From Xestospongia bergquistia (Eukaryota; Porifera; Demospongiae; Haplosclerida; Petrosiidae): a DNA stretch of 64,000 nucleotides. The stretch is taken from positions 248,001 through 312,000 of the forward strand of contig OZ014423.1 of the NCBI GenBank assembly GCA_963965975.1, given 5' to 3'. Made by a program: the position numbers and the translations under genes. The notes under the pieces were generated by a model that saw only the letters and a program-made list of their open reading frames with translations, did not search any database and was not told the DNA's origin. This document shows positions 1 through 64,000 of the stretch, in pieces; within the stretch, counting starts at the first letter, position 1; each line of letters begins with the position of its first letter.

Positions 1-866
1 CACTGATGGAAATATGATAACAGGAGAGGGACACCCAACAGCTAAAACCTCACCTCCTAAATTAATACAGGCAGTTCCTAATGCACCTGCTGTACATTGG
101 GAGCCACACCCACCTCAAGAACTAATAAGTCTACAAGTTTCTGGAACAGGTATGTCAATTGGTAATGCTTTACTTGTTTTGATAATTGCCATGGTTACAA
201 GATTGCTGCTATGCAATTAATGGTTACTATGCAACATTTACATATCCCTAGATACCATACTGACACATTTACCCCCTCCCTTGACTGACCCACAACCTAT
301 ACAACACAGCCCACAGACAACCTCTTCTCTTCCTTGTTTTTCGACATCTTCTTTACCCACTTCCCCTGTGTTGATCAAAAGCAATGGGAGCAGTAATGGG
401 AGCAGTTGTAGTTTGATTAGTAACAGTAACCACACCTCTGTCCCTCCTGGAGGAAAAGTAACTACTACGTGTGGTGGAGGAGGAGGAGGAGCTGCAAAGA
501 AAGCCACACCTCCTGTAATTAATAAAAAGAGTCAACTGGTAATGATTGCTACCGACCCAACTTATTTTACTGGTATGTGTGCTTTTGTGTATGTTCTTTA
601 TGCATCCATTGTATTTTATAATTCTATTTATATGTGTCCATTGTTTTACAGAAGATATGGTACATGGAGGTGATGAACGAAGAATCACTCGGATTGATAA
701 CAATAAACAGGCCACACCTCCTTCATTATCTATTGCTACCCCAGGAAGTACAACTAGTGAACCAGTGACCACACCCACCAGTCAACTGGCCAATGAGAAT
801 GCTGCATTTACATGGATCGAAAATGTACCCACATCTACCAATGATTGGAAGAGAGAGCAGAGATGA
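1..866 (+). CDS. 3' end of an unrecognised Ser/Thr/Pro-rich protein (partial)
   Basis: Only the C-terminal part is in the window. Three exons join in one frame: 1-149, 252-572 and 652-866, with donors GTATGT at 150 and 573 and acceptors ending at 251 and 651; the stop TGA is at 864-866. The product is rich in Ser, Thr, Pro and Asn, contains a run of seven Gly, and ends in NDWKREQR. It has no domain I can name and looks disordered. The motif CCACACC(C/T) recurs five times inside these coding exons, giving repeated ATPP/TTPT residues, which is unusual. The splice frame is well supported (both junctions are phase 1), but the function is unknown. Confidence 0.6.
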
Positions 867-1191
867 CTTGGACCACACCCTTTATTAATATGCATATAAT
901 TTGATGTTATACATGTACATGTACACAAGGTAAGAGGTGGAAGGAAATTACTAGTTTATTTTTAAAAGAAATTACTTTTTCTTAAAAAATTTTTCCAAAA
1001 ATTATAGTTATTTGTTTTTGTAAATTTGCATGTTTTTTGTTTACTTTTATTATACAAAATACTAATTATATAATTTGCTCCTTTAATCAAACAATCATTA
1101 TTCATTTTGTGAGCAAATATTATTGTTTATGATCAAATCCTTTAAAGATTCTTACTATTATATAATTATTTATGTTATAATAATTACTCAA
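867..1191. other. AT-rich intergenic stretch
   Basis: This separates the end of the first gene from the end of OAT (convergent genes). It is AT-rich and has a CCACACCC motif right after the stop codon and a short TACATGTACATGTACA run near 909. I see no gene here. It probably holds the two overlapping 3' UTRs. Confidence 0.5.
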
Positions 1192-2817
1192 TTACTTGGA
1201 TGATACAGGCTTAGTTTTGACATAGTTAATGGTTTCTTCAATGACATCAACAGCTTCTAGGAGTTGTGACTCGGTAATAATGAGAGGTGGGGCAAATCTA
1301 ATGATGTCATTATGAGTTGGTTTGGCTAATAATCCTCTATTGCGTAGTTCCAAACAAACATCCCAAGCAGTGGCACCTAAAGTGGGCGGAGTAGATATGT
1401 ATATTAGTAGGTAGCTTTACCATTTGATTGTGGTTTGATAACAAGAGCATAGAACAGGCCCCGCCCACGAACACATGAGACAATAGAAGATGGCAACTTC
1501 AATAGTTCTTGTTGCAAAATTGGACCTAATTTAGCAGCATTTTCTGCCAATTTTTCTTCTTCAATAACCTATTATTACATTGTTATCACTATTGAATGTA
1601 ACAAAGAGTTATACCTTCATACTGGCAATAGCTACTTTACAAGCAAGAGGATTACCACCATAAGTTGAGCCATGTTGACCTGGTTTAATGGTGAGCATTA
1701 CTTCATCATCAGCTAATACAGCAGATACCTATAAAAGTATTTAATAGAAGATGCTATTTTTGTTGTATTTACTGGAAACATTCCACCAGATAAAGCCTTT
1801 CCCAATACCACAATATCAGGTCTAACTTCTTCATGATCACAAGCTAGCAATCTATTAATAAAATGTAATTTTATGATGTCATTATGATGTCATACTTTCC
1901 AGTTCTTCCAAGTCCAGTTTGTACTTCATCAGCAATAAACAATACCTACACAAATATGAAGTAAATTAGACACTTTGTGCATTTCTTCATTACATTGTTT
2001 TCTTTACAGATGCGCCATGCTTCTCTTAAGTATCCCTCTTGAGGAACAATCACACCAGCTTCTCCTTGGATAGGTTCCACAATAAACCCAGCTACATTGG
2101 GATCAGATACTGCCCTCTAAAAAAAGAATACATCTTGAATACATTATAGTATGTAACAATAGTATTTACTTCAAGAGCTTCTAAATTATCATATGGAATG
2201 ATCTCAAAATTTGGTACATAAGGACCATAGCCATAATAACTTTCTGGATCACATGAGCTGGATACAGCTGCTATAGATCGGCCCCAAAAGTTCCCCTCAA
2301 CAAATATCACTTTAGCATTGTTAAGTGGAATGCCTTTGACATCATACCCCCATCGTCTAGCTAGCTTAATGGCAGTGTCTATAGCCTCTACTCCAGTGTT
2401 CATTGGAAGGAGTTTATCATAACCAAACACATCGGTCATATACTCCTCAAACTCTCCAAGGGCATCGGAATAAAAAGCTCTTGAAGTAAGTGTTAAATGC
2501 TCCAATTGATCTTTCAATGCTTTTACAATCTTAGGATGACGATGGCCTTGATTGAGAGCAGAATAAGCACTCAGAAAATCTACATACTGTCGTCCCTCAA
2601 CATCCCACACATATATTCCCTCCCCTTTAGTAATGGCCACTGGTATAGGATGATAATTGTGAGCACCATATTTCAGCTCTCGTTCAATGACTGCCTCAGT
2701 TGTCACTACTGTTGATGTCAAGGGGGTGGGGTTTTGGATGGAAAACCATCTTATTGGGAAAGAAAAGATAGATCTTTGTGAGCTCAAAATAGATCTTAGA
2801 ACTCTGCTTGATTGCAT
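1192..2817 (-). CDS. OAT: ornithine aminotransferase, mitochondrial
   Basis: PLP-dependent enzyme that converts ornithine and 2-oxoglutarate to glutamate semialdehyde and glutamate in the mitochondrial matrix. The first exon (2817 down to about 2171) has a basic N-terminus beginning MQSSRVLRS, fitting a mitochondrial presequence, then [20 protein letters not shown] and the MNTGVEA stretch typical of class-III aminotransferases. Later exons give [25 protein letters not shown] (its Lys is the expected PLP-binding residue) and [16 protein letters not shown], all in the family order. The exon at 1994-2116 encodes [17 protein letters not shown]. The stop is at 1192-1194. I chose the ATG at 2815-2817 because the longer open frame begins at a TTG. 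Introns are about 50 bases. The gene appears complete. The promoter side faces an inverted-repeat element. Confidence 0.95.
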
Positions 2818-3249
2818 CCTGGACTGACAGTAGTGACAGGTCACGCGATATTTTAATTTTTGTCCTAGGAGCAAAAATTGCTAGCTGTTTTTTATCCCAC
2901 CCTGTAATTTTGTAACTACGTGCGTCTCCAAACCGAATAGTCCTTTGCTGCGCAAAATAACTAATTCAAGTCTTCTGGCACATGATATACTGTTCAGAGA
3001 TTCACGCTTGTCATTATTAAGTAAATTATTATAGAACAAAATTCACATAATCTATATTTGCTACAGAGAATGGTATTTTTGTCCTAGTATAGATTTTGTG
3101 CAGGTAGGACAAAATTGTGCAGCAATATTTTATCCTAGGATAAAATAATTTGGCAATATTTTATCTGGTGGGACAAATTTTAGGTAGGATAGTAATTGTC
3201 TTGACAAGCCTACTGACATGACAAATTTGTTTCCTAGTGAAAATTGGTC
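2818..3249. other. OAT upstream region with small palindromes
   Basis: A gene-free stretch between OAT and the inverted-repeat element. It contains an exact 20-base palindrome centred on CCTAGG near 3137 (ATTTTATCCTAGGATAAAAT) and repeats of GGACAAA/TTTTATC. These resemble the style of the adjacent element and may be a decayed older copy of it. The OAT promoter must lie in the part next to 2818. Confidence 0.4.
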
Positions 3250-4442
3250 TGTCACGAAAAAGTTGGCCCGGTTGCAAAATTTGGACCTAGGTCCAAATTT
3301 TGCAACGAATAGGCTGCAAAATTAATTCCGTCTTGCAATATTTGGACCTGTAATAATTTGGCAAAGAGAAATGGAATTCGTCCTATATAAATCCTTTTAT
3401 CACTTCTTAGGCTGTGTGTACTTAAATGGAGAGATTTAATCACTTGGGGAAGTTTTCAAATTGTCAAAAAGCAATGTCATAGCAGAGAGATGTGAACCTA
3501 ACTGATTAAGTAATTAAACTAATATAAATAGAAAATGGAACTTATTCCTTAGATTGTCCTGCTAACAGGAAGAGAAGCATTTGGAAAAAGGCTGGCAAAC
3601 TAGCATTGAGAGGAGGAAAAGTGTACTATGAGAACAAACCAGGACAAGTTTGTAATATATTTTTTTAAATTTCTTATTACTATCTTACAATAATTTATAA
3701 TAGTGTTATATATATGATATCAATGTCTTGAAAATAAGACAATTAACCCATTCCCCTGCCAGCAGTAAAAAAGGAAGGAAAACAATGTGTTGCTGTTATT
3801 AAAATTAATTCAGAGTATACTACATACAAGTGTCATCAAGCAGAAGGGGGTGGAATGATTAAGTGTGAAGGCTATAAAGACTGATATTATGAAGATTGTG
3901 TTGAAGTCCCAAGTGCTTTTTGGCAGACCAAGAGGCACAAATCATGGATGTGTGACACTTGTGTAAAGACTCTTAATTGATTTTAGCATTACCTATATCA
4001 TATAATCTATAATTACATAATATGTATCATCTTTATTTAGATTAAATACTAAATCTTATTATAATCAGATCAAAATAGCTATAGGACCTGCCTAACGTAG
4101 ACCTAGGACCAAATTTTGCTGCCGAAAATGGACCTATCTCTAGGAACAAATTTTGCAGTATAGGTCCAAATTAGGCAGCAAATTTGGTCCTAGGTCTAAA
4201 TTTAACTTGCATAAATTGGACCTAGGTCCAATTTTAACTAGGAACAAATTTGCCATGACAGGGCCTAGGATTTTGCATGCAAAATTTCCCCAGGTGGCTA
4301 AAGCTCTCCATTTAAGTACACACCACCTAAGAAGTGATAAAACGATTTGAGTTCTTTGCCAAATTATTAATTAATATCATTTAATTTTGCAGCCTTTTCA
4401 TTACAAAATTTGGACCTACCCCGGACCAAATTTTTCGTGACA
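3250..4442. mobile_element. non-autonomous DNA transposon with long inverted ends and a PHD-like fragment
   Basis: The two ends are inverted copies over roughly 200 bases. The left end starts TGTCACGAAAA at 3250; the right end, read backwards from 4442, starts the same way. Shared blocks follow in order: GGCTGCAAAATTAA, AATAATTTGGCAAAGA, TTTTATCACTTCTTAGG and TGTACTTAAATGGAGAG. The left end also holds an exact 36-base palindrome (3271-3306) centred on CCTAGG, and the right half a 22-base one near 4226. The middle (about 3550-3980) has two exon-like open stretches. The second includes YKCHQAEGGGMIKCEGYKD, an in-frame stop, then KSWMCDTCVKTLN, spaced like a PHD-type zinc finger. I see no transposase, so it cannot move by itself. 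No clear target-site duplication was found and the superfamily is unknown. Confidence 0.7.
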
Positions 4443-4484
4443 CTACAACGTTGTGAGGGGCTGACTGATCACTAAGGACTAAAG

Positions 4485-5091
4485 ATGTCTGTAAACTTAA
4501 ATAAGAACGGCTCAGCGTTAAAAGCAGCTTATGAAGATGTTTTGAAGGATGACTCAGACACTACTTGGTAAGTGAATTGATCTCGCAGTATCTCTAGTCC
4601 TCTCTCTAGGGCTGTATTTGGCTATGAAGGGAATAGTAACGAGTTAAAAGTAGTAGAAACGGGCGGTAAGTATAAGAATAGAATTACATATAATAAAAAC
4701 ATTTTAACTCTTCTTTATAGATGGTGGCTTCGAGGATGTAGCTGAGGAGCTTAATGGTGGCAAAGCGATGTATGCGTTTGTACGTGTCATTGATCCTAAC
4801 ACGCAACTCCCCAAATATGTTCTTATTAACTGGGTACATGATATCATGTGACTGTCATGTGACATGTTATTACATGTTGATAGATGGGAGAAGGAGTACC
4901 TACGTCTAGAAAAGGTGTATGTGCTCGACATGTTAATGATGTTGCTAGATTCTTGAGGGTAGGTTGTTTATTGTGTGTGTCCATTTAATACACATTGTTA
5001 CACAGGGTGCTCATGTAACTATAAATGCTCGTAATGAAGATGATGTTGATAGTGACACAATTTTAGACAAAGTAGCTAAGTCATCAGGTTA

Positions 5092-5129
<38 letters not shown>

Positions 5130-6794
5130 TTATGAATCCTGTCATATCTTTAGGAGCTAATTTCAGTTTTCACAAAGAGAAAGCCAAAGCAATCCCAGAA
5201 CAAGGACAAATAGTAGGTCACAATAATTTTGTCAGTAATTGTAACCAGTAGCTTTGTTATTTTGTTATTTAGGGTTCAGTTTATAAAAAAGCTAACCCAC
5301 AACAAGAAATCAATGTTAAAACTCGAGATGAGTTTTGGAGTAAACAAGAGGTATTACTTGAATAAACTATATCCACTTAGCTGTGTTTGTTATGGTAACA
5401 TTGGAATGTTAGCATAACAAAATTGACTTCTTCTACTTTATTATTATTTATGACTACATGTCCTTTTTTTATGAAGAGGGAAGAAGAACAACGTGTTGCC
5501 AGAGAAAAGAAAGCTTCAGAAGAAGCTAGGAAGCAAGAAGAAATTGAAAGAAGACAAAGAGAGGTGAGAATAGTTAAGTTATTTTCCTATTGTCATTGTA
5601 TTCTTGCAGAAAGAAGAGGGTCGTCGAAGAGAGGAAATGTCCAAGCAAAGAGCTAGACAAATTGATGAACAGAAGTAAGTCGTTGTTTGTATGTGTATGT
5701 TGATAAAAACAATTTATTAGAAAGAGAGAATCAGACCAACAAAGACAGGAGAGAGAAGAAACTGAAAGTCGTTTAGTAAGTAAATACATTTGATGGTGTC
5801 TATGAACTTGTCTTTAGCAAAGTCGACTAAAAAGAGAAGAACAGGAGGTGGACTCTCAATTGGAACGAGAAAGAACAGAAGCTCAACAAAGACGGGCTCA
5901 AGTATTTGTTTGTTATAATTGATATCATTAAACTAATTATTAAAGGATCGCAGTGTATCTTCTGGAGTAAGAGGCAAGTTAGCTGGGTTTGAAAAGAAAG
6001 CTGAAGAGCAGCGTCAAGAGCCACCACGTATTGTTCCAAAACTTAAACCCAAACAGCGACCACCACCACCTGGTACATAATACAAGTGTTATATATATGT
6101 TACTATGATCATTACCAGAACCAGAGCCTCAGTATGAACCTGAACCCCAGTATGAACCTGAACCTGAACCTCAGTATGAACCTGAGCCTGAGTATGAGCC
6201 TGAACCCGAGTATGAACCAGAACCTGAACCTGAGTATGAACCAGAACCTGAACCTGAGTATGAACCAGAACCAGAACCTGAACCTCTGTATGAACCTGAA
6301 CCTGACGAGAGTTATGATGCTGATCAAATATATGATGATGTTGAGAAGACAACAGAAGCAACTTACAGCCAATTAGAAGATGCTTATACTGAGCAGCAAG
6401 GAGAGGTATGACCATATATGGGCAGGCAAATAATATATGACAATATCCATTATATACAGATTTACGAGGATGTTCAAGACCAGCCTCAAGTGAGTAATGT
6501 CATATGATTGTCATGTGATGTTTAAATACTTAATTAATTCAGGGTGTAACAGCAAGAACAATATATGATTATGAAGCAGGTAATGTTAATTGTCCATTTA
6601 ACCACTCGCTATTCATTCATCTGTCCATATTGTATTCATCCATCCATTTTACAGATGATGAAACAGAGATTAGTTTTGATGTTGATGAGATTATAATTGA
6701 TATTGAACAAATTGACGAGGGATGGTGGAGAGGTACTCGACAACTAGATGGAAGTAATGGGTTATTTCCTGCTAATTATGTTGAATTGATTTAA
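4485..6794 (+). CDS. DBNL: drebrin-like / Abp1 actin-binding protein
   Basis: Adaptor that links F-actin to endocytosis and dynamin partners. An ADF-H domain opens the protein ([19 protein letters not shown], then [16 protein letters not shown] and [20 protein letters not shown]). A long charged coiled-coil follows ([16 protein letters not shown]), then an acidic tandem repeat of EPEPEYEP-type units (about 6119-6305), and a C-terminal SH3 domain ([20 protein letters not shown] ... GWWRGT ... [11 protein letters not shown]). This is the drebrin-like/mAbp1 order and the end is complete. The start codon lies only 43 bases after the right end of the inverted-repeat element, so that element sits in or next to the promoter. 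Introns are mostly 40-60 bases; one contains a (TG)17 microsatellite. Confidence 0.95.
5093..5126. repeat. (TG)17 microsatellite in a DBNL intron
   Basis: An uninterrupted TG dinucleotide run inside a short intron between ADF-H exons of DBNL. It makes up about half of that intron, so length changes would alter intron size noticeably. Confidence 0.9.
6119..6305 (+). repeat. coding tandem repeat (EPEPxYEP) in DBNL
   Basis: An in-frame repeat of CCTGAACCTGAGTATGAA-like units encodes a Pro-Glu-Tyr array between the coiled coil and the SH3 domain. The Tyr residues in a regular acidic setting could be kinase sites; that is inference. The array is a likely length polymorphism. Confidence 0.85.
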
Positions 6795-6944
6795 AGGGAA
6801 CTCAATTATACATTTTAAAGTAGTTAGTACATATTGTTTTATTAGCATTGCAGGTATTGATGCTGTGTGTGTAGTTGATGGCTGTTTAGTAAATTTGCTA
6901 TTATTAATAGTAATTATTATTCATAATTAATTTTATTAGCTAAT

Positions 6945-6956
6945 TGCGCATGCGCA
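6945..6956. promoter_or_regulatory. NRF1-type palindrome upstream of PRC1
   Basis: TGCGCATGCGCA matches the NRF1 consensus (YGCGCAYGCGCR) exactly and lies 48 bases before the PRC1 start codon. It stands out in AT-rich surroundings. A near-identical site lies upstream of CDC25 (23376-23387). Confidence 0.65.
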
Positions 6957-7004
6957 GAAGGTAAAACGGCTTTTGAAAAATAGAGGTAACCTGAACAAGT
7001 GAAC

Positions 7005-9359
7005 ATGGCGACTCTTGCAGATGAAGTAGCGGCTATCAAGCAGAGTCTTCATCTACTAGCTAATCACGAGTCTGTACCAGAATTTGCTAAGACATGGGAA
7101 GCTATTGGCATGGAACAGCACCTCAAGAAAGACAGGAGAGACAAGATGATCCAGCATCTCTCTGTACTCTTGGTAGAAATGTTAGAAGAGGAGAAAGCTT
7201 TAAAAAAGAGAATGGAAGACAGTATTAACTCTTGCTCCTTAGAACTGAAACAATTAGAACAATTATTGCAGTTATCTAATCAAGTAAATATATACATTGT
7301 TAATACTATGATTGTACATGTCTCCTCTTCTTGGTAGCACGATGAATTTAACTCCAAGACAATGTTAGAAAAAGAACGGCTGCTCAGAGAAAGAGTAGAT
7401 GCTCTTAACAAGATTAAACATGATCGCATGAAACGACTAAAGAGGCTAACAGAAATGGAAGTAGCTTTGTGTCAGAGTTTAGGAGATAAACCTGTAATTA
7501 GTAAAAAATGGCAGGAACAAAATGTACCTTCAGAAGGTGATCTACAAAACTACAGAAAAAGAGTAGAACAATTAGAATCTACTAAGGTATTTTAATTAAT
7601 ATTTTTATTGGTAATTAATTATTTAAATTTTAGGATCAACGCCAAGTAGAGTTCCGTAATATACGAGAAAAAGCCTGTACAATTTGGGAGGAACTAGAGA
7701 CCACACCCACTGACAATCTTGGATCTGTGCTCTATCAAGGTGATGTCAGTCATTTTGTGTTTTCAGTGGACAACATGTCAAAGTTAGAGAAATACTACAT
7801 TACTGTAAGTATATAATAAAATAAAGATATTTAATTATTAATATATTTTTAGTTGGAATCTGCTGCTAGTGAACAAGAAAATGAAGCTAATGAATTAAGA
7901 GAAAAGGTTATTTCACTCTGGGAACGATTAGATATTCCTGTTGAATTTCGTGAAGATTTCCTTTCCAATCACCATGGTTACAAGACTTGGGTTGTTGAGG
8001 AAGCAAGTCTATCGTTTTATTTACTAATCATTTTATTATATTGTTTATCAATTTAGTTACAATCTGAAGTAGATCGTTTGAACATTTTAAAACGAGACAA
8101 TTTGGAGAAATTTATTACAGCCACTCGAGTTCAACTTCATGAAATATGGGACAAATGTTATTATGGTGAAAATCAACGAAAAGAGTTTCTACCTGCTTTT
8201 ACAGGTATGCTAAATGGATTGATAATAAACTGGTAAATGGATGCATATTTATATTAGATGAGTGCAGTGATGATATATTGAGTGCTCATGAAAGTGAGCT
8301 TGATAGGATTAGAGGTTTTTATGCTGACAATAATGAGATCTTTAAACTTATTGAAAAAAGGGAGTCGCTATGGGAACAAAAGAAAGAGATGGATGTAAGT
8401 ATTGTTTAAAAATAAATATGATAATAACTTATTATATTAACAGCATAGAGCTAATGACCCTGCTCGTTTGAACAATAGAGGAGGAAAATTGTTACAAGAA
8501 CAACGTCAACATCAGAAAGTGAACAAAGAGTTACCCAAGGTGTTTGTTCCTGTCATATACCTTTTTAATCTCTCTCTCTCTCTCTCTCAAGACTGAGAAG
8601 AAATTACAGAATATTTTACAACAATGGGAGGACGATCACTCTCGACATTTTATAGTTAATGATCAGCGCTACCTTGATGATGTGGAGAGCAGATGGGACA
8701 ACTACCATCAGGCTAAAGAAGAAGAGAAACTAAAAAGGGTTAGTCATAAGACACAAAGAATGTTACATTTAACAATTTATTAGCAACAAATTAAAGCTGA
8801 AACAACAGTGATGGAAATGAAGTTTGGTAGTAAGCCTCAAACTCCACCTCCTAAGAGGTAATTTCTCTTATGTCCCTGTCAATAAAGTTATAATGACTAT
8901 CTGTTAGAAAAGCCATTGGACCTGCCTCCTCTAATGATCGAGCTGCCAAAATGCGTAAGGTGGGCCCCTCCCCTTTAATTAAATCAACAGCATCAAGTGG
9001 AAAGAAACCTGTCAATAAAGTAATGAGTAATGTCCCTTTAATTATATTTTAATTTTCACAAGTAGACTCCAGCTCGTAAAGTTAAGACTGCTATTAATCC
9101 ACCAAGAAAAATACTAAGAGAAAGGAACACGCCCTCTTCAGCATCTGATTCATTCACAATACATAATGCTTCGTTAGCTTCTACAGGATCTTATAACGAA
9201 TTTCAGGTATGTTACCATGGAAACAATAGATCACTCCTGACGATGTTTTATGTAACATTATTTTTATTGTAGCGTGGTTTAATACAAGGTATGGAATATA
9301 ATAAAACTGCTCGTTCCAGTACTATTCCAAGATCCTCTTCAAAATTAAATATTAACTAA
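7005..9359 (+). CDS. PRC1: PRC1/Ase1/MAP65 microtubule bundler
   Basis: Cross-links antiparallel microtubules in the spindle midzone for cytokinesis. The protein is mostly coiled coil: the N-terminal part (MATLADEVAAIKQSLHLLAN) dimerises and the central spectrin-like part binds microtubules. Family signatures are visible late in the protein: RESLWEQKKEMD, then NRGGKLLQEQRQHQKVNKEL, LQNILQQWEDDHSRHFIVND and VESRWDNYHQAKEEE, matching the human order. The tail is basic with Ser/Thr-Pro sites (KPQTPPPKR), as expected for a CDK-regulated protein. I chose the ATG at 7005, since the open frame only extends to a GTG at 6999. The stop is TAA at 9357-9359. An NRF1-type palindrome precedes it, and one intron holds a (CT)n run at 8570-8588. 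Confidence 0.93.
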
Positions 9360-9445
9360 ATTTATTTTAGACACATAATATTACTCTCATTTACATATAC
9401 CATTAGTTTGTTTATTTTACAATACATGTAGTTGTTGTGTTGTCG

Positions 9446-11259
9446 TTAAGGTCCTTGAAGTGATAAATACTTTTTACCATTGACTTCTCGTCTCTCAATT
9501 TGTGGTATAGCTTGAACTATCTTAGCAAGAACTCTCACTATATCTTGTTTAGTCATTTCTGTTTTAAGTTTAATGAATTTCTTTAGAAGGGCTTTCAATG
9601 TCATTGGTTTTCTTAACAAATATCTCTTAACTTCTTCTGGTGTTATGACAGAAAGAGACTCAGTTTTCAATTTTTTAGCTGGAGGAGGAGTGGGTGATGA
9701 TGGTAGCTGTGAACTTTCAGCCTCTCTCTTGAACCCTTTTTTACTTTTTATTTTTTCACTTGATTTACTGGTAGTATCTAAAGTTCAATCATCAGAATGT
9801 CATTGTAATTGACACATACTTGTAGGTTGAATGTTATCTGCTGAAGTATTATCCTTTTCAGTTTCATCATCATCAATGCTGGTGTCTTGAATCTGTTTAT
9901 GCATTAAAGCCTTTAGTTCCTTCCCTAAAAAGAGAAGAATGGTCGTTCGACAATAGATAAAGTTTTAATTCTAGTTTTTTAGTTTACTTACCACTTTCAG
10001 TGAGGTCATCTTCCTCTTCAGATGAGCTACTCTCAGCAAACACTTTATCAATGCCTTGATCTTCCTTTCTCTCTACTTCAGCATCATCACGTGGCTGTTC
10101 CTGGACTGCCTTTCTCTAAAGGAGGACACTCATTCAAAAACAGTTACCCTGTTCTCTAACTTCTTCCTCCTCCTTGTCAGAGCTACTACTTGAGAAATAG
10201 TCCATTTCTTGTGACTCCATGTCACCCTCGTCTGTCTCTTCCCCAGCTTCACTGTCATTTTCTTCACTTTTACTTTTAGGTTTCTTCAGTTTGGGTTTAG
10301 CTTTAACTTTTTTTGATGTTGTAGGTTTCTCTGTGAGGTAATTAATTATGAAGTATTATTGAGTCATACCATCATCACTTCCACCAACTGAAGAGAACTC
10401 ATCCTCAGAGTCATTGTGCTGTTGCTGTACATCACAAATACAAAACAATGAGTTATAATAATACTTACTATCTTATTTACCTTCTTTGTCTTTTCTTCAA
10501 TGACTTCTTCACTTCCTTCTTCTTTCTCTTTAATCCTTTTGCTGACCATGATGGAGAAATAATTTAATGTTTTGTTACGTTTCTCAAACTTCTCTTCAGC
10601 CTCTTCATCATTTAAATAATTATATTTTACTGGTGGGACAAAATCATACCTACATTTTATAAACCATTATTTTATTACAGTAACCATGGTAACCACAAAC
10701 CAATTGGATACAGGATAGACTTCAAAGGTATTGTCTTGACCCAATGACATAAGATAATAAGATGCACTATTATTGATACCACCTTCTTTGCGACCTATAA
10801 AACTACATATGATATATCACTACATCTACCAATGAAAGGGGCACATACTGTTTTCCTCCTTTCTTTTGTTCTCGAAGGATCCATGGCTGATCGTCTGGGT
10901 TAACTCGACGAGTACGAATTCCTCGCTTTCTTCTCCTGGCCTCCTCTCGTTCTTTTTGACGGTACTCCGTACCTTCTCCATATTCAACCTTGCTATTGTT
11001 TTCCTCTACCTTTGTCTCTTGTCTTTCCAACCTTGGCTAATATGGGAATAAGGGGTGTGGCTACAATAGTAATGAATATTATTAAGATATTATAACTTAC
11101 ATTAACTAGTTTTTCTAAGTCACATTTATGAGCTGGTTTAAATCGCATGATGTTAAATTTTTTGTGTTCAGCTCTAATAAAATAATAAATTACATACAAT
11201 GATTAATTGACTTACTGTCCAAACTTGACTTGGTATTCAGTAAAATCTTGAGAGGCCAT
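9446..11259 (-). CDS. GTF2F1: TFIIF alpha subunit (RAP74)
   Basis: Large subunit of general transcription factor TFIIF, which escorts RNA polymerase II to promoters. The N-terminus (MASQDFTEYQVKFGQ, then KKFNIMRFKPAHKCDLEKL) and RRVNPDDQPWILREQKKGGK match the dimerisation part. The middle is very acidic and lysine-rich and probably disordered. The C-terminus is the RAP74 winged helix (VITPEEVKRYLLRKPMTLKA, then GKKYLSLQGP), which in humans binds the phosphatase FCP1. The start codon is at 11257-11259 and the stop at 9446-9448. It is convergent with PRC1 (87 bases apart) and head-to-head with LMAN2, whose start is 80 bases away. Confidence 0.95.
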
Positions 11260-11339
11260 GTTTGAGGACTTTGAGTTTAATGATATTCATTACCTCTGAG
11301 CCACACCCACTCTGCATGATCCTGTCAGCACTACAGCAT
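11260..11339. promoter_or_regulatory. bidirectional promoter, GTF2F1/LMAN2
   Basis: Only 80 bases separate the two start codons, so both genes must be driven from overlapping sequence, or their transcripts overlap. It contains GCCACACCCACTCTGCATG (11291-11309), almost identical to GCCACACCCACTTTGCATG in the CACNB/METTL3 bidirectional promoter. No TATA box is evident. Confidence 0.6.
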
Positions 11340-12819
11340 ATGGCTACTATGAAGAGTGTGATATTGTATTTACTTCTTTCTTTCTCCTTTACCGTTGGAG
11401 AAGAATTTCAAGATCCTTCCTTGACAGCTGAAGGTGGTTATTTTAAGAGAGAGCATTCTCTCTCTCAGCCTTACCAAGGAAGAGGGATGGATGTAAGTAA
11501 TTGATACTGTATGTCATGTGATTATCAGGTGATTTCCACTAGATACCATTTTGGGAATTTGGTGGCTCAACTGTAGTGGCAAACGAGTATATCAGATTAA
11601 CTCCTGATCGTCAGAGCAAACAAGGATCATTATGGAACACTATAGTAAGATTGGTGTGACATATATTAATAATATTTCCTCTTTTTTTCCTCTATATCAG
11701 CCTGTACAGATACATAATTGGGAAATGATTCTTCACTTTAATGTCCATGGATCAGGAAAGAATCTCTTTGGTGATGGGTTTGCTCTATGGTACACTAAAG
11801 ACCGCAATATTATGGGTCAGATATTATGACTATAGCAGAAATTCCTATGCAATATGAAGGCCTAATGTATAAATGAACTATATTTTTAACTCTTTAGGTC
11901 CTGTATTTGGGAATAAGGATTATTTTGTTGGTCTAGCAATATTCTTTGACACGTATAGTAATCATAATGGAGAACATGCTGTAAGTAAACTAAATGTATG
12001 GTGTATTTATTTTATGAATTTCTAGCATGAACATCCATATATTTCTGTTATGGTTAATGATGGTTCAATACATTATGATCATGATAGAGATGGTACTCAT
12101 AGTCAAGTTGCTGGTTGTCATGTAAGAATATATTATTTGTTTAGATAAATAATGTCTTTATTTTCAGGCTAAATTTCGTAACTCAATGTATGATACAAGA
12201 GTTGCAGTCTCTTATATCAATAGACAAGTAATTGTAAGTTGTAAAACTAGTTTATAATACCTGTCAAACTGGTTTTACTAGGTAATGACGAGTATTGATG
12301 ACACGAACGATTGGACCCCTTGTCTTGTTGCTAATGATATCGACTTACCAACAGGTTATTACTTTGGGTTCTCAGCAGCAACAGGGGATTTAGCAGGTAT
12401 CAAAGAATAAAATCAGTAGATGAGGGGTGTGGTCTTTTCATTTTAGACAATCATGACATTATTTCTGTCAAGGTTTATGATGTAGAATCTGAAGATAGAC
12501 CAACAAAAGAAGTACTAATAAGAATATAGTATTTTTAACCACCACACCTCTTTAATTAGGAACTGGATTGGTCTACTGTACAGCCTCGTGCTCAAAGTAA
12601 AGACCCACCACGAGGTGAGCCTGTCCCTTCTTGTTACACGATAATTATTATCTAATTATTTCAGCTCACATTTCTGATAGCCCTCCTCTAATTCGGCCAT
12701 TTTGGTATCGGTTCTTTTCAATATCAATGATAGTTGTACTAGTAATTGTTGTTTTGGCAGTTATTGGAGGTGTGGCTTGGAAGAAAAAACAAGAAAGAAA
12801 CAAAAAACGTTTCTTTTAA
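11340..12819 (+). CDS. LMAN2: L-type lectin cargo receptor, VIP36-like
   Basis: Type I membrane lectin that binds high-mannose glycoproteins and shuttles between ER, Golgi and plasma membrane. A signal peptide (MKSVILYLLLSFSFTVG) precedes the lectin domain: EHSLSQPYQG, YWEFGGSTVVANEYIRLTP, DGFALWYTKDR, FFDTYSNHNGEH and the His/Asp-rich VNDGSIHYDHDRDG. The carbohydrate/Ca-binding acidic and Asn residues are in place, and DLPTGYYFGFSAATGDL closes the fold. Near the end are one membrane segment (MIVVLVIVVLAVIGGVAW) and the cytosolic tail KKKQERNKKRFF, the KRFY/KKFF-type ER-exit signal of the VIP36/ERGIC-53 family. I chose the ATG at 11340 (MATMKS); 11349 would serve equally well. The gene appears complete. 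Confidence 0.93.
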
Positions 12820-12994
12820 ATAATTTATGAGTTTCCCAGTCTTATTTGCAAATGACTTTTATTGGTAAATAATGAATGTTTATGGAAAATGATAAAAGTT
12901 GAGGTAATTACACAAGTACTAACACAAAACAAAACACAATTATGATAAATACAAATAGATTATTAAAGTTGTGACACGTGACTATCACATGATA

Positions 12995-15475
12995 TCAAAC
13001 TTGACTCTCCATTTTAAGTCTAGTTCTCAGATGATCATTACTACCATTAAAGTTCAAAGCATGGGTCTCTACAGGAGATACTTCGCTACTAGTACCTGTG
13101 GTATAACCACTGCTATCAGGATCCTTTGATTGAGAATGTACAGTCATTTCTTGCAGAGGCTTTGTCTTCAACAGGTGAGTTATATTGGTGAGACCAGCAC
13201 CACCAGTTAAACTTGCCTGAAGATCTATTGTTTCTGCAACTTTCCATTCTTTTGAGAAGACATCACTACGAGGTGTGGAATTACCTAGACCATGTTCTTT
13301 CTCAAAACGAGAAGCTTTATAAGCAGCTATATAACGTTGCCGAGTAACAATTAGAACAAGACAATCTGCACCAGGTCTCACAGTAAAGTCTGGAATATAA
13401 GTTGGAGGGATTTTGTCAGTGGATGGCTCTACATCTGTGAGAGCTTTAGCACCAAATGAATAAAAACCACGGGCTTCAAATTCCATTCCTTCTTCTCCAA
13501 TAGTTACAATTAAACACCCTTCTAATAAGAGAGTGAAATAGTTTGCTGGTACTCCAAGTTTGTAGAGACAAAAGTCTTTCTCGTGAGCAATTTTAAAAAC
13601 AATATCTTGTTGAAGTAAACGATGGAGAATGGTCTTGGAAATATCCTGAAATGGTTCCACAGCTTAAAAGAAAAGTAAAAGATGAAATCATTATGTTATT
13701 ATATTACCTGATGCTAAGAATTGTTTCACAGCTAACATTTGAGGTGCTGACAAACAGATCATTGGTGTTGTATACATCACATTACCAACATCAACCATGT
13801 TCTTTCTCTCGTGTTTTTTTCTTGTAACATTATCCTCTAATAAAGGCAGAGAAACAAGTTTGATTAACCAGTTTAGATAACTTACCAAACTGGTCATACT
13901 CATCTACTATTTCTTGACCAATAATCTCTTCAATGACATCCTCAAGAGTGACAATTCCTAGAACAGAAGAATACAGTAACATGTATGAGAGACCACACCC
14001 ACCTAATATTTTATAATCGTTATCCTTTTTATCATTCTCTATAACACAACGAATGATGGCCATATGATATCTCTCCTCTACAAAACTTTGTAACATTTGA
14101 TCAAGGGTAGTTTCTGGCCACTCAAAATTTGGCTCACGATCATAAAAATCTTTCAACTATAAAACAATCAGAATATACCACAATATTATCATCTTACTTG
14201 TTTTACTGGAGTACAATCTTCAGGATCAATAAAGGTAAGATCTCGAAGATGTAATATTCCAACAATATTGTTACGATCTTCTTCATACATAGGTATTCGA
14301 CTAAATCCACTGTCATAAATTGTTTTTATTGTCTGGAAGTCCAATACACCATTTATATCAATGCAGAAAACATGTTCAAAAGGTGTCATTATCTCGCTGA
14401 CTTTTTTTTCTTTAAATTTAAGAGCACCATGAAGTATACCCAATTCATATTCATTTATATCAGCATCTTCTTGAGTGACATTAAGCAATTCCAATAACTG
14501 TTGTCTATTATAAACAGAACCTATTTCTTTGCCAAGAATTAAGTTCAAAATCAAACTTAAAGGTAAAGATAGAGGGAAGGTGAGAACCATAAAAACATAT
14601 GTTAATGGAATAGTGTATGCCCCTATTAATAGTCCATAACGAGAACAAATTGCTTGAGGGACTATCTCACCAAATATTACAATAGCTAATGTTGCACCAA
14701 TGACAGCATAAAGACCACTGCCTATTACACTGTCCAATAGGATAGTGAAAGTACTGTTTACCAAGACATTGCCTAGCAACAAAGTACATAGCAAGTAGTT
14801 GCCATGACGACGGACACGATAGATTAACTTAGCATATCTTTTCTGAGATTTTGATCCACTCTTTATAATTATTTTTAATGTGACTGGATCTAATGCCATC
14901 AGTCCGAGGTTGAGACCAGAAAACAATCCTGAAAGACACATCAATACAATAATGAATACTATTGTTACTGGCAATGGTAGAAGTGAACTACTAGCAGGTT
15001 TAAGATGAAGTGTCAGCCATGATTCATTACCTTGGTGAACATAATTATCTCCTTCATTTCTTAAACAAAAATAAAGAATTCTTTCATCAGAGATGAGGGG
15101 AAAAGACACAGTGTATTCAACTCTAACTATATCACCCTTCTCTTGTGATATTGACGTAATATCTACTGTACCATAAAGAGACTGAGACTCGTCACAAGTG
15201 GTACTGGACTGAGTCCATTTGACAATAGTAGTATTGGTGGTATCAATGGTGAACATTAAGAGAGAATGGCTGGTACTTGGATCGAGGAGAAAGATGCCAT
15301 CATTACTTCCTTGTAGACTTCCCAATGGTTTAAAGGAGATCAATTGAGGTTGATTTTGAGCCAACGATGGTTTTTGAAGAAGGAGTACTAACAATCCCAG
15401 TAGAATAGACCTCACTAGACAGCCATGTGGGCTCAAACGCGTCTCTGATTTGATGTAAAACAAACTTGATGCCAT
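12995..15475 (-). CDS. CNNM: CNNM (ACDP) metal transport mediator
   Basis: Membrane protein of the CNNM/CorC family, linked to Mg2+ efflux or sensing. Exon 1 (14198-15475) carries a signal sequence, an extracellular domain with NxT/NxS sites, and the DUF21 membrane domain (LFSGLNLGLMALDPV, HGNYLLCTLLLGNVLVN, IFGEIVPQAICSRYGLLIGA). The CBS-pair module follows (VSEIMTPFEHVFCIDINGV, SGFSRIPMYEEDRNNIVGIL, then LGIVTLEDVIEEIIGQEIVD). The last exon has the cyclic-nucleotide-binding homology domain (YKLGVPANYFTLLLEGCLIV ... FGAKAL). The order and lengths are those of animal CNNM2/4. The donor after the second exon (at 14002) is formed by the GTGGGTGTGG motif. The start is at 15473-15475 and the stop TGA at 12995-12997. 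Confidence 0.95.
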
Positions 15476-16214
15476 TCAACGATCAATAAGTCCTGACAAA
15501 AGTGATCTAGGCAACCTTTGCCAGAAAGAAACACAGTGGTAATAAGCACGTAACCTTTAATATACGGAAATAGACGGAAACATTCTAAATTTAATACAGA
15601 AACGTTCGTATATACTACATGCTATGGGTGTGGTGAGAAGCGAAATGGGATATATTATATATTCATTGATCACTCAATGGGTGGAAAAAATAATTCGCAC
15701 ATCTGCTATTATAATTATTCCTTATTTTAAGTGGGAGTATGCAACTGGAGGTACTTATTTTGACTTGTTATGGCAACCAAACTACTTAAATACATGTACA
15801 TGTTTACATCTATTGCCTCTTATTGTAGTATATGACATTGTAGTGTTAACGATATAATTTTTTCTCACCATCTTTTCAAACTTGACCAGCAAAATGAGCA
15901 GAAAATACATATAAATGTATTTATTTTATAAAATAAAAAGTAACAGAAAAAAACAATGTTATTAATTTCACATTAAAATATGGTGTCCCTTCAGCCTGTG
16001 CCAGGGAGTCCTGTATGTGCCACAATACACAACACTAAACAATAATAATGAAAACACATACAGACATACACAAAAAATGCAAAACAGTATTAATTTAATT
16101 TGAAGCACTATAGACCCTTAATTTATGTAGGTCATAATATTCTTTATATTTTTTAAACATTCTGGCACCTTCATGAATTTCTGATTGAAACATTCTTGTC
16201 TTTAACTATATGTT
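15476..16214. other. CNNM upstream region
   Basis: The part beside CNNM holds the promoter-type repeat at about 15555-15635. The rest is AT-rich. An open frame at 15624-15857 (77 codons) shows no similarity I recognise and no splice continuity, so I do not call it a gene. A short GC-richer patch (GCCTGTGCCAGGGAGTCC) lies near 15993. Confidence 0.4.
15555..15635. repeat. short promoter-associated repeat, copy 1
   Basis: ATATACGGAAA ... GGAAACATTCT ... AATACAGAAACG ... TATGGGTGTGG. The same ordered blocks occur at 36792-36882 (before synaptojanin/MRPS22) and, in shorter form, at 17845-17897 (before UVSSA). Copy 2 has inverted TATACGG/CCGTATA ends. This may be a tiny MITE or a shared regulatory module. 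Confidence 0.55.
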
Positions 16215-16274
16215 TATATAATGCATTATATCTGATGATCTCAATGTCAGAGGAGCTTTTGAAGTATTAATGAA
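16215..16274 (+). pseudogene. fragment A of a duplicated UVSSA exon
   Basis: These 60 bases match 18061-18120, the intron end plus start of UVSSA exon 2, with 8 differences by my count. The AG splice acceptor of the real gene has become AT here. The remainder of the exon copy is found about 1.4 kb downstream (17688-17750), so a block of unrelated DNA separates the two halves. Confidence 0.8.
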
Positions 16275-16800
16275 GAACATTAAGTTCTATTAATTGAAAC
16301 TAACAAGAGACGCAAAAACACAATCATAATTTATTTAAAATGCATCAGCTGATAATATCACAATGTCAGCACTGAAGACAATGAAATAAGTTCCTAAGAA
16401 TGGAACAAACATGAATTATAAAGACAAAATGGTTAGCAAATATCAAATACTTTCCCTTGTACTAAATGGGTACATGTATAGGATCATGTGGGACAGACGT
16501 GGGTCCCAAAGCACCATTAGATGACATCTAAAGCGTGTTCTTTTTGAACTATTTTGAAAGTGATAACTTATCATGTGATCTAGCACAAACATGCAACTGT
16601 GTGGCTTAAAAGAATTAAACTTGCCTACTTAAAAGATTGTTTCTTTTTTGTTGTTCCTATAAAATAAATAATGACAAAAATTAATATAATTAGTAGTGTT
16701 GTTATAGTTTGCTTAAGCAGGACTGGTTTTATTATTGACCTTTAAAAATATAGTTTAATTACAGCTATTCACTGATCAACTAGCGTTAATTATATTCATA

Positions 16801-17242
16801 GGCGACAAACAGGGCGCCCCACAAGAGCATGAAGACAAAATCTGCAGTACATATAAAAGGAAATGAAAACCACCTTGGATAGGTTGTGTTGTGGGCCAGC
16901 GTTCTGCAATGCATCAGACCTCTGAGATGGTTACCAGCATACTCTACGGAGTATCCGAAAGGCCGACTAGGATAGGGCTGGTAGTCTCCCTTTAAACGAG
17001 AAGAGGCTGGTGTATTTGTAGTTCCCGGTTCCTGAATGCGACATTCCCTAAGAGCTGGAATCCCGTACGGCTGGTTTTAAGTTAGGGCGACGCTCCAGCC
17101 AGGATTACCTCGCGAAGACGAGGGTTACCAAGCCAGGTGGCGGTCCCAGCTAGCAATAGCAGGGAATCCTGGAGCCTAAGTGGAAGCCTGAGTGGGTGAG
17201 CGAGTAGGAATCGTTTGGGCAACACAACATGTTTTTTTTTTT
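16801..17242 (+). other. GC-rich structured segment ending in a T12 tract
   Basis: The base composition shifts abruptly from AT-rich to GC-rich. Small hairpins are visible, such as ATACTC-TACG-GAGTAT near 16936 and CTCG...CGAG near 17110. The segment ends in a T12 run at about 17231-17242, which on the + strand is what a Pol III terminator looks like. I see no open frame and no 5S, SRP, RNase P or tRNA signature. A diverged copy of its central 45 bases lies at 17472-17516. It could be an unidentified structured ncRNA gene or a SINE-like/retro-derived repeat. It lies between the two halves of the broken UVSSA exon copy. Confidence 0.4.
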
Positions 17243-17471
17243 TAATAAATCTTAACTTTAATAAACTACAAGAAATGTCAGTCAATCTAAAGTAAAGTTA
17301 ACAATGTTAAGTTTTAGTTGCTAAAAGTCAAAATTAAAGGAAATATTGGAAGTTCCTTTAATCTAATTTAAAAATTAATAAAATATTCAAAATACAATTA
17401 TGAGTATTCCTACATGTGTTTGCTTCCTAGTTCTACTGACAACAAGAGACCCTATCTTAAATCTTAGCACA

Positions 17472-17516
17472 GCTGGTTTGAAGTGAGGGGCAACATTTCA
17501 GCTAGGATTACCTCAC
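17472..17516 (+). repeat. diverged copy of the GC-rich segment core
   Basis: GCTGGTTT-AAGT ... AGGATTACCTC matches 17070-17112 at roughly three quarters of positions. This shows that the GC-rich segment is at least partly a repeated sequence. Confidence 0.55.
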
Positions 17517-17687
17517 CTTTGCAACAAACCATTTCTGAGTCTGTGTGAGCATTTTTCCAACCATTTTCAACAATTATAAACAACAATAGATTGAACAGTT
17601 AGTTATATTTTGAAACTTTCTCCAACTCAAAGGGATAACTAACTCCATAAAAAATCAAGTCATTTTATTGCCATTTTAAAGATTTTC

Positions 17688-17750
17688 TTCAAGTATTGGA
17701 ACAACTATTTCAATGATCACATTCATTACGTCAACTATTGTGAGCAGACT
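17688..17750 (+). pseudogene. fragment B of a duplicated UVSSA exon
   Basis: These 63 bases match 18162-18224 of UVSSA exon 2 with 6 differences by my count, including an exact run from GATCACATTCATTACGTCAA on. It continues fragment A (16215-16274) after a gap of about 40 source bases. It is not expected to be translated. Confidence 0.8.
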
Positions 17751-17844
17751 ATTAACCAAATAGTTTGTCATTGAAAAGAATAATATCATCAGTGGAGATA
17801 TAATTGTAATACTCTTTCATCCTCACGTGCTCCTATGCATTTTA

Positions 17845-17897
17845 TACAGAAACGTAATGCAGGAAACTGCTTTAATATTCCGTATACTATGGGTGTG
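17845..17897. repeat. short promoter-associated repeat, copy 3
   Basis: TATACAGAAACG ... GGAAACTGC ... ATTCCGTATACTATGGGTGTGG, ending 17 bases before the UVSSA start codon. It shares its ordered blocks with the elements at 15555 and 36792. Confidence 0.55.
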
Positions 17898-17914
17898 GTT
17901 ATATATCATTAATA

Positions 17915-20451
17915 ATGGATCTAGGAGTGAGGAAGGAGTTAACTGACTTACTAGAGACACTCACTCATTCTGGCAATCCTAGTCTAGATGATGGATTAAT
18001 GAAGAAAGTCAAACAAATATGCAAGTGTGTACAACATGTTATATTCTAGCATATTGTATTTATATAATACATTAGATCTAATGATCTCTACATCAAAGTA
18101 GCTTTTGAAGTATTAATGAAAGATATTGAGAAGGAACATGCTGAAATTAGATTGTCTTCCTTTCAAGTATTGGACCAATTATTTCAACGATCACATTCAT
18201 TACGTCAACTACTGTGTGCTGACTTTCAAAAGATCATATCATTAGGTAATATTAGAGTTCATATCATAATAAAAATAAATCAATTTATTATAGTATCAGG
18301 AGTGGACCCTTTACCACCCCCTCAAAATGTGGCGACTAAATTGAAAGAACAAAGTTTACTAACTATAAAACAATGGGTCGAGAAATATGGTGATGGCTAT
18401 CCTAAATTGAAGTTAGGTTATAACTACCTCAAACACAACAAAAAGGTTGGTCTATTAAGTAATAAACACAGTATATTAGTATATTATAATAATGGCTCTT
18501 TATATTGTTAGGTTGATTTTGATGGTCTGGTTGCTACTAGTCAAGGAGAACAGCGCAGAAGAGAGGAGAGAGAAAGACGACAGAGAGCTTTCTTACAGCA
18601 AAGATTAGAGGAAGTGAAGTCAGAGATGAGAGGTCAATGCCCCTACTAACTATATAATAATTATAATTATTATTACAGATCAGTTAAATGACATAAGAAC
18701 ATGTCTAATGGAAATGGAATCATGTTTTCAAATTCTCATGCCAAGTTTTGATTTCTTTCCTGAAATCCCTTCTACATCTCAGTCTCAGACTGATCCTATA
18801 GGAACAGGTCTGAGGACAGTTAGTACAAGTTCAGAATCTTTTTATTCTATTGAGGGACAAGAGAGCGAAGAGGAGAACAAAGACCAAATTAACACCCAAT
18901 CAAGCAATCATAAACTTAAAGATGTGTCTGACTCTGATTCAGAAGTAGAATGGGAAGAAATGGGTGTGATCACAGGGCCTCCAATGGATGCTGGTATCAA
19001 TGGGTTGGTAGGAAGAACTTGGAATGTTACAGTTGAAATTCCTCACCAAGTAAAAGTTATTGAAGGTATTGAAAATGACAGTCTTATTGGGACATTAAAA
19101 GAAAGACATAAATTATTGATAAAGACATACTTACCAAGAATCACAAAATGGATTGAGGTAATTGTGTTATCAATATGAGATTTATTTTTTTACTGAATAT
19201 ATAATTTTAGTGGTTTACTAAAGCTGGTGAAGATGATAAATTAAAAGAAGCTATTGATCTAAAAGCTGAACTACTTGCAGCAAAAGATAAGTACTCTGAA
19301 CTTCAAATTATTAATGAAGATGAGGATGAGGACGAAATACAAACTATGTCTGAGTCAATATCGGAGACTCCATGTTCCAGTATGAATATACGAGGATCAG
19401 TCCCTTGGGCAACAAGCTATTTGAGAGAGCCAAAATCTCATTCTGTAATTGATGAAGAGCTTACATTAGATCCAACTACACCACAGGCACAAATTGTTGC
19501 TAAAGGACAAAAAGATACCTTGTAAGTAACATCTCTTCTAATGAAAAAATTATACATTGGTATAGATTATCTAGTAAGGAAGGGTTAAATAAAGAAGGAA
19601 CATCTAGTATTTCACCTGATGTCCCTCTAGTTCCTTACGATGTGGATCTTATTAACTGGGATACTAATACCAGAGTACCTGATCTCACACCAACAACGTA
19701 AGTAGTAAAACCCCTTCGTTAATTATTTAATTTATAGTATGGACTCTCTTCATCGTTATTGGTGCCAAGAACCTGATATACAACTATCAGATGTAAGTAT
19801 ATACACTACATTATAGTGATGTCTTGGTAGGACTATCAAGCTCGTTTAAAATGTCGTACTATTACTTTTGCTGGGAAATTTGAACCTGTTAAATGGTCTT
19901 GTAGAGCACCATTACCTAGTGGTAATCTATGTCCAAGAAGAGACAGATATAAGGTACTATAAGGTACTATATATGATATAAGGTACTATATATGATATAT
20001 GGTATAAGTATTAACTCTATTGCAGTGTCCACTACATGGACTTATTGTCCCCAGAGATGAACGGGGTCAACCAGTTTCACAAACCGAACCATCCAGTTCA
20101 ACTAAACTTGATTTATCTGTACAAAGTACTGTTGAAAAATCTAATAAGAAAGGTAAGTTACTATGGTAACAGTAGAATTTGTGAGATATCCACAACAGGC
20201 AAGAAAAGAAAAGCTCGTCCTCCAAAACATCCAGGACTAACCAACCTCTCACAATCTCAGAACACACCCAAATCTAGACTAGAAAAGAAAGTGTTGAACA
20301 AGTACTGTTAAATTTTGCAGTGTCAGATAATAATCTCTCCTTTTTTTGTAGGAGAGCACTCTTAAGAGTAGGTCAAAAACTGGACAGTATCAGTTCTAAG
20401 AATAGCAAATCAAAGTTTGCAGATAATTTCAATTATGCATTGAGAAGTTGA
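17915..20451 (+). CDS. UVSSA: UV-stimulated scaffold protein A
   Basis: Factor of transcription-coupled nucleotide excision repair that brings TFIIH and USP7 to stalled RNA polymerase II. The N-terminal VHS/ENTH-like helical domain is clear ([60 protein letters not shown]). An acidic linker with the TFIIH-binding type composition follows. The C-terminal DUF2043 region contains [18 protein letters not shown] and ends with [19 protein letters not shown] across the last splice site. The start ATG is at 17915 and the stop TGA at 20449-20451. Introns are small; one contains a GGTACTATA-type tandem repeat (about 19951-20005). Broken copies of exon 2 lie upstream. Confidence 0.92.
19951..20005. repeat. 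short tandem repeat in a UVSSA intron
   Basis: Units of AAGGTACTATATATGATAT repeat two to three times with truncation. The first copy overlaps the splice-donor area after AGATATAAGGTACT, so several near-identical GGTACT donors lie in a row. Confidence 0.75.
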
Positions 20452-20655
20452 CCACCAATTATAATAACAATAAGAGACAACAAAACAATAAATAAATATC
20501 ATGTACACAAAATGCATTATATTTTTATACCATAAACCAAAGTGTATTAAAAAGAAAAATTTCATAGTAGAGACAAAAATACACATCTAATAATAACCTA
20601 GTATTATTATCTAAACAAAATGGGTGGTATTTCCTTCATGAGTTGCCAAGGCAAC

Positions 20656-23175
20656 CTAAGACCAACTGTGACTAGAGTGCATAGATGTAGTGTCATGGAC
20701 AGAATGACGGTGACGTAATAAACGACGATTAGTTGTGGTATTGTCTCCACTGCTCGTCCATGACTTTGAGCGTTTAGTGAAATGACGCAGTTCTTCTTTA
20801 TGGCGTTCATCATGCATTGTTTTATATGACATTGGTTCACATAAGTTCTGTGACATAGTGAGGGTGAGAAAAGTGAAGTGTGTGAAATGTGAACTCACGT
20901 ACTGGATAAACCTCATAGAATTTTTTATAACCTCCTTCCAAGAGGTACAACTCTGGGAAATACAACGAGGGGAAATTCATACCATTTTTTTCTCGATCCA
21001 TCTTACGCATGAAACGACTCCTATATCAAGGTGGACACATACTGGATTAATAATGAATTAATGCATACATTTCAGGTCCACGTTTAGAGGAGAATTCACA
21101 ATGAAATATAATGATTTTTCTTTCAGTACCAGGATGAGTTGGAGAGACAAAAAATGTTTCTATCAATTTATCTTTTTCCCAAATATTTACAGAACCCTGA
21201 CACAAACATCAAATGTAATATATTATCACACTACCTATACCTTTATATGACCTCCTTCATGTTCATAGGGATAACGACAGTCAACAATAGTATATGTCTC
21301 TAACTGTTCTTTGTATTCTCCTTGTAAAAGGCTTGATAACTAAATAATGTTAGTGTTAACAATATAATTTACTCTTTCTCTCTTACAGTATGACATGAGA
21401 TAGATTTGAGGTCAGCAATGGAGCCTTTGATAAGAGGTAAGAGATAGGGCTACAAGAAAGATGTCACTGACAAAAAAATAAATTTATATTATTACTTTTG
21501 AGTGGTCGCCTATTTTCTCCACACTTCCCTCACCTAATGGACAGAAATGGATCAATAAAATGGACAGACTATTATCAGGTACCTGGTGAGTCTGGAAACA
21601 TGGCATTTTCACAATGTGGAACAGATAAAGATTGAGAACGAAAAAGAGTGGTACCCTGTGGATGTGGTCATATTATCAAGAGAGGAAGCTTCTATAATTA
21701 TTAAACCTTAAGTGATTTTCTTGGAGGGGAAGGAGACGGAGGAGAACTAGATAAAGTAGGTGATTTTTTAGGTTTCTTTTCTAAAGATGTGTCCCAAGAG
21801 AGATTACTCCGCTATATAACAAATGACTACAGTACATAAAGTTTAGTATGAACCTTTAAAGATCCTCGTTTGGACACACCCACTATTTGACGAACCGGAG
21901 TCTACAATACAAATACATACATATATATACAGAGATCATTACTAACATTGTCTTGTTTGCTTGAAATAGTTGATTTAACAGGAGCTGTAAATAAACTAGC
22001 AAAACTCTTTGGCATTGGAGAGTTAGCCCTTTGACAATCACCCTATAATAATTAATTAATGATTTAATTATACTGGAATAATTATCCTTCTTACTTCATC
22101 CATAGACTCGAACACTTCTGAGAAATAGCCATCACAATTATCAGATGTACTGATAGTGGAACAAGGTGATACTAAAGACATACGTTCCTATAAACCAACC
22201 AAACCAGTATATCTAGTTTAGTCACATGACAAGTACTGACCAATGGAGAACTAATTTGTCTAATAAGTGACTTTGTATATACACTGGTCATCAATGGTGA
22301 CAAGGGGAATGATGTATGAGAGAGTGGGGATGACTTAGAAGATGATGTACTCTCAATACACTGATTCTCCTATAATGTAAATTATAAAATGAAGTGGGTG
22401 TGGTTTGGATGATTAATTACTTTATTTAATTGTGAAAGAGAAAATTGTTTTTGGTTCTTCTTTCGTCTATTAATAATGACATCATATGATGTCATTATAA
22501 TGTCACTAACCTAGCATAAAGCTGTTTACGTCCAGCAGGTGACCCCTCTTGTATGTCATCCATAGATAACCTAAAAAAACAATAGTACACACCCTATTAT
22601 TAACTCCTGATATGAAATCCACACTCCATTACAGAGACCTCGAGGGTATTTACCTCAAAATTATTACATATTATCAATAGAAAACTATCAACAACTACTC
22701 CTTAAAACCACAAATATGATGACATCATCATAAAGTATGATAATATTTGAGCCATTTATCACATAATTTGCGTTAAAAATAACTGTTCTTAACAACTCAC
22801 TTAGCATCAATGTTTGTAATAGAAAGAGGATTTTCACTATATAGAGATGATGATATGTCTCCAGCAATACTGTTGTAGGCTGGGAGACAAAGGCTAGTAA
22901 TAAAACAATAATATATTACTTACCACTATCAGTTGATGTAAGACTTGTACGTGGTGATTGAAGGCTATCATCAAGAGAATCAAGACAGAGTTTTCTTCTT
23001 GGAGTGGCTGAGCTGTGTAACATAATTATAAATATTATATAATATAGTTAGTTACAAACCATCCTTTGTTAGCTGTAGAGTCTTCTGATGGCGGAGAAAA
23101 GGAGTCAGTTGCCCCGCCATTGTTGAGCTCAATAGGACTGAAGAGGTTGCAGGAATTTGAAGGTTGTCTATCCAT
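20656..23175 (-). CDS. CDC25: CDC25 dual-specificity phosphatase
   Basis: Removes inhibitory phosphates from CDKs to trigger mitosis. The catalytic rhodanese-fold domain is complete: [33 protein letters not shown], then the active site [15 protein letters not shown] (CX5R, Cys and Arg present), [33 protein letters not shown] and [11 protein letters not shown]. The long N-terminus is rich in Ser-Pro sites ([20 protein letters not shown]) that would be phospho-regulated. It begins [16 protein letters not shown] at 23175 and ends WS-stop at 20656. There are many small exons. The upstream side has an NRF1-type palindrome. UVSSA is convergent with it, 204 bases away. Confidence 0.95.
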
Positions 23176-23550
23176 TTTTCTGAAATATCTCTGACTAAAG
23201 TATGTTTATTTTTGAAGTTCAGGAAGCAGTTGTTGTTTTTTTGGTGTTTCAGTCACTTGGTTTTATTCCGTTCTTTTCTTTCCTGGCCTTTGGCTACGTT
23301 TTCATGTACTGAAAATGCAACCCTTGTCTCCAATGTTTTTTCTTCAAAATGTTTTTGTATTAGCCGCCTGACAAATGCGCATGCGTCAGAACACATGGAG
23401 AGAATAATAGATGATAATTAATTTTAAGATTATTGTTAATTATTAATTATTTTATAAAATCAATACTAAAATATTTAAATAATAAGGATATAAGAGATCG
23501 TTGTACACGTGAGAGTCAAACTCTAATACTAATAATATTGATATGTAGTA
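23176..23550. promoter_or_regulatory. CDC25 promoter region with NRF1-type site
   Basis: This holds the CDC25 upstream sequence and, at its far end, the 3' side of the claudin-like gene. TGCGCATGCGTC (23376-23387) resembles the NRF1 palindrome seen before PRC1, one position from consensus. The open frame on the + strand here (23164-23421) is most likely chance. Confidence 0.5.
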
Positions 23551-24833
23551 TTATTGTTGATAAGTCACATATCCTCCCATTGTAGGCTTATGTTGAGATG
23601 TAGGATAATAATAGGGCAATTCCTCCTCTTCCTCTTCCTCCTCCTCTTCTTCTTCCTCTTCTTCCTCCTCTTCTTCTTCCTCCTCTTCTTCCTCCTCTTC
23701 TTCTTCCTCCTCATCTTCTTCATCATCTTCCTCTTCCTCATCATCATCGCTGTCCTTTTCAGTAACAATAAATTGTTCATTAATATCTTCCATTTCTATA
23801 GTATTATCTTCATTTATATTTATGCCCATCTTGTCTAGTACATCAACTGTATAAAATATTGGTAAGAGAACTGTCAGTCTCCATGACAACAGGATAGGCA
23901 GAACTGATAAACAAGCACCTAATATATGTAATAAAACATTTATAGTAAATTACAACAAAAAATTGTCAGATAATAAAATAATTATTTTAATATAATTATC
24001 AAATTTCTTGTTTACTGAAAAAACATAAACAAATCATCACTAAATTATATTCATAATTCATCTATGAATATTCTTACCAACAACAAAGATATAAACTGAA
24101 TATTGAAGGCTGACAACTCCAGTATAACTCTCTAAATTGATATCATTTCGACTTGAATTGATAACTCGAACTTGTATTCTTGGATCACTAATACTATAAA
24201 TATAGAAATCACCAAAGACTGTTGCTACAATAAAAGAGACTGCCACTATGAAAATGAAAAAAACACATCTATATAAGAACTTGGATACATTGACAACAAC
24301 ACAATGTCATAGTTTTAACATTATATGTACCAATGACAAAACTAATAACATAGAATGTTGCTGGACCTCTCCACCATTCTTTTACAGCTTGATATGTACT
24401 GACAAATTCAAATGCCATGTTAGCTAATGTGAGTGGTATAGTTAGTAGCAGACAGAGGAGCAATATATAAAATGGAGTTAGATCAAATACACCATTGAAA
24501 CGATTATCTGTGGAAGAAAGCAATCTATTGATGGATTTACAAGTATAATTGTTTACATGAATAAAATGTATTAGTTATTAAAGCATTGCTTTCTCCGTCA
24601 ATTTTCTCAGAGCCCTGTATTAATCCAAATGTAATATTGCCCCTTGGTGAGTCCCCCAGAAACAAATCCATCTTTAATAAAACAATGAATAGTTATAACT
24701 TATCAATAAAGTACTCCACCTTAACCCAGCCTGGAGTAGCCATTGCAACAACAAACAATACGCCTGAGACAGAGCTAACAATTAGAGACAAAGTAGGCCA
24801 TACTAGCCTCTCAAACTCCAGTAGATTCAACAT
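23551..24833 (-). CDS. claudin/PMP22-like four-pass membrane protein with poly-Glu tail
   Basis: Exons join to a tetraspan of claudin-superfamily type: TM1 (TLSLIVSSVSGVLFVVAMAT) ends ATPGWVK, followed by an extracellular loop with NIT, then TM2 (FYILLLCLLLTIPLTLANMA), TM3 (ATFYVISFVIVAVSFIVATV) and TM4 (VVSLQYSVYIFVV joined to ACLSVLPILLSW). The cytosolic tail is extraordinary: an Asp/Glu block, then more than 25 Glu, then LPYYYPTSQHKPTMGGYV. The tyrosine cluster and end may be signalling or sorting motifs. I chose the ATG at 24831-24833, since the longer frame begins with TTG; the exon 1 donor GTGGAG (phase 0) gives the best join. The canonical claudin W-GLW-C-C loop is not clearly present, so the subfamily is uncertain. 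Confidence 0.7.
23612..23715 (-). repeat. coding GAG/GAA repeat (poly-glutamate)
   Basis: A mixed (CTC/TTC)n run on the + strand encodes more than 25 consecutive Glu in the tail of the claudin-like protein. Mixed GAG/GAA codons suggest selection for the residues rather than a young pure microsatellite expansion. Confidence 0.85.
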
Positions 24834-25020
24834 TTTCTTGCATTGGCGAGCCACACCCCAAAATTGGTTTGGAAAAGAGTAGCCACGCCCTTTCAATCGA
24901 GAGCTAAATTGTACACACGCAGGATTGAACAGTTTACTATTCTACTATTTAGAATGAATGATAAAAATGCAAAGTAGATTTGTACTTAACAAAGACATAT
25001 ACATTTGATGACAGTCATAC

Positions 25021-26159
25021 TCACTCCTCTGGTAAAGGAGGATGAGTAGACGCCCAATAACTTTCTACAAACAACTCTAAATTTTGACTGGCATCTTCAA
25101 TATGACTGTCAGTTAATACAAGAGAAAATTGATCAGGAGGCAAGTCGTATAACTGATAAGCAGCTCTTAAAAGTTCCTCTCTTTGTTTGGAATCTCGACA
25201 AGTATCTCGTATAAGTTTTTGTAATACTTGAAGTCGACTCACTTGAATATATACAATAATAGGATGAATCTCTAAATTAGCTATCTCTGAAGGAAAACTG
25301 GCATCACAATCTACAAAGACAAGACGATCATTCTTTCCTGCTTCATATACTTGAGTCTTTAATTTGTATGCTAGAGAAAGAGAATGAAATATAACAACAC
25401 AATTTTGGTTTTCTTCAACCTTGTTTTGGACTAAGAGAAGAGATAGACGTCTCAGGTTTGACTATAACCAGTCTATCTGAGAACTGTCTTCTTAAAAAAC
25501 CAATAAGTGCTTTTTGTAGCAGATCAGTAAGCTAAGAGAGAAATGAACAATAATTATTATATCTGAGTCCTTTACCTCAAATCCCTTTAACGATGGTCCC
25601 GTTAACATGATAGGACGTACAATAGGTGCTTTTTGATAAGCTGCTATTTGATAAGTCTAAGAGAAAATAATAAGACAATTCAGTAGATAAACTGACTAGT
25701 TCAGTATCACTTGTCCTGCGACGATCTACAATAGATTTTAACAACTTCTCACTGTATTAGATAAAATAAATCACACATTAATGTTACTAGATATTACAGT
25801 CCATACCAAGGTAGAAAACCTAGTCCTGAGTCGTGTCCTACTACTCGTCCAATTAACCATTCATTGGCATATTCCTGTTTAATGTGAAGATAATCTCCAA
25901 TATGAAAAGACAAGACAAATCCAGGTGCTGGACAATCCATAGCTACTTCTTCATCTATTCCAGCAAAATCGACCATAGCTTTCAAACTGCACTGAACATT
26001 ATTACTCTGTTGAAAAATAAATGAAGTTAATGAAAGGAGCTCCCCTATTACATTTCACTATCTTACATAAGCTCCAGCTAGAGCCTCTAGAGCTTCAGTT
26101 TCTCTTAATTGAGAACGAATTTCATTGAGTACAGTGGAAGAAGCTGAGGAGGCCATCAT
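25021..26159 (-). CDS. CACNB: voltage-gated calcium channel beta subunit
   Basis: Cytosolic MAGUK-type subunit that traffics and gates the CaV alpha-1 pore. The SH3 part is clear: CPAPGFVLSFHIGDYLHIKQ, YANEWLIGRVVGHDSGLGFL. The guanylate-kinase-like part follows in later exons (MLTGPSLKGFE), ending KLIRDTCRDSKQREELLRAA, PPDQFSLVLTDSHIEDASQN and LFVESYWASTHPPLPEE, which match the vertebrate GK end (EAYWKATHPP). The protein starts MMASSASSTVLNEIRSQL at 26159. It is short, with little beyond the conserved core, and lacks the long variable N- and C-termini of vertebrate forms. It is head-to-head with METTL3, with only 45 bases between start codons. Confidence 0.9.
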
Positions 26160-26204
26160 TACAAAGCCACACCCACTTTGCATGCAACCGCACCTTCAAA
26201 AAAG
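26160..26204. promoter_or_regulatory. ultra-short bidirectional promoter, CACNB/METTL3
   Basis: The 45 bases between two divergent start codons contain GCCACACCCACTTTGCATG and the palindrome TTGCATGCAA. The two transcripts probably start inside each other's coding sequence or have almost no 5' UTR. Confidence 0.6.
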
Positions 26205-27801
26205 ATGGCAGACTATCTGTGGCGAGCCATTCAAAGTCACAGATGGAAACATGCCAGATTTATGGGCAAGATAAGAAACAGAAAAAGACGAAGACTACGC
26301 CAGCTAAAGCAGGACGTAGATGAAATGGAAGATGAAAACATCCAATCACTCCTTCCTTCAAATCGTGACATCGAGCAGCGTCTTATAGAATCACTTCTAA
26401 GTCCATTTCTAGATCTACCGATAAGTGGCTATAATCTCATTGATAAGGAGCTGATAGCTAACTCATCAATAGATGACATACCAAATACATTACAAAAACT
26501 AGCTGCTCAAAGTTTGATTGTTCTACAACCAGATGGACATTCCATTGCCTCAGTAGATTTGGATAAATTGTCACGTGTTGCTGAGGTATCTGGGATGACA
26601 GGTAAAGTAGAGGGATTGCCTCGTTTTCAAACAGATAAAGATGAGGTGACGTGGTTACTAAATGCACCATCTGTACGAGATAAGGAGAACAGACGTGTTG
26701 GTGTTGAAATACAGGAACTCCTCAATACTAAGTCTGTTAAAGAGCAGTTGATGGTTGAGAGATTTCAAAGTGCTGGAGGGTCACAGCTTAGGGAATTTTG
26801 TCCTCGAAAGACGAGAGAGAACTGTCGAAGGTCAAGTGGGAGTGGTCGAGCATGTCCAAGATTACATTTTCGTAAGATTATTCAGTCTCACACAGATGAG
26901 AGCCTTGGTGATTGTTCCTTCTTAAATACTTGTTTTCACATGGAATCCTGTAAATTTGTACACTATGAGATTGATGAGACATTAGAAACAGAACCACATC
27001 AACGTACTTCTAAACGACCTCAACCTTCTCTCCAAGTCACAGGCACCAAATTGGTCCCTCCCCAATGGATCAATTGTGACCTACGTAACTTTGATATGTC
27101 CATATTAGGAAAATTTACTGTTGTCATGGCAGATCCTCCTTGGGACATCCACATGGAGTTACCATATGGTAATATCATTGTTCTCACATCTCCTATTTAA
27201 TGTGTATTGTTGTCACAGGTACAATGAGTGATGATGAAATGAGACAACATGCAATACCCATATTGCAGGATGATGGTTACATTTTTTTGTGGGTCACCGG
27301 TCGAGCTATGGAGTTAGGTCGAGAGTGTTTAACACTGTGGGGTTACGAACGAATTGATGAGATCATATGGGTAAAGACAAACCAGCTACAACGTCTCATC
27401 CGAACTGGACGTACAGGTCATTGGATAAATCATGGGAAAGTGAGCTCACTTGAATTGTTATTTATTTTATTCAGTGTATTGTTTAGGAACATTGTTTAGT
27501 TGGTGTGAAGGGAGAACCTAAAGGAATCAATCACGGCATTGACTGTGATGTTATTGTTGCAGAAGTTAGAGCCACTAGTCGTAAACCTGATGAAATATAT
27601 GGAGTTATTGAAAGATTGTCTCCAGGGTCAAGAAAAATTGAGTTGTTTGGTAGACAACACAACTGTCAACCAAACTGGCTAACACTTGGTAATCAGTTAG
27701 ATGGAGTACACATTCATGACCCTGATCTACGAAAAAGATTTTATGCCAAATATCCCGGTGGTATAGCTTTCCCTACTTCATCACAACCTACTATTGGATA
27801 A
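26205..27801 (+). CDS. METTL3: N6-adenosine-methyltransferase catalytic subunit
   Basis: Writes m6A on mRNA as the catalytic half of the METTL3-METTL14 complex. Two CCCH zinc fingers are visible ([11 protein letters not shown]...ACPRLHF and [19 protein letters not shown]). They are followed by the SAM-binding catalytic motif DPPW in [16 protein letters not shown], then [14 protein letters not shown]-type and [39 protein letters not shown], and [20 protein letters not shown] with [18 protein letters not shown]. The two introns are 27169-27218 and 27440-27486; the rest is uninterrupted. The start ATG at 26205 gives [12 protein letters not shown]. It appears complete and catalytically intact. 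Confidence 0.96.
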
Positions 27802-27914
27802 TGAGAGGACACATTCCTGTTCCAAATTGGACTCATTCCTGTAATTATTGATTTTTAAAATCTGAGGTTTAATTAATTTAAAGGGAATTGAGTGTCAGAA
27901 TTATGAGAATGAGA

Positions 27915-29204
27915 CTATTTATTAGACCTGTTATGTTTAATTCGTTCTGGTTGACAACGTGGACAAAACCATTTTCCTTTTGGTTTACTGGTCAGCCCGA
28001 CACATTGAAAGTGAAACCACTCGATTTCACACTACAAGCATAATATTAGTGGGTAGAGTTAATGTGGGCGTCACTTACCTCTTCATTATCACAACCAATC
28101 ATTTCACCAAACGAGACTTGATTACAAAGACAATATGTGGGTTCATCAGGGTCAATAGGTTCTGAGGTAAAATCAGGTTGTGGAATGACCACACCTGGTG
28201 GAATTAGTGGGAGGGGCTGGGACTCTTTAGCACTTGTTGTAGTGGTTCTATTGTGGGTGTGGTTTGAAGGGGAGGCAAACACAATTATAACAAGCTTACT
28301 TCTTTTTAACTTTCATTTTTTTCTTTGGTGGTTTGTTTGATGGTAATGTATTTGGTGCAGGCATTGGTACAACTATATCTTTCTTTTTATTACTGTCTTT
28401 AATTGGAGGGGTCATATTTAAAGGGGGAAGTTCCTCTTCATTATGTTCATGAGCTACATTACGAGATCGTTTCTGATGCCCTGTAGAGATGAAAAGAGTA
28501 AAACAATTATAAAAGTTTTTTTTTACTTTCTCCTTTCTTTCTGACTTCATTGAATTCACCTACACCTAAAACATTACATCATTATGACATCATACAATAA
28601 AAACTTGCCTGAAACAGAGCTAGAGTTTTTATAAATATGAGCAAGACTAGAACTTCTTGTACCAGTCAATTCATCTCTAGTTCTACAACTGTCCATTTCT
28701 TTTTCAGTCAAGAACAATTGTTGACTATATTCCTCTACCTTTACAATAAAAAATTTAATAATTAAAGCTATTGAAAGGTGTGGATGGATTAAGTTATGCA
28801 GGTATATTATTGATATTTCTCTCTTACCAAATCCAACATTTGGCTAGTCAATTCAACTTTCTCATTGCCAACTTCTCTCAGAGCTAACATAACTCGCTGT
28901 AACTTCATCAACCAATTTTGGCGTTCCCTACAAGTAACCACACCCCCTGATATAACAGCTTCACTCTTAGTTCTAACACACCGTGCTTCAGTCAATAAAT
29001 CTACAACAAGACACATGTATTATTGACAGCTATTAGGATAAATAATACCCTTTGTTTTGTTGTCTAGTTCCCAATATTGTGATATAACACGCTGTATATC
29101 CAGAGGTAAGGAATCCGTACCTAATAAAAAATAAACTATGACGTATTCTAACATGTTAGCTCCTTACACTCCAAATACTGCTCTAGAAATGCTTTAGCGG
29201 CCAT
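27915..29204 (-). CDS. ING: inhibitor of growth (ING) PHD-finger protein
   Basis: Chromatin reader that recruits histone acetyltransferase or deacetylase complexes to H3K4me3. The N-terminus starts [12 protein letters not shown] and continues with helical ING-domain sequence ([30 protein letters not shown]). A basic, disordered middle is rich in lysine ([17 protein letters not shown]). The C-terminal PHD finger is canonical: [50 protein letters not shown], followed by the basic tail RIKHNRSNK. All Cys4-His-Cys3 ligands are present. The N-terminal half is diverged, so which ING (1/2 or 4/5 type) is unclear. It is head-to-head with COQ2 (108 bases). Confidence 0.9.
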
Positions 29205-29312
29205 AAGTCACTGGTACTAGTAAACAGCTGGAAAAAGCAGTTTTTTTTTAATTAATGCACTTCAATGAATGTTAGGTGTGTCTGAGCAGCCCCACCCCCT
29301 AAATCATGAATA

Positions 29313-30566
29313 ATGATTACATCTTATTATCTCATTAGAGGTCTCCCCTGCAAGAGATGGAAACTATTACATAGACCTTCTATTTGTACTAGATATACTA
29401 CCTCTCTTCCTCAGAGTGGTTATGAAACACCGAAACCAACCATTGTGGACTCTTTTCCATTGTCATGGCAACCATACTTACGACTCATAAGATTGGATAG
29501 ACCAATTGGTTATTACCTATTGTTTTGGCCATGTGCTTGGAGTATAGGCCTAGCAGCTGAACCAGGGGAACTACCTAATATGGTTACCATGGCAACATTT
29601 GGCATAGGTAGTTTTGTAATGAGGGGTGCAGGGTGCATAATCAATGATCTTTGGGACAAAAACTATGACAGTAAGGTATATATAATTAATAAATACATCT
29701 ATAATTATGCGTATTTAGGTATTTCGTACTAGTAGCAGACCATTAGCTAGCGGACAGGTCACACCCTTACAAGGTCTAATCTTCCTTGGTGGTCAATTAA
29801 CAATAGGACTAAGCGTATTATTATCATTAAATCGTTACAGGTAATAATTATTACATATTATATAATATATTATATTATGTCTTTAGTATAATATTAGGTG
29901 CAATGTCACTACCTTTAGTTATTATATATCCTCTAATGAAACGATATACATTCTGGCCACAATTTATATTAGGTATATAATTATTATAATTGCTATGAAT
30001 ATTATTATCTTATTAATTGAGGGTTAACTTTTAATTGGGGAGCTTTATTGGGTTATGCTGCCGTCAAGGGTTATTGTGATTGGTCAGTTTGTCTGCCACT
30101 TTATACAGCCTGTGTTTCATGGACACTTCTCTATGACACTATCTATGCATATCAGGTAACCATGACAACATCTAAATAATTACATGGTAATGGACCAAAT
30201 GGTATAGGATGTTTCTGATGACAAGAAACTGGGTCTGAGATCAACAGCATTGAAGTTTGGGAATCAGGCTAAACCATGGTTGTCGTTATTTGCAGCTGTT
30301 ATGTCATCATCATTATTGATAGTTGGATTAAATGGTGGCCTGTCTTGGCCTTATTATATAGGAGTAGGTGTGGTTTCAACTCATTTAGCATGTCAGGTAA
30401 TATAATGTTATTATTACAGGGTCATGTCTTATATAATTATTTAATATAGATATCTTTTGTGAATTTATCTGATCCTGTGGAATGTTTGAAGACATTTAAG
30501 AGCAATAATTATATTGGAATTATTTTAATATTAGCAATAATTGCTGGATTTTTAAAGGAGTCATAA
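29313..30566 (+). CDS. COQ2: 4-hydroxybenzoate polyprenyltransferase, mitochondrial
   Basis: Inner-membrane UbiA-family enzyme that prenylates 4-hydroxybenzoate in ubiquinone synthesis. The N-terminus is basic and Ser-rich, fitting mitochondrial import. Conserved motifs are present: [20 protein letters not shown], the first Asp-rich motif [20 protein letters not shown] (NDxxD), [28 protein letters not shown], and the second Asp-rich motif [20 protein letters not shown]. Several membrane helices follow, ending in [14 protein letters not shown]. The start ATG is at 29313 and the stop TAA at 30564-30566. A decayed copy of its last exon lies just downstream. Confidence 0.95.
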
Positions 30567-30738
30567 TAATTTTATATAATTTATACATTCTTTGTCATTA
30601 ATTGATATGCCATGTTTTATCATTGGGAAATTATAAAGGAAGGAAGTATGTACTAATTAGTTGAAACAAAATTTATCCTGAATTAATAAATATAACTGTC
30701 AATACAATTAATTCTCTTAGTGTGTTATGTAGTCAAGA

Positions 30739-30852
30739 TCATGTCTATGATTTAATATAATAGAGATATCTTATGTGATCCTGTGAGCTCTTTGAAGACA
30801 TTTAGAAGTAATAATTATATTGGAATTGTTTTAATATTAGCAATAATTGCTG
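30739..30852 (+). pseudogene. decayed copy of the COQ2 last exon
   Basis: This region matches 30421-30546 in order: ATGTCT.TATTTAATATA, GAGATATCTT.TGTG, GATCCTGTG, then TTTGAAGACATTTA and AATAATTATATTGGAATT, TTTTAATATTAGCAATAATT. A few bases of the source (around GAATTTAT) are missing and the reading frame is not kept. It lies about 170 bases after the COQ2 stop, a tandem partial duplication. Confidence 0.8.
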
Positions 30853-30973
30853 TTAAAATTAATGCTAATATTGTCCAATGATATTTAAATTAATTACGCA
30901 TAATTATAATAGTAATTAGTAATAATTATTACTATTATAATTACGCGTAATTATTTCGAGCACTAATTAGAAA

Positions 30974-32055
30974 ATGTCTGGGATTTGGTCTGCAGAGTTG
31001 GCCTCTCGATTACCAGGTACTCCTGTAAGAGATGGGAGTGTAGTTAGTGAACAACCTCGAGGGCCTGTCACTAACAAGTTCAATGAGGAGTCATCTCCAT
31101 TATCGGTAGAAATGAAGTCACAATTCTTAGATCTTGATATGTTAATTGAATAGTGAGTGAGTGTTGTTGCTAGTTCTTATAATGGGACTTTTTCTAGTAA
31201 GATATTAGCGGAGCAACCAGTATCTGGTATATTTCTTCTACCATCAACAAAGTCTCTGTTAGGTAAGACACACCCACTCTTAATTACTCCAAATCTTTGT
31301 ACACAGAATGGCATGGAGTTATATTTTTACATAATGGTCCTTGGAAGGGAGGTCAGTTCCATTTCACTCTTTATATTCCAGATGGGTAAGATATAACCAC
31401 ACCTACCAATTATAAAGGTGACCCGTTTTCGTTAGATTTCCTCAGATAAGACCGATGGTGCGTTTCAAAACTGATGTTTATCATCCTTACGTTCATAGTC
31501 ATAACGGGTAACAAAAAGTGATATATTGTACAACTTGACTTTTCTCTAGTGCAATGAACATGTCGAGAACATTACCATTTTGGAGTCCCAAAGAAAATCA
31601 TATTCGGTAAATATAAGAATGTAAATTAGTTATATATTTTATTATTATATCTAGTGATGCGGTTGTTGCTATGAGAGAGTCTTTTTTAAAAGAAGAGTGT
31701 TGGAAAACAGGCAATAAAGAGGAAGACCTCATAATAAAGGAGAAAATTAGACAATGTGTTGAAAAATCCAAGAGAAACCAAAATAATGAAGGTAGTTTTG
31801 AGTATTGTATAAACCAACATTTATACCTTGTAGATCCTGATAGTATTCTATCTCTTGTGGGTAGTGATTCTGAGGATCAGGTGGTCACCAAAGCTCGCCA
31901 GCTATTACATCAAGGGGTACATTCATCTCTCTCCTTCTCATGATATCTCCCCTTCGTCACAGGAGCTACCAACAGAGGAGGTGAGCTCTCCTAGTGTCCT
32001 TGATCAACTGTCAGCTCAATTTAGTTGGTTTATTGACAAAGTAATGAAGATATAA
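30974..32055 (+). CDS. AKTIP: AKTIP/FTS-like inactive E2 ubiquitin-conjugating (UEV) protein
   Basis: FTS is an E2-fold protein without ligase activity that joins Hook proteins and FHIP to link cargo to dynein. Exons give EYKILAEQPVSGIFLLP, then EWHGVIFLHNGPWKGGQFHF, TLYIPDGFPQIRPMVRFKTD and VYHPYVHSHNGAMNMSRTLP, which follow the UBC fold with the N-terminal features of AKTIP. The catalytic Cys position has no Cys, as expected for a UEV. A charged C-terminal extension ends SWFIDKVMKI. The first splice (donor at about 31151) is best joined to the acceptor before TAAGATATTAGCGG, giving a 45-base intron. The start ATG is at 30974 and the stop TAA at 32053-32055. Confidence 0.8.
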
Positions 32056-32061
32056 AACAAT

Positions 32062-32236
32062 GAACATAAAATAATATTATCACATATTACATGTACAGCT
32101 TTCTAATATATCTGCTCTAGATGTCATAATGATGTCATAATGATAAAACATGTACAGCTTTCTAATATATCTGCTCTTAATGATGTCATGAATATAAAAT
32201 AATATCACATATTACATGTACAGCTTTCTAATTGAG
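32062..32236. repeat. tandem duplication at the shared 3' ends of AKTIP and synaptojanin
   Basis: ACATGTACAGCTTTCTAAT occurs three times (about 32089, 32148 and 32214). The longer unit AAAATAATAT...CACATATTAC precedes the first and third, and ATATCTGCTCT follows the first two. ATGTCATAATG is also repeated. The last copy runs up to the synaptojanin stop codon. Confidence 0.85.
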
Positions 32237-35200
32237 CTAAGGTGAACTGTCATTAGTATTAGTTGGATAGAGACTACTGTAGGGAGGTGGAGGTCGTTCT
32301 GGACGAGGAGGTGGTACTGTCCCTATAGTATGGCTTCGTGGTTTTGTAATTGGAGGAGGTCTCTCAGGTCGTTTGGGTTTAGCATTAGGAAGAGGTGGAC
32401 GTGAAGGTTTAAGAGATGGTTTTACTGCTTCAGATGTGGGTTGTCCATTCTTTGGTGGAGGTCTTGAAGGACGTAATGGTTTTGGGCGTGGTTGATCTGA
32501 CTCAAGGGGTAGAGTTAATTGAGGTCTAGATTGAGGAGGGTCCTCTTCATTATCAGGAGTGGATGAAGTGCTATGTTCTTCACCAGTATCAGGTGACATA
32601 ATGTCACTGACATTGGAATGATTAGATGTTTCTAAACTGTTTAGTTCTGGAGGCTGTGTATGTCTGGGGGGACGTAATGGCTTGGGGCGTATCTGTTCTA
32701 ACTGATGGGGTTGTGGTGATTGATTTAATTGAGAATTAGATTGAGGGGTGTTCTCATCTTCCTCATCATCAGGAGTGGAAGAAGTACTCTGTTCCAAATC
32801 ATCTTTATTTGTATCATGTGACACGATATCAGTGGGAACTATATCACTTGGTATTAACTCATTGTCATCTATAACCATATTAAGAAGTCATTGATATCCT
32901 AACTCTATACAACTGACCTTCTTCAAGTTCTTCAGCTGCAAAAATTAATTCCTCTTCAGTTACATTATCTTCATTTTGTTCAATACTTGTAGTGCTAAGC
33001 TCAGCAGCTGTAAACATTCTCAAATTATCTCCACCTAATCCATCACCAACTGATCTTAGCTTAACATCAACTGATACATTGTCCACCTAAAGTGGGTGGA
33101 GTCACAAATAATCATTGGTATAGACGTATGTACTTCTTGTCCTGTAAAAGCTACAGCTCTTAATGCTGACTGGGAATTTTTAAAAGTGATAAGTGTCACT
33201 TCATCGGTCACCCTAAAAAGAAGAATGAAATAAATTAACATGTTATAATAAAGTTACCTGACTAAAACAATGTCACCATATTGTTGGAAAACCTTTACTA
33301 ATTGGATAGTATTAAGAGAGTTGTAAGCCACACCCACTGGCGTCACAATTACAGTAGCATCAGCAGGTCCCATTTGTTCAGCAACTTCACTTCTCACTCT
33401 CTCTCTCTCCTTCTCATCAATACGAAATACATCAATTTCCAATAATGCTACTACTGGACGATGATCAGAGGTTTTAAGCTCTGCTCTCCCATAATGTAGC
33501 AAAGATCCAGGATGCCACCAACTCAAATTAGGCGATCCACTAGTAAGCTCTCGTTCATACACTTTCTGAGCATTATTTGGGTGCCAGCCATATTCTCCTG
33601 GAAGAGAGAGAGATAACAAACTTATAAACACGTTTCTTCTTTTACCTGTAGTATCCTCTCCTTTCTCTTCATCTCTTACACGAGCCAACATTTGTTGATC
33701 TGATGGAGGTAAGAATGATTTCCGACGCCATAGTATTCTATCACACCAAGCAGGTACCCGACATTTCTCACTTGTATCATAATCATCACTAAATTCATCA
33801 TATTTATAAGTGGGAGCAAACGATAACTTTCCTTCAGCAAAACCTTGAAAAACCTATTAAAAATAGGTCATGTGACAGTCATAAGATAATCACATGACAT
33901 TCACAGACACACCTTGCCAAGCTTGCTTTGTTTAGCTAACTGATCATGATGTATTAGTTTTTCCCAGTCTTGCTTTGTAATATAATCTTTAGCTAAAGTT
34001 GTTGGCAGATCAATACGATAGTTAAGATCACCACACCAAAATACATAATCATGACTCTCAATACTTTGATTCTATACACAAAAATAAAATATTATAAAAC
34101 TTGTGTGAACCTACTAATGGGAATTGGATACGACGATATATATCAGCAAAGTCTTGATTTCTTTCCAAAATTTTTGTTTGATGCGCAGCAAAATGACTGC
34201 ACACGAAACATAGTGATGTACTATGTAAGAGTAAACGAATAGCCACACCCCCTTTATTACCGGCTTTCCCACCAATACCTGTCTTGACCGCACTGACACC
34301 CACATCTCTACATAAGTGGGTGAGTTATGGGTGTGGTCATTTAAATATCTTACCTTATATATGGAATAAGATGTGGACGTACAAAAATATATAAGCACAC
34401 GCCCACTAATTGTTCTGCTGTTACTAGTGAATACTCTTCATCACGAGAAAGAACACGTTGAAGCTCCGCCCCCCACTGATGACGATTAGTTGAACTAAAT
34501 AAATGTAATATAAATCTTTTAATATGTAATTGTGTTAGTAACCTAGTAGACACAAGATTAGAAGCTGTCAGTCCAACGAGCTCTTGAAAACCAATTGCAT
34601 AGATATCAGCAGGGGCACGGTAATCATCAGGCTATTAAATAAACAGACATTTGAGTAAATGGACACATAGTTATACTTACTGCTATCTCAGCTTTCCCAG
34701 ACAAAATTGGAGCATCTAACAACCAGTCATCCATTGAATGATTTTTTAATGCTATACTTCTCATATGTTTTCCTCCATTAACATTCCATGTACCTATACA
34801 AACTCGTAGTTTCTCTCTTACTGTGTACTCCTGCCAACGATCAGTTAACCCTCGGCGAAGAGGTAATGGTGCTAATAATGGACAAATAATTAATATATGG
34901 ACAATTAGAGAAACCACAGTACCTAAAAGATCTGATGTAGACAACAATGCTCTTGTTTGCAGACCAATTTCTCCAACATAACCATTTAAAAGTAGAATAT
35001 CAATAGCTTCTTGTTTTAAACCGTCCATGAAATTATTAACAATTGTTCTCTGAACAGTACGTGCTCTATTTCTAATTAGTTCTACCTAATAACAAAAGAG
35101 ATCGAGGTAACCCCATCAATCAAAACTTACTTTAGAATTATTTTTTTTGCCCAATGCTCCTGTTCCTGCATATAGTTTACTAATAGTGTCACCATTTTGT

Positions 35201-36725
35201 TGCCAAAACCTCTGATAAAGCTGTTTAAATCGAGTCACTATACTCGCTTTAGTGGAGAGCTTTAAACCCTCTAATTGTTGCTCCAACATCTACAAGACAA
35301 GAGGATACATTTTGTATTTTAAATACAATTATAACATACCACTAAACCAAACATTGTCTGTGTAATGTTAGAACGATCCAAGCAATCCAAACAATTTAAT
35401 CTTAATGCACCAGTCTGACCCACTTCAATGACCCCATCCAACTCCAAAAAATATCTGCAATTATCAAGAAACATAGAACACTGTGGTAAAAGTATTGATT
35501 CGAGAGCTTCAGTATGACCAGGACGACAGTGTAGATGGTAATCAAAAGAGACATATTCAGCAGCACCTAGTAATTCCAGTCTTTCTAAATGTTCTATAAA
35601 AGCTTCTGAAAGAAGAGGCTCCATGTCACGATCTCCAAGTAGATCCACACAAAGTAATGGGCCATATTCTTTGAACAGCTTCTCAAAATGTCTACATTAA
35701 ATATATCTCACATGATAGTCACGTGACTAGTACACACCTTTCAAATGCCAGATGAGAGCAATGAAAACCACGAGACAGGCGAATCCTGTTTGTACCTGTT
35801 TGGATACCAGGTTGGTCCCAAAATACAGGTACCAACCCTCGTACTTGAACAAACGAAGCCACACCTCCATCCATATACAAAGCTTGTTCAGTCTCGACAA
35901 AATTTGCAACATTACCCTCATCATTAAGACCACGTACATTAAACCTGAAAACAGGACATTACTCCATTTACTAGCCACACCCACTTCTTACCTTGTACCA
36001 GCTCTTTCACACGAGACACGTGATATCAAACAAGCCTTTACTTGTTTATCTCCAGCATATGCAGTTTGTATTTGGACACTACCACATAATATGGGTATAA
36101 CCCACCGATTACAATCCACTCCAAATCTCTGTAGATAAACATACAAACTTCGATTCCTATAAAAAACATAACATATATTATATAATCTTTATATTATGAG
36201 ATGTTTACCAGCAGAACTGTAACTGTTCTTGTTTGTTAGCTTGTGCTCGTGATAACAATGAAAACGAAGGACTCTCTTCATTACAAACTGAGAAATAGAA
36301 CTGTCCTGAGGCTAACAGTTTTCCCATTGCTACCACACCCTCATGTTGATGAGGTGATGGATGAAGGGGGACCACTAGAGTATTTGTGATACGATAGACC
36401 TCAGTTTCCTGGATTTTGCCGACTTGAATACATCCCGTTACCATGACAATGTAACTCAATCTGGTGCCAACTTGAAGGACACCTAGGAATGCATAAGCTG
36501 AGTCAGCATCAGGATAATCTTTTCTGATGAGGTCTACTTCAGGTGGTGCTATAGTTAGATGTTGATAATATATAATATACTACAAGAAAAAATAGACTTA
36601 CTTAACACAGCTAGTGAGCCTGATTCAAAGAGTAGAGCTTCTTCTGGTATATATTTTGATTCTAATAGAACACTCCGTGTAGGACGCCATCTTCTTAGTA
36701 CTTTGATAGCTTTATTTAACACCAT
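32237..36725 (-). CDS. SYNJ: synaptojanin, dual polyphosphoinositide phosphatase
   Basis: Strips PI(4,5)P2 from endocytic vesicles so that the coat is released. The N-terminal Sac1 domain includes [18 protein letters not shown]-type sequence, [20 protein letters not shown] and the CX5R(T/S) active site [10 protein letters not shown]. The inositol 5-phosphatase domain follows: [89 protein letters not shown] and [16 protein letters not shown], with the catalytic WCGDLNYR and SDHRPV motifs intact. After that comes an RRM-like stretch and a proline-rich tail ([20 protein letters not shown]) that would bind SH3 proteins. The order is exactly that of animal synaptojanin. The start is ATG at 36723-36725 and the stop TAG at 32237-32239. 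Confidence 0.95.
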
Positions 36726-36948
36726 ATTTGTTTTTTGAATCTTCTCAGTCCTCGACTCTTGAGGATGAGAGTGGGAGTGTCTGATCAAATTTACGAGAAT
36801 ATACGGAAACATTCTGGAATTTATACAGAAATCAAAAGGAAATAATTTAATTACTAACCGTATACTATACTGACCACACCTTAAACCACGTGGAAGAAGT
36901 AAGCGAATATAGTCTACTTTTTATTTATAATATTTTATTGTTTCAGAA
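36726..36948. promoter_or_regulatory. bidirectional promoter, synaptojanin/MRPS22, with promoter repeat copy 2
   Basis: The 223 bases between the two start codons contain ATATACGGAAACATTCT ... TATACAGAAA ... CCGTATACTAT ... GACCACACCT (about 36792-36882), the second copy of the element near CNNM and UVSSA. Its ends TATACGG and CCGTATA are inverted repeats. An E-box CACGTG follows near 36888. A TTTCAG just before the MRPS22 ATG may be a 5' UTR splice acceptor. Confidence 0.6.
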
Positions 36949-38185
36949 ATGGCTCTCAGAATATGTCAAGGCTGTCGTTTGTCTCTTTTGAGAGCATATT
37001 GTAATATTCCTCCTATTGCTGTGTGTATTGATGACGAACATGTCAAGGCCTATCTCTCACAACTCACTGGAATGGACTTTGATAAAATCTTCAAAGAACG
37101 CAAAGAAGAACTGACTTTGCCACAATACCAACTTCTTACTGAAGCTCAATTAAGAAGGGTATTTAAATTTTAACCCATTAGTGATAGTTCACCTTTAACC
37201 CATAGGTATATGAAGAATCTGTGAAGGAGGCTCAGAAACTTTTAACTGCTCCTCCAATTGTACCAGAAAGAACAGAGAGAGGTCAAGAAATTGAAACTGA
37301 CCCTCAATTAGATGGATATGATGATGCTAAATGGGTCTTTACAGATATTTCAATGGGAGTTGATGACAAAGTATTGACCACACCCACATTGTTACTTAGT
37401 ACTGCACCCACTTTTATTAGGAGCGGTATATAGTGGTTCGTGAACCTACAGGAACATTACGTGAAGCAACATGGGAAGAAAGAGATAGACTGTGTCAATT
37501 ATACTTTCCAAAACCAGGCAGAAAGTTATGGTTACCAAAATTACTCACTGAAGACCACTTACCCTCAGTATTAAAACAAGGATATTATATTCATGCATTA
37601 GACTGTGTCTGTGCTCAATGTCAACCTGATTCTCCAGACTATATACGAGTAAGGACCTATTTTAGAATAAACTGATTGTTGTGTTGTAGCTATCCTAGAT
37701 CATAGCTGATCTAGATCACTGTATTAGCTTGCTATAGTAAGTACTATTTATTATATCTTTAGGTACATCATTCAGTTTATAAAGAGATTGACAGATGTCA
37801 GTTATATTCTGAACTCTATTCTACTCAACATTATAGTGGACTAGTATGGTATTTATTAAAACAGGATTCTTTAGAAGGTCTTCTAACATATACTATGACA
37901 GCACAAAGGTACTATGTACTCTATTCTTGTTTAGTATTAATTTATTATAATAGATTGGATGATGTAGAAACATTGATAAAACTTTATCTTTTAATGAAAC
38001 CTGAACATTTGAATAATCTTCCATCACCTTGTCCTACAGGTCTAGAATTAATACAAGTTAGTATATTATATTACTTCAGTTATAATCATTATTTCTATTA
38101 GGTATTTTGTGAGTATAAAAAATACTCAACTGTATTAGAACTAATTAGTGAAGCTCAAACTGAACCAGTTGAGTTATCTAATTAA
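36949..38185 (+). CDS. MRPS22: mitochondrial ribosomal protein mS22
   Basis: Small-subunit protein of the mitochondrial ribosome. The exons read MALRICQGCRLSLLRAYCNI (basic presequence), then TGMDFDKIFKERKEELTLPQ, YQLLTEAQLRR, the hallmark WVFTDISMG, VVREPTGTLREATWEERDRL, CQLYFPKPGRKLWLP, and PDSPDYIRVHHSVYKEID with GLVWYLLKQDSLEGLL. The order and spacing match human MRPS22 throughout. It ends SEAQTEPVELSN with TAA at 38183-38185. An intron near 37371 carries ACCACACCCAC close to its donor. Confidence 0.93.
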
Positions 38186-38298
38186 CACACATAATGAATT
38201 ATTTCTACATACATTATAATGAGTAGTGTCTTTATGATTTTGGTAAGTTCAGTTTTGAAGGTACTTTAGAAAACCTATTAAAGAAAAACATAATTAAT

Positions 38299-39129
38299 TT
38301 ACATTAAGAATGTGCTAGTGCTAGTCTCATTCCCAGACTTCTGTACATGGAGTTGGTCCAGGGATGAGTTTTTGCTATTACTGGCTTGCCTTTTCATAAT
38401 AAAACGTGGTTTTTCCTCTTTAAGTTGACTTGCACCAGCTATTTCTCGAGCTTTCATTGTGTGTTCAATTAACTTTTGTTTTTGTAACTCCTTTTTTTCC
38501 TATTGTATAGTAAATCAGTACTCCCTGTCGTTATGGTTACCAGTCCTACCTTTTGTCGTAATCTCTTCTCTTCTAGTCTATCGTTGTTACTTTTCACCCA
38601 CTCTTTCTGATAGTCCATAGCTAATATCTTCATTATACTAACTGGTTCATTAGGTCTACATAAAGGATACAATAACAGTATTAACTATTAGTATCTTACA
38701 ATGATGGTAACTTGGTCTTCTTTCTTTTATCTTTTGTTACAAGAGGAGGATACGTGGGTTTTCTATGTCTGAGACTTATAGAGGGTCCACGTGGTGGACA
38801 ATGAGGTCTCGTCTCATCAGGTATTGTCCATGTGAGAAGTGTGTGTTGTGGACGTGTAATGGGTAGTTTAGGAAGAGAGGGCAGAGCAGGAGGATAATGG
38901 TCAAACCAGTCTACCCAGGGATATGGAACTGGCTCAGTAGTTGTTCTCACAAATTCCTGATGCTTTAATAGATCTACGTAGATATAAAGTGGGCGGGGCT
39001 GGATTCAAAATTCTGCTTGTTCTTACCTTTTCTTCCACCTAATTTAGCTAATGTAACGTAGTCTAGTTCTTCTTCGTCAAATTTGTCAGTTGTTTCTTTC
39101 GTTTCCTTGAGTCTTGGACTCTCAGCCAT
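38299..39129 (-). CDS. C7orf57-like protein of unknown function
   Basis: A small gene reading MAESPRLKETKE, then ELDYVTLAKLGGRKDLLKHQ, PYPWVDWFDHYPPALPSLP, RPQHTLLTWTIPDETRPHC, MKILAMDYQKEWVKSNNDRL and a basic helical end (EKKELQKQKLIEHTMKAREI) up to STFLM-stop. The phrases YVxLAKxGGRxDLLKH, a following DW(Y/F)xHxxPP and a late YxxEW resemble, from memory, the vertebrate C7orf57 family, whose function is unknown. I see no enzymatic or membrane motifs. It shares a 110-base bidirectional promoter with inversin. The start is at 39127-39129 and the stop at 38299-38301. Confidence 0.6.
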
Positions 39130-39239
39130 AGTCGATCATTGAAGATTGCTCAGCTTGAAAGAAAGCTTTAACATGTCGTCAAGCATTAGTTGAAGGGTGG
39201 GGCTGGTTACCATGACAACGGTGTGGAGCCGTGGCGAAG
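39130..39239. promoter_or_regulatory. bidirectional promoter, C7orf57-like/inversin
   Basis: The 110 bases between divergent start codons contain GGTTACCATGACAACGG, with two overlapping RFX-like half-sites (GTTACCATGACAAC resembles the X-box GTNRCC-N-RGYAAC). RFX X-boxes are the classic control element of ciliary genes, fitting inversin. The match is my reading of a consensus. Confidence 0.6.
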
Positions 39240-42200
39240 ATGGTAAGTTGTCTTATTATAATATGTTAACAAGTGCTAATATGAAATGATGTATGTTGGG
39301 AACCTTGTAGGCTTCACAAGAGTTAGTACAAGGAACAGGAGAAGTGAGGGATTCATTTAAAGGCTTGTAAAAAAAACATTTTCTCTCATAGGGTGTGACC
39401 ACGAATGAACTGAATTTGGCTGCTTATAAAGGTGATAAGGAGCAATTAAATATTTTATTAAAAGAACATGGAGTAGATGAGCCAGATGAACAGGGTCGTA
39501 CTCCTTTGGTAATGTCTAATTGTTATAAATAGTTCATACAACTACCTCATTCTAGATGTACGCTGCTATGGCAAATCAAGTGACTACTGTTGAATTTTTA
39601 ATAAAGAAAAATGCATTGATTACTGCCCAAGATCACATTGGACAGACGTCTCTACATTTTTCAGCAGCCAATGTATGTCAACTATTACATTACTGCTCTT
39701 ATCATATTTCTCATCTTAGAACTGTTATGAGAGTTTGAAGGTTCTAGTTCGAAGTGCTGCTGATGTACGTATACAAGATACCGAAGGACGGACTCCTCTA
39801 CATCTTTCCTCTGCACAGTCTAATATAAGAGTAGGTCCCTTCTCGTTATTGTTATAATTAAATTTCATGTTTTAGTGTCTGGACTTGCTTATTCGTAAAC
39901 TACGTTCAAGTGAATTGAATGATGGAGATAACGAGAAAGTGGGTGTGGTCATATCTGTTATTTATAATTACTTTTTTTATAGATGACTGCATTACATTGG
40001 TGTGCCTATAACAATAATGCTGAAGGTGTCAAGAAATTGCTTCAATCTGTGAGCCTCATCATTCCATTCATCTATCATTAATCTCTATAGGGTGCTGATG
40101 TAGTAGTTACAGATATAGAAGGAAAGACAGCCTTACATTGGACTGCAAATAACAGTGACGATAGCACTATCAAGATATTTCTAGTGAGATACCATCAACT
40201 ACTACCTTTTAGATAACCTTGTCTTAACAGGAGAAGACACCAACTGCTATAAATCACAAAGACAATGATGAAAGAACTGTCCTTCATTCAGCAGTAGCTG
40301 CTGGGAATGTACCGGTGATTGTAGCATTGGTAAGTACGAGTGGGATACCTCGATTGACTCTCTGTATTTAGTTAGCAGCATCTACTACACGTTGTGATGT
40401 GTGTGCTGTTGATAAAGATTTCCGTACTCCTTTACATTGGGCAGCTGTTCTTGGTTTATCTCAAATAGTTGGTATCTTAATGGAAAATGGAGCTGATCCT
40501 CTTGCCACTGATGCTATCGGAGCCACAGCATTACGCTATGCTGTAAGTTACTGAAGTCAATATTGTCATTAAATAATGTCTATCTTTTTACATCCAGGCT
40601 CAGAAAGATCACGAAGTAAGTACATCTTAGTAGAACTTTGTGTATATTGGTTTTATAGGAGACTGTTGAAGCATTGCTTAGTTTTGAGCAGACGAAGGAC
40701 ATACCTGATAATGAAGGTCGTACAGGATTAATGTGGGCAGCTGAAAGAGGTAACTATAATGTTGTGAAAAAAATGATTGAGAGAAAAATCGATGTTAATG
40801 TTCAAGATATGAATGGAGCCACAGGTTAGAGGTTCACTATAGAAAGTGTTTATGTAGTATATTTTAGCTCTACATCTAGCTGCTTATACTGGACAGTCTG
40901 AGATATGTCAGCTTTTAATTCAGGTCAGTTAAAATGGGTGGAGTCAAGTGCCATAACTACCACATCTTTTTATAGCATGGTGCTGATGTGAATATTATTG
41001 ATAACAATGGATATAGTCCAATATTTCGAGCATGTGAACGAGGACATAGTGAGGTTGTATTGACACTTCTTCAACATGGTGGCCGAGTAGAGTTGCTTGA
41101 TGGAGATGGACGAACTTGTCTGCACTGGGCAGCATCTGGTGGCTATGATTTTATCATTACTACTCTCCTCCACAATGGTTTACCAGTGAATGCTCTAGAT
41201 GATGGAGGGTAAAATATGAAAACCCCTTTAATTATCATATTATTTGTTCTTTGTAGACATTCTGCTTTACATTGTGCAGCATTTGCTGGTTCCTTAGCAT
41301 GCTGTACTGAACTCATTAATTCTGATATCAATTTTAATCAACCTGATAATGAAGGGGTTACTCCTCTTCATTGGGCATGTGCTGGTGGTAATATACCATG
41401 TGTCCAATTTCTTCTTAGCGTTGGTGCTAATCCTAACGCTATGGATGCCACACCCCAACGATTAACACCACTAGATTATGCTATATTAGAGGAGCATCAT
41501 GACTTGGCCCAGTTACTTGTAGAACAAGGAGCACTCACTATTTCCAGCATACAAGAACTAGCTGCTACTATGATACAAAAAATAATACGAGGATATCTGA
41601 CAAGAAAAAAGATGGCTCTTCAACAGCCTAAAGAGAGCACTGATGGTGTGGTTAGTCCTGAACCCTCGGCAGAAGACAAGGAACAAGTCAGTCAAATCAG
41701 TGAAGTCTCCTTGACTGCTCACCGGAGAAAGTAGGTCGTTGTATCCCCAGATATTAATGATATTGTATTGTGTATAGAGATTTGGAATTGCAGTTAGCTC
41801 AAGCTGAACAGCAAGCTCGTGTGTGGCCCTTGCAAAGTGCATCATCAGTAAATATATTATAGTATTAATAGTTTATGATTATATAACTTATTATAGAGAG
41901 CCTTACAAAGTGAACTAGCACAAAAAGACAAGCAAAGAATTAGTTTGCATCGACAAAAAATTAAAGCTGCTCTCATAATCCAATTAGTATGGCGCAAGTA
42001 ATATGTTTGTTACTTAACTAGATTATTACTTGTTATCCTTATAAGGTATAAGAGAAAGAAGCAATTATTAGAAATTGAAGAGGCTAAAAGAAAAGCTAGA
42101 CAACAACTGGTAATTAGTCTTTTATGACAGGGGCCTTCTCATAGCCACACCCTTTAGGGATTAGATCATTGGCGACAGGAGATAGCTGCCTTAGTGATCC

Positions 42201-42613
42201 AGTTAGCTTGGAGACAATACCAACGTAGGAAATTATTACATTATGCTCTTAGAAGAAAAAAGATATTGCATCAGTGGACACCAAGGTATAGTATTGATCA
42301 GTTGTCTATTATTTTATTTATTCTTTATCAGTGTTCTAGCTGCTAAGCAACGCCTTTTAGTTGAGAAAGTTTATGGTAAGCCACACCCCTTCATTAAAAT
42401 AATTATATTTATTGGTTTTTATAGGACAAGAATTGAAAGTGGTTCAATACGAGCCTCCAAAACCACGCCCCATGGTCCGTCCGGCCTATCTTGAGCTTGT
42501 TCCTTCACCAGCTGGTATGTAAAATATTATTATTATTATTTTTACATTTTTATTATATTTTAGCTCTTTCCTTTAACTTTGCTGTCTACCAATATCAACA
42601 TTCCTTAGCATGA
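39240..42613 (+). CDS. INVS: inversin (nephrocystin-2)
   Basis: Ankyrin-repeat scaffold of the proximal primary cilium and Wnt/planar-polarity signalling. About fifteen ankyrin repeats run in the family's order: LNLAAYKGDKEQLNILLKEH, GRTPLMYAAMANQVTTVEFL, MTALHWCAYNNNAEGVKKLL, GKTALHWTANNSDD, RTPLHWAAVLGLSQIV, GYSPIFRACERGHSEVVLTL, and the diagnostic last repeat QRLTPLDYAILEEHHDLAQL with VEQGALTISSIQELAA. The latter corresponds to human TPLDYALLGERHEVIQ...EHGALSIAAIQDIAA. IQ motifs follow (MIQKIIRGYLTRKK and more, e.g. IQLAWRQYQRRK). The first coding exon contributes just the ATG at 39240-39242, with donor GTAAGT directly after it. One donor (39939) is made of GTGGGTGTGG. Confidence 0.93.
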
Positions 42614-42769
42614 CTCCACCCATTTATTAATTATTAATATTACAATTTTATTAGTTTTAGTGTGCTCACGTGATATAAATGCTAAAAGTTATTATAAATT
42701 ATAACACGGTTTATTGTTACTTATTTTTAAAAGGTCGCAGCGTGGTATAACGAGGTGAAATTAACAAGT

Positions 42770-46352
<3,583 letters not shown>

Positions 46353-46452
46353 TCAATATTAAATTACTTTTTAATAACTTTAATAATTTCTCAATGATTT
46401 TTTTAAGTTTACAATTTACCGTCAGGTCTTAATTAAATAAATAAAATGTTTA

Positions 46453-49303
46453 TTATCGTTCTAAAACTGACAAGAAAGCTTCTCTACTTAATTCAATGTT
46501 ACCAATTCTCTTCAGTTTTTTCTTTCCTTCACGCTGTTTTCTTAAAAGCTTCATCTTTCTAGTAATATCACCACCATACTAATGATAAAGTGTACATTAA
46601 TTTTAGAGTAAACTTTTAAAACCTACACATTTTGCTGTGACATCTTTCCTTAATGCTTTCACACTTTTAAAAAAACAATAAATATCAACTCAATTATAAC
46701 ACATACGTTTCCCTAGCGATGACACGGCCACTCACAGCTGCTTGTATTGCTACTTCATATAACTGTCTACACATGTACAAGTACATATGATAATATTGAA
46801 CAACCAATGTACCTGTGTATAGTGTCCTTTAATTGTCTACAAATTGACTTTCCAATGTTGTAAGCTTTATCAGTATGTACTATACATGATAATGCATCAA
46901 CAGATTGACCATTGAGGAGAATGTCCAACTATTATGTTATAGTTGAAATGGATAAGAAGATTGTGTGTGATACCTTCACAAGATTGGCTGGTTGATAGCC
47001 TGCGTCTTCATAATCAAAGCTATATAAGAAACGAAATGTGTTAAAATCGATGTATCTATTTTATTGTAACTGTCCATTCTTCTATATCATTTGTCCATTA
47101 CTGATACCTGGCATAGCCGGATGAAAGACTCTTGACTTGATCGAAAAAGTCTACCACTACTTCACTGAGAGGTAAATGATACTTTAACAAGACCCGAGAA
47201 CTATCTAAATACACCAACCTCTCTTGAATACCACGACGACTCTAATAATAATAATAATAATAATAGGGATTGTCCCTTTTCTAGCCAGCTGTACCTGACA
47301 CAGCTGTAACATCTTCCCAAGATACTTGTCAGGAAAGATCAGTGTTCCTTTCACTTTTGGTTCTTGTAATTCTTTTACTTTGTGTTTATCAGGAAACTAT
47401 CACCATGGCAACAATAATACATGTACATGTCATGATGTGTCTTTACGTACATCTGAAGGATTTAAAATGAGGCGTAGCTCTCCTTCATTTGTTAATGCTA
47501 AATGTGGATGAATAGTACAAGAATAGATGTATAGCACAAGAATGGATGTATAGTCATCACCTTGATAAGGCACACTGGGTGTGGTCACTAATACTGACGC
47601 ATTGAACTCCTACAATTAACTATAATATAATTATATTAATTAATTATTGTCACCTCTTCAAGACGCTGAGTAAAGACATCCATATGTAATAATCCTAAAA
47701 ACCCTACTCTCCATCCTTGACCGAGAGCATTACTAGAATCAGGTTTTACAATGACACTGCTATCATTAAGAATAAGTCTTTCAAGAGATGAACGAAGATT
47801 GGGATATTCTGACTGATCCATTGGATAAATACCAGCAAATACCTGTCATGTGATGATATAAATGCTAACAGTTATTATTACTGACCATTGGTTTAGCTGG
47901 ACGGAAGCCTGGTAATGCTTGAACCTCAGAAGAGGTGTGGCTAAATGTATCTCCAATGTGTGCTTCGCTACTTGATCTCATCCCAAGGATTACGTAACCA
48001 ACTTGACCTGTTGACCTATTAATACACTTGATTTGGGCGTGGCTATAAATAAGACTTACAACATTGTTTGAGGAACTTGGACAGGTTGAAGTATTCCTAA
48101 TTCAGCTACCTCATATTTACGTCCAGTATGAGAAGAACACACCACGTCTCCTATAATAGTGTCCAAATATACAGTATATCTTATCATGTACTAACCTCGT
48201 TGGATACTACCATCAACTATGGTTACCAAACAGACCACACCCCTGTATTGATCATACCAGCTATCAAATAGGAGCATCCTCAAAGGTCCCTCAACACAAC
48301 CTGAAGGACTAGGGACTTGATCAATTAGTGAGTTTAATAAATAGTCACTGCCAGTTCCTAATTTAGCAGACACCTAATAAAATATGTATCCATTCTACGA
48401 CTATCCATCCATTTAACAAAACCTGAAGAACTTTGTCTTTTTCAAATCCAAAAGCTGATTTCATTTGTTCCAATGTACTTTGTATATCAGCTTTTGGTAG
48501 ATCAATCTGTTGACAAATGATCAATAAAATATTCCTAATTATTTCATAATTATACTTTATTAATTACAGGGACAACCTTTAAACCAGCTTCATAAGCTAG
48601 CATAAAATTTGCTACTGTTTGCGCTTGCACACCCTATATATAATAATAAGTTATAATAAATTATAATAACTAAGTAGGTAAACTAACTTGTTGAGCATCT
48701 ACTAATAATACAACACCATCACAAGCAGAGAGAGAGCGAGACACTTCATAACTAAAGTCAACATGACCCTATTATAATCACTTGTTATCACTATATTATA
48801 ATGGGACACTATGTACTGGTGTGTCAATGAGGTTTAACATGTATTGCTGTATAGGACTTATTGAGGATTGCTTTGTATAAAACATAGTTGCTGTTTGAGC
48901 CTTTACTGTAATTCCTCTTTCTCTTTCAACTGGTAATCGATCAAGTAACTGTTGGTTATTTGGACTGGCCGGTACAATACCTATGCAATTAAATGGGTGT
49001 GGTTAATATACATGTACATGCATATTATTACCAGTCACTTCTAGTAATCGATCAGCCAATGTGCTCTTCCCATGATCCACATGAGCTACAATGCTGAAAT
49101 TTCTAATCCTCTCTATAGGCCATTCCCCTATCTATTAGAGAGTAACATACCATACTGTAATTAATTATTGCATTTATTGGTAAAAATAAAATATTAAATG
49201 TAGCACTTTATTCGCTGACTTGTGTTACAAATGTCCTTAAATTTACTGGAAAACTACAACATTCATAGCTCTTTCTTAAAGGTACTGATAATAATCGAAT
49301 CAT
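46453..49303 (-). CDS. GUF1: mitochondrial translation factor GUF1 (LepA/EF4)
   Basis: GTPase that acts on stalled mitochondrial ribosomes. Exon 1 encodes a mitochondrial presequence ([19 protein letters not shown]). Exon 2 carries the P-loop GTPase motifs [20 protein letters not shown]. Later exons give [16 protein letters not shown] (switch I), [40 protein letters not shown] with NKIDLPKAD, then [57 protein letters not shown] and the LepA-specific end [20 protein letters not shown]. The G-domain His of VDHGK is present. The start is ATG at 49301-49303 and the stop TAA at 46453-46455. It lies 86 bases head-to-head from FHIP2. Confidence 0.95.
47240..47262. repeat. (AAT)n microsatellite in a GUF1 intron
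   Basis: An uninterrupted TAA/AAT trinucleotide run of about seven to eight units in a short intron between GUF1 exons. Confidence 0.8.
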
Positions 49304-49389
49304 TATTCTGCATAAGAGTAGGTGGAGTAACGTCACAATTGTAATTTTAACCCTTTGCAAACTAAGTTTTAAGCATCAAAAAGACAAAT

Positions 49390-52037
49390 ATGTTCAGTCG
49401 TCTCTCTAACCTAATAGCTCAGGCAGCAGAAGTAACTACACACGTGGTAAGTAGTCTACTATAATATTCTTTATATTGTAATAAGTTCATGTGTGTTCTC
49501 TCTCTCTTAGCTCGTTGGTCAACAAAGTAAAGAAGACGAATTACAAGGACATTGGAAGACTATAACACATCTTATCTCAGAAGCAGGTACAGTGAATTAT
49601 AATATGATTCTTAACCACATCCACTAAAACTAGACTCAGAGACTGAACCATGTATGCCAGAGATCTCCACTCATTTAGATCGTATGGCTGACCTTCTATT
49701 TAAAGAAGAAGAGGAAGACAATCAATTATCAATGGTAACTAGTTAACACATCACATAACTTATTATCACCTCGTTACTTAGGGGCCATGTATGGAATTTG
49801 TAATAAGGCACAAATTAATGGACACTTTATTTGCAACTGGAAAAAGTGATGTAAGTTATCACATCACATCTAACTACTATAACCTTCTCTTTTAGTATCC
49901 AGCTGGAATGAGAAAAGTGGTTTTTCAATTTTTTTCTCTTTTACTTGGAAGGATACGCCAGCCCCTCTTACCTCATATAGCAGTACACAGACCAATCAAT
50001 GTATAGGAAATCATCTAATAATATGATTTTTCTGTTCATTTAATAGAATCTAATAAAAACATGTGGTCTTAGTTTTGTTAATCCTTTGGCAGTCGATGAA
50101 ATTCAATTTTTGAAAACTGTATGTTTCACTCTAAAAACAGATCCAACTCTTGTCAACTTCTTTTTAGAGGTACTCTAGATTCTTTCATTGTTAATTTTAT
50201 TGTATTTTTGTCTCTAGGAAACAGATGGTCAACAAAAAGAAATCATCTTTACAGTGGCTGAAGCACTCATGAGAATAACAAACAGCGAGGTAGTAAATGA
50301 AAGTAGTATCCTTACTTGTCATTCTCTTGTCATAGGAGAGCCTAGTATGTCTGAAAGCATTTGAATGTCTTCTTTTTTGTGTATCTCTTAAAAATGTTTC
50401 TGATTTACTAGCTAAGTCACAATTTCCTCTTCTTCTTGCCTCTAAAATGAGACAACATTTACAATTACTTCCTTCAACGCTGACTTATACAGACATATTA
50501 AACTGCAAAGCAGGATGGGGGTATGTATCCTTTTAATTATTATTATAATTATGTATTTTTAGAGTTAATTATGCCAGTAGTACAGCCATCCAATGTCTAT
50601 CTCCGTCTCCACGACAACCACTACTTCATTTGGAGGCTTATCTTTCTTGGTTAGATTATTTTGAACAAGCTATAGCGGCAGCATCAGAGGTAAGCCACGC
50701 CTTTTCATTACACGAGGCCTATATTTTTCTATTTTTCTAGATATTACAAGAGTGTATGTGTGAGTGTATTAGAAAGCAAGTATTAGAGGGTGTGGTCTTA
50801 TCAAAACTTTCATTGTCATCTGAAGCAGAGTTAGTAATTGGATTAACATTGCTTACTCAGAGTCTAAGAATTGTGACTTACAAAAGGTTAATTCAAGGTA
50901 TAAAAAGAGAGAAAAACTAACTTATTTTAAATACTATCATTGCAGAAATTATCCAGTTCATACTGACCCATGCTATGGATCAGTTAGTTCAGTCTTGTAA
51001 TCATCTTAATGAAGACGTTTGTAGTGCATCTTTTCTTCTCCTGCTCACTCTCTTTCATCTTCCTACTCTTCCTCATTTTCTCCCTCTCCGTTACTGGGAA
51101 CAAGATCGTAATGACATTGCTGATAAACAACATTTAGAAGCTATTGTTAATAGGTAATTCTTTTTTCATATCTTTCAGGATGAATTACATTTTTTAGTTA
51201 CTTAAATATTGTTCCATCTCATTTGTTATCGGCACATGAAGTGGGTGGAGACAGTGGTCTGACGCATTACTTAATAGAAGCTCATCATCAGGTAATGATT
51301 GTATGTTTTATTTTGTTTTAAATGACAATAATCTCAGGTCTCAGAATCTAGACAATTGGCCACAGACACATACACTCTCACTGCACCCAGTTTATCAAGA
51401 GACAATGATCATGAGACAATTCTAATAACAGGACTACTTGACAGATTAGAAAGACTACTAGACCAGGTAATGTTAACCAAATACAATAACTCCACCAACT
51501 GAATTTTTCTACCAATAGACATATGATCTGAACTTACATTTGACATCAGTTTTGTCTCGATTAGCAACATTCCCTGAAATGTATCCACTGTTTAGCATAG
51601 ACCAGACTCCATCACGTAATGTATACACAGTCCTTCAAAAGGTAGTCATGATGTGTTAAATTCTCCTTTTATCATATACCTACATAGGTCAGCAGTCAGT
51701 TACAAGCTCATGCTGATAGAAGTCCAGGTCTTCAGCTAAACATTATTGAAGCTCGTCGAAGATTACTTGGAGAAGAGACATCGGATTTATTAAGGTAGTA
51801 TTATATGTAAGAATTAACTTGCTGTTATTAATTTTTGTAGTATGCCAAATAACGAGTTATTGGAAGGTGCGGTCATTCTGGAAGAGTTCTCGAAAGTATG
51901 TAATATGATATCATCTTTAGTGTAAAATTTATTTCTTTTAGGAACTAGCTACCATACTTTATGCCAAGTACTCCACAGATTTTCTAACTGTATCAATATC
52001 TAATGACATAGTTGATCTTTCACCTCCTCCTCAGTGA
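49390..52037 (+). CDS. FHIP2: FHF complex subunit FHIP2 (FAM160B-like)
   Basis: Hook-interacting protein of the FTS-Hook-FHIP complex, which couples Rab-marked cargo to dynein. It begins [19 protein letters not shown] and continues [50 protein letters not shown] and [20 protein letters not shown], then [16 protein letters not shown] and [20 protein letters not shown]. These match human FAM160B1/FHIP2A closely. The rest is an all-helical repeat structure with [14 protein letters not shown] and [20 protein letters not shown] near the end. It ends VDLSPPPQ with TGA at 52035-52037. There are about fifteen small exons. Confidence 0.88.
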
Positions 52038-52437
52038 ATGTAGTTTTTGCAATTTTTAAAAAATATTTTCAGTTTTTTGGGCAGCATATCTTTAGTTTGA
52101 AGGTTGTTATAGTCTTATTGTATTGAATTATAGGTCTCAGGATACACCAATATTATGCAATCTTTAATACTTTGTTTGTTCTATTCAAATGAATTACAAA
52201 GATCATAAGTCTCTGAGACATTATCACCTCTGTAGGTACTTTGAACAATTCACAGCTTTACTGCGTACTTTGTAAGATCTGGGCGCTAACTCCAAATATT
52301 CTTTCATCTGAGTCGTATTAGTAAGCCATTTGAAAGAATAGTCTGATTAGTCTCTTACACCAGGAATGTACGCCTTTTCTTTGCACTCAGGATTGCTAAA
52401 AGCATAAGATATAGTTTCGAAGAAACAAACACGAACA
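52038..52437. other. T-box gene upstream region
   Basis: A 400-base AT-rich interval between FHIP2 and the T-box start codon. The T-box promoter and 5' UTR must lie here. I see no TATA box at the expected place and no gene. Confidence 0.4.
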
Positions 52438-54644
52438 ATGGAGACGTCTACAGCAGGTGAAACTGCACTATCAGAACTGATCAGTGACGGTCTTTCTGCA
52501 GTAAATGGATCTATTCTAGTGAAGAAGGAAGAAGACGTTAATTCTCCAACTTTGAGCTCCACCCAAGTAGAACTACAACTGAAGGACGAGGTCCCATCTG
52601 TTCCTGGGACAGTAAGTGATACTATCGGTCATTGTTTAATTTTTTATTTTTTTATTTCAATAGTCCCTTCATTGCTGTCCTAATGAAGAAGACTCAATAG
52701 ATTTTTATAATGTACTTACTGCTGATCAAGATGTCTTTCGTTGTCAAAGTCCACTTCTAACTCAACCCAATTCTAACAACAATGCAAATACTGGTAGTAC
52801 CCATTGCTCACCATTAATGCAATGCCAAGATCCTCCGTTCTCTGACTTATCTTCTAGTAGTGCAGTCCCTCTGCCTCATCAACCACCTCAACCAATTGTT
52901 ATACCAACTAGCAAGATCACTAGATTGTGTTTAAAGCATCCACATGTAGAAGTGACATTAGATGGTAAAGAGTTATGGGATGAATTCTATAAAAGAGGAA
53001 CTGAAATGATTGTTAATCGTGCAGGAAGGTAGTTGAGAGTAATAACAGCTAGTTTGTAAACTAACTTTTTGTTTATAATTTTAGACGAATGTTTCCTGGA
53101 TTTTCAGTTAGTATAAGTGGACTTAAACCTAAGTCAAAATATACAATGAAAATAGATATATTGTTAGCTGATAATCATAGATTCAAATTTCTCAATGCTA
53201 GGTTTGTTGATGGCATTATTTTATATACTAATTAGTTCTAATATTTTAGGTGGATAGCTGTAGGTAGCGCTGAGCCTCAGTCGTCTTATGAGACATATGT
53301 TCATCCTGATTCTCCTAATACAGGCTCATTTTGGATGAGACACGGTGTGTCATTTCGCAAACTCAAGATTACAAACAATAAAGACAAACCTGGTCTAAAC
53401 GTATGTCAAAGCAACTTATAATAAACCATTTTTTTCTTTAATTTTTAATCAGGCTCTTTTACATTCAATGCATAAGTATTATCTTCGTCTTGTGATTGAA
53501 GAAGAGAGGAAATGTCCTCCTGGAGAACCCAAGCAAGAACCACGTCCTATATTGTCAGTGGAATTCCCAGAGACGACATTTATTGCAGTGACAGCATACC
53601 AGAATGAGGAAGTAAGATAACATCTATACTAATGTAAATTGACAGGTGCAATATATTGTATAATTTTTGTATAATTGTTTTTATAATAATAATAGGTTAC
53701 TCAATTAAAAATATCAAATAATCCATTTGCTAAAGCATTCCGAGAAAATGCAGCTGACTTGTAAGTAAAATTGACATTGCAAAGTATTTTTCAGTCTCTT
53801 CTTTTATCTGTAACACAGAGATTGGGAAACGGCTCAAGCTCTTTATGGTTCATCTGGATACTTAAGTCATACTGGACCAATTAATCACTCTGGTAAATCC
53901 ATGACACAAATTCATAACAGTTGCCCACTCAGTTACAAACACCATGAGAATTACGCATAGTATATGTCCTTTTAAGATGACAAGTTTCCACACCCAGAAA
54001 TTACCAACCACTAACCGGCTTCATCAGTTGTTGTGTTTACAGTAAAACTATTGAGATGTCTGTCTCCCAACAGTTTGCATGTTCAGCCAAGATTGTTATT
54101 GCTTGAATCAGTCAGTTGATTTTGTGGTCATTAACACAGTCTGTTATAAAGATGACTTAGTTAGTTTGACAAATAGTTGTATGTAGAACGCCTCAGGTGT
54201 GACTGTTAAAACTAATATTAATTACTTTTCTCTTTTCTATCATCAGTAAATTACCTCATGTCACCCACTACATCTCCGTGGGCACTCCAATCTCCTATGT
54301 TATCTCCCCTTTCTATCCCTCCTGGACCCTCGTCTCTTACTCCTGGTCCCCTTTCTCACCAGTCACACCATCCTCAATCTCATTACAGTCCAGAGTCACC
54401 TCATTTTCGTCACCATTATCCATCTGTGACTACACCATCAAGTCCTGGTTATTTTCAATGGCCACAATATCCTATTAATAGGACTACTGAAATGATGTCA
54501 TCGTTAACATATCACCACCAGCAACACCCCTCATCCCAAACTATTGGTACACCTATGCATTCCATAGAGAGTTCTAATTCATTATCATATCCAACCTTAC
54601 CAGATTTTGACAGTATGTTTATGTCACCTACTACCCATTCTTAA
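52438..54644 (+). CDS. T-box transcription factor
   Basis: DNA-binding developmental regulator. A disordered N-terminus (METSTAGETALSELISDG; a long acidic, Ser-rich stretch) leads to a full T-box over five exons: VEVTLDGKELWDEFYKRGTE, MIVNRAGRRMFPGFSVSISG, LLADNHRFKFLNARW, YVHPDSPNTGSFWMRHGVSF, RKLKITNNKDKPG, LHSMHKYYLRLVI, FPETTFIAVTAYQNEEVTQL and KISNNPFAKAFREN. The base-contacting FPETTFIAVTAYQN and NPFAKAFR motifs are present. WIAVGSAEPQ and a 14-residue basic/Pro insert (EEERKCPPGEPKQEPRP) differ from bilaterian Brachyury, Tbx2 and Tbx4/5, so I cannot assign a class. The last exon follows a long intron (about 53893-54246) and is Ser/Pro/His-rich, probably for activation. Confidence 0.93.
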
Positions 54645-56594
<1,950 letters not shown>

Positions 56595-57066
56595 ATGACT
56601 CAATTATACAAATAATTTATTTTAATTATAAAAACGTTTATTCTTTTCCATTATTACTAGCCCTTTTCTCAAACTCTTTTTTTTACGTATTGACTTTATA
56701 ATTTCACATACTCGTTTCTTATATCTTTTAATTCCTTTACATTAGTCAATTTTTCAGAATCATCATTCTTTCTCTTCAATCATGTTCATTGCTACCACCG
56801 ACTGCACTTTGATTCTGTATTTTCCTTACTCTCATAATGATCATGTACTTTTAATTGTTCATTACTTACAGTTATTGAAGCAAACAAACTCATTTTTGTT
56901 TACATAGTAGCAGTCTTGTTATTGAATGCTAATGAACTAATATGTACTTAACAAGGTAGAAATAACAGACAAATTTGCTGACAATATATAATATCAAATG
57001 ATTTCATAAACATAACAAGTGATAAAAGCACATCGTAAAAATAATTTTAAAAATCACAGCAAATGT
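56595..57066. other. convergent 3' region of EGR and BIN3
   Basis: 472 bases of AT-rich sequence between the EGR stop and the BIN3 stop, which are transcribed towards each other. I see no gene, hairpin or repeat of note. Presumably both 3' UTRs. Confidence 0.4.
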
Positions 57067-60000
57067 TTATCCATTGTCACCAACAATAGATAACGATTTA
57101 ATACGAGTAAAATGTTCCTCCATTGTTAACTGGTCTTTTCCATTCATTGCCTCTAATTGAGTTAATGAGCTACTTAATGTCTGAACACAATCTTCATGAT
57201 AGACAAGCTAGATAACATGGGCGGAGTCAATGTAAAACCACTTTATTATCATACCTGGGATTGCATTACAGCTGTTAAACAAGGCTCAAAAAAGTCAACT
57301 CTTCCTTCATAAAGTTGAGGCATTTCAGACATCAATCTTAGATGAATTTTCTCATAGTCACCCTTTGCAGATTGTAAATTTCTTTGTGTCTAAGAAGGAC
57401 AAGAAAATCAAAGAGTTAAATTTGTAGGAAAAGACTTACCAATTCTAGTTTGGCTGGAGATATAGATTGCGAACTTTGACATTTTTCTAATCTCATCTGC
57501 TGTTTTTCTAATTCCTAATATAAAAGAGAAACAAATATATCATTTTCTATTCTAGTATTACTTGTAATCTCGTATCTCTTTGCTTTGTATGAACATCTAA
57601 ATGTTTGTAAAGATTATGAAACCTAGTGAAAATACAAAAATAAATAAACAAGTAATTCAATAGATATACTTCTTTATTGGTTCAGTAAATGTAGTATCCT
57701 GTCTTAATCTATGCTCCTTATAATGTTCTTGTAATTCCTCTGAGCATCCACTAATACACTCAACCTAGACATTGTAGAGTAATGATATAATATTACTAAC
57801 CAATATCAACAGGAAATTCACAGGCTTTGATGACGTTCATGTTATACTCAAATCAAATATAAACTATTTGAATAATGTATAAACCACTTATGAAGAATAT
57901 ATTAGTATTAGTGTCCCATTAATGTTGACAATGGTGGGAGATATACAGGAAACATATCAAGGTTTCTAATGTTAAACCCACCCACTGTTCTGATGATATC
58001 CTCCTACTAAAACTATACAAAAGAGTCTCCATATCAACTGAGGTTGGAACAGAAAGGAAGTAGGTTGGTTTATGCTTGAGATATTACACATATGTTTTCA
58101 TAATACAAACAAGGTGTTTTCCTATACAACCTGGTCATAAGTCCCACTGGATATTGTTATATGCAATATTACTGAGAAAATGTCTTTGTAATAAAGACAA
58201 GACAATTAGAAATGGATGTTTATTACATTAGTGAATAATAACAGAATAATATATCTCACAGTTGATTTTAGAGGTTCACTTTTAGCAGCTGTAGATGTAC
58301 ATAAATCACTGCACAATTTAGTATTAGCTTTGACTTGTGCTATGAGTGAAAATAAAATAATATTTAAAATTATACACTACCACAACTACCCACTTATTTT
58401 AATAAATTTACAAAAAAGGATAAATTCAAAATATCACTACTTTACTCTAAGCCACAAAGACCTACTTGTAAACTTGACTATGTACTATATCTACCATATA
58501 AGGTATGATATAGTTTGCTCAGCGACAACTCAAAGGAGCCCAATATTCTATGTTGGTACTATCATGTCTCATTATTGACCTATATGTCCATTGCATTATA
58601 CAAACACTATATACTGTATTAAGAAACCATAGTAATCGGCTTCTAATCTGTCATAAACGATTGAACTCTGGTTATGTGCTTTGGATAAGTGGGCAGGAAA
58701 CTGTGGTTACCATTGCTGGTTTGTCACTGAGAGTGAGGCCTATTCAACACCAAGGAAACACTCCAGCCCAAAATAGCAGGCACAAAGCTCTCTTATCTAG
58801 AACCTAATTCAACTAATTCCATCTGTAGACATGACCCAGGGTGAATTGCCAAATGGTTCTAAAAGAATGGAATGCTAGCTATGCTCTGTGAATAGTCATA
58901 ATGAACACATATTACCATGTTAAGATTAAAGTTCTGTCTAACTAATGAACAGGTGAATCATACCACAATCAATGTAGTCTCATACAGTTCATGGATTATA
59001 CTACTAACCTGCTTCACTCTCAGAGCATTTTCTCATGTCTTTGTAAAGTCTCTTAGATACTGATTGCATACTGTGGAGCCATGGGTAAGAGGAAGAAGAA
59101 GAAAGACCCATTGGTAATGATTGTAAATATTATAGAGTAAATGTATGCACATGACAAAAATTTAATGGTTTCTGTGTACAATATAATAGTTGAGTCTGCA
59201 ATGATTTCAAACTGTTGTATTAGAAAAACCATTGTTAATGTAACATAACTAGTCAATAGGAACTTATCAGTGTATTTATTAAATATATATATATATATTA
59301 CATGACAGTAAAACACAGCTTACTGATGTAATCGTTGGACCTCCTGGTCAAATTCTATGTTTTCCTATGACCATAAATAAAAATAAAATATACAATATAA
59401 TATAGTTATTTGAGACAGACACTAAAAAACCACTAAGCCTTTGATCAGGAAAAAATTCATGTGATCTTCCAGGACATTTGTCTGCTCCTCTTATCATCTA
59501 TCCACTCCAGGAATTATAATACCATATAACATTAGTGTATGATCTCATCTTATATTGTCTCTATCTCATCATAGTAATTATAACTACACTACTATAATAA
59601 TTTCCTATAGAATTAATGTCTCCATTTTATGCAATTAGCTCTCTCATCAAAACATCACGTCCATTTACTACTTATTATGAGATTAAAACTATTAGAACTA
59701 GTCCAACTAGTTTATGATGCTAATCAGATAACTTAGAACTTGTCTAACCAGTTTGTAATGCTAGTCAAACAGTTTAACGCACGTCTAACAAGTTTATGAT
59801 ACTGGTTTTATGTCAGTCATTATAATTCCTCACAAAAGATGCATACAAAGATTGTTAGGTTGGACAGCTTTTGTCTAAAGAAAGGACTATCTTCAAGACA
59901 CAACAGGAAACCATTACTGGTTACCATGATAACAAATGAGTGACAATTGTTGATGGTAATTGTTTATAATTAATTTATTATTATTAATATGTAACCATTT

Positions 60001-60215
60001 GTTATAACCTACATACTTGACGAGCTCTGGATTTTACAAATGACTGTGAAAAAAGAAATAATTCTTTATAAAACTATGATGGAAGACAAGTTGGAATATT
60101 TTAGATATCAAAACGATTACTCAATAATAATTCTAGTACCTTTCTGAAGGGGTTCCTATAAAAATGAAATTAATCACATAATGCTTAGTAAAACAATCAA
60201 CACCCACTTTATCAT
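57067..60215 (-). CDS. BIN3: BIN3-like N-BAR domain protein
   Basis: Membrane-curving BAR protein with no SH3, of the BIN3/hob3 type, linked to actin and cytokinesis. Exons joined by splice sites give NPFRKSFVKSRARQENIEFD, QEVQRLH, then MQSVSKRLYKDMRKCSESEA, QVKANTKLCSDLCTSTAAKS, VECISGCSEELQEHYKEHRL, FTEPIKKRFHNLYKHLDVHT, LEKCQSSQSIS, LMSEMPQLYEGRVDFFEPCL, and the end TRIKSLSIVGDNG. The terminal LSIV-D matches human BIN3 (LRALSIVADD). The 5' end is uncertain: the best start is ATG at 60213-60215, giving M-I-K before NPFRK with a 50-base intron. Two introns are unusually long here (about 0.4 and 0.6 kb), and one contains a degenerate tandem repeat. Confidence 0.75.
59688..59815. repeat. degenerate minisatellite in a BIN3 intron
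   Basis: About four imperfect copies of a unit like GTCTAACCAGTTTATGATGC, some 35 bases apart, starting at AACTAGTCCAACTAGTTTAT. They are too diverged for a young array. Confidence 0.65.
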
Positions 60216-60822
60216 TGTTTTAGCCTCAAGAGTGGGCGTGGCTAGATTAAATGAATGTAAAAAGATCAGTCAATTTTGTCTGGAAGAAAAAACAGTCAGA
60301 TCATTATTCATGATTACTGCTCTACTTACAAGATCACCTGATTACCTCAGATGAAGATCAAGAAGGGTAGAAGACTTCTCTATGTGGAGGACATTATGTT
60401 TACAATGATGACGTTATGGATCACGTGTCGACACACGTGTTACTAACACCAAGGTTTTCTTCGGATAAATTCCTAAGTTTGATTTCAAAGACTTTATGAC
60501 AGTAATGGCTGGAAATTAGTATGGAAAAGTAAGTTATAGTGTTTTGAAATAATTTGATGATTTAAAAAATTGGAATAATCATGTGAAAACAAACGACCAC
60601 GTGTTCAATATCTACTTCGTTCACCCACGCACCATTTAAGTAAACACAGTGTTGTTATCAGTAACATTCGTATTAGATTATTCTAACATTAGTAAACAGT
60701 AATATAAACTATTAAGCCCCTTGACAACACAATGAGATTGTTAAAATGTTTATTTGTCTCAACTAATTAAACAGCTGTTATTAGTAAGTTTTTATTATAT
60801 ATCTATATACAGATTGAAAAAG
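60216..60822. promoter_or_regulatory. BIN3/unknown gene intergenic region with E-boxes
   Basis: A divergent promoter region of 607 bases. It has CACGTG at 60423-60428, 60435-60440 and 60598-60603; the first two form the near-palindrome CACGTGTCGACACACGTG. It also has GTGGGCGTGGCTAG at about 60231. Nothing in it looks coding. Confidence 0.5.
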
Positions 60823-63800
60823 ATGAATTTAGTTATTAACAGGATTGATCCTAAAACTGTGCAATGCAGGTATATTTGACATATTAGCATGTATATGATA
60901 TATTAAGTTTTTTATAGGAATGATGATGGACTGATTCAAAGGTATTTATCACATGATAATCACATGTTTAATTGTTACTATGTTACAGTGATAAAAGGGG
61001 TTCACTCTGTGTGTCAATTCCACGAGATAAATTGCGCATAAAGGAAGATCATCTACTACCACCAGCTCCTAGGAAGTCAGGACGTAAATTAATCAGAAAG
61101 CGTATGCCAGATGGTATGTTAATGTCTTTTCCAAAGAAAAACAGCAAAAATGTATTTATTGATTTTAACATGGGTCTCCTCTCTCAAAATTCTAACTGTC
61201 AAAATAATAATCCTCCATCAATTCCGCTCTTTCCTTCCTTCCCTCTTGCTCCACCCTTGTCTCTCCCTACCACGCCTCCTTCAGCTGTCCCTCCTCCTTG
61301 TTCTCTTATTCCATCAAGTCTATCTTCTTCTCCTCCGCACTCATGTCCAACTCTTCCAAGATCACAGAGAAGTCATATTTTGAAAAGAAATAGTGTTGAT
61401 TCCTCTCATACTAGTATTTCTAAACCTGTATTTCACTCAAACTCAGTCCCACCCGTATCAGTAAAAAAAGCCCCATTATCTCAAAAAAGACCCAGAAATC
61501 CCATAATAACCGTTAACACAAACAATAATGATAAACCTTTGAGAGCAAGAAAACGTCCATTAAGAAGACCTAGACGTGTGCTAGATTCTAGTAGTGATAA
61601 TGAAGTGAGTGATTGATTTACATGTACAATGTACTTTATATGACCAATATTAGAGCAAAGATACTGATCAGGAGAGGAGACCACTTACAGAACCTATGTC
61701 AGGTATGTTTATATGGTATTTTCAAGTGATATGTATGTTTAATGGGAGATTGGTGACATATGTGATAGGTGATAAGTAATGAGGGTAATGGTTAGTATAT
61801 GTAATGGGTAATATATGTAATGGGTAGTATATGTAATGGTTAATATATGTAATGGTTAATCTTTCTATAATTCTATAGATGTTCCAGTTGTCCTTCCTGT
61901 GGTGTATTCTGACCCATTTCCATCAGATAGCCATACTCCTATCATTATAACTCACTCCTCCCACAACGATGTCACCCTTGACGACTCTGAAGGGATTTGT
62001 ATTCAAGAGAATGTCGATAATGTCCTTTGCAATAATGGAGAGATTGGGGAACAGGTGGAATCAGAGCCTCTTAATGTAGCAGTTGTAGATAGAAGTGATC
62101 CTATGCTCAAAATGGAGGACATGATTTTTGAAGAAGAGGAACTTCTATTGAAAGACGAGGAATGTGTTTATAGTGACATTGATGTTTTTGATGAAGTATC
62201 TATGCTACTTAATGATACACCTAGTTGTGACTTATCACAAGAGACTCCTCTCCTTTTTCATAATACTTCATTGGAAGTGATATCACCTCCTATTAGTGAT
62301 GTTCCAGCAAAAACATCAAAAGATATTCCATCTCTTCTTACTCCAACAGAAATATCTGCTAATAATATTCTACCACTTCCAGTTAATGATACCCCAATAA
62401 AATCACCAATTAAAACTCCTCCCCTTTGTAACAAAGTGCTAGGAGAAGATACTCTACCTTCCGTTATCAAAACAGGTCAAGAACCTCAAGCTCAAACTCC
62501 CAATGAAGCCATTTCAGAAGTAAATGACACTGCAGAGAAAAATGATCTTCAAACCTCTCAAGGTAAGCCATGTCATTGTGGTTATAGTAAGAGTCACTGT
62601 TTACCAAGTTGTCATCTGCTGTACATAGTATGTAGTATGTTAAAATTCTAGGTATTGTAATTAGTCTAGTAGACTTTGATGTGGGTTGAGTTCACACTAG
62701 TCAGGATATGATGCTAATATTGGTAAATTGAGTATCACTATGATTGTGTCATCTGTGACATCATATGATGTAATGAGAATGATTTTTTTGTGTGAAATCA
62801 TTTGTATAGTTGTATTTAGAGTGGTTTAGCATTAGTAAGGATTTAATGTACTATAATGACTGCTATTTCTTAGAAGTCTTTGTCAACTTTTATAGTTTAA
62901 TACTATAATCACACATATTTATGATTTCATGTAATAATTAATATCTTTTTGTGGTATTTGAGTGACACAGTCAGAGGAAGTATATCAGACAACATGTTTC
63001 CCATGTACAGTGTCTGGTAACCATTATTTTTTATGCAGAGATGAGACCACATCTTGTGGTTCATAAGAGGAACAAAATGATGTATTGTTTATAAAACCTT
63101 ATTAGTTTAATAGCCTATTACATGCACCTGTAAAATGCTATATCAGCAATAATAATTTCACTAGTTAATATCATATTACTTAATATCCTGGCTGTTTTAT
63201 TAGTTAGTGTCATTGTTGTTAGCAACCATTTGATCAGTTCTTATACACCCACACAATTCATATATATTATTTTTAGATTGTAAGATGACATCAAGTTCAC
63301 TTGATGTTAACAAGACCATTATTAATAACCAATCAATGTTATCACCACCCACTGTAAAAAGACGAGTTAAAGTGAGATTAAAGGAACGATCACCTTCGTG
63401 TGTTAATCTCATAGTCAAAGAGGCAAGAGAAACAAGTCCTATTTTTACTGCACCACAACAAATCAATCCATCATCTGGAGTGTTACTTAGCACAAATAGA
63501 AATACAAAATTTGAAAAAACAAAGACTAAAGTATCATTATCTGAAAAATCCAACAATAAGATATCATCATATTCTAAAGGACCCACAGCTAAGATGGTAT
63601 CCAAAGAGTCCTATACTAAACCATTACTTTGTAATGAATCTGTCGCTAAACCTTTAATATCTGAAGAACCCAAGATGTTATCATTGTCTCACTTACAATT
63701 TGATGAGATGGAATCAAAGCATCAAAAAAGAATCATCTCGTTTTTAAAATCCTCAGCAGCTGTTATGGCAGGGTCTACTATCTCTACCTCTTCCAGTATT

Positions 63801-63981
63801 GAACCTCCAGCTAAACGTCCTCGACAAATTGAATCATTTAAAGAACCTCCAGCTATAAAGTCCTCTGATTCTTTTTCCTTTAATTATGATGTAATTAAGA
63901 AGGAGAAACCCAATCCATCAGACGACTTCACTTTTAACGTTCAAACTACATGTGTTTTTGGCAACATTCCTAAGGTCTTTG
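60823..63981 (+). CDS. 5' part of an unrecognised disordered basic/serine-rich protein
   Basis: The protein continues past the window. Short first exons give MNLVINRIDPKTVQCRNDDG and LIQSDKRGSLCVSIPRDKLR, then a Pro/Ser-rich block (LPTTPPSAVPPPCSLIPSSL) and a strongly basic block KPLRARKRPLRRPRRVLDSS that looks like a nuclear localisation or nucleic-acid-binding stretch. The fourth large exon is acidic (EDMIFEEEELLLKDEECVYS). The last visible exon is Lys/Ser-rich (KRRVKVRLKERSPS; SIEPPAKRPRQIESF) and ends at a GTAAGA donor at 63982. I do not recognise a domain. Composition suggests a chromatin or nuclear scaffold protein. An intron of about 0.7 kb (62562-63274) is large for the window. Confidence 0.65.
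61790..61862. repeat. 16-17-base tandem repeat in an intron
   Basis: Four to five units of GTAATATATGTAATGG with G/A and T/G changes, close to the acceptor (TTCTATAG) of the next exon of the last gene. Confidence 0.85.
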
Positions 63982-64000
63982 GTAAGACCACACCCACTAA

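Follow-up and report, generated by a model that had tools for sequence, protein, structure and literature searches.

Background

Why does one eight-base word, CCACACCY, recur so often in the 64,000 bases of Xestospongia DNA analyzed here (the window), within genes as well as between them? We hypothesize, at a probability of roughly 0.6, that it is a putative CACCC-box-type DNA recognition site for three-finger KLF-class C2H2 proteins of the sponge. A KLF-type DNA-binding site is the best reading, rather than a splicing signal or a dead repeat.

Results

CCACACC was found 53 times in the window, against 3.71 expected (the largest count in 100 shuffles was 9), and CCACACCY 50 times, against 2.15 expected (largest in the shuffles, 7). 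Ranked by over-representation among words seen at least 12 times, CCACACCC comes first of the window's 8-mers with Markov models of orders 1 to 4 (34 observed and 2.73 expected under order 4). It accounts for 34 of the 50 CCACACCY copies, and CCACACCT for 16 (Table 1). A preliminary description had already noted the over-representation, which is confirmed and is stronger than first stated; its figure of about 40 copies captured a strong excess but is an undercount, because 50 CCACACCY copies (53 of CCACACC) were counted. None of the 26 positions that it listed is more than 9 bases from a copy, and 21 are no more than 2 away. The flanks and orientations that it gave were borne out as well, with A or G before CCACACC in 49 of 53 copies, C or T after it in 50 of 53, and 31 copies forward and 22 reverse. 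The motif is sharp-edged and extends over about 12 bases, RRCCAC(A/G)CCC(A/C)(C/T)T. Rfam gave no match in the window at gathering thresholds, and the genome holds no directly adjoining motif doublets.

Table 1 Copies of CCACACCY in the window, with their predicted surroundings
Word	Position	Strand	Location
CCACACCC	104..111	+	predicted exon, gene 5
CCACACCT	430..437	+	predicted exon, gene 5
CCACACCT	504..511	+	predicted exon, gene 5
CCACACCT	712..719	+	predicted exon, gene 5
CCACACCC	769..776	+	predicted exon, gene 5
CCACACCC	873..880	+	directly 3' of predicted stop, gene 5
CCACACCC	7701..7708	+	predicted exon, MAP65-family gene 8
CCACACCC	11053..11060	-	64-bp predicted intron, TFIIF-alpha-like gene 9
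CCACACCC	11301..11308	+	46 bp upstream of predicted ATG, gene 9
CCACACCC	12425..12432	-	92-bp predicted intron, gene 10
CCACACCT	12542..12549	+	48-bp predicted intron, gene 10
CCACACCT	12768..12775	-	predicted exon, gene 10
CCACACCT	13271..13278	-	predicted exon, CNNM-like gene 11
CCACACCC	13993..14000	+	45-bp predicted intron, gene 11; adjoins 5' splice site
CCACACCC	15626..15633	-	155 bp upstream of predicted ATG, gene 11
CCACACCC	17891..17898	-	20 bp upstream of predicted ATG, UVSSA-like gene 12
CCACACCC	22396..22403	-	251-bp predicted intron, gene 13
CCACACCC	24851..24858	+	500-bp predicted intron, gene 14
CCACACCC	26167..26174	+	between divergent predicted ATGs, genes 14 and 15
CCACACCT	28189..28196	+	predicted exon, gene 16
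CCACACCC	28255..28262	-	52-bp predicted intron, gene 16
CCACACCT	28776..28783	-	268-bp predicted intron, gene 16
CCACACCC	28938..28945	+	34 bp upstream of predicted ATG, gene 16
CCACACCT	30366..30373	-	called intergenic; nearby ORF 29310-29732 missed by gene model
CCACACCT	31397..31404	+	183-bp predicted intron, gene 17
CCACACCC	33328..33335	+	predicted exon, gene 18 (presumably synaptojanin-like)
CCACACCC	34243..34250	+	353-bp predicted intron, gene 18
CCACACCC	34329..34336	-	same 353-bp predicted intron, gene 18
CCACACCT	35859..35866	+	predicted exon, gene 18
CCACACCC	35975..35982	+	47-bp predicted intron, gene 18
CCACACCC	36333..36340	+	predicted exon, gene 18
CCACACCT	36874..36881	+	71 bp upstream of predicted ATG, MRP-S22-like gene 19
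CCACACCC	37378..37385	+	predicted exon, gene 19
CCACACCC	39941..39948	-	44-bp predicted intron, gene 21; adjoins 5' splice site
CCACACCC	41448..41455	+	predicted exon, gene 21 (in a part presumed ankyrin-repeat-like)
CCACACCC	42145..42152	+	48-bp predicted intron, gene 21
CCACACCC	42381..42388	+	49-bp predicted intron, gene 21
CCACACCT	42926..42933	-	predicted exon, gene 21
CCACACCT	44044..44051	-	49-bp predicted intron, gene 21
CCACACCT	44472..44479	-	50-bp predicted intron, gene 21
CCACACCC	44760..44767	+	predicted exon, gene 21
CCACACCC	45762..45769	-	49-bp predicted intron, gene 21
CCACACCC	46052..46059	+	71-bp predicted intron, gene 21
CCACACCC	47577..47584	-	412-bp predicted intron, LepA-like gene 22
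CCACACCT	47933..47940	-	predicted exon, gene 22
CCACACCC	48235..48242	+	41-bp predicted intron, gene 22
CCACACCC	48995..49002	-	396 bp upstream of predicted ATG, gene 22
CCACACCC	50788..50795	-	predicted exon, gene 23
CCACACCC	53988..53995	+	354-bp predicted intron, gene 24
CCACACCC	63988..63995	+	predicted exon, gene 27

Because Markov models give low expectations for GC-rich words in this AT-rich genome, reversed and mutated words were added as controls. The preliminary description had suggested a genome-wide signal, to be checked against a third-order Markov model; with the reversed word as the control instead, the excess stands, at 20222 copies of CCACACCY genome-wide versus 3627 of the reversed word. 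The extended form RCCACACCYHH occurs 16871 times, and its reversed control 1062 times. Motif density in the window, 7.8 copies per 10 kb, is atypical of the genome, which averages 1.38; the surrounding 40 kb holds 14 copies (3.5 per 10 kb), and a 147.5-kb sample taken 1 Mb in from contig starts holds 18 (1.2 per 10 kb). The CpG form CCACGCCC is no denser in the 104 kb (5 copies) than in a 150-kb sample (10 copies). Motif density correlates weakly with coding fraction over 28 pieces (rho 0.42, p 0.02); gene density was rejected as the cause of the density differences, since the correlation is absent within the sample and within the 104 kb. Spacing of 96 forward sites on contig C1 is approximately Poisson, as is that of 95 control sites. 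In the ranked word lists, CCACACCC is removed by a two-letter filter and one locus (L004) falls outside the sample.

One-base neighbours of the motif were scored in 254 kb against an order-2 model. Any change at base 4 yields a word at no more than 0.6-fold, and changes at bases 2, 6 and 7 reach at most 2.1-fold. Tolerance lies mainly at bases 3, 5 and 8: CCACGCCC is 71-fold over the model (15 copies), CCACCCCC 18-fold (10 copies), CCCCACCC 11-fold (6 copies) and CCACACCT 7-fold (31 copies), and A at base 1 is weakly tolerated (4.2-fold). The spectrum sums to CC(A/C)C(A/G/C)CC(C/T). Genome-wide, CCACGCCY occurs 4159 times versus 176 for its reversed word (23.6-fold), and the base-4 variants CCADACCY, the negative control, 14491 versus 13560 times (1.07-fold). 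The KLF1 element appears as CCMCRCCCN in a passage of PMC5920080, and CCACACCCT is a word on which KLF3 was assayed, according to a passage of PMC3708807. Judged by its sequence, the motif's substitution tolerance fits the published KLF consensus; the match is exact for the 34 window copies of CCACACCC, and the 16 of CCACACCT differ at the last C.

Ten zinc-finger loci were fetched from the genome, yielding five KLF-like and two Sp-like three-finger domains and one partial domain. From their helix signatures, we take L020-L024 to be KLF-type and L025 and L027 to be Sp-like; L020 carries KSSHLKA, RSDELTR and RSDHLAL. KLF5 and KLF4 are the best natural three-finger PDB matches of L020, ranking after multi-finger ZNF568 chains. 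Large C2H2 arrays are also present in the genome, and any of their members could be the motif's true reader.

Flanks of 208 bp were taken from 81 copies in the window, its surroundings and a 15-locus sample, and compared all against all with the motif masked. The comparison returned a tandem repeat (L004), a 44-bp match at 82%, weak short matches, and overlapping flanks where copies are neighbours. Searched against the full 254 kb, a few also match local repeats (e.g. L011, L015 and C13 at about 241 kb). These flanks revealed no repeat that the window copies share, in agreement with the preliminary description, which saw no larger repeat around them. At 60 C1 sites (of the first 100 listed), R precedes the motif in 53, with little information further out. 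Some copies do sit in repeats: 13 on C2 share 214-bp surroundings (85 to 100% identity over most), and four at the start of C1 are spaced 3901 bp apart.

Locations were assigned with a home-made HMM gene model built without transcripts. It predicts too many exons (46 of 104 kb), overlooks at least the ORF at 29310-29732 and has probably fused two genes at 39-46 kb; under it, 22 of the 50 window copies lie in introns, 19 in exons and 9 between genes. The preliminary description had placed copies mostly in introns and promoters and some in exons. Near predicted ATGs (-300..+100; these are not TSSs), CCACACCY is not enriched, with 8 of 64 copies against 6.9 expected, and a promoter element was rejected as its main location; CACGTG is enriched there (8 of 18, 1.9 expected) and CCGCCC slightly so (4 of 13, 1.4 expected, p 0.044), with a borderline result for CCMCRCCY, the wider KLF class (14 of 81, 8.8 expected, p 0.052). 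Thirteen words, two of which were too rare, showed no clear co-clustering within 100 bp of the 42 non-coding copies, which led us to reject cis-regulatory modules with other words; TCACATGA occurred at 0 of 42 (null 1.70), and the nearest exception was the CpG form of the motif itself (2 of 42, null 0.38, p 0.052).

Among 64 CCACACCY copies, 22 lie in predicted exons, where 1.93 are expected with the proteins held fixed (about 11-fold), and 12 are intergenic; non-coding DNA holds 42 against 1.68 expected. Exonic copies lean sense (15 sense, 7 antisense), intronic copies are 17 antisense and 13 sense, and exonic and intergenic densities are comparable to intronic density. Introns under 100 bp are the densest class: their 10.6 kb contain 16 of the 42 non-coding copies (1.51 copies/kb versus 0.55 in the rest of the non-coding DNA; post hoc p 0.002). 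Within them, the start of the G-form is offset from the 5' end by at most 19 in 9 of 10 cases, and the C-form begins in the second half of the intron in 4 of 6. Three introns begin with GTGGGTGTGGTC; an intron-generating element was rejected because GTGGGT is itself an acceptable donor and the remainders of these introns differ.

Distances were measured to contig ends, which are not proven telomeres, and on this measure the long form RGACCACACCCACY is concentrated towards the ends of C1-C6: 38 of 84 copies lie no more than 500 kb from an end, against 6.0 expected. These 84 are the first 100 listed of its 243 copies, less one copy on C7, a family of 13 on C2 and 2 on C6 that are near neighbours (40 of the 99 listed against 7.1 with the C2 and C6 copies kept). 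Two other forms show a 2- to 3-fold excess among the copies listed: TAGCCACACCCMT, with 15 of 85 against 5.2 expected (first 100 of 310, 15 on C5 removed), and AAACCACACCTCT, with 21 of 98 against 9.4 (first 100 of 108, 2 on C14 removed, neighbours unmerged). Two control words lack the bias within 500 kb: the mutated word has 2 of 34 copies there against 3.5 expected (all 47 listed, 13 near neighbours removed), and the splice-donor word 1 of 29 against 3.0 (all 38 listed, 9 of a C10 tandem run removed). Within 1 Mb, the donor word is itself raised (11 of 29, 6.0 expected), and gene density may thus account for some of the end bias. Twenty 600-bp stretches (12 kb) taken 200 kb from ends hold only 3 copies (0.25/kb), and contig interiors also hold copies. 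Interstitial telomere repeats were rejected as the source, since TTTAGGG, at the end of C2, was the sole array of telomere type in the ends read and bears no relation to the motif.

Discussion

If the motif is a KLF site, KLF-class proteins would bind RRCCAC(A/G)CCC(A/C)(C/T)T, RCCACRCCCACY would be expected as a word recognised by KLF domains, and binding at many dispersed gene-body sites, in cis-regulation or chromatin organisation, would keep the sites in place. The excess, the sharp edges, the KLF-like tolerance, the KLF-type genes and the presence of both orientations in introns were observed, and so were the excess in predicted exons and non-coding DNA and the concentration of the long form towards contig ends. 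The regulatory role raised in the preliminary description is plausible given the consensus and the KLF genes, but the flat distribution at predicted gene starts speaks against it. Simple use in promoters or enhancers would not predict the exonic excess or the regional concentration, and together with the short-intron density these are not easily explained by ordinary regulation. The absent co-clustering with other words, the sense lean of exonic copies and the large C2H2 arrays also count against the KLF reading.

One distinctly unlikely alternative is recombination drive, in which a motif-bound protein biases gene conversion towards the motif-bearing allele, for example by shielding its own chromosome from meiotic breaks, and the word spreads where recombination is high, coding or not. 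Excess in exons and non-coding DNA alike, both orientations in introns, and an end bias that the control words lack within 500 kb are as such a drive would have it; high recombination at ends is an assumption, however, and the raised donor word within 1 Mb, the sparse stretches 200 kb from ends and the even density of the CpG form count against it. A chromosome-end function, with a zinc-finger protein on the dispersed motif serving meiotic pairing or nuclear-envelope attachment, appears very unlikely. We know of no pairing-centre-like role outside nematodes, and the copies in contig interiors do not suit it; a short C2H2-type motif in both orientations, in introns and between genes, and a long form concentrated near the ends of several chromosome-size contigs do, and nematode pairing centres are bound by motif-recognising zinc-finger proteins according to a passage of PMC8455136.

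There is a very slim chance that the motif acts in splicing, as an RNA-level element of very short introns that is G-rich towards the 5' splice site and C-rich towards the 3' end. The short-intron density and the placement of the G- and C-forms suggest it, yet orientation is mixed in introns, exons and intergenic DNA are also in excess at comparable density, the placement may follow from intron-end base composition, and short introns of the 1-Mb sample are no denser (1 copy in 120 introns, 0.15/kb versus 0.08 to 0.16, small numbers). The splicing signal of the preliminary description is not supported as a main role; a minor contribution is conceivable, given the short-intron density and the G-form near the 5' splice site. 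Least probable of all, and already ruled out for the most part, is that the motif is left over from a mobile element, a terminal repeat or an intron-generating element: the copies on C2, in the L004 tandem array and at the start of C1 do lie in repeats, but window copies lack common flanks, the C1 flanks carry almost no information, the neighbour spectrum is position-specific, and one copy lies inside a MAP65 domain exon. The dissimilar flanks and position-specific tolerance likewise give no support to the tiny-repeat footprint suggested in the preliminary description.

The KLF-site reading can be set beside known systems. With CACCC boxes and KLF-Sp sites the motif shares consensus and tolerated substitutions, and the sponge genome has KLF- and Sp-type genes, but the sponge copies show no preference for predicted gene starts, are enriched in predicted exons and, in the long form, concentrate towards contig ends. 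Bacterial dispersed octamers (cyanobacterial HIP1, uptake sequences, Chi) are in great excess in coding and non-coding DNA; the likeness is one word in great excess, and the difference is a eukaryote with a non-palindromic, CACCC-type word. Pairing-centre motifs of C. elegans (HIM-8/ZIM) are biased towards chromosome ends. They resemble the sponge motif as dispersed zinc-finger-type motifs (a passage of PMC8455136), whereas the sponge motif also has many interior copies. In Amphimedon queenslandica, likewise a compact animal genome, KLF and Sp1/GC-box motifs are reported near TSSs, a KLF-type motif being among the enriched ones (passages of PMC4773876), and Krueppel-like motifs in H3K27me3 regions (a passage of PMC5429095); in Xestospongia, the motif is spread through gene bodies instead. 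Resembling the putative sponge site, ctenophore CTEP1/2 loop anchors are a C2H2-bound word at promoters and enhancers of a non-bilaterian, but that motif is GC-rich with two CpGs, and the placozoan loop-anchor motif (Mutator TIR) differs in sitting in a transposon end (both from passages of PMC12221973).

Conclusions

Exon enrichment with the protein held fixed and end clustering of the long form make promoter use hard to invoke. It is unlikely, yet conceivable, that a KLF-type motif has turned into a self-spreading or chromosome-organising word, whose bound protein would act in meiosis, through break protection with biased conversion or through pairing at chromosome ends, so that the word would accumulate alike in exons, introns and intergenic DNA and towards chromosome ends. 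If true, bacterial HIP1 or uptake sequences would have a counterpart in an animal. Should conversion or a chromosome-end function be at work, the motif would offer a direct way into the study of meiosis in an animal with a compact genome; if ordinary KLF binding is, KLF sites would extend across gene bodies at a scale that promoter studies would miss.

Results

Abundance of the motif

The 64-kb window, at C13:248001-312000, contains 50 copies of CCACACCY, compared with 2.15 expected from dinucleotide shuffles, and 53 copies of CCACACC, compared with 3.71 expected. CCACACCC is its most over-represented 8-mer under Markov models of orders 1 to 4. The 26 positions listed in the preliminary description all fall at most 9 bases from a CCACACCY copy. 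Across the genome (146.46 Mb in 21 contigs; C1 to C15 of 5.4 to 28.2 Mb each, C16 to C20 each below 0.1 Mb), 20222 motif copies were counted against 3627 of the reversed word used as a control, so the excess first noted in the window stands. In the titles and abstract openings listed, with subscription journals mostly outside the search, no account was found of an excess of this motif in any animal genome, sponges included.

Motif shape and proposed recognition

A purine precedes the core in 49 of 53 window copies and in 53 of 60 further copies on contig C1. At position -2, A or G is found in 0.86 of the 44 C-forms in 104 kb (the window with 20 kb on each side) and less often elsewhere (0.70 of 40). 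Base 8 is C or T, and the C-form continues with A/C, C/T and T, as seen alike in the window, C1 and set-comparison flanks; G is nearly absent from the three bases 3' of the core, while farther flanks show little preference. The 19 copies of the CpG form, CCACGCC(C/T), have flanks resembling those of the main form. This shape would be that of the KLF9 motif GCCACRCCCACY of the HOMER collection, a string not found in the papers searched for it.

In 254 kb (the 104 kb plus a 15-locus sample), one-base neighbours at bases 2, 4, 6 and 7 are lacking or close to background. The enriched substitutions are G (71-fold) or C (18-fold) in place of A at base 5, C in place of A at base 3 (11-fold) and T in place of C at base 8 (7-fold). 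Genome-wide, the three base-4 variants pooled occur 14491 times (13560 reversed), and CCACGCCY occurs 4159 times (176 reversed), an excess present despite depletion of CpG (observed/expected 0.09 to 0.54 across 28 pieces). A decaying repeat was rejected, as this position-specific spectrum behaves like that of a recognition site. The substitution pattern fits the KLF element, given as CCMCRCCCN in PMC5920080, and the identity of the motif as a KLF-type site is well supported.

Among ten candidate loci, there are five KLF-like domains, two Sp-like domains and one partial zinc-finger domain. Of the natural PDB chains with three fingers, KLF5 and KLF4 best match the closest KLF-like domain. Judged from sequence, the reader of the motif would most likely be a KLF-class zinc-finger protein, with the proteins of multi-finger C2H2 arrays as candidate alternatives. 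A survey of these arrays with two finger queries returned at least 200 and at least 186 matches (see table).

Features on contigs of the same genome
Feature	Location	Description
Dispersed family	C2:13371494-14932347	13 copies, all minus strand, each with AGACCACACCCACT; 85 to 100% identity across most of 214 bp
Tandem array	C1:6309, 10210, 14111, 18012	C1 start; motif spacing exactly 3901 bp
TAGCCACACCCAT pairs	C4:4652334/4652462; C5:4581365/4581493, 4705454/4705582, 4820560/4820688	Spacing 128 bp; probably a dispersed repeat bearing two copies
Large multi-finger C2H2 gene arrays	C7:844-900 kb; C7:3.43-4.34 Mb; C1:1.67-2.14 Mb
Large multi-finger C2H2 gene arrays, continued	C1:7.68-7.77 Mb; C4:9.69 Mb; C13:414-415 kb
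CCACGCCT copies in C2H2 array	C1:2089251-2136243	10 copies, every few kb, seemingly 5' of the C2H2 genes
EGR-type gene	Window 55248-56594	Three fingers, single open frame; relative on C15 66% identical, four fingers
C2 terminus (locus L121)	C2:16129849-16130248	TTTAGGG repeats

Position relative to predicted genes

A home-made HMM gene finder trained on long ORFs predicted 33 genes in the 104 kb, with a median intron of 53 bp, values that would recall a compact, sponge-type genome; the EGR, KLF and Sp zinc-finger genes are indicative of an animal. Many predicted introns (124 of 293) fall into a narrow length class of 45-54 bp, which forms a sharp peak. Seven of the predicted proteins were submitted to Pfam, and all seven scored above the family cut-off (ADF/SH3, MAP65, TFIIF-alpha, CNNM, UVSSA, MRP-S22 and LepA).

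The 50 window copies lie in predicted exons (19), introns below 100 bp (14), longer introns (8) and intergenic DNA (9). In the 104 kb, 13 intronic copies are sense and 17 antisense; the exonic copies number 15 and 7, respectively. Predicted coding sequence (46 kb) holds 22 copies, compared with 1.93 expected when synonymous codons were shuffled and proteins kept (maximum 7 in 300 shuffles), and the shifted control word [CT]CCACACC occurs 3 times against 2.24 expected. Non-coding DNA holds 42 copies, compared with 1.68 expected under an order-2 model.

CCACACCY is not enriched from -300 to +100 of predicted ATGs (8 of 64; 6.9 expected), and the wider class CCMCRCCY is borderline there (14 of 81; 8.8 expected; p 0.052). 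By contrast with both, CACGTG, an E-box word, does lie close to predicted ATGs in 8 of 18 cases in the 104 kb (1.9 expected), resembling the G-box-type E-box described for Amphimedon bidirectional promoters. Non-coding copies showed no clear co-clustering with other words, the nearest exception being the motif's CpG form (2 of 42; null 0.38; p 0.052). Other words enriched in the 104 kb are TCACATGA (38 against 6.31) and GTACATGT (27 against 5.56), both mainly in predicted introns (25/38 and 18/27), and the rarer CTCCGCCC (8 against 0.24) and CGTTTCCC (9 against 0.47).

Copy density is highest in introns below 100 bp, at 1.51 per kb compared with 0.55 in remaining non-coding DNA (p 0.002, post hoc). 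In the sample taken 1 Mb from contig starts, 120 predicted short introns contain one copy, a density of 0.15 per kb compared with 0.08 to 0.16 for the rest. As short introns are ordinary there, albeit in small numbers, their density in the 104 kb is taken to belong to the regional effect, and the splicing role raised in the preliminary description is considered less likely.

Regional density and contig ends

Copies per 10 kb number 7.8 in the window, 3.5 in the surrounding 40 kb and 1.38 in the genome; the sample of 147.5 kb, taken at 1 Mb from contig starts, has 1.2. Among the matches listed, those within 500 kb of contig ends were 38 of 84 for RGACCACACCCACY on C1-C6 (6.0 expected; 28 of 65 against 4.7 with neighbours merged), 15 of 85 for TAGCCACACCCMT on C1-C4 (5.2 expected; 10 of 63 against 3.8 merged) and 21 of 98 for AAACCACACCTCT (9.4 expected). 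The mutated control AAACCATACCTHW was flat (2 of 34 at 500 kb, 3.5 expected; 8 of 34 at 1 Mb, 7.0 expected). The splice-donor control word CAAGGTAAGTAAT gave 1 of 29 at 500 kb (3.0 expected) and was raised at 1 Mb (11 of 29; 6.0 expected), so gene density may add to the end bias. A uniform end effect is argued against by the 3 copies in 12 kb (0.25 per kb) found 200 kb from 20 contig ends and by the motif-poor first 2.4 Mb of C1, with 100 forward copies among the matches listed. At 14 contig ends, four of which are N, the terminal 400 bases contain 3 copies in 4.0 kb. The repeat unit at the C2 terminus is the telomere unit of plant type, the usual animal unit being TTAGGG; no such array was found in the other 13 ends (90 bases each, some N).

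Discussion

Sp1/GC-box and KLF motifs are reportedly enriched close to the TSS in Amphimedon promoters (PMC4773876), and Krueppel-like motifs are reported from Amphimedon H3K27me3 regions (PMC5429095). The nearest functional analogues of the motif would be the pairing centres of nematodes (PMC8455136) and the motifs found at loop anchors in ctenophores and placozoans (PMC12221973); HIP1, the over-represented cyanobacterial octamer, is a further system compared with it. By default, dispersed regulatory use of KLF sites would keep the motif frequent in this sponge. Two of the findings, the excess in exons and the regional bias, would fit better with a putative gene-independent process acting at the DNA level, such as conversion bias or a role at chromosome ends.
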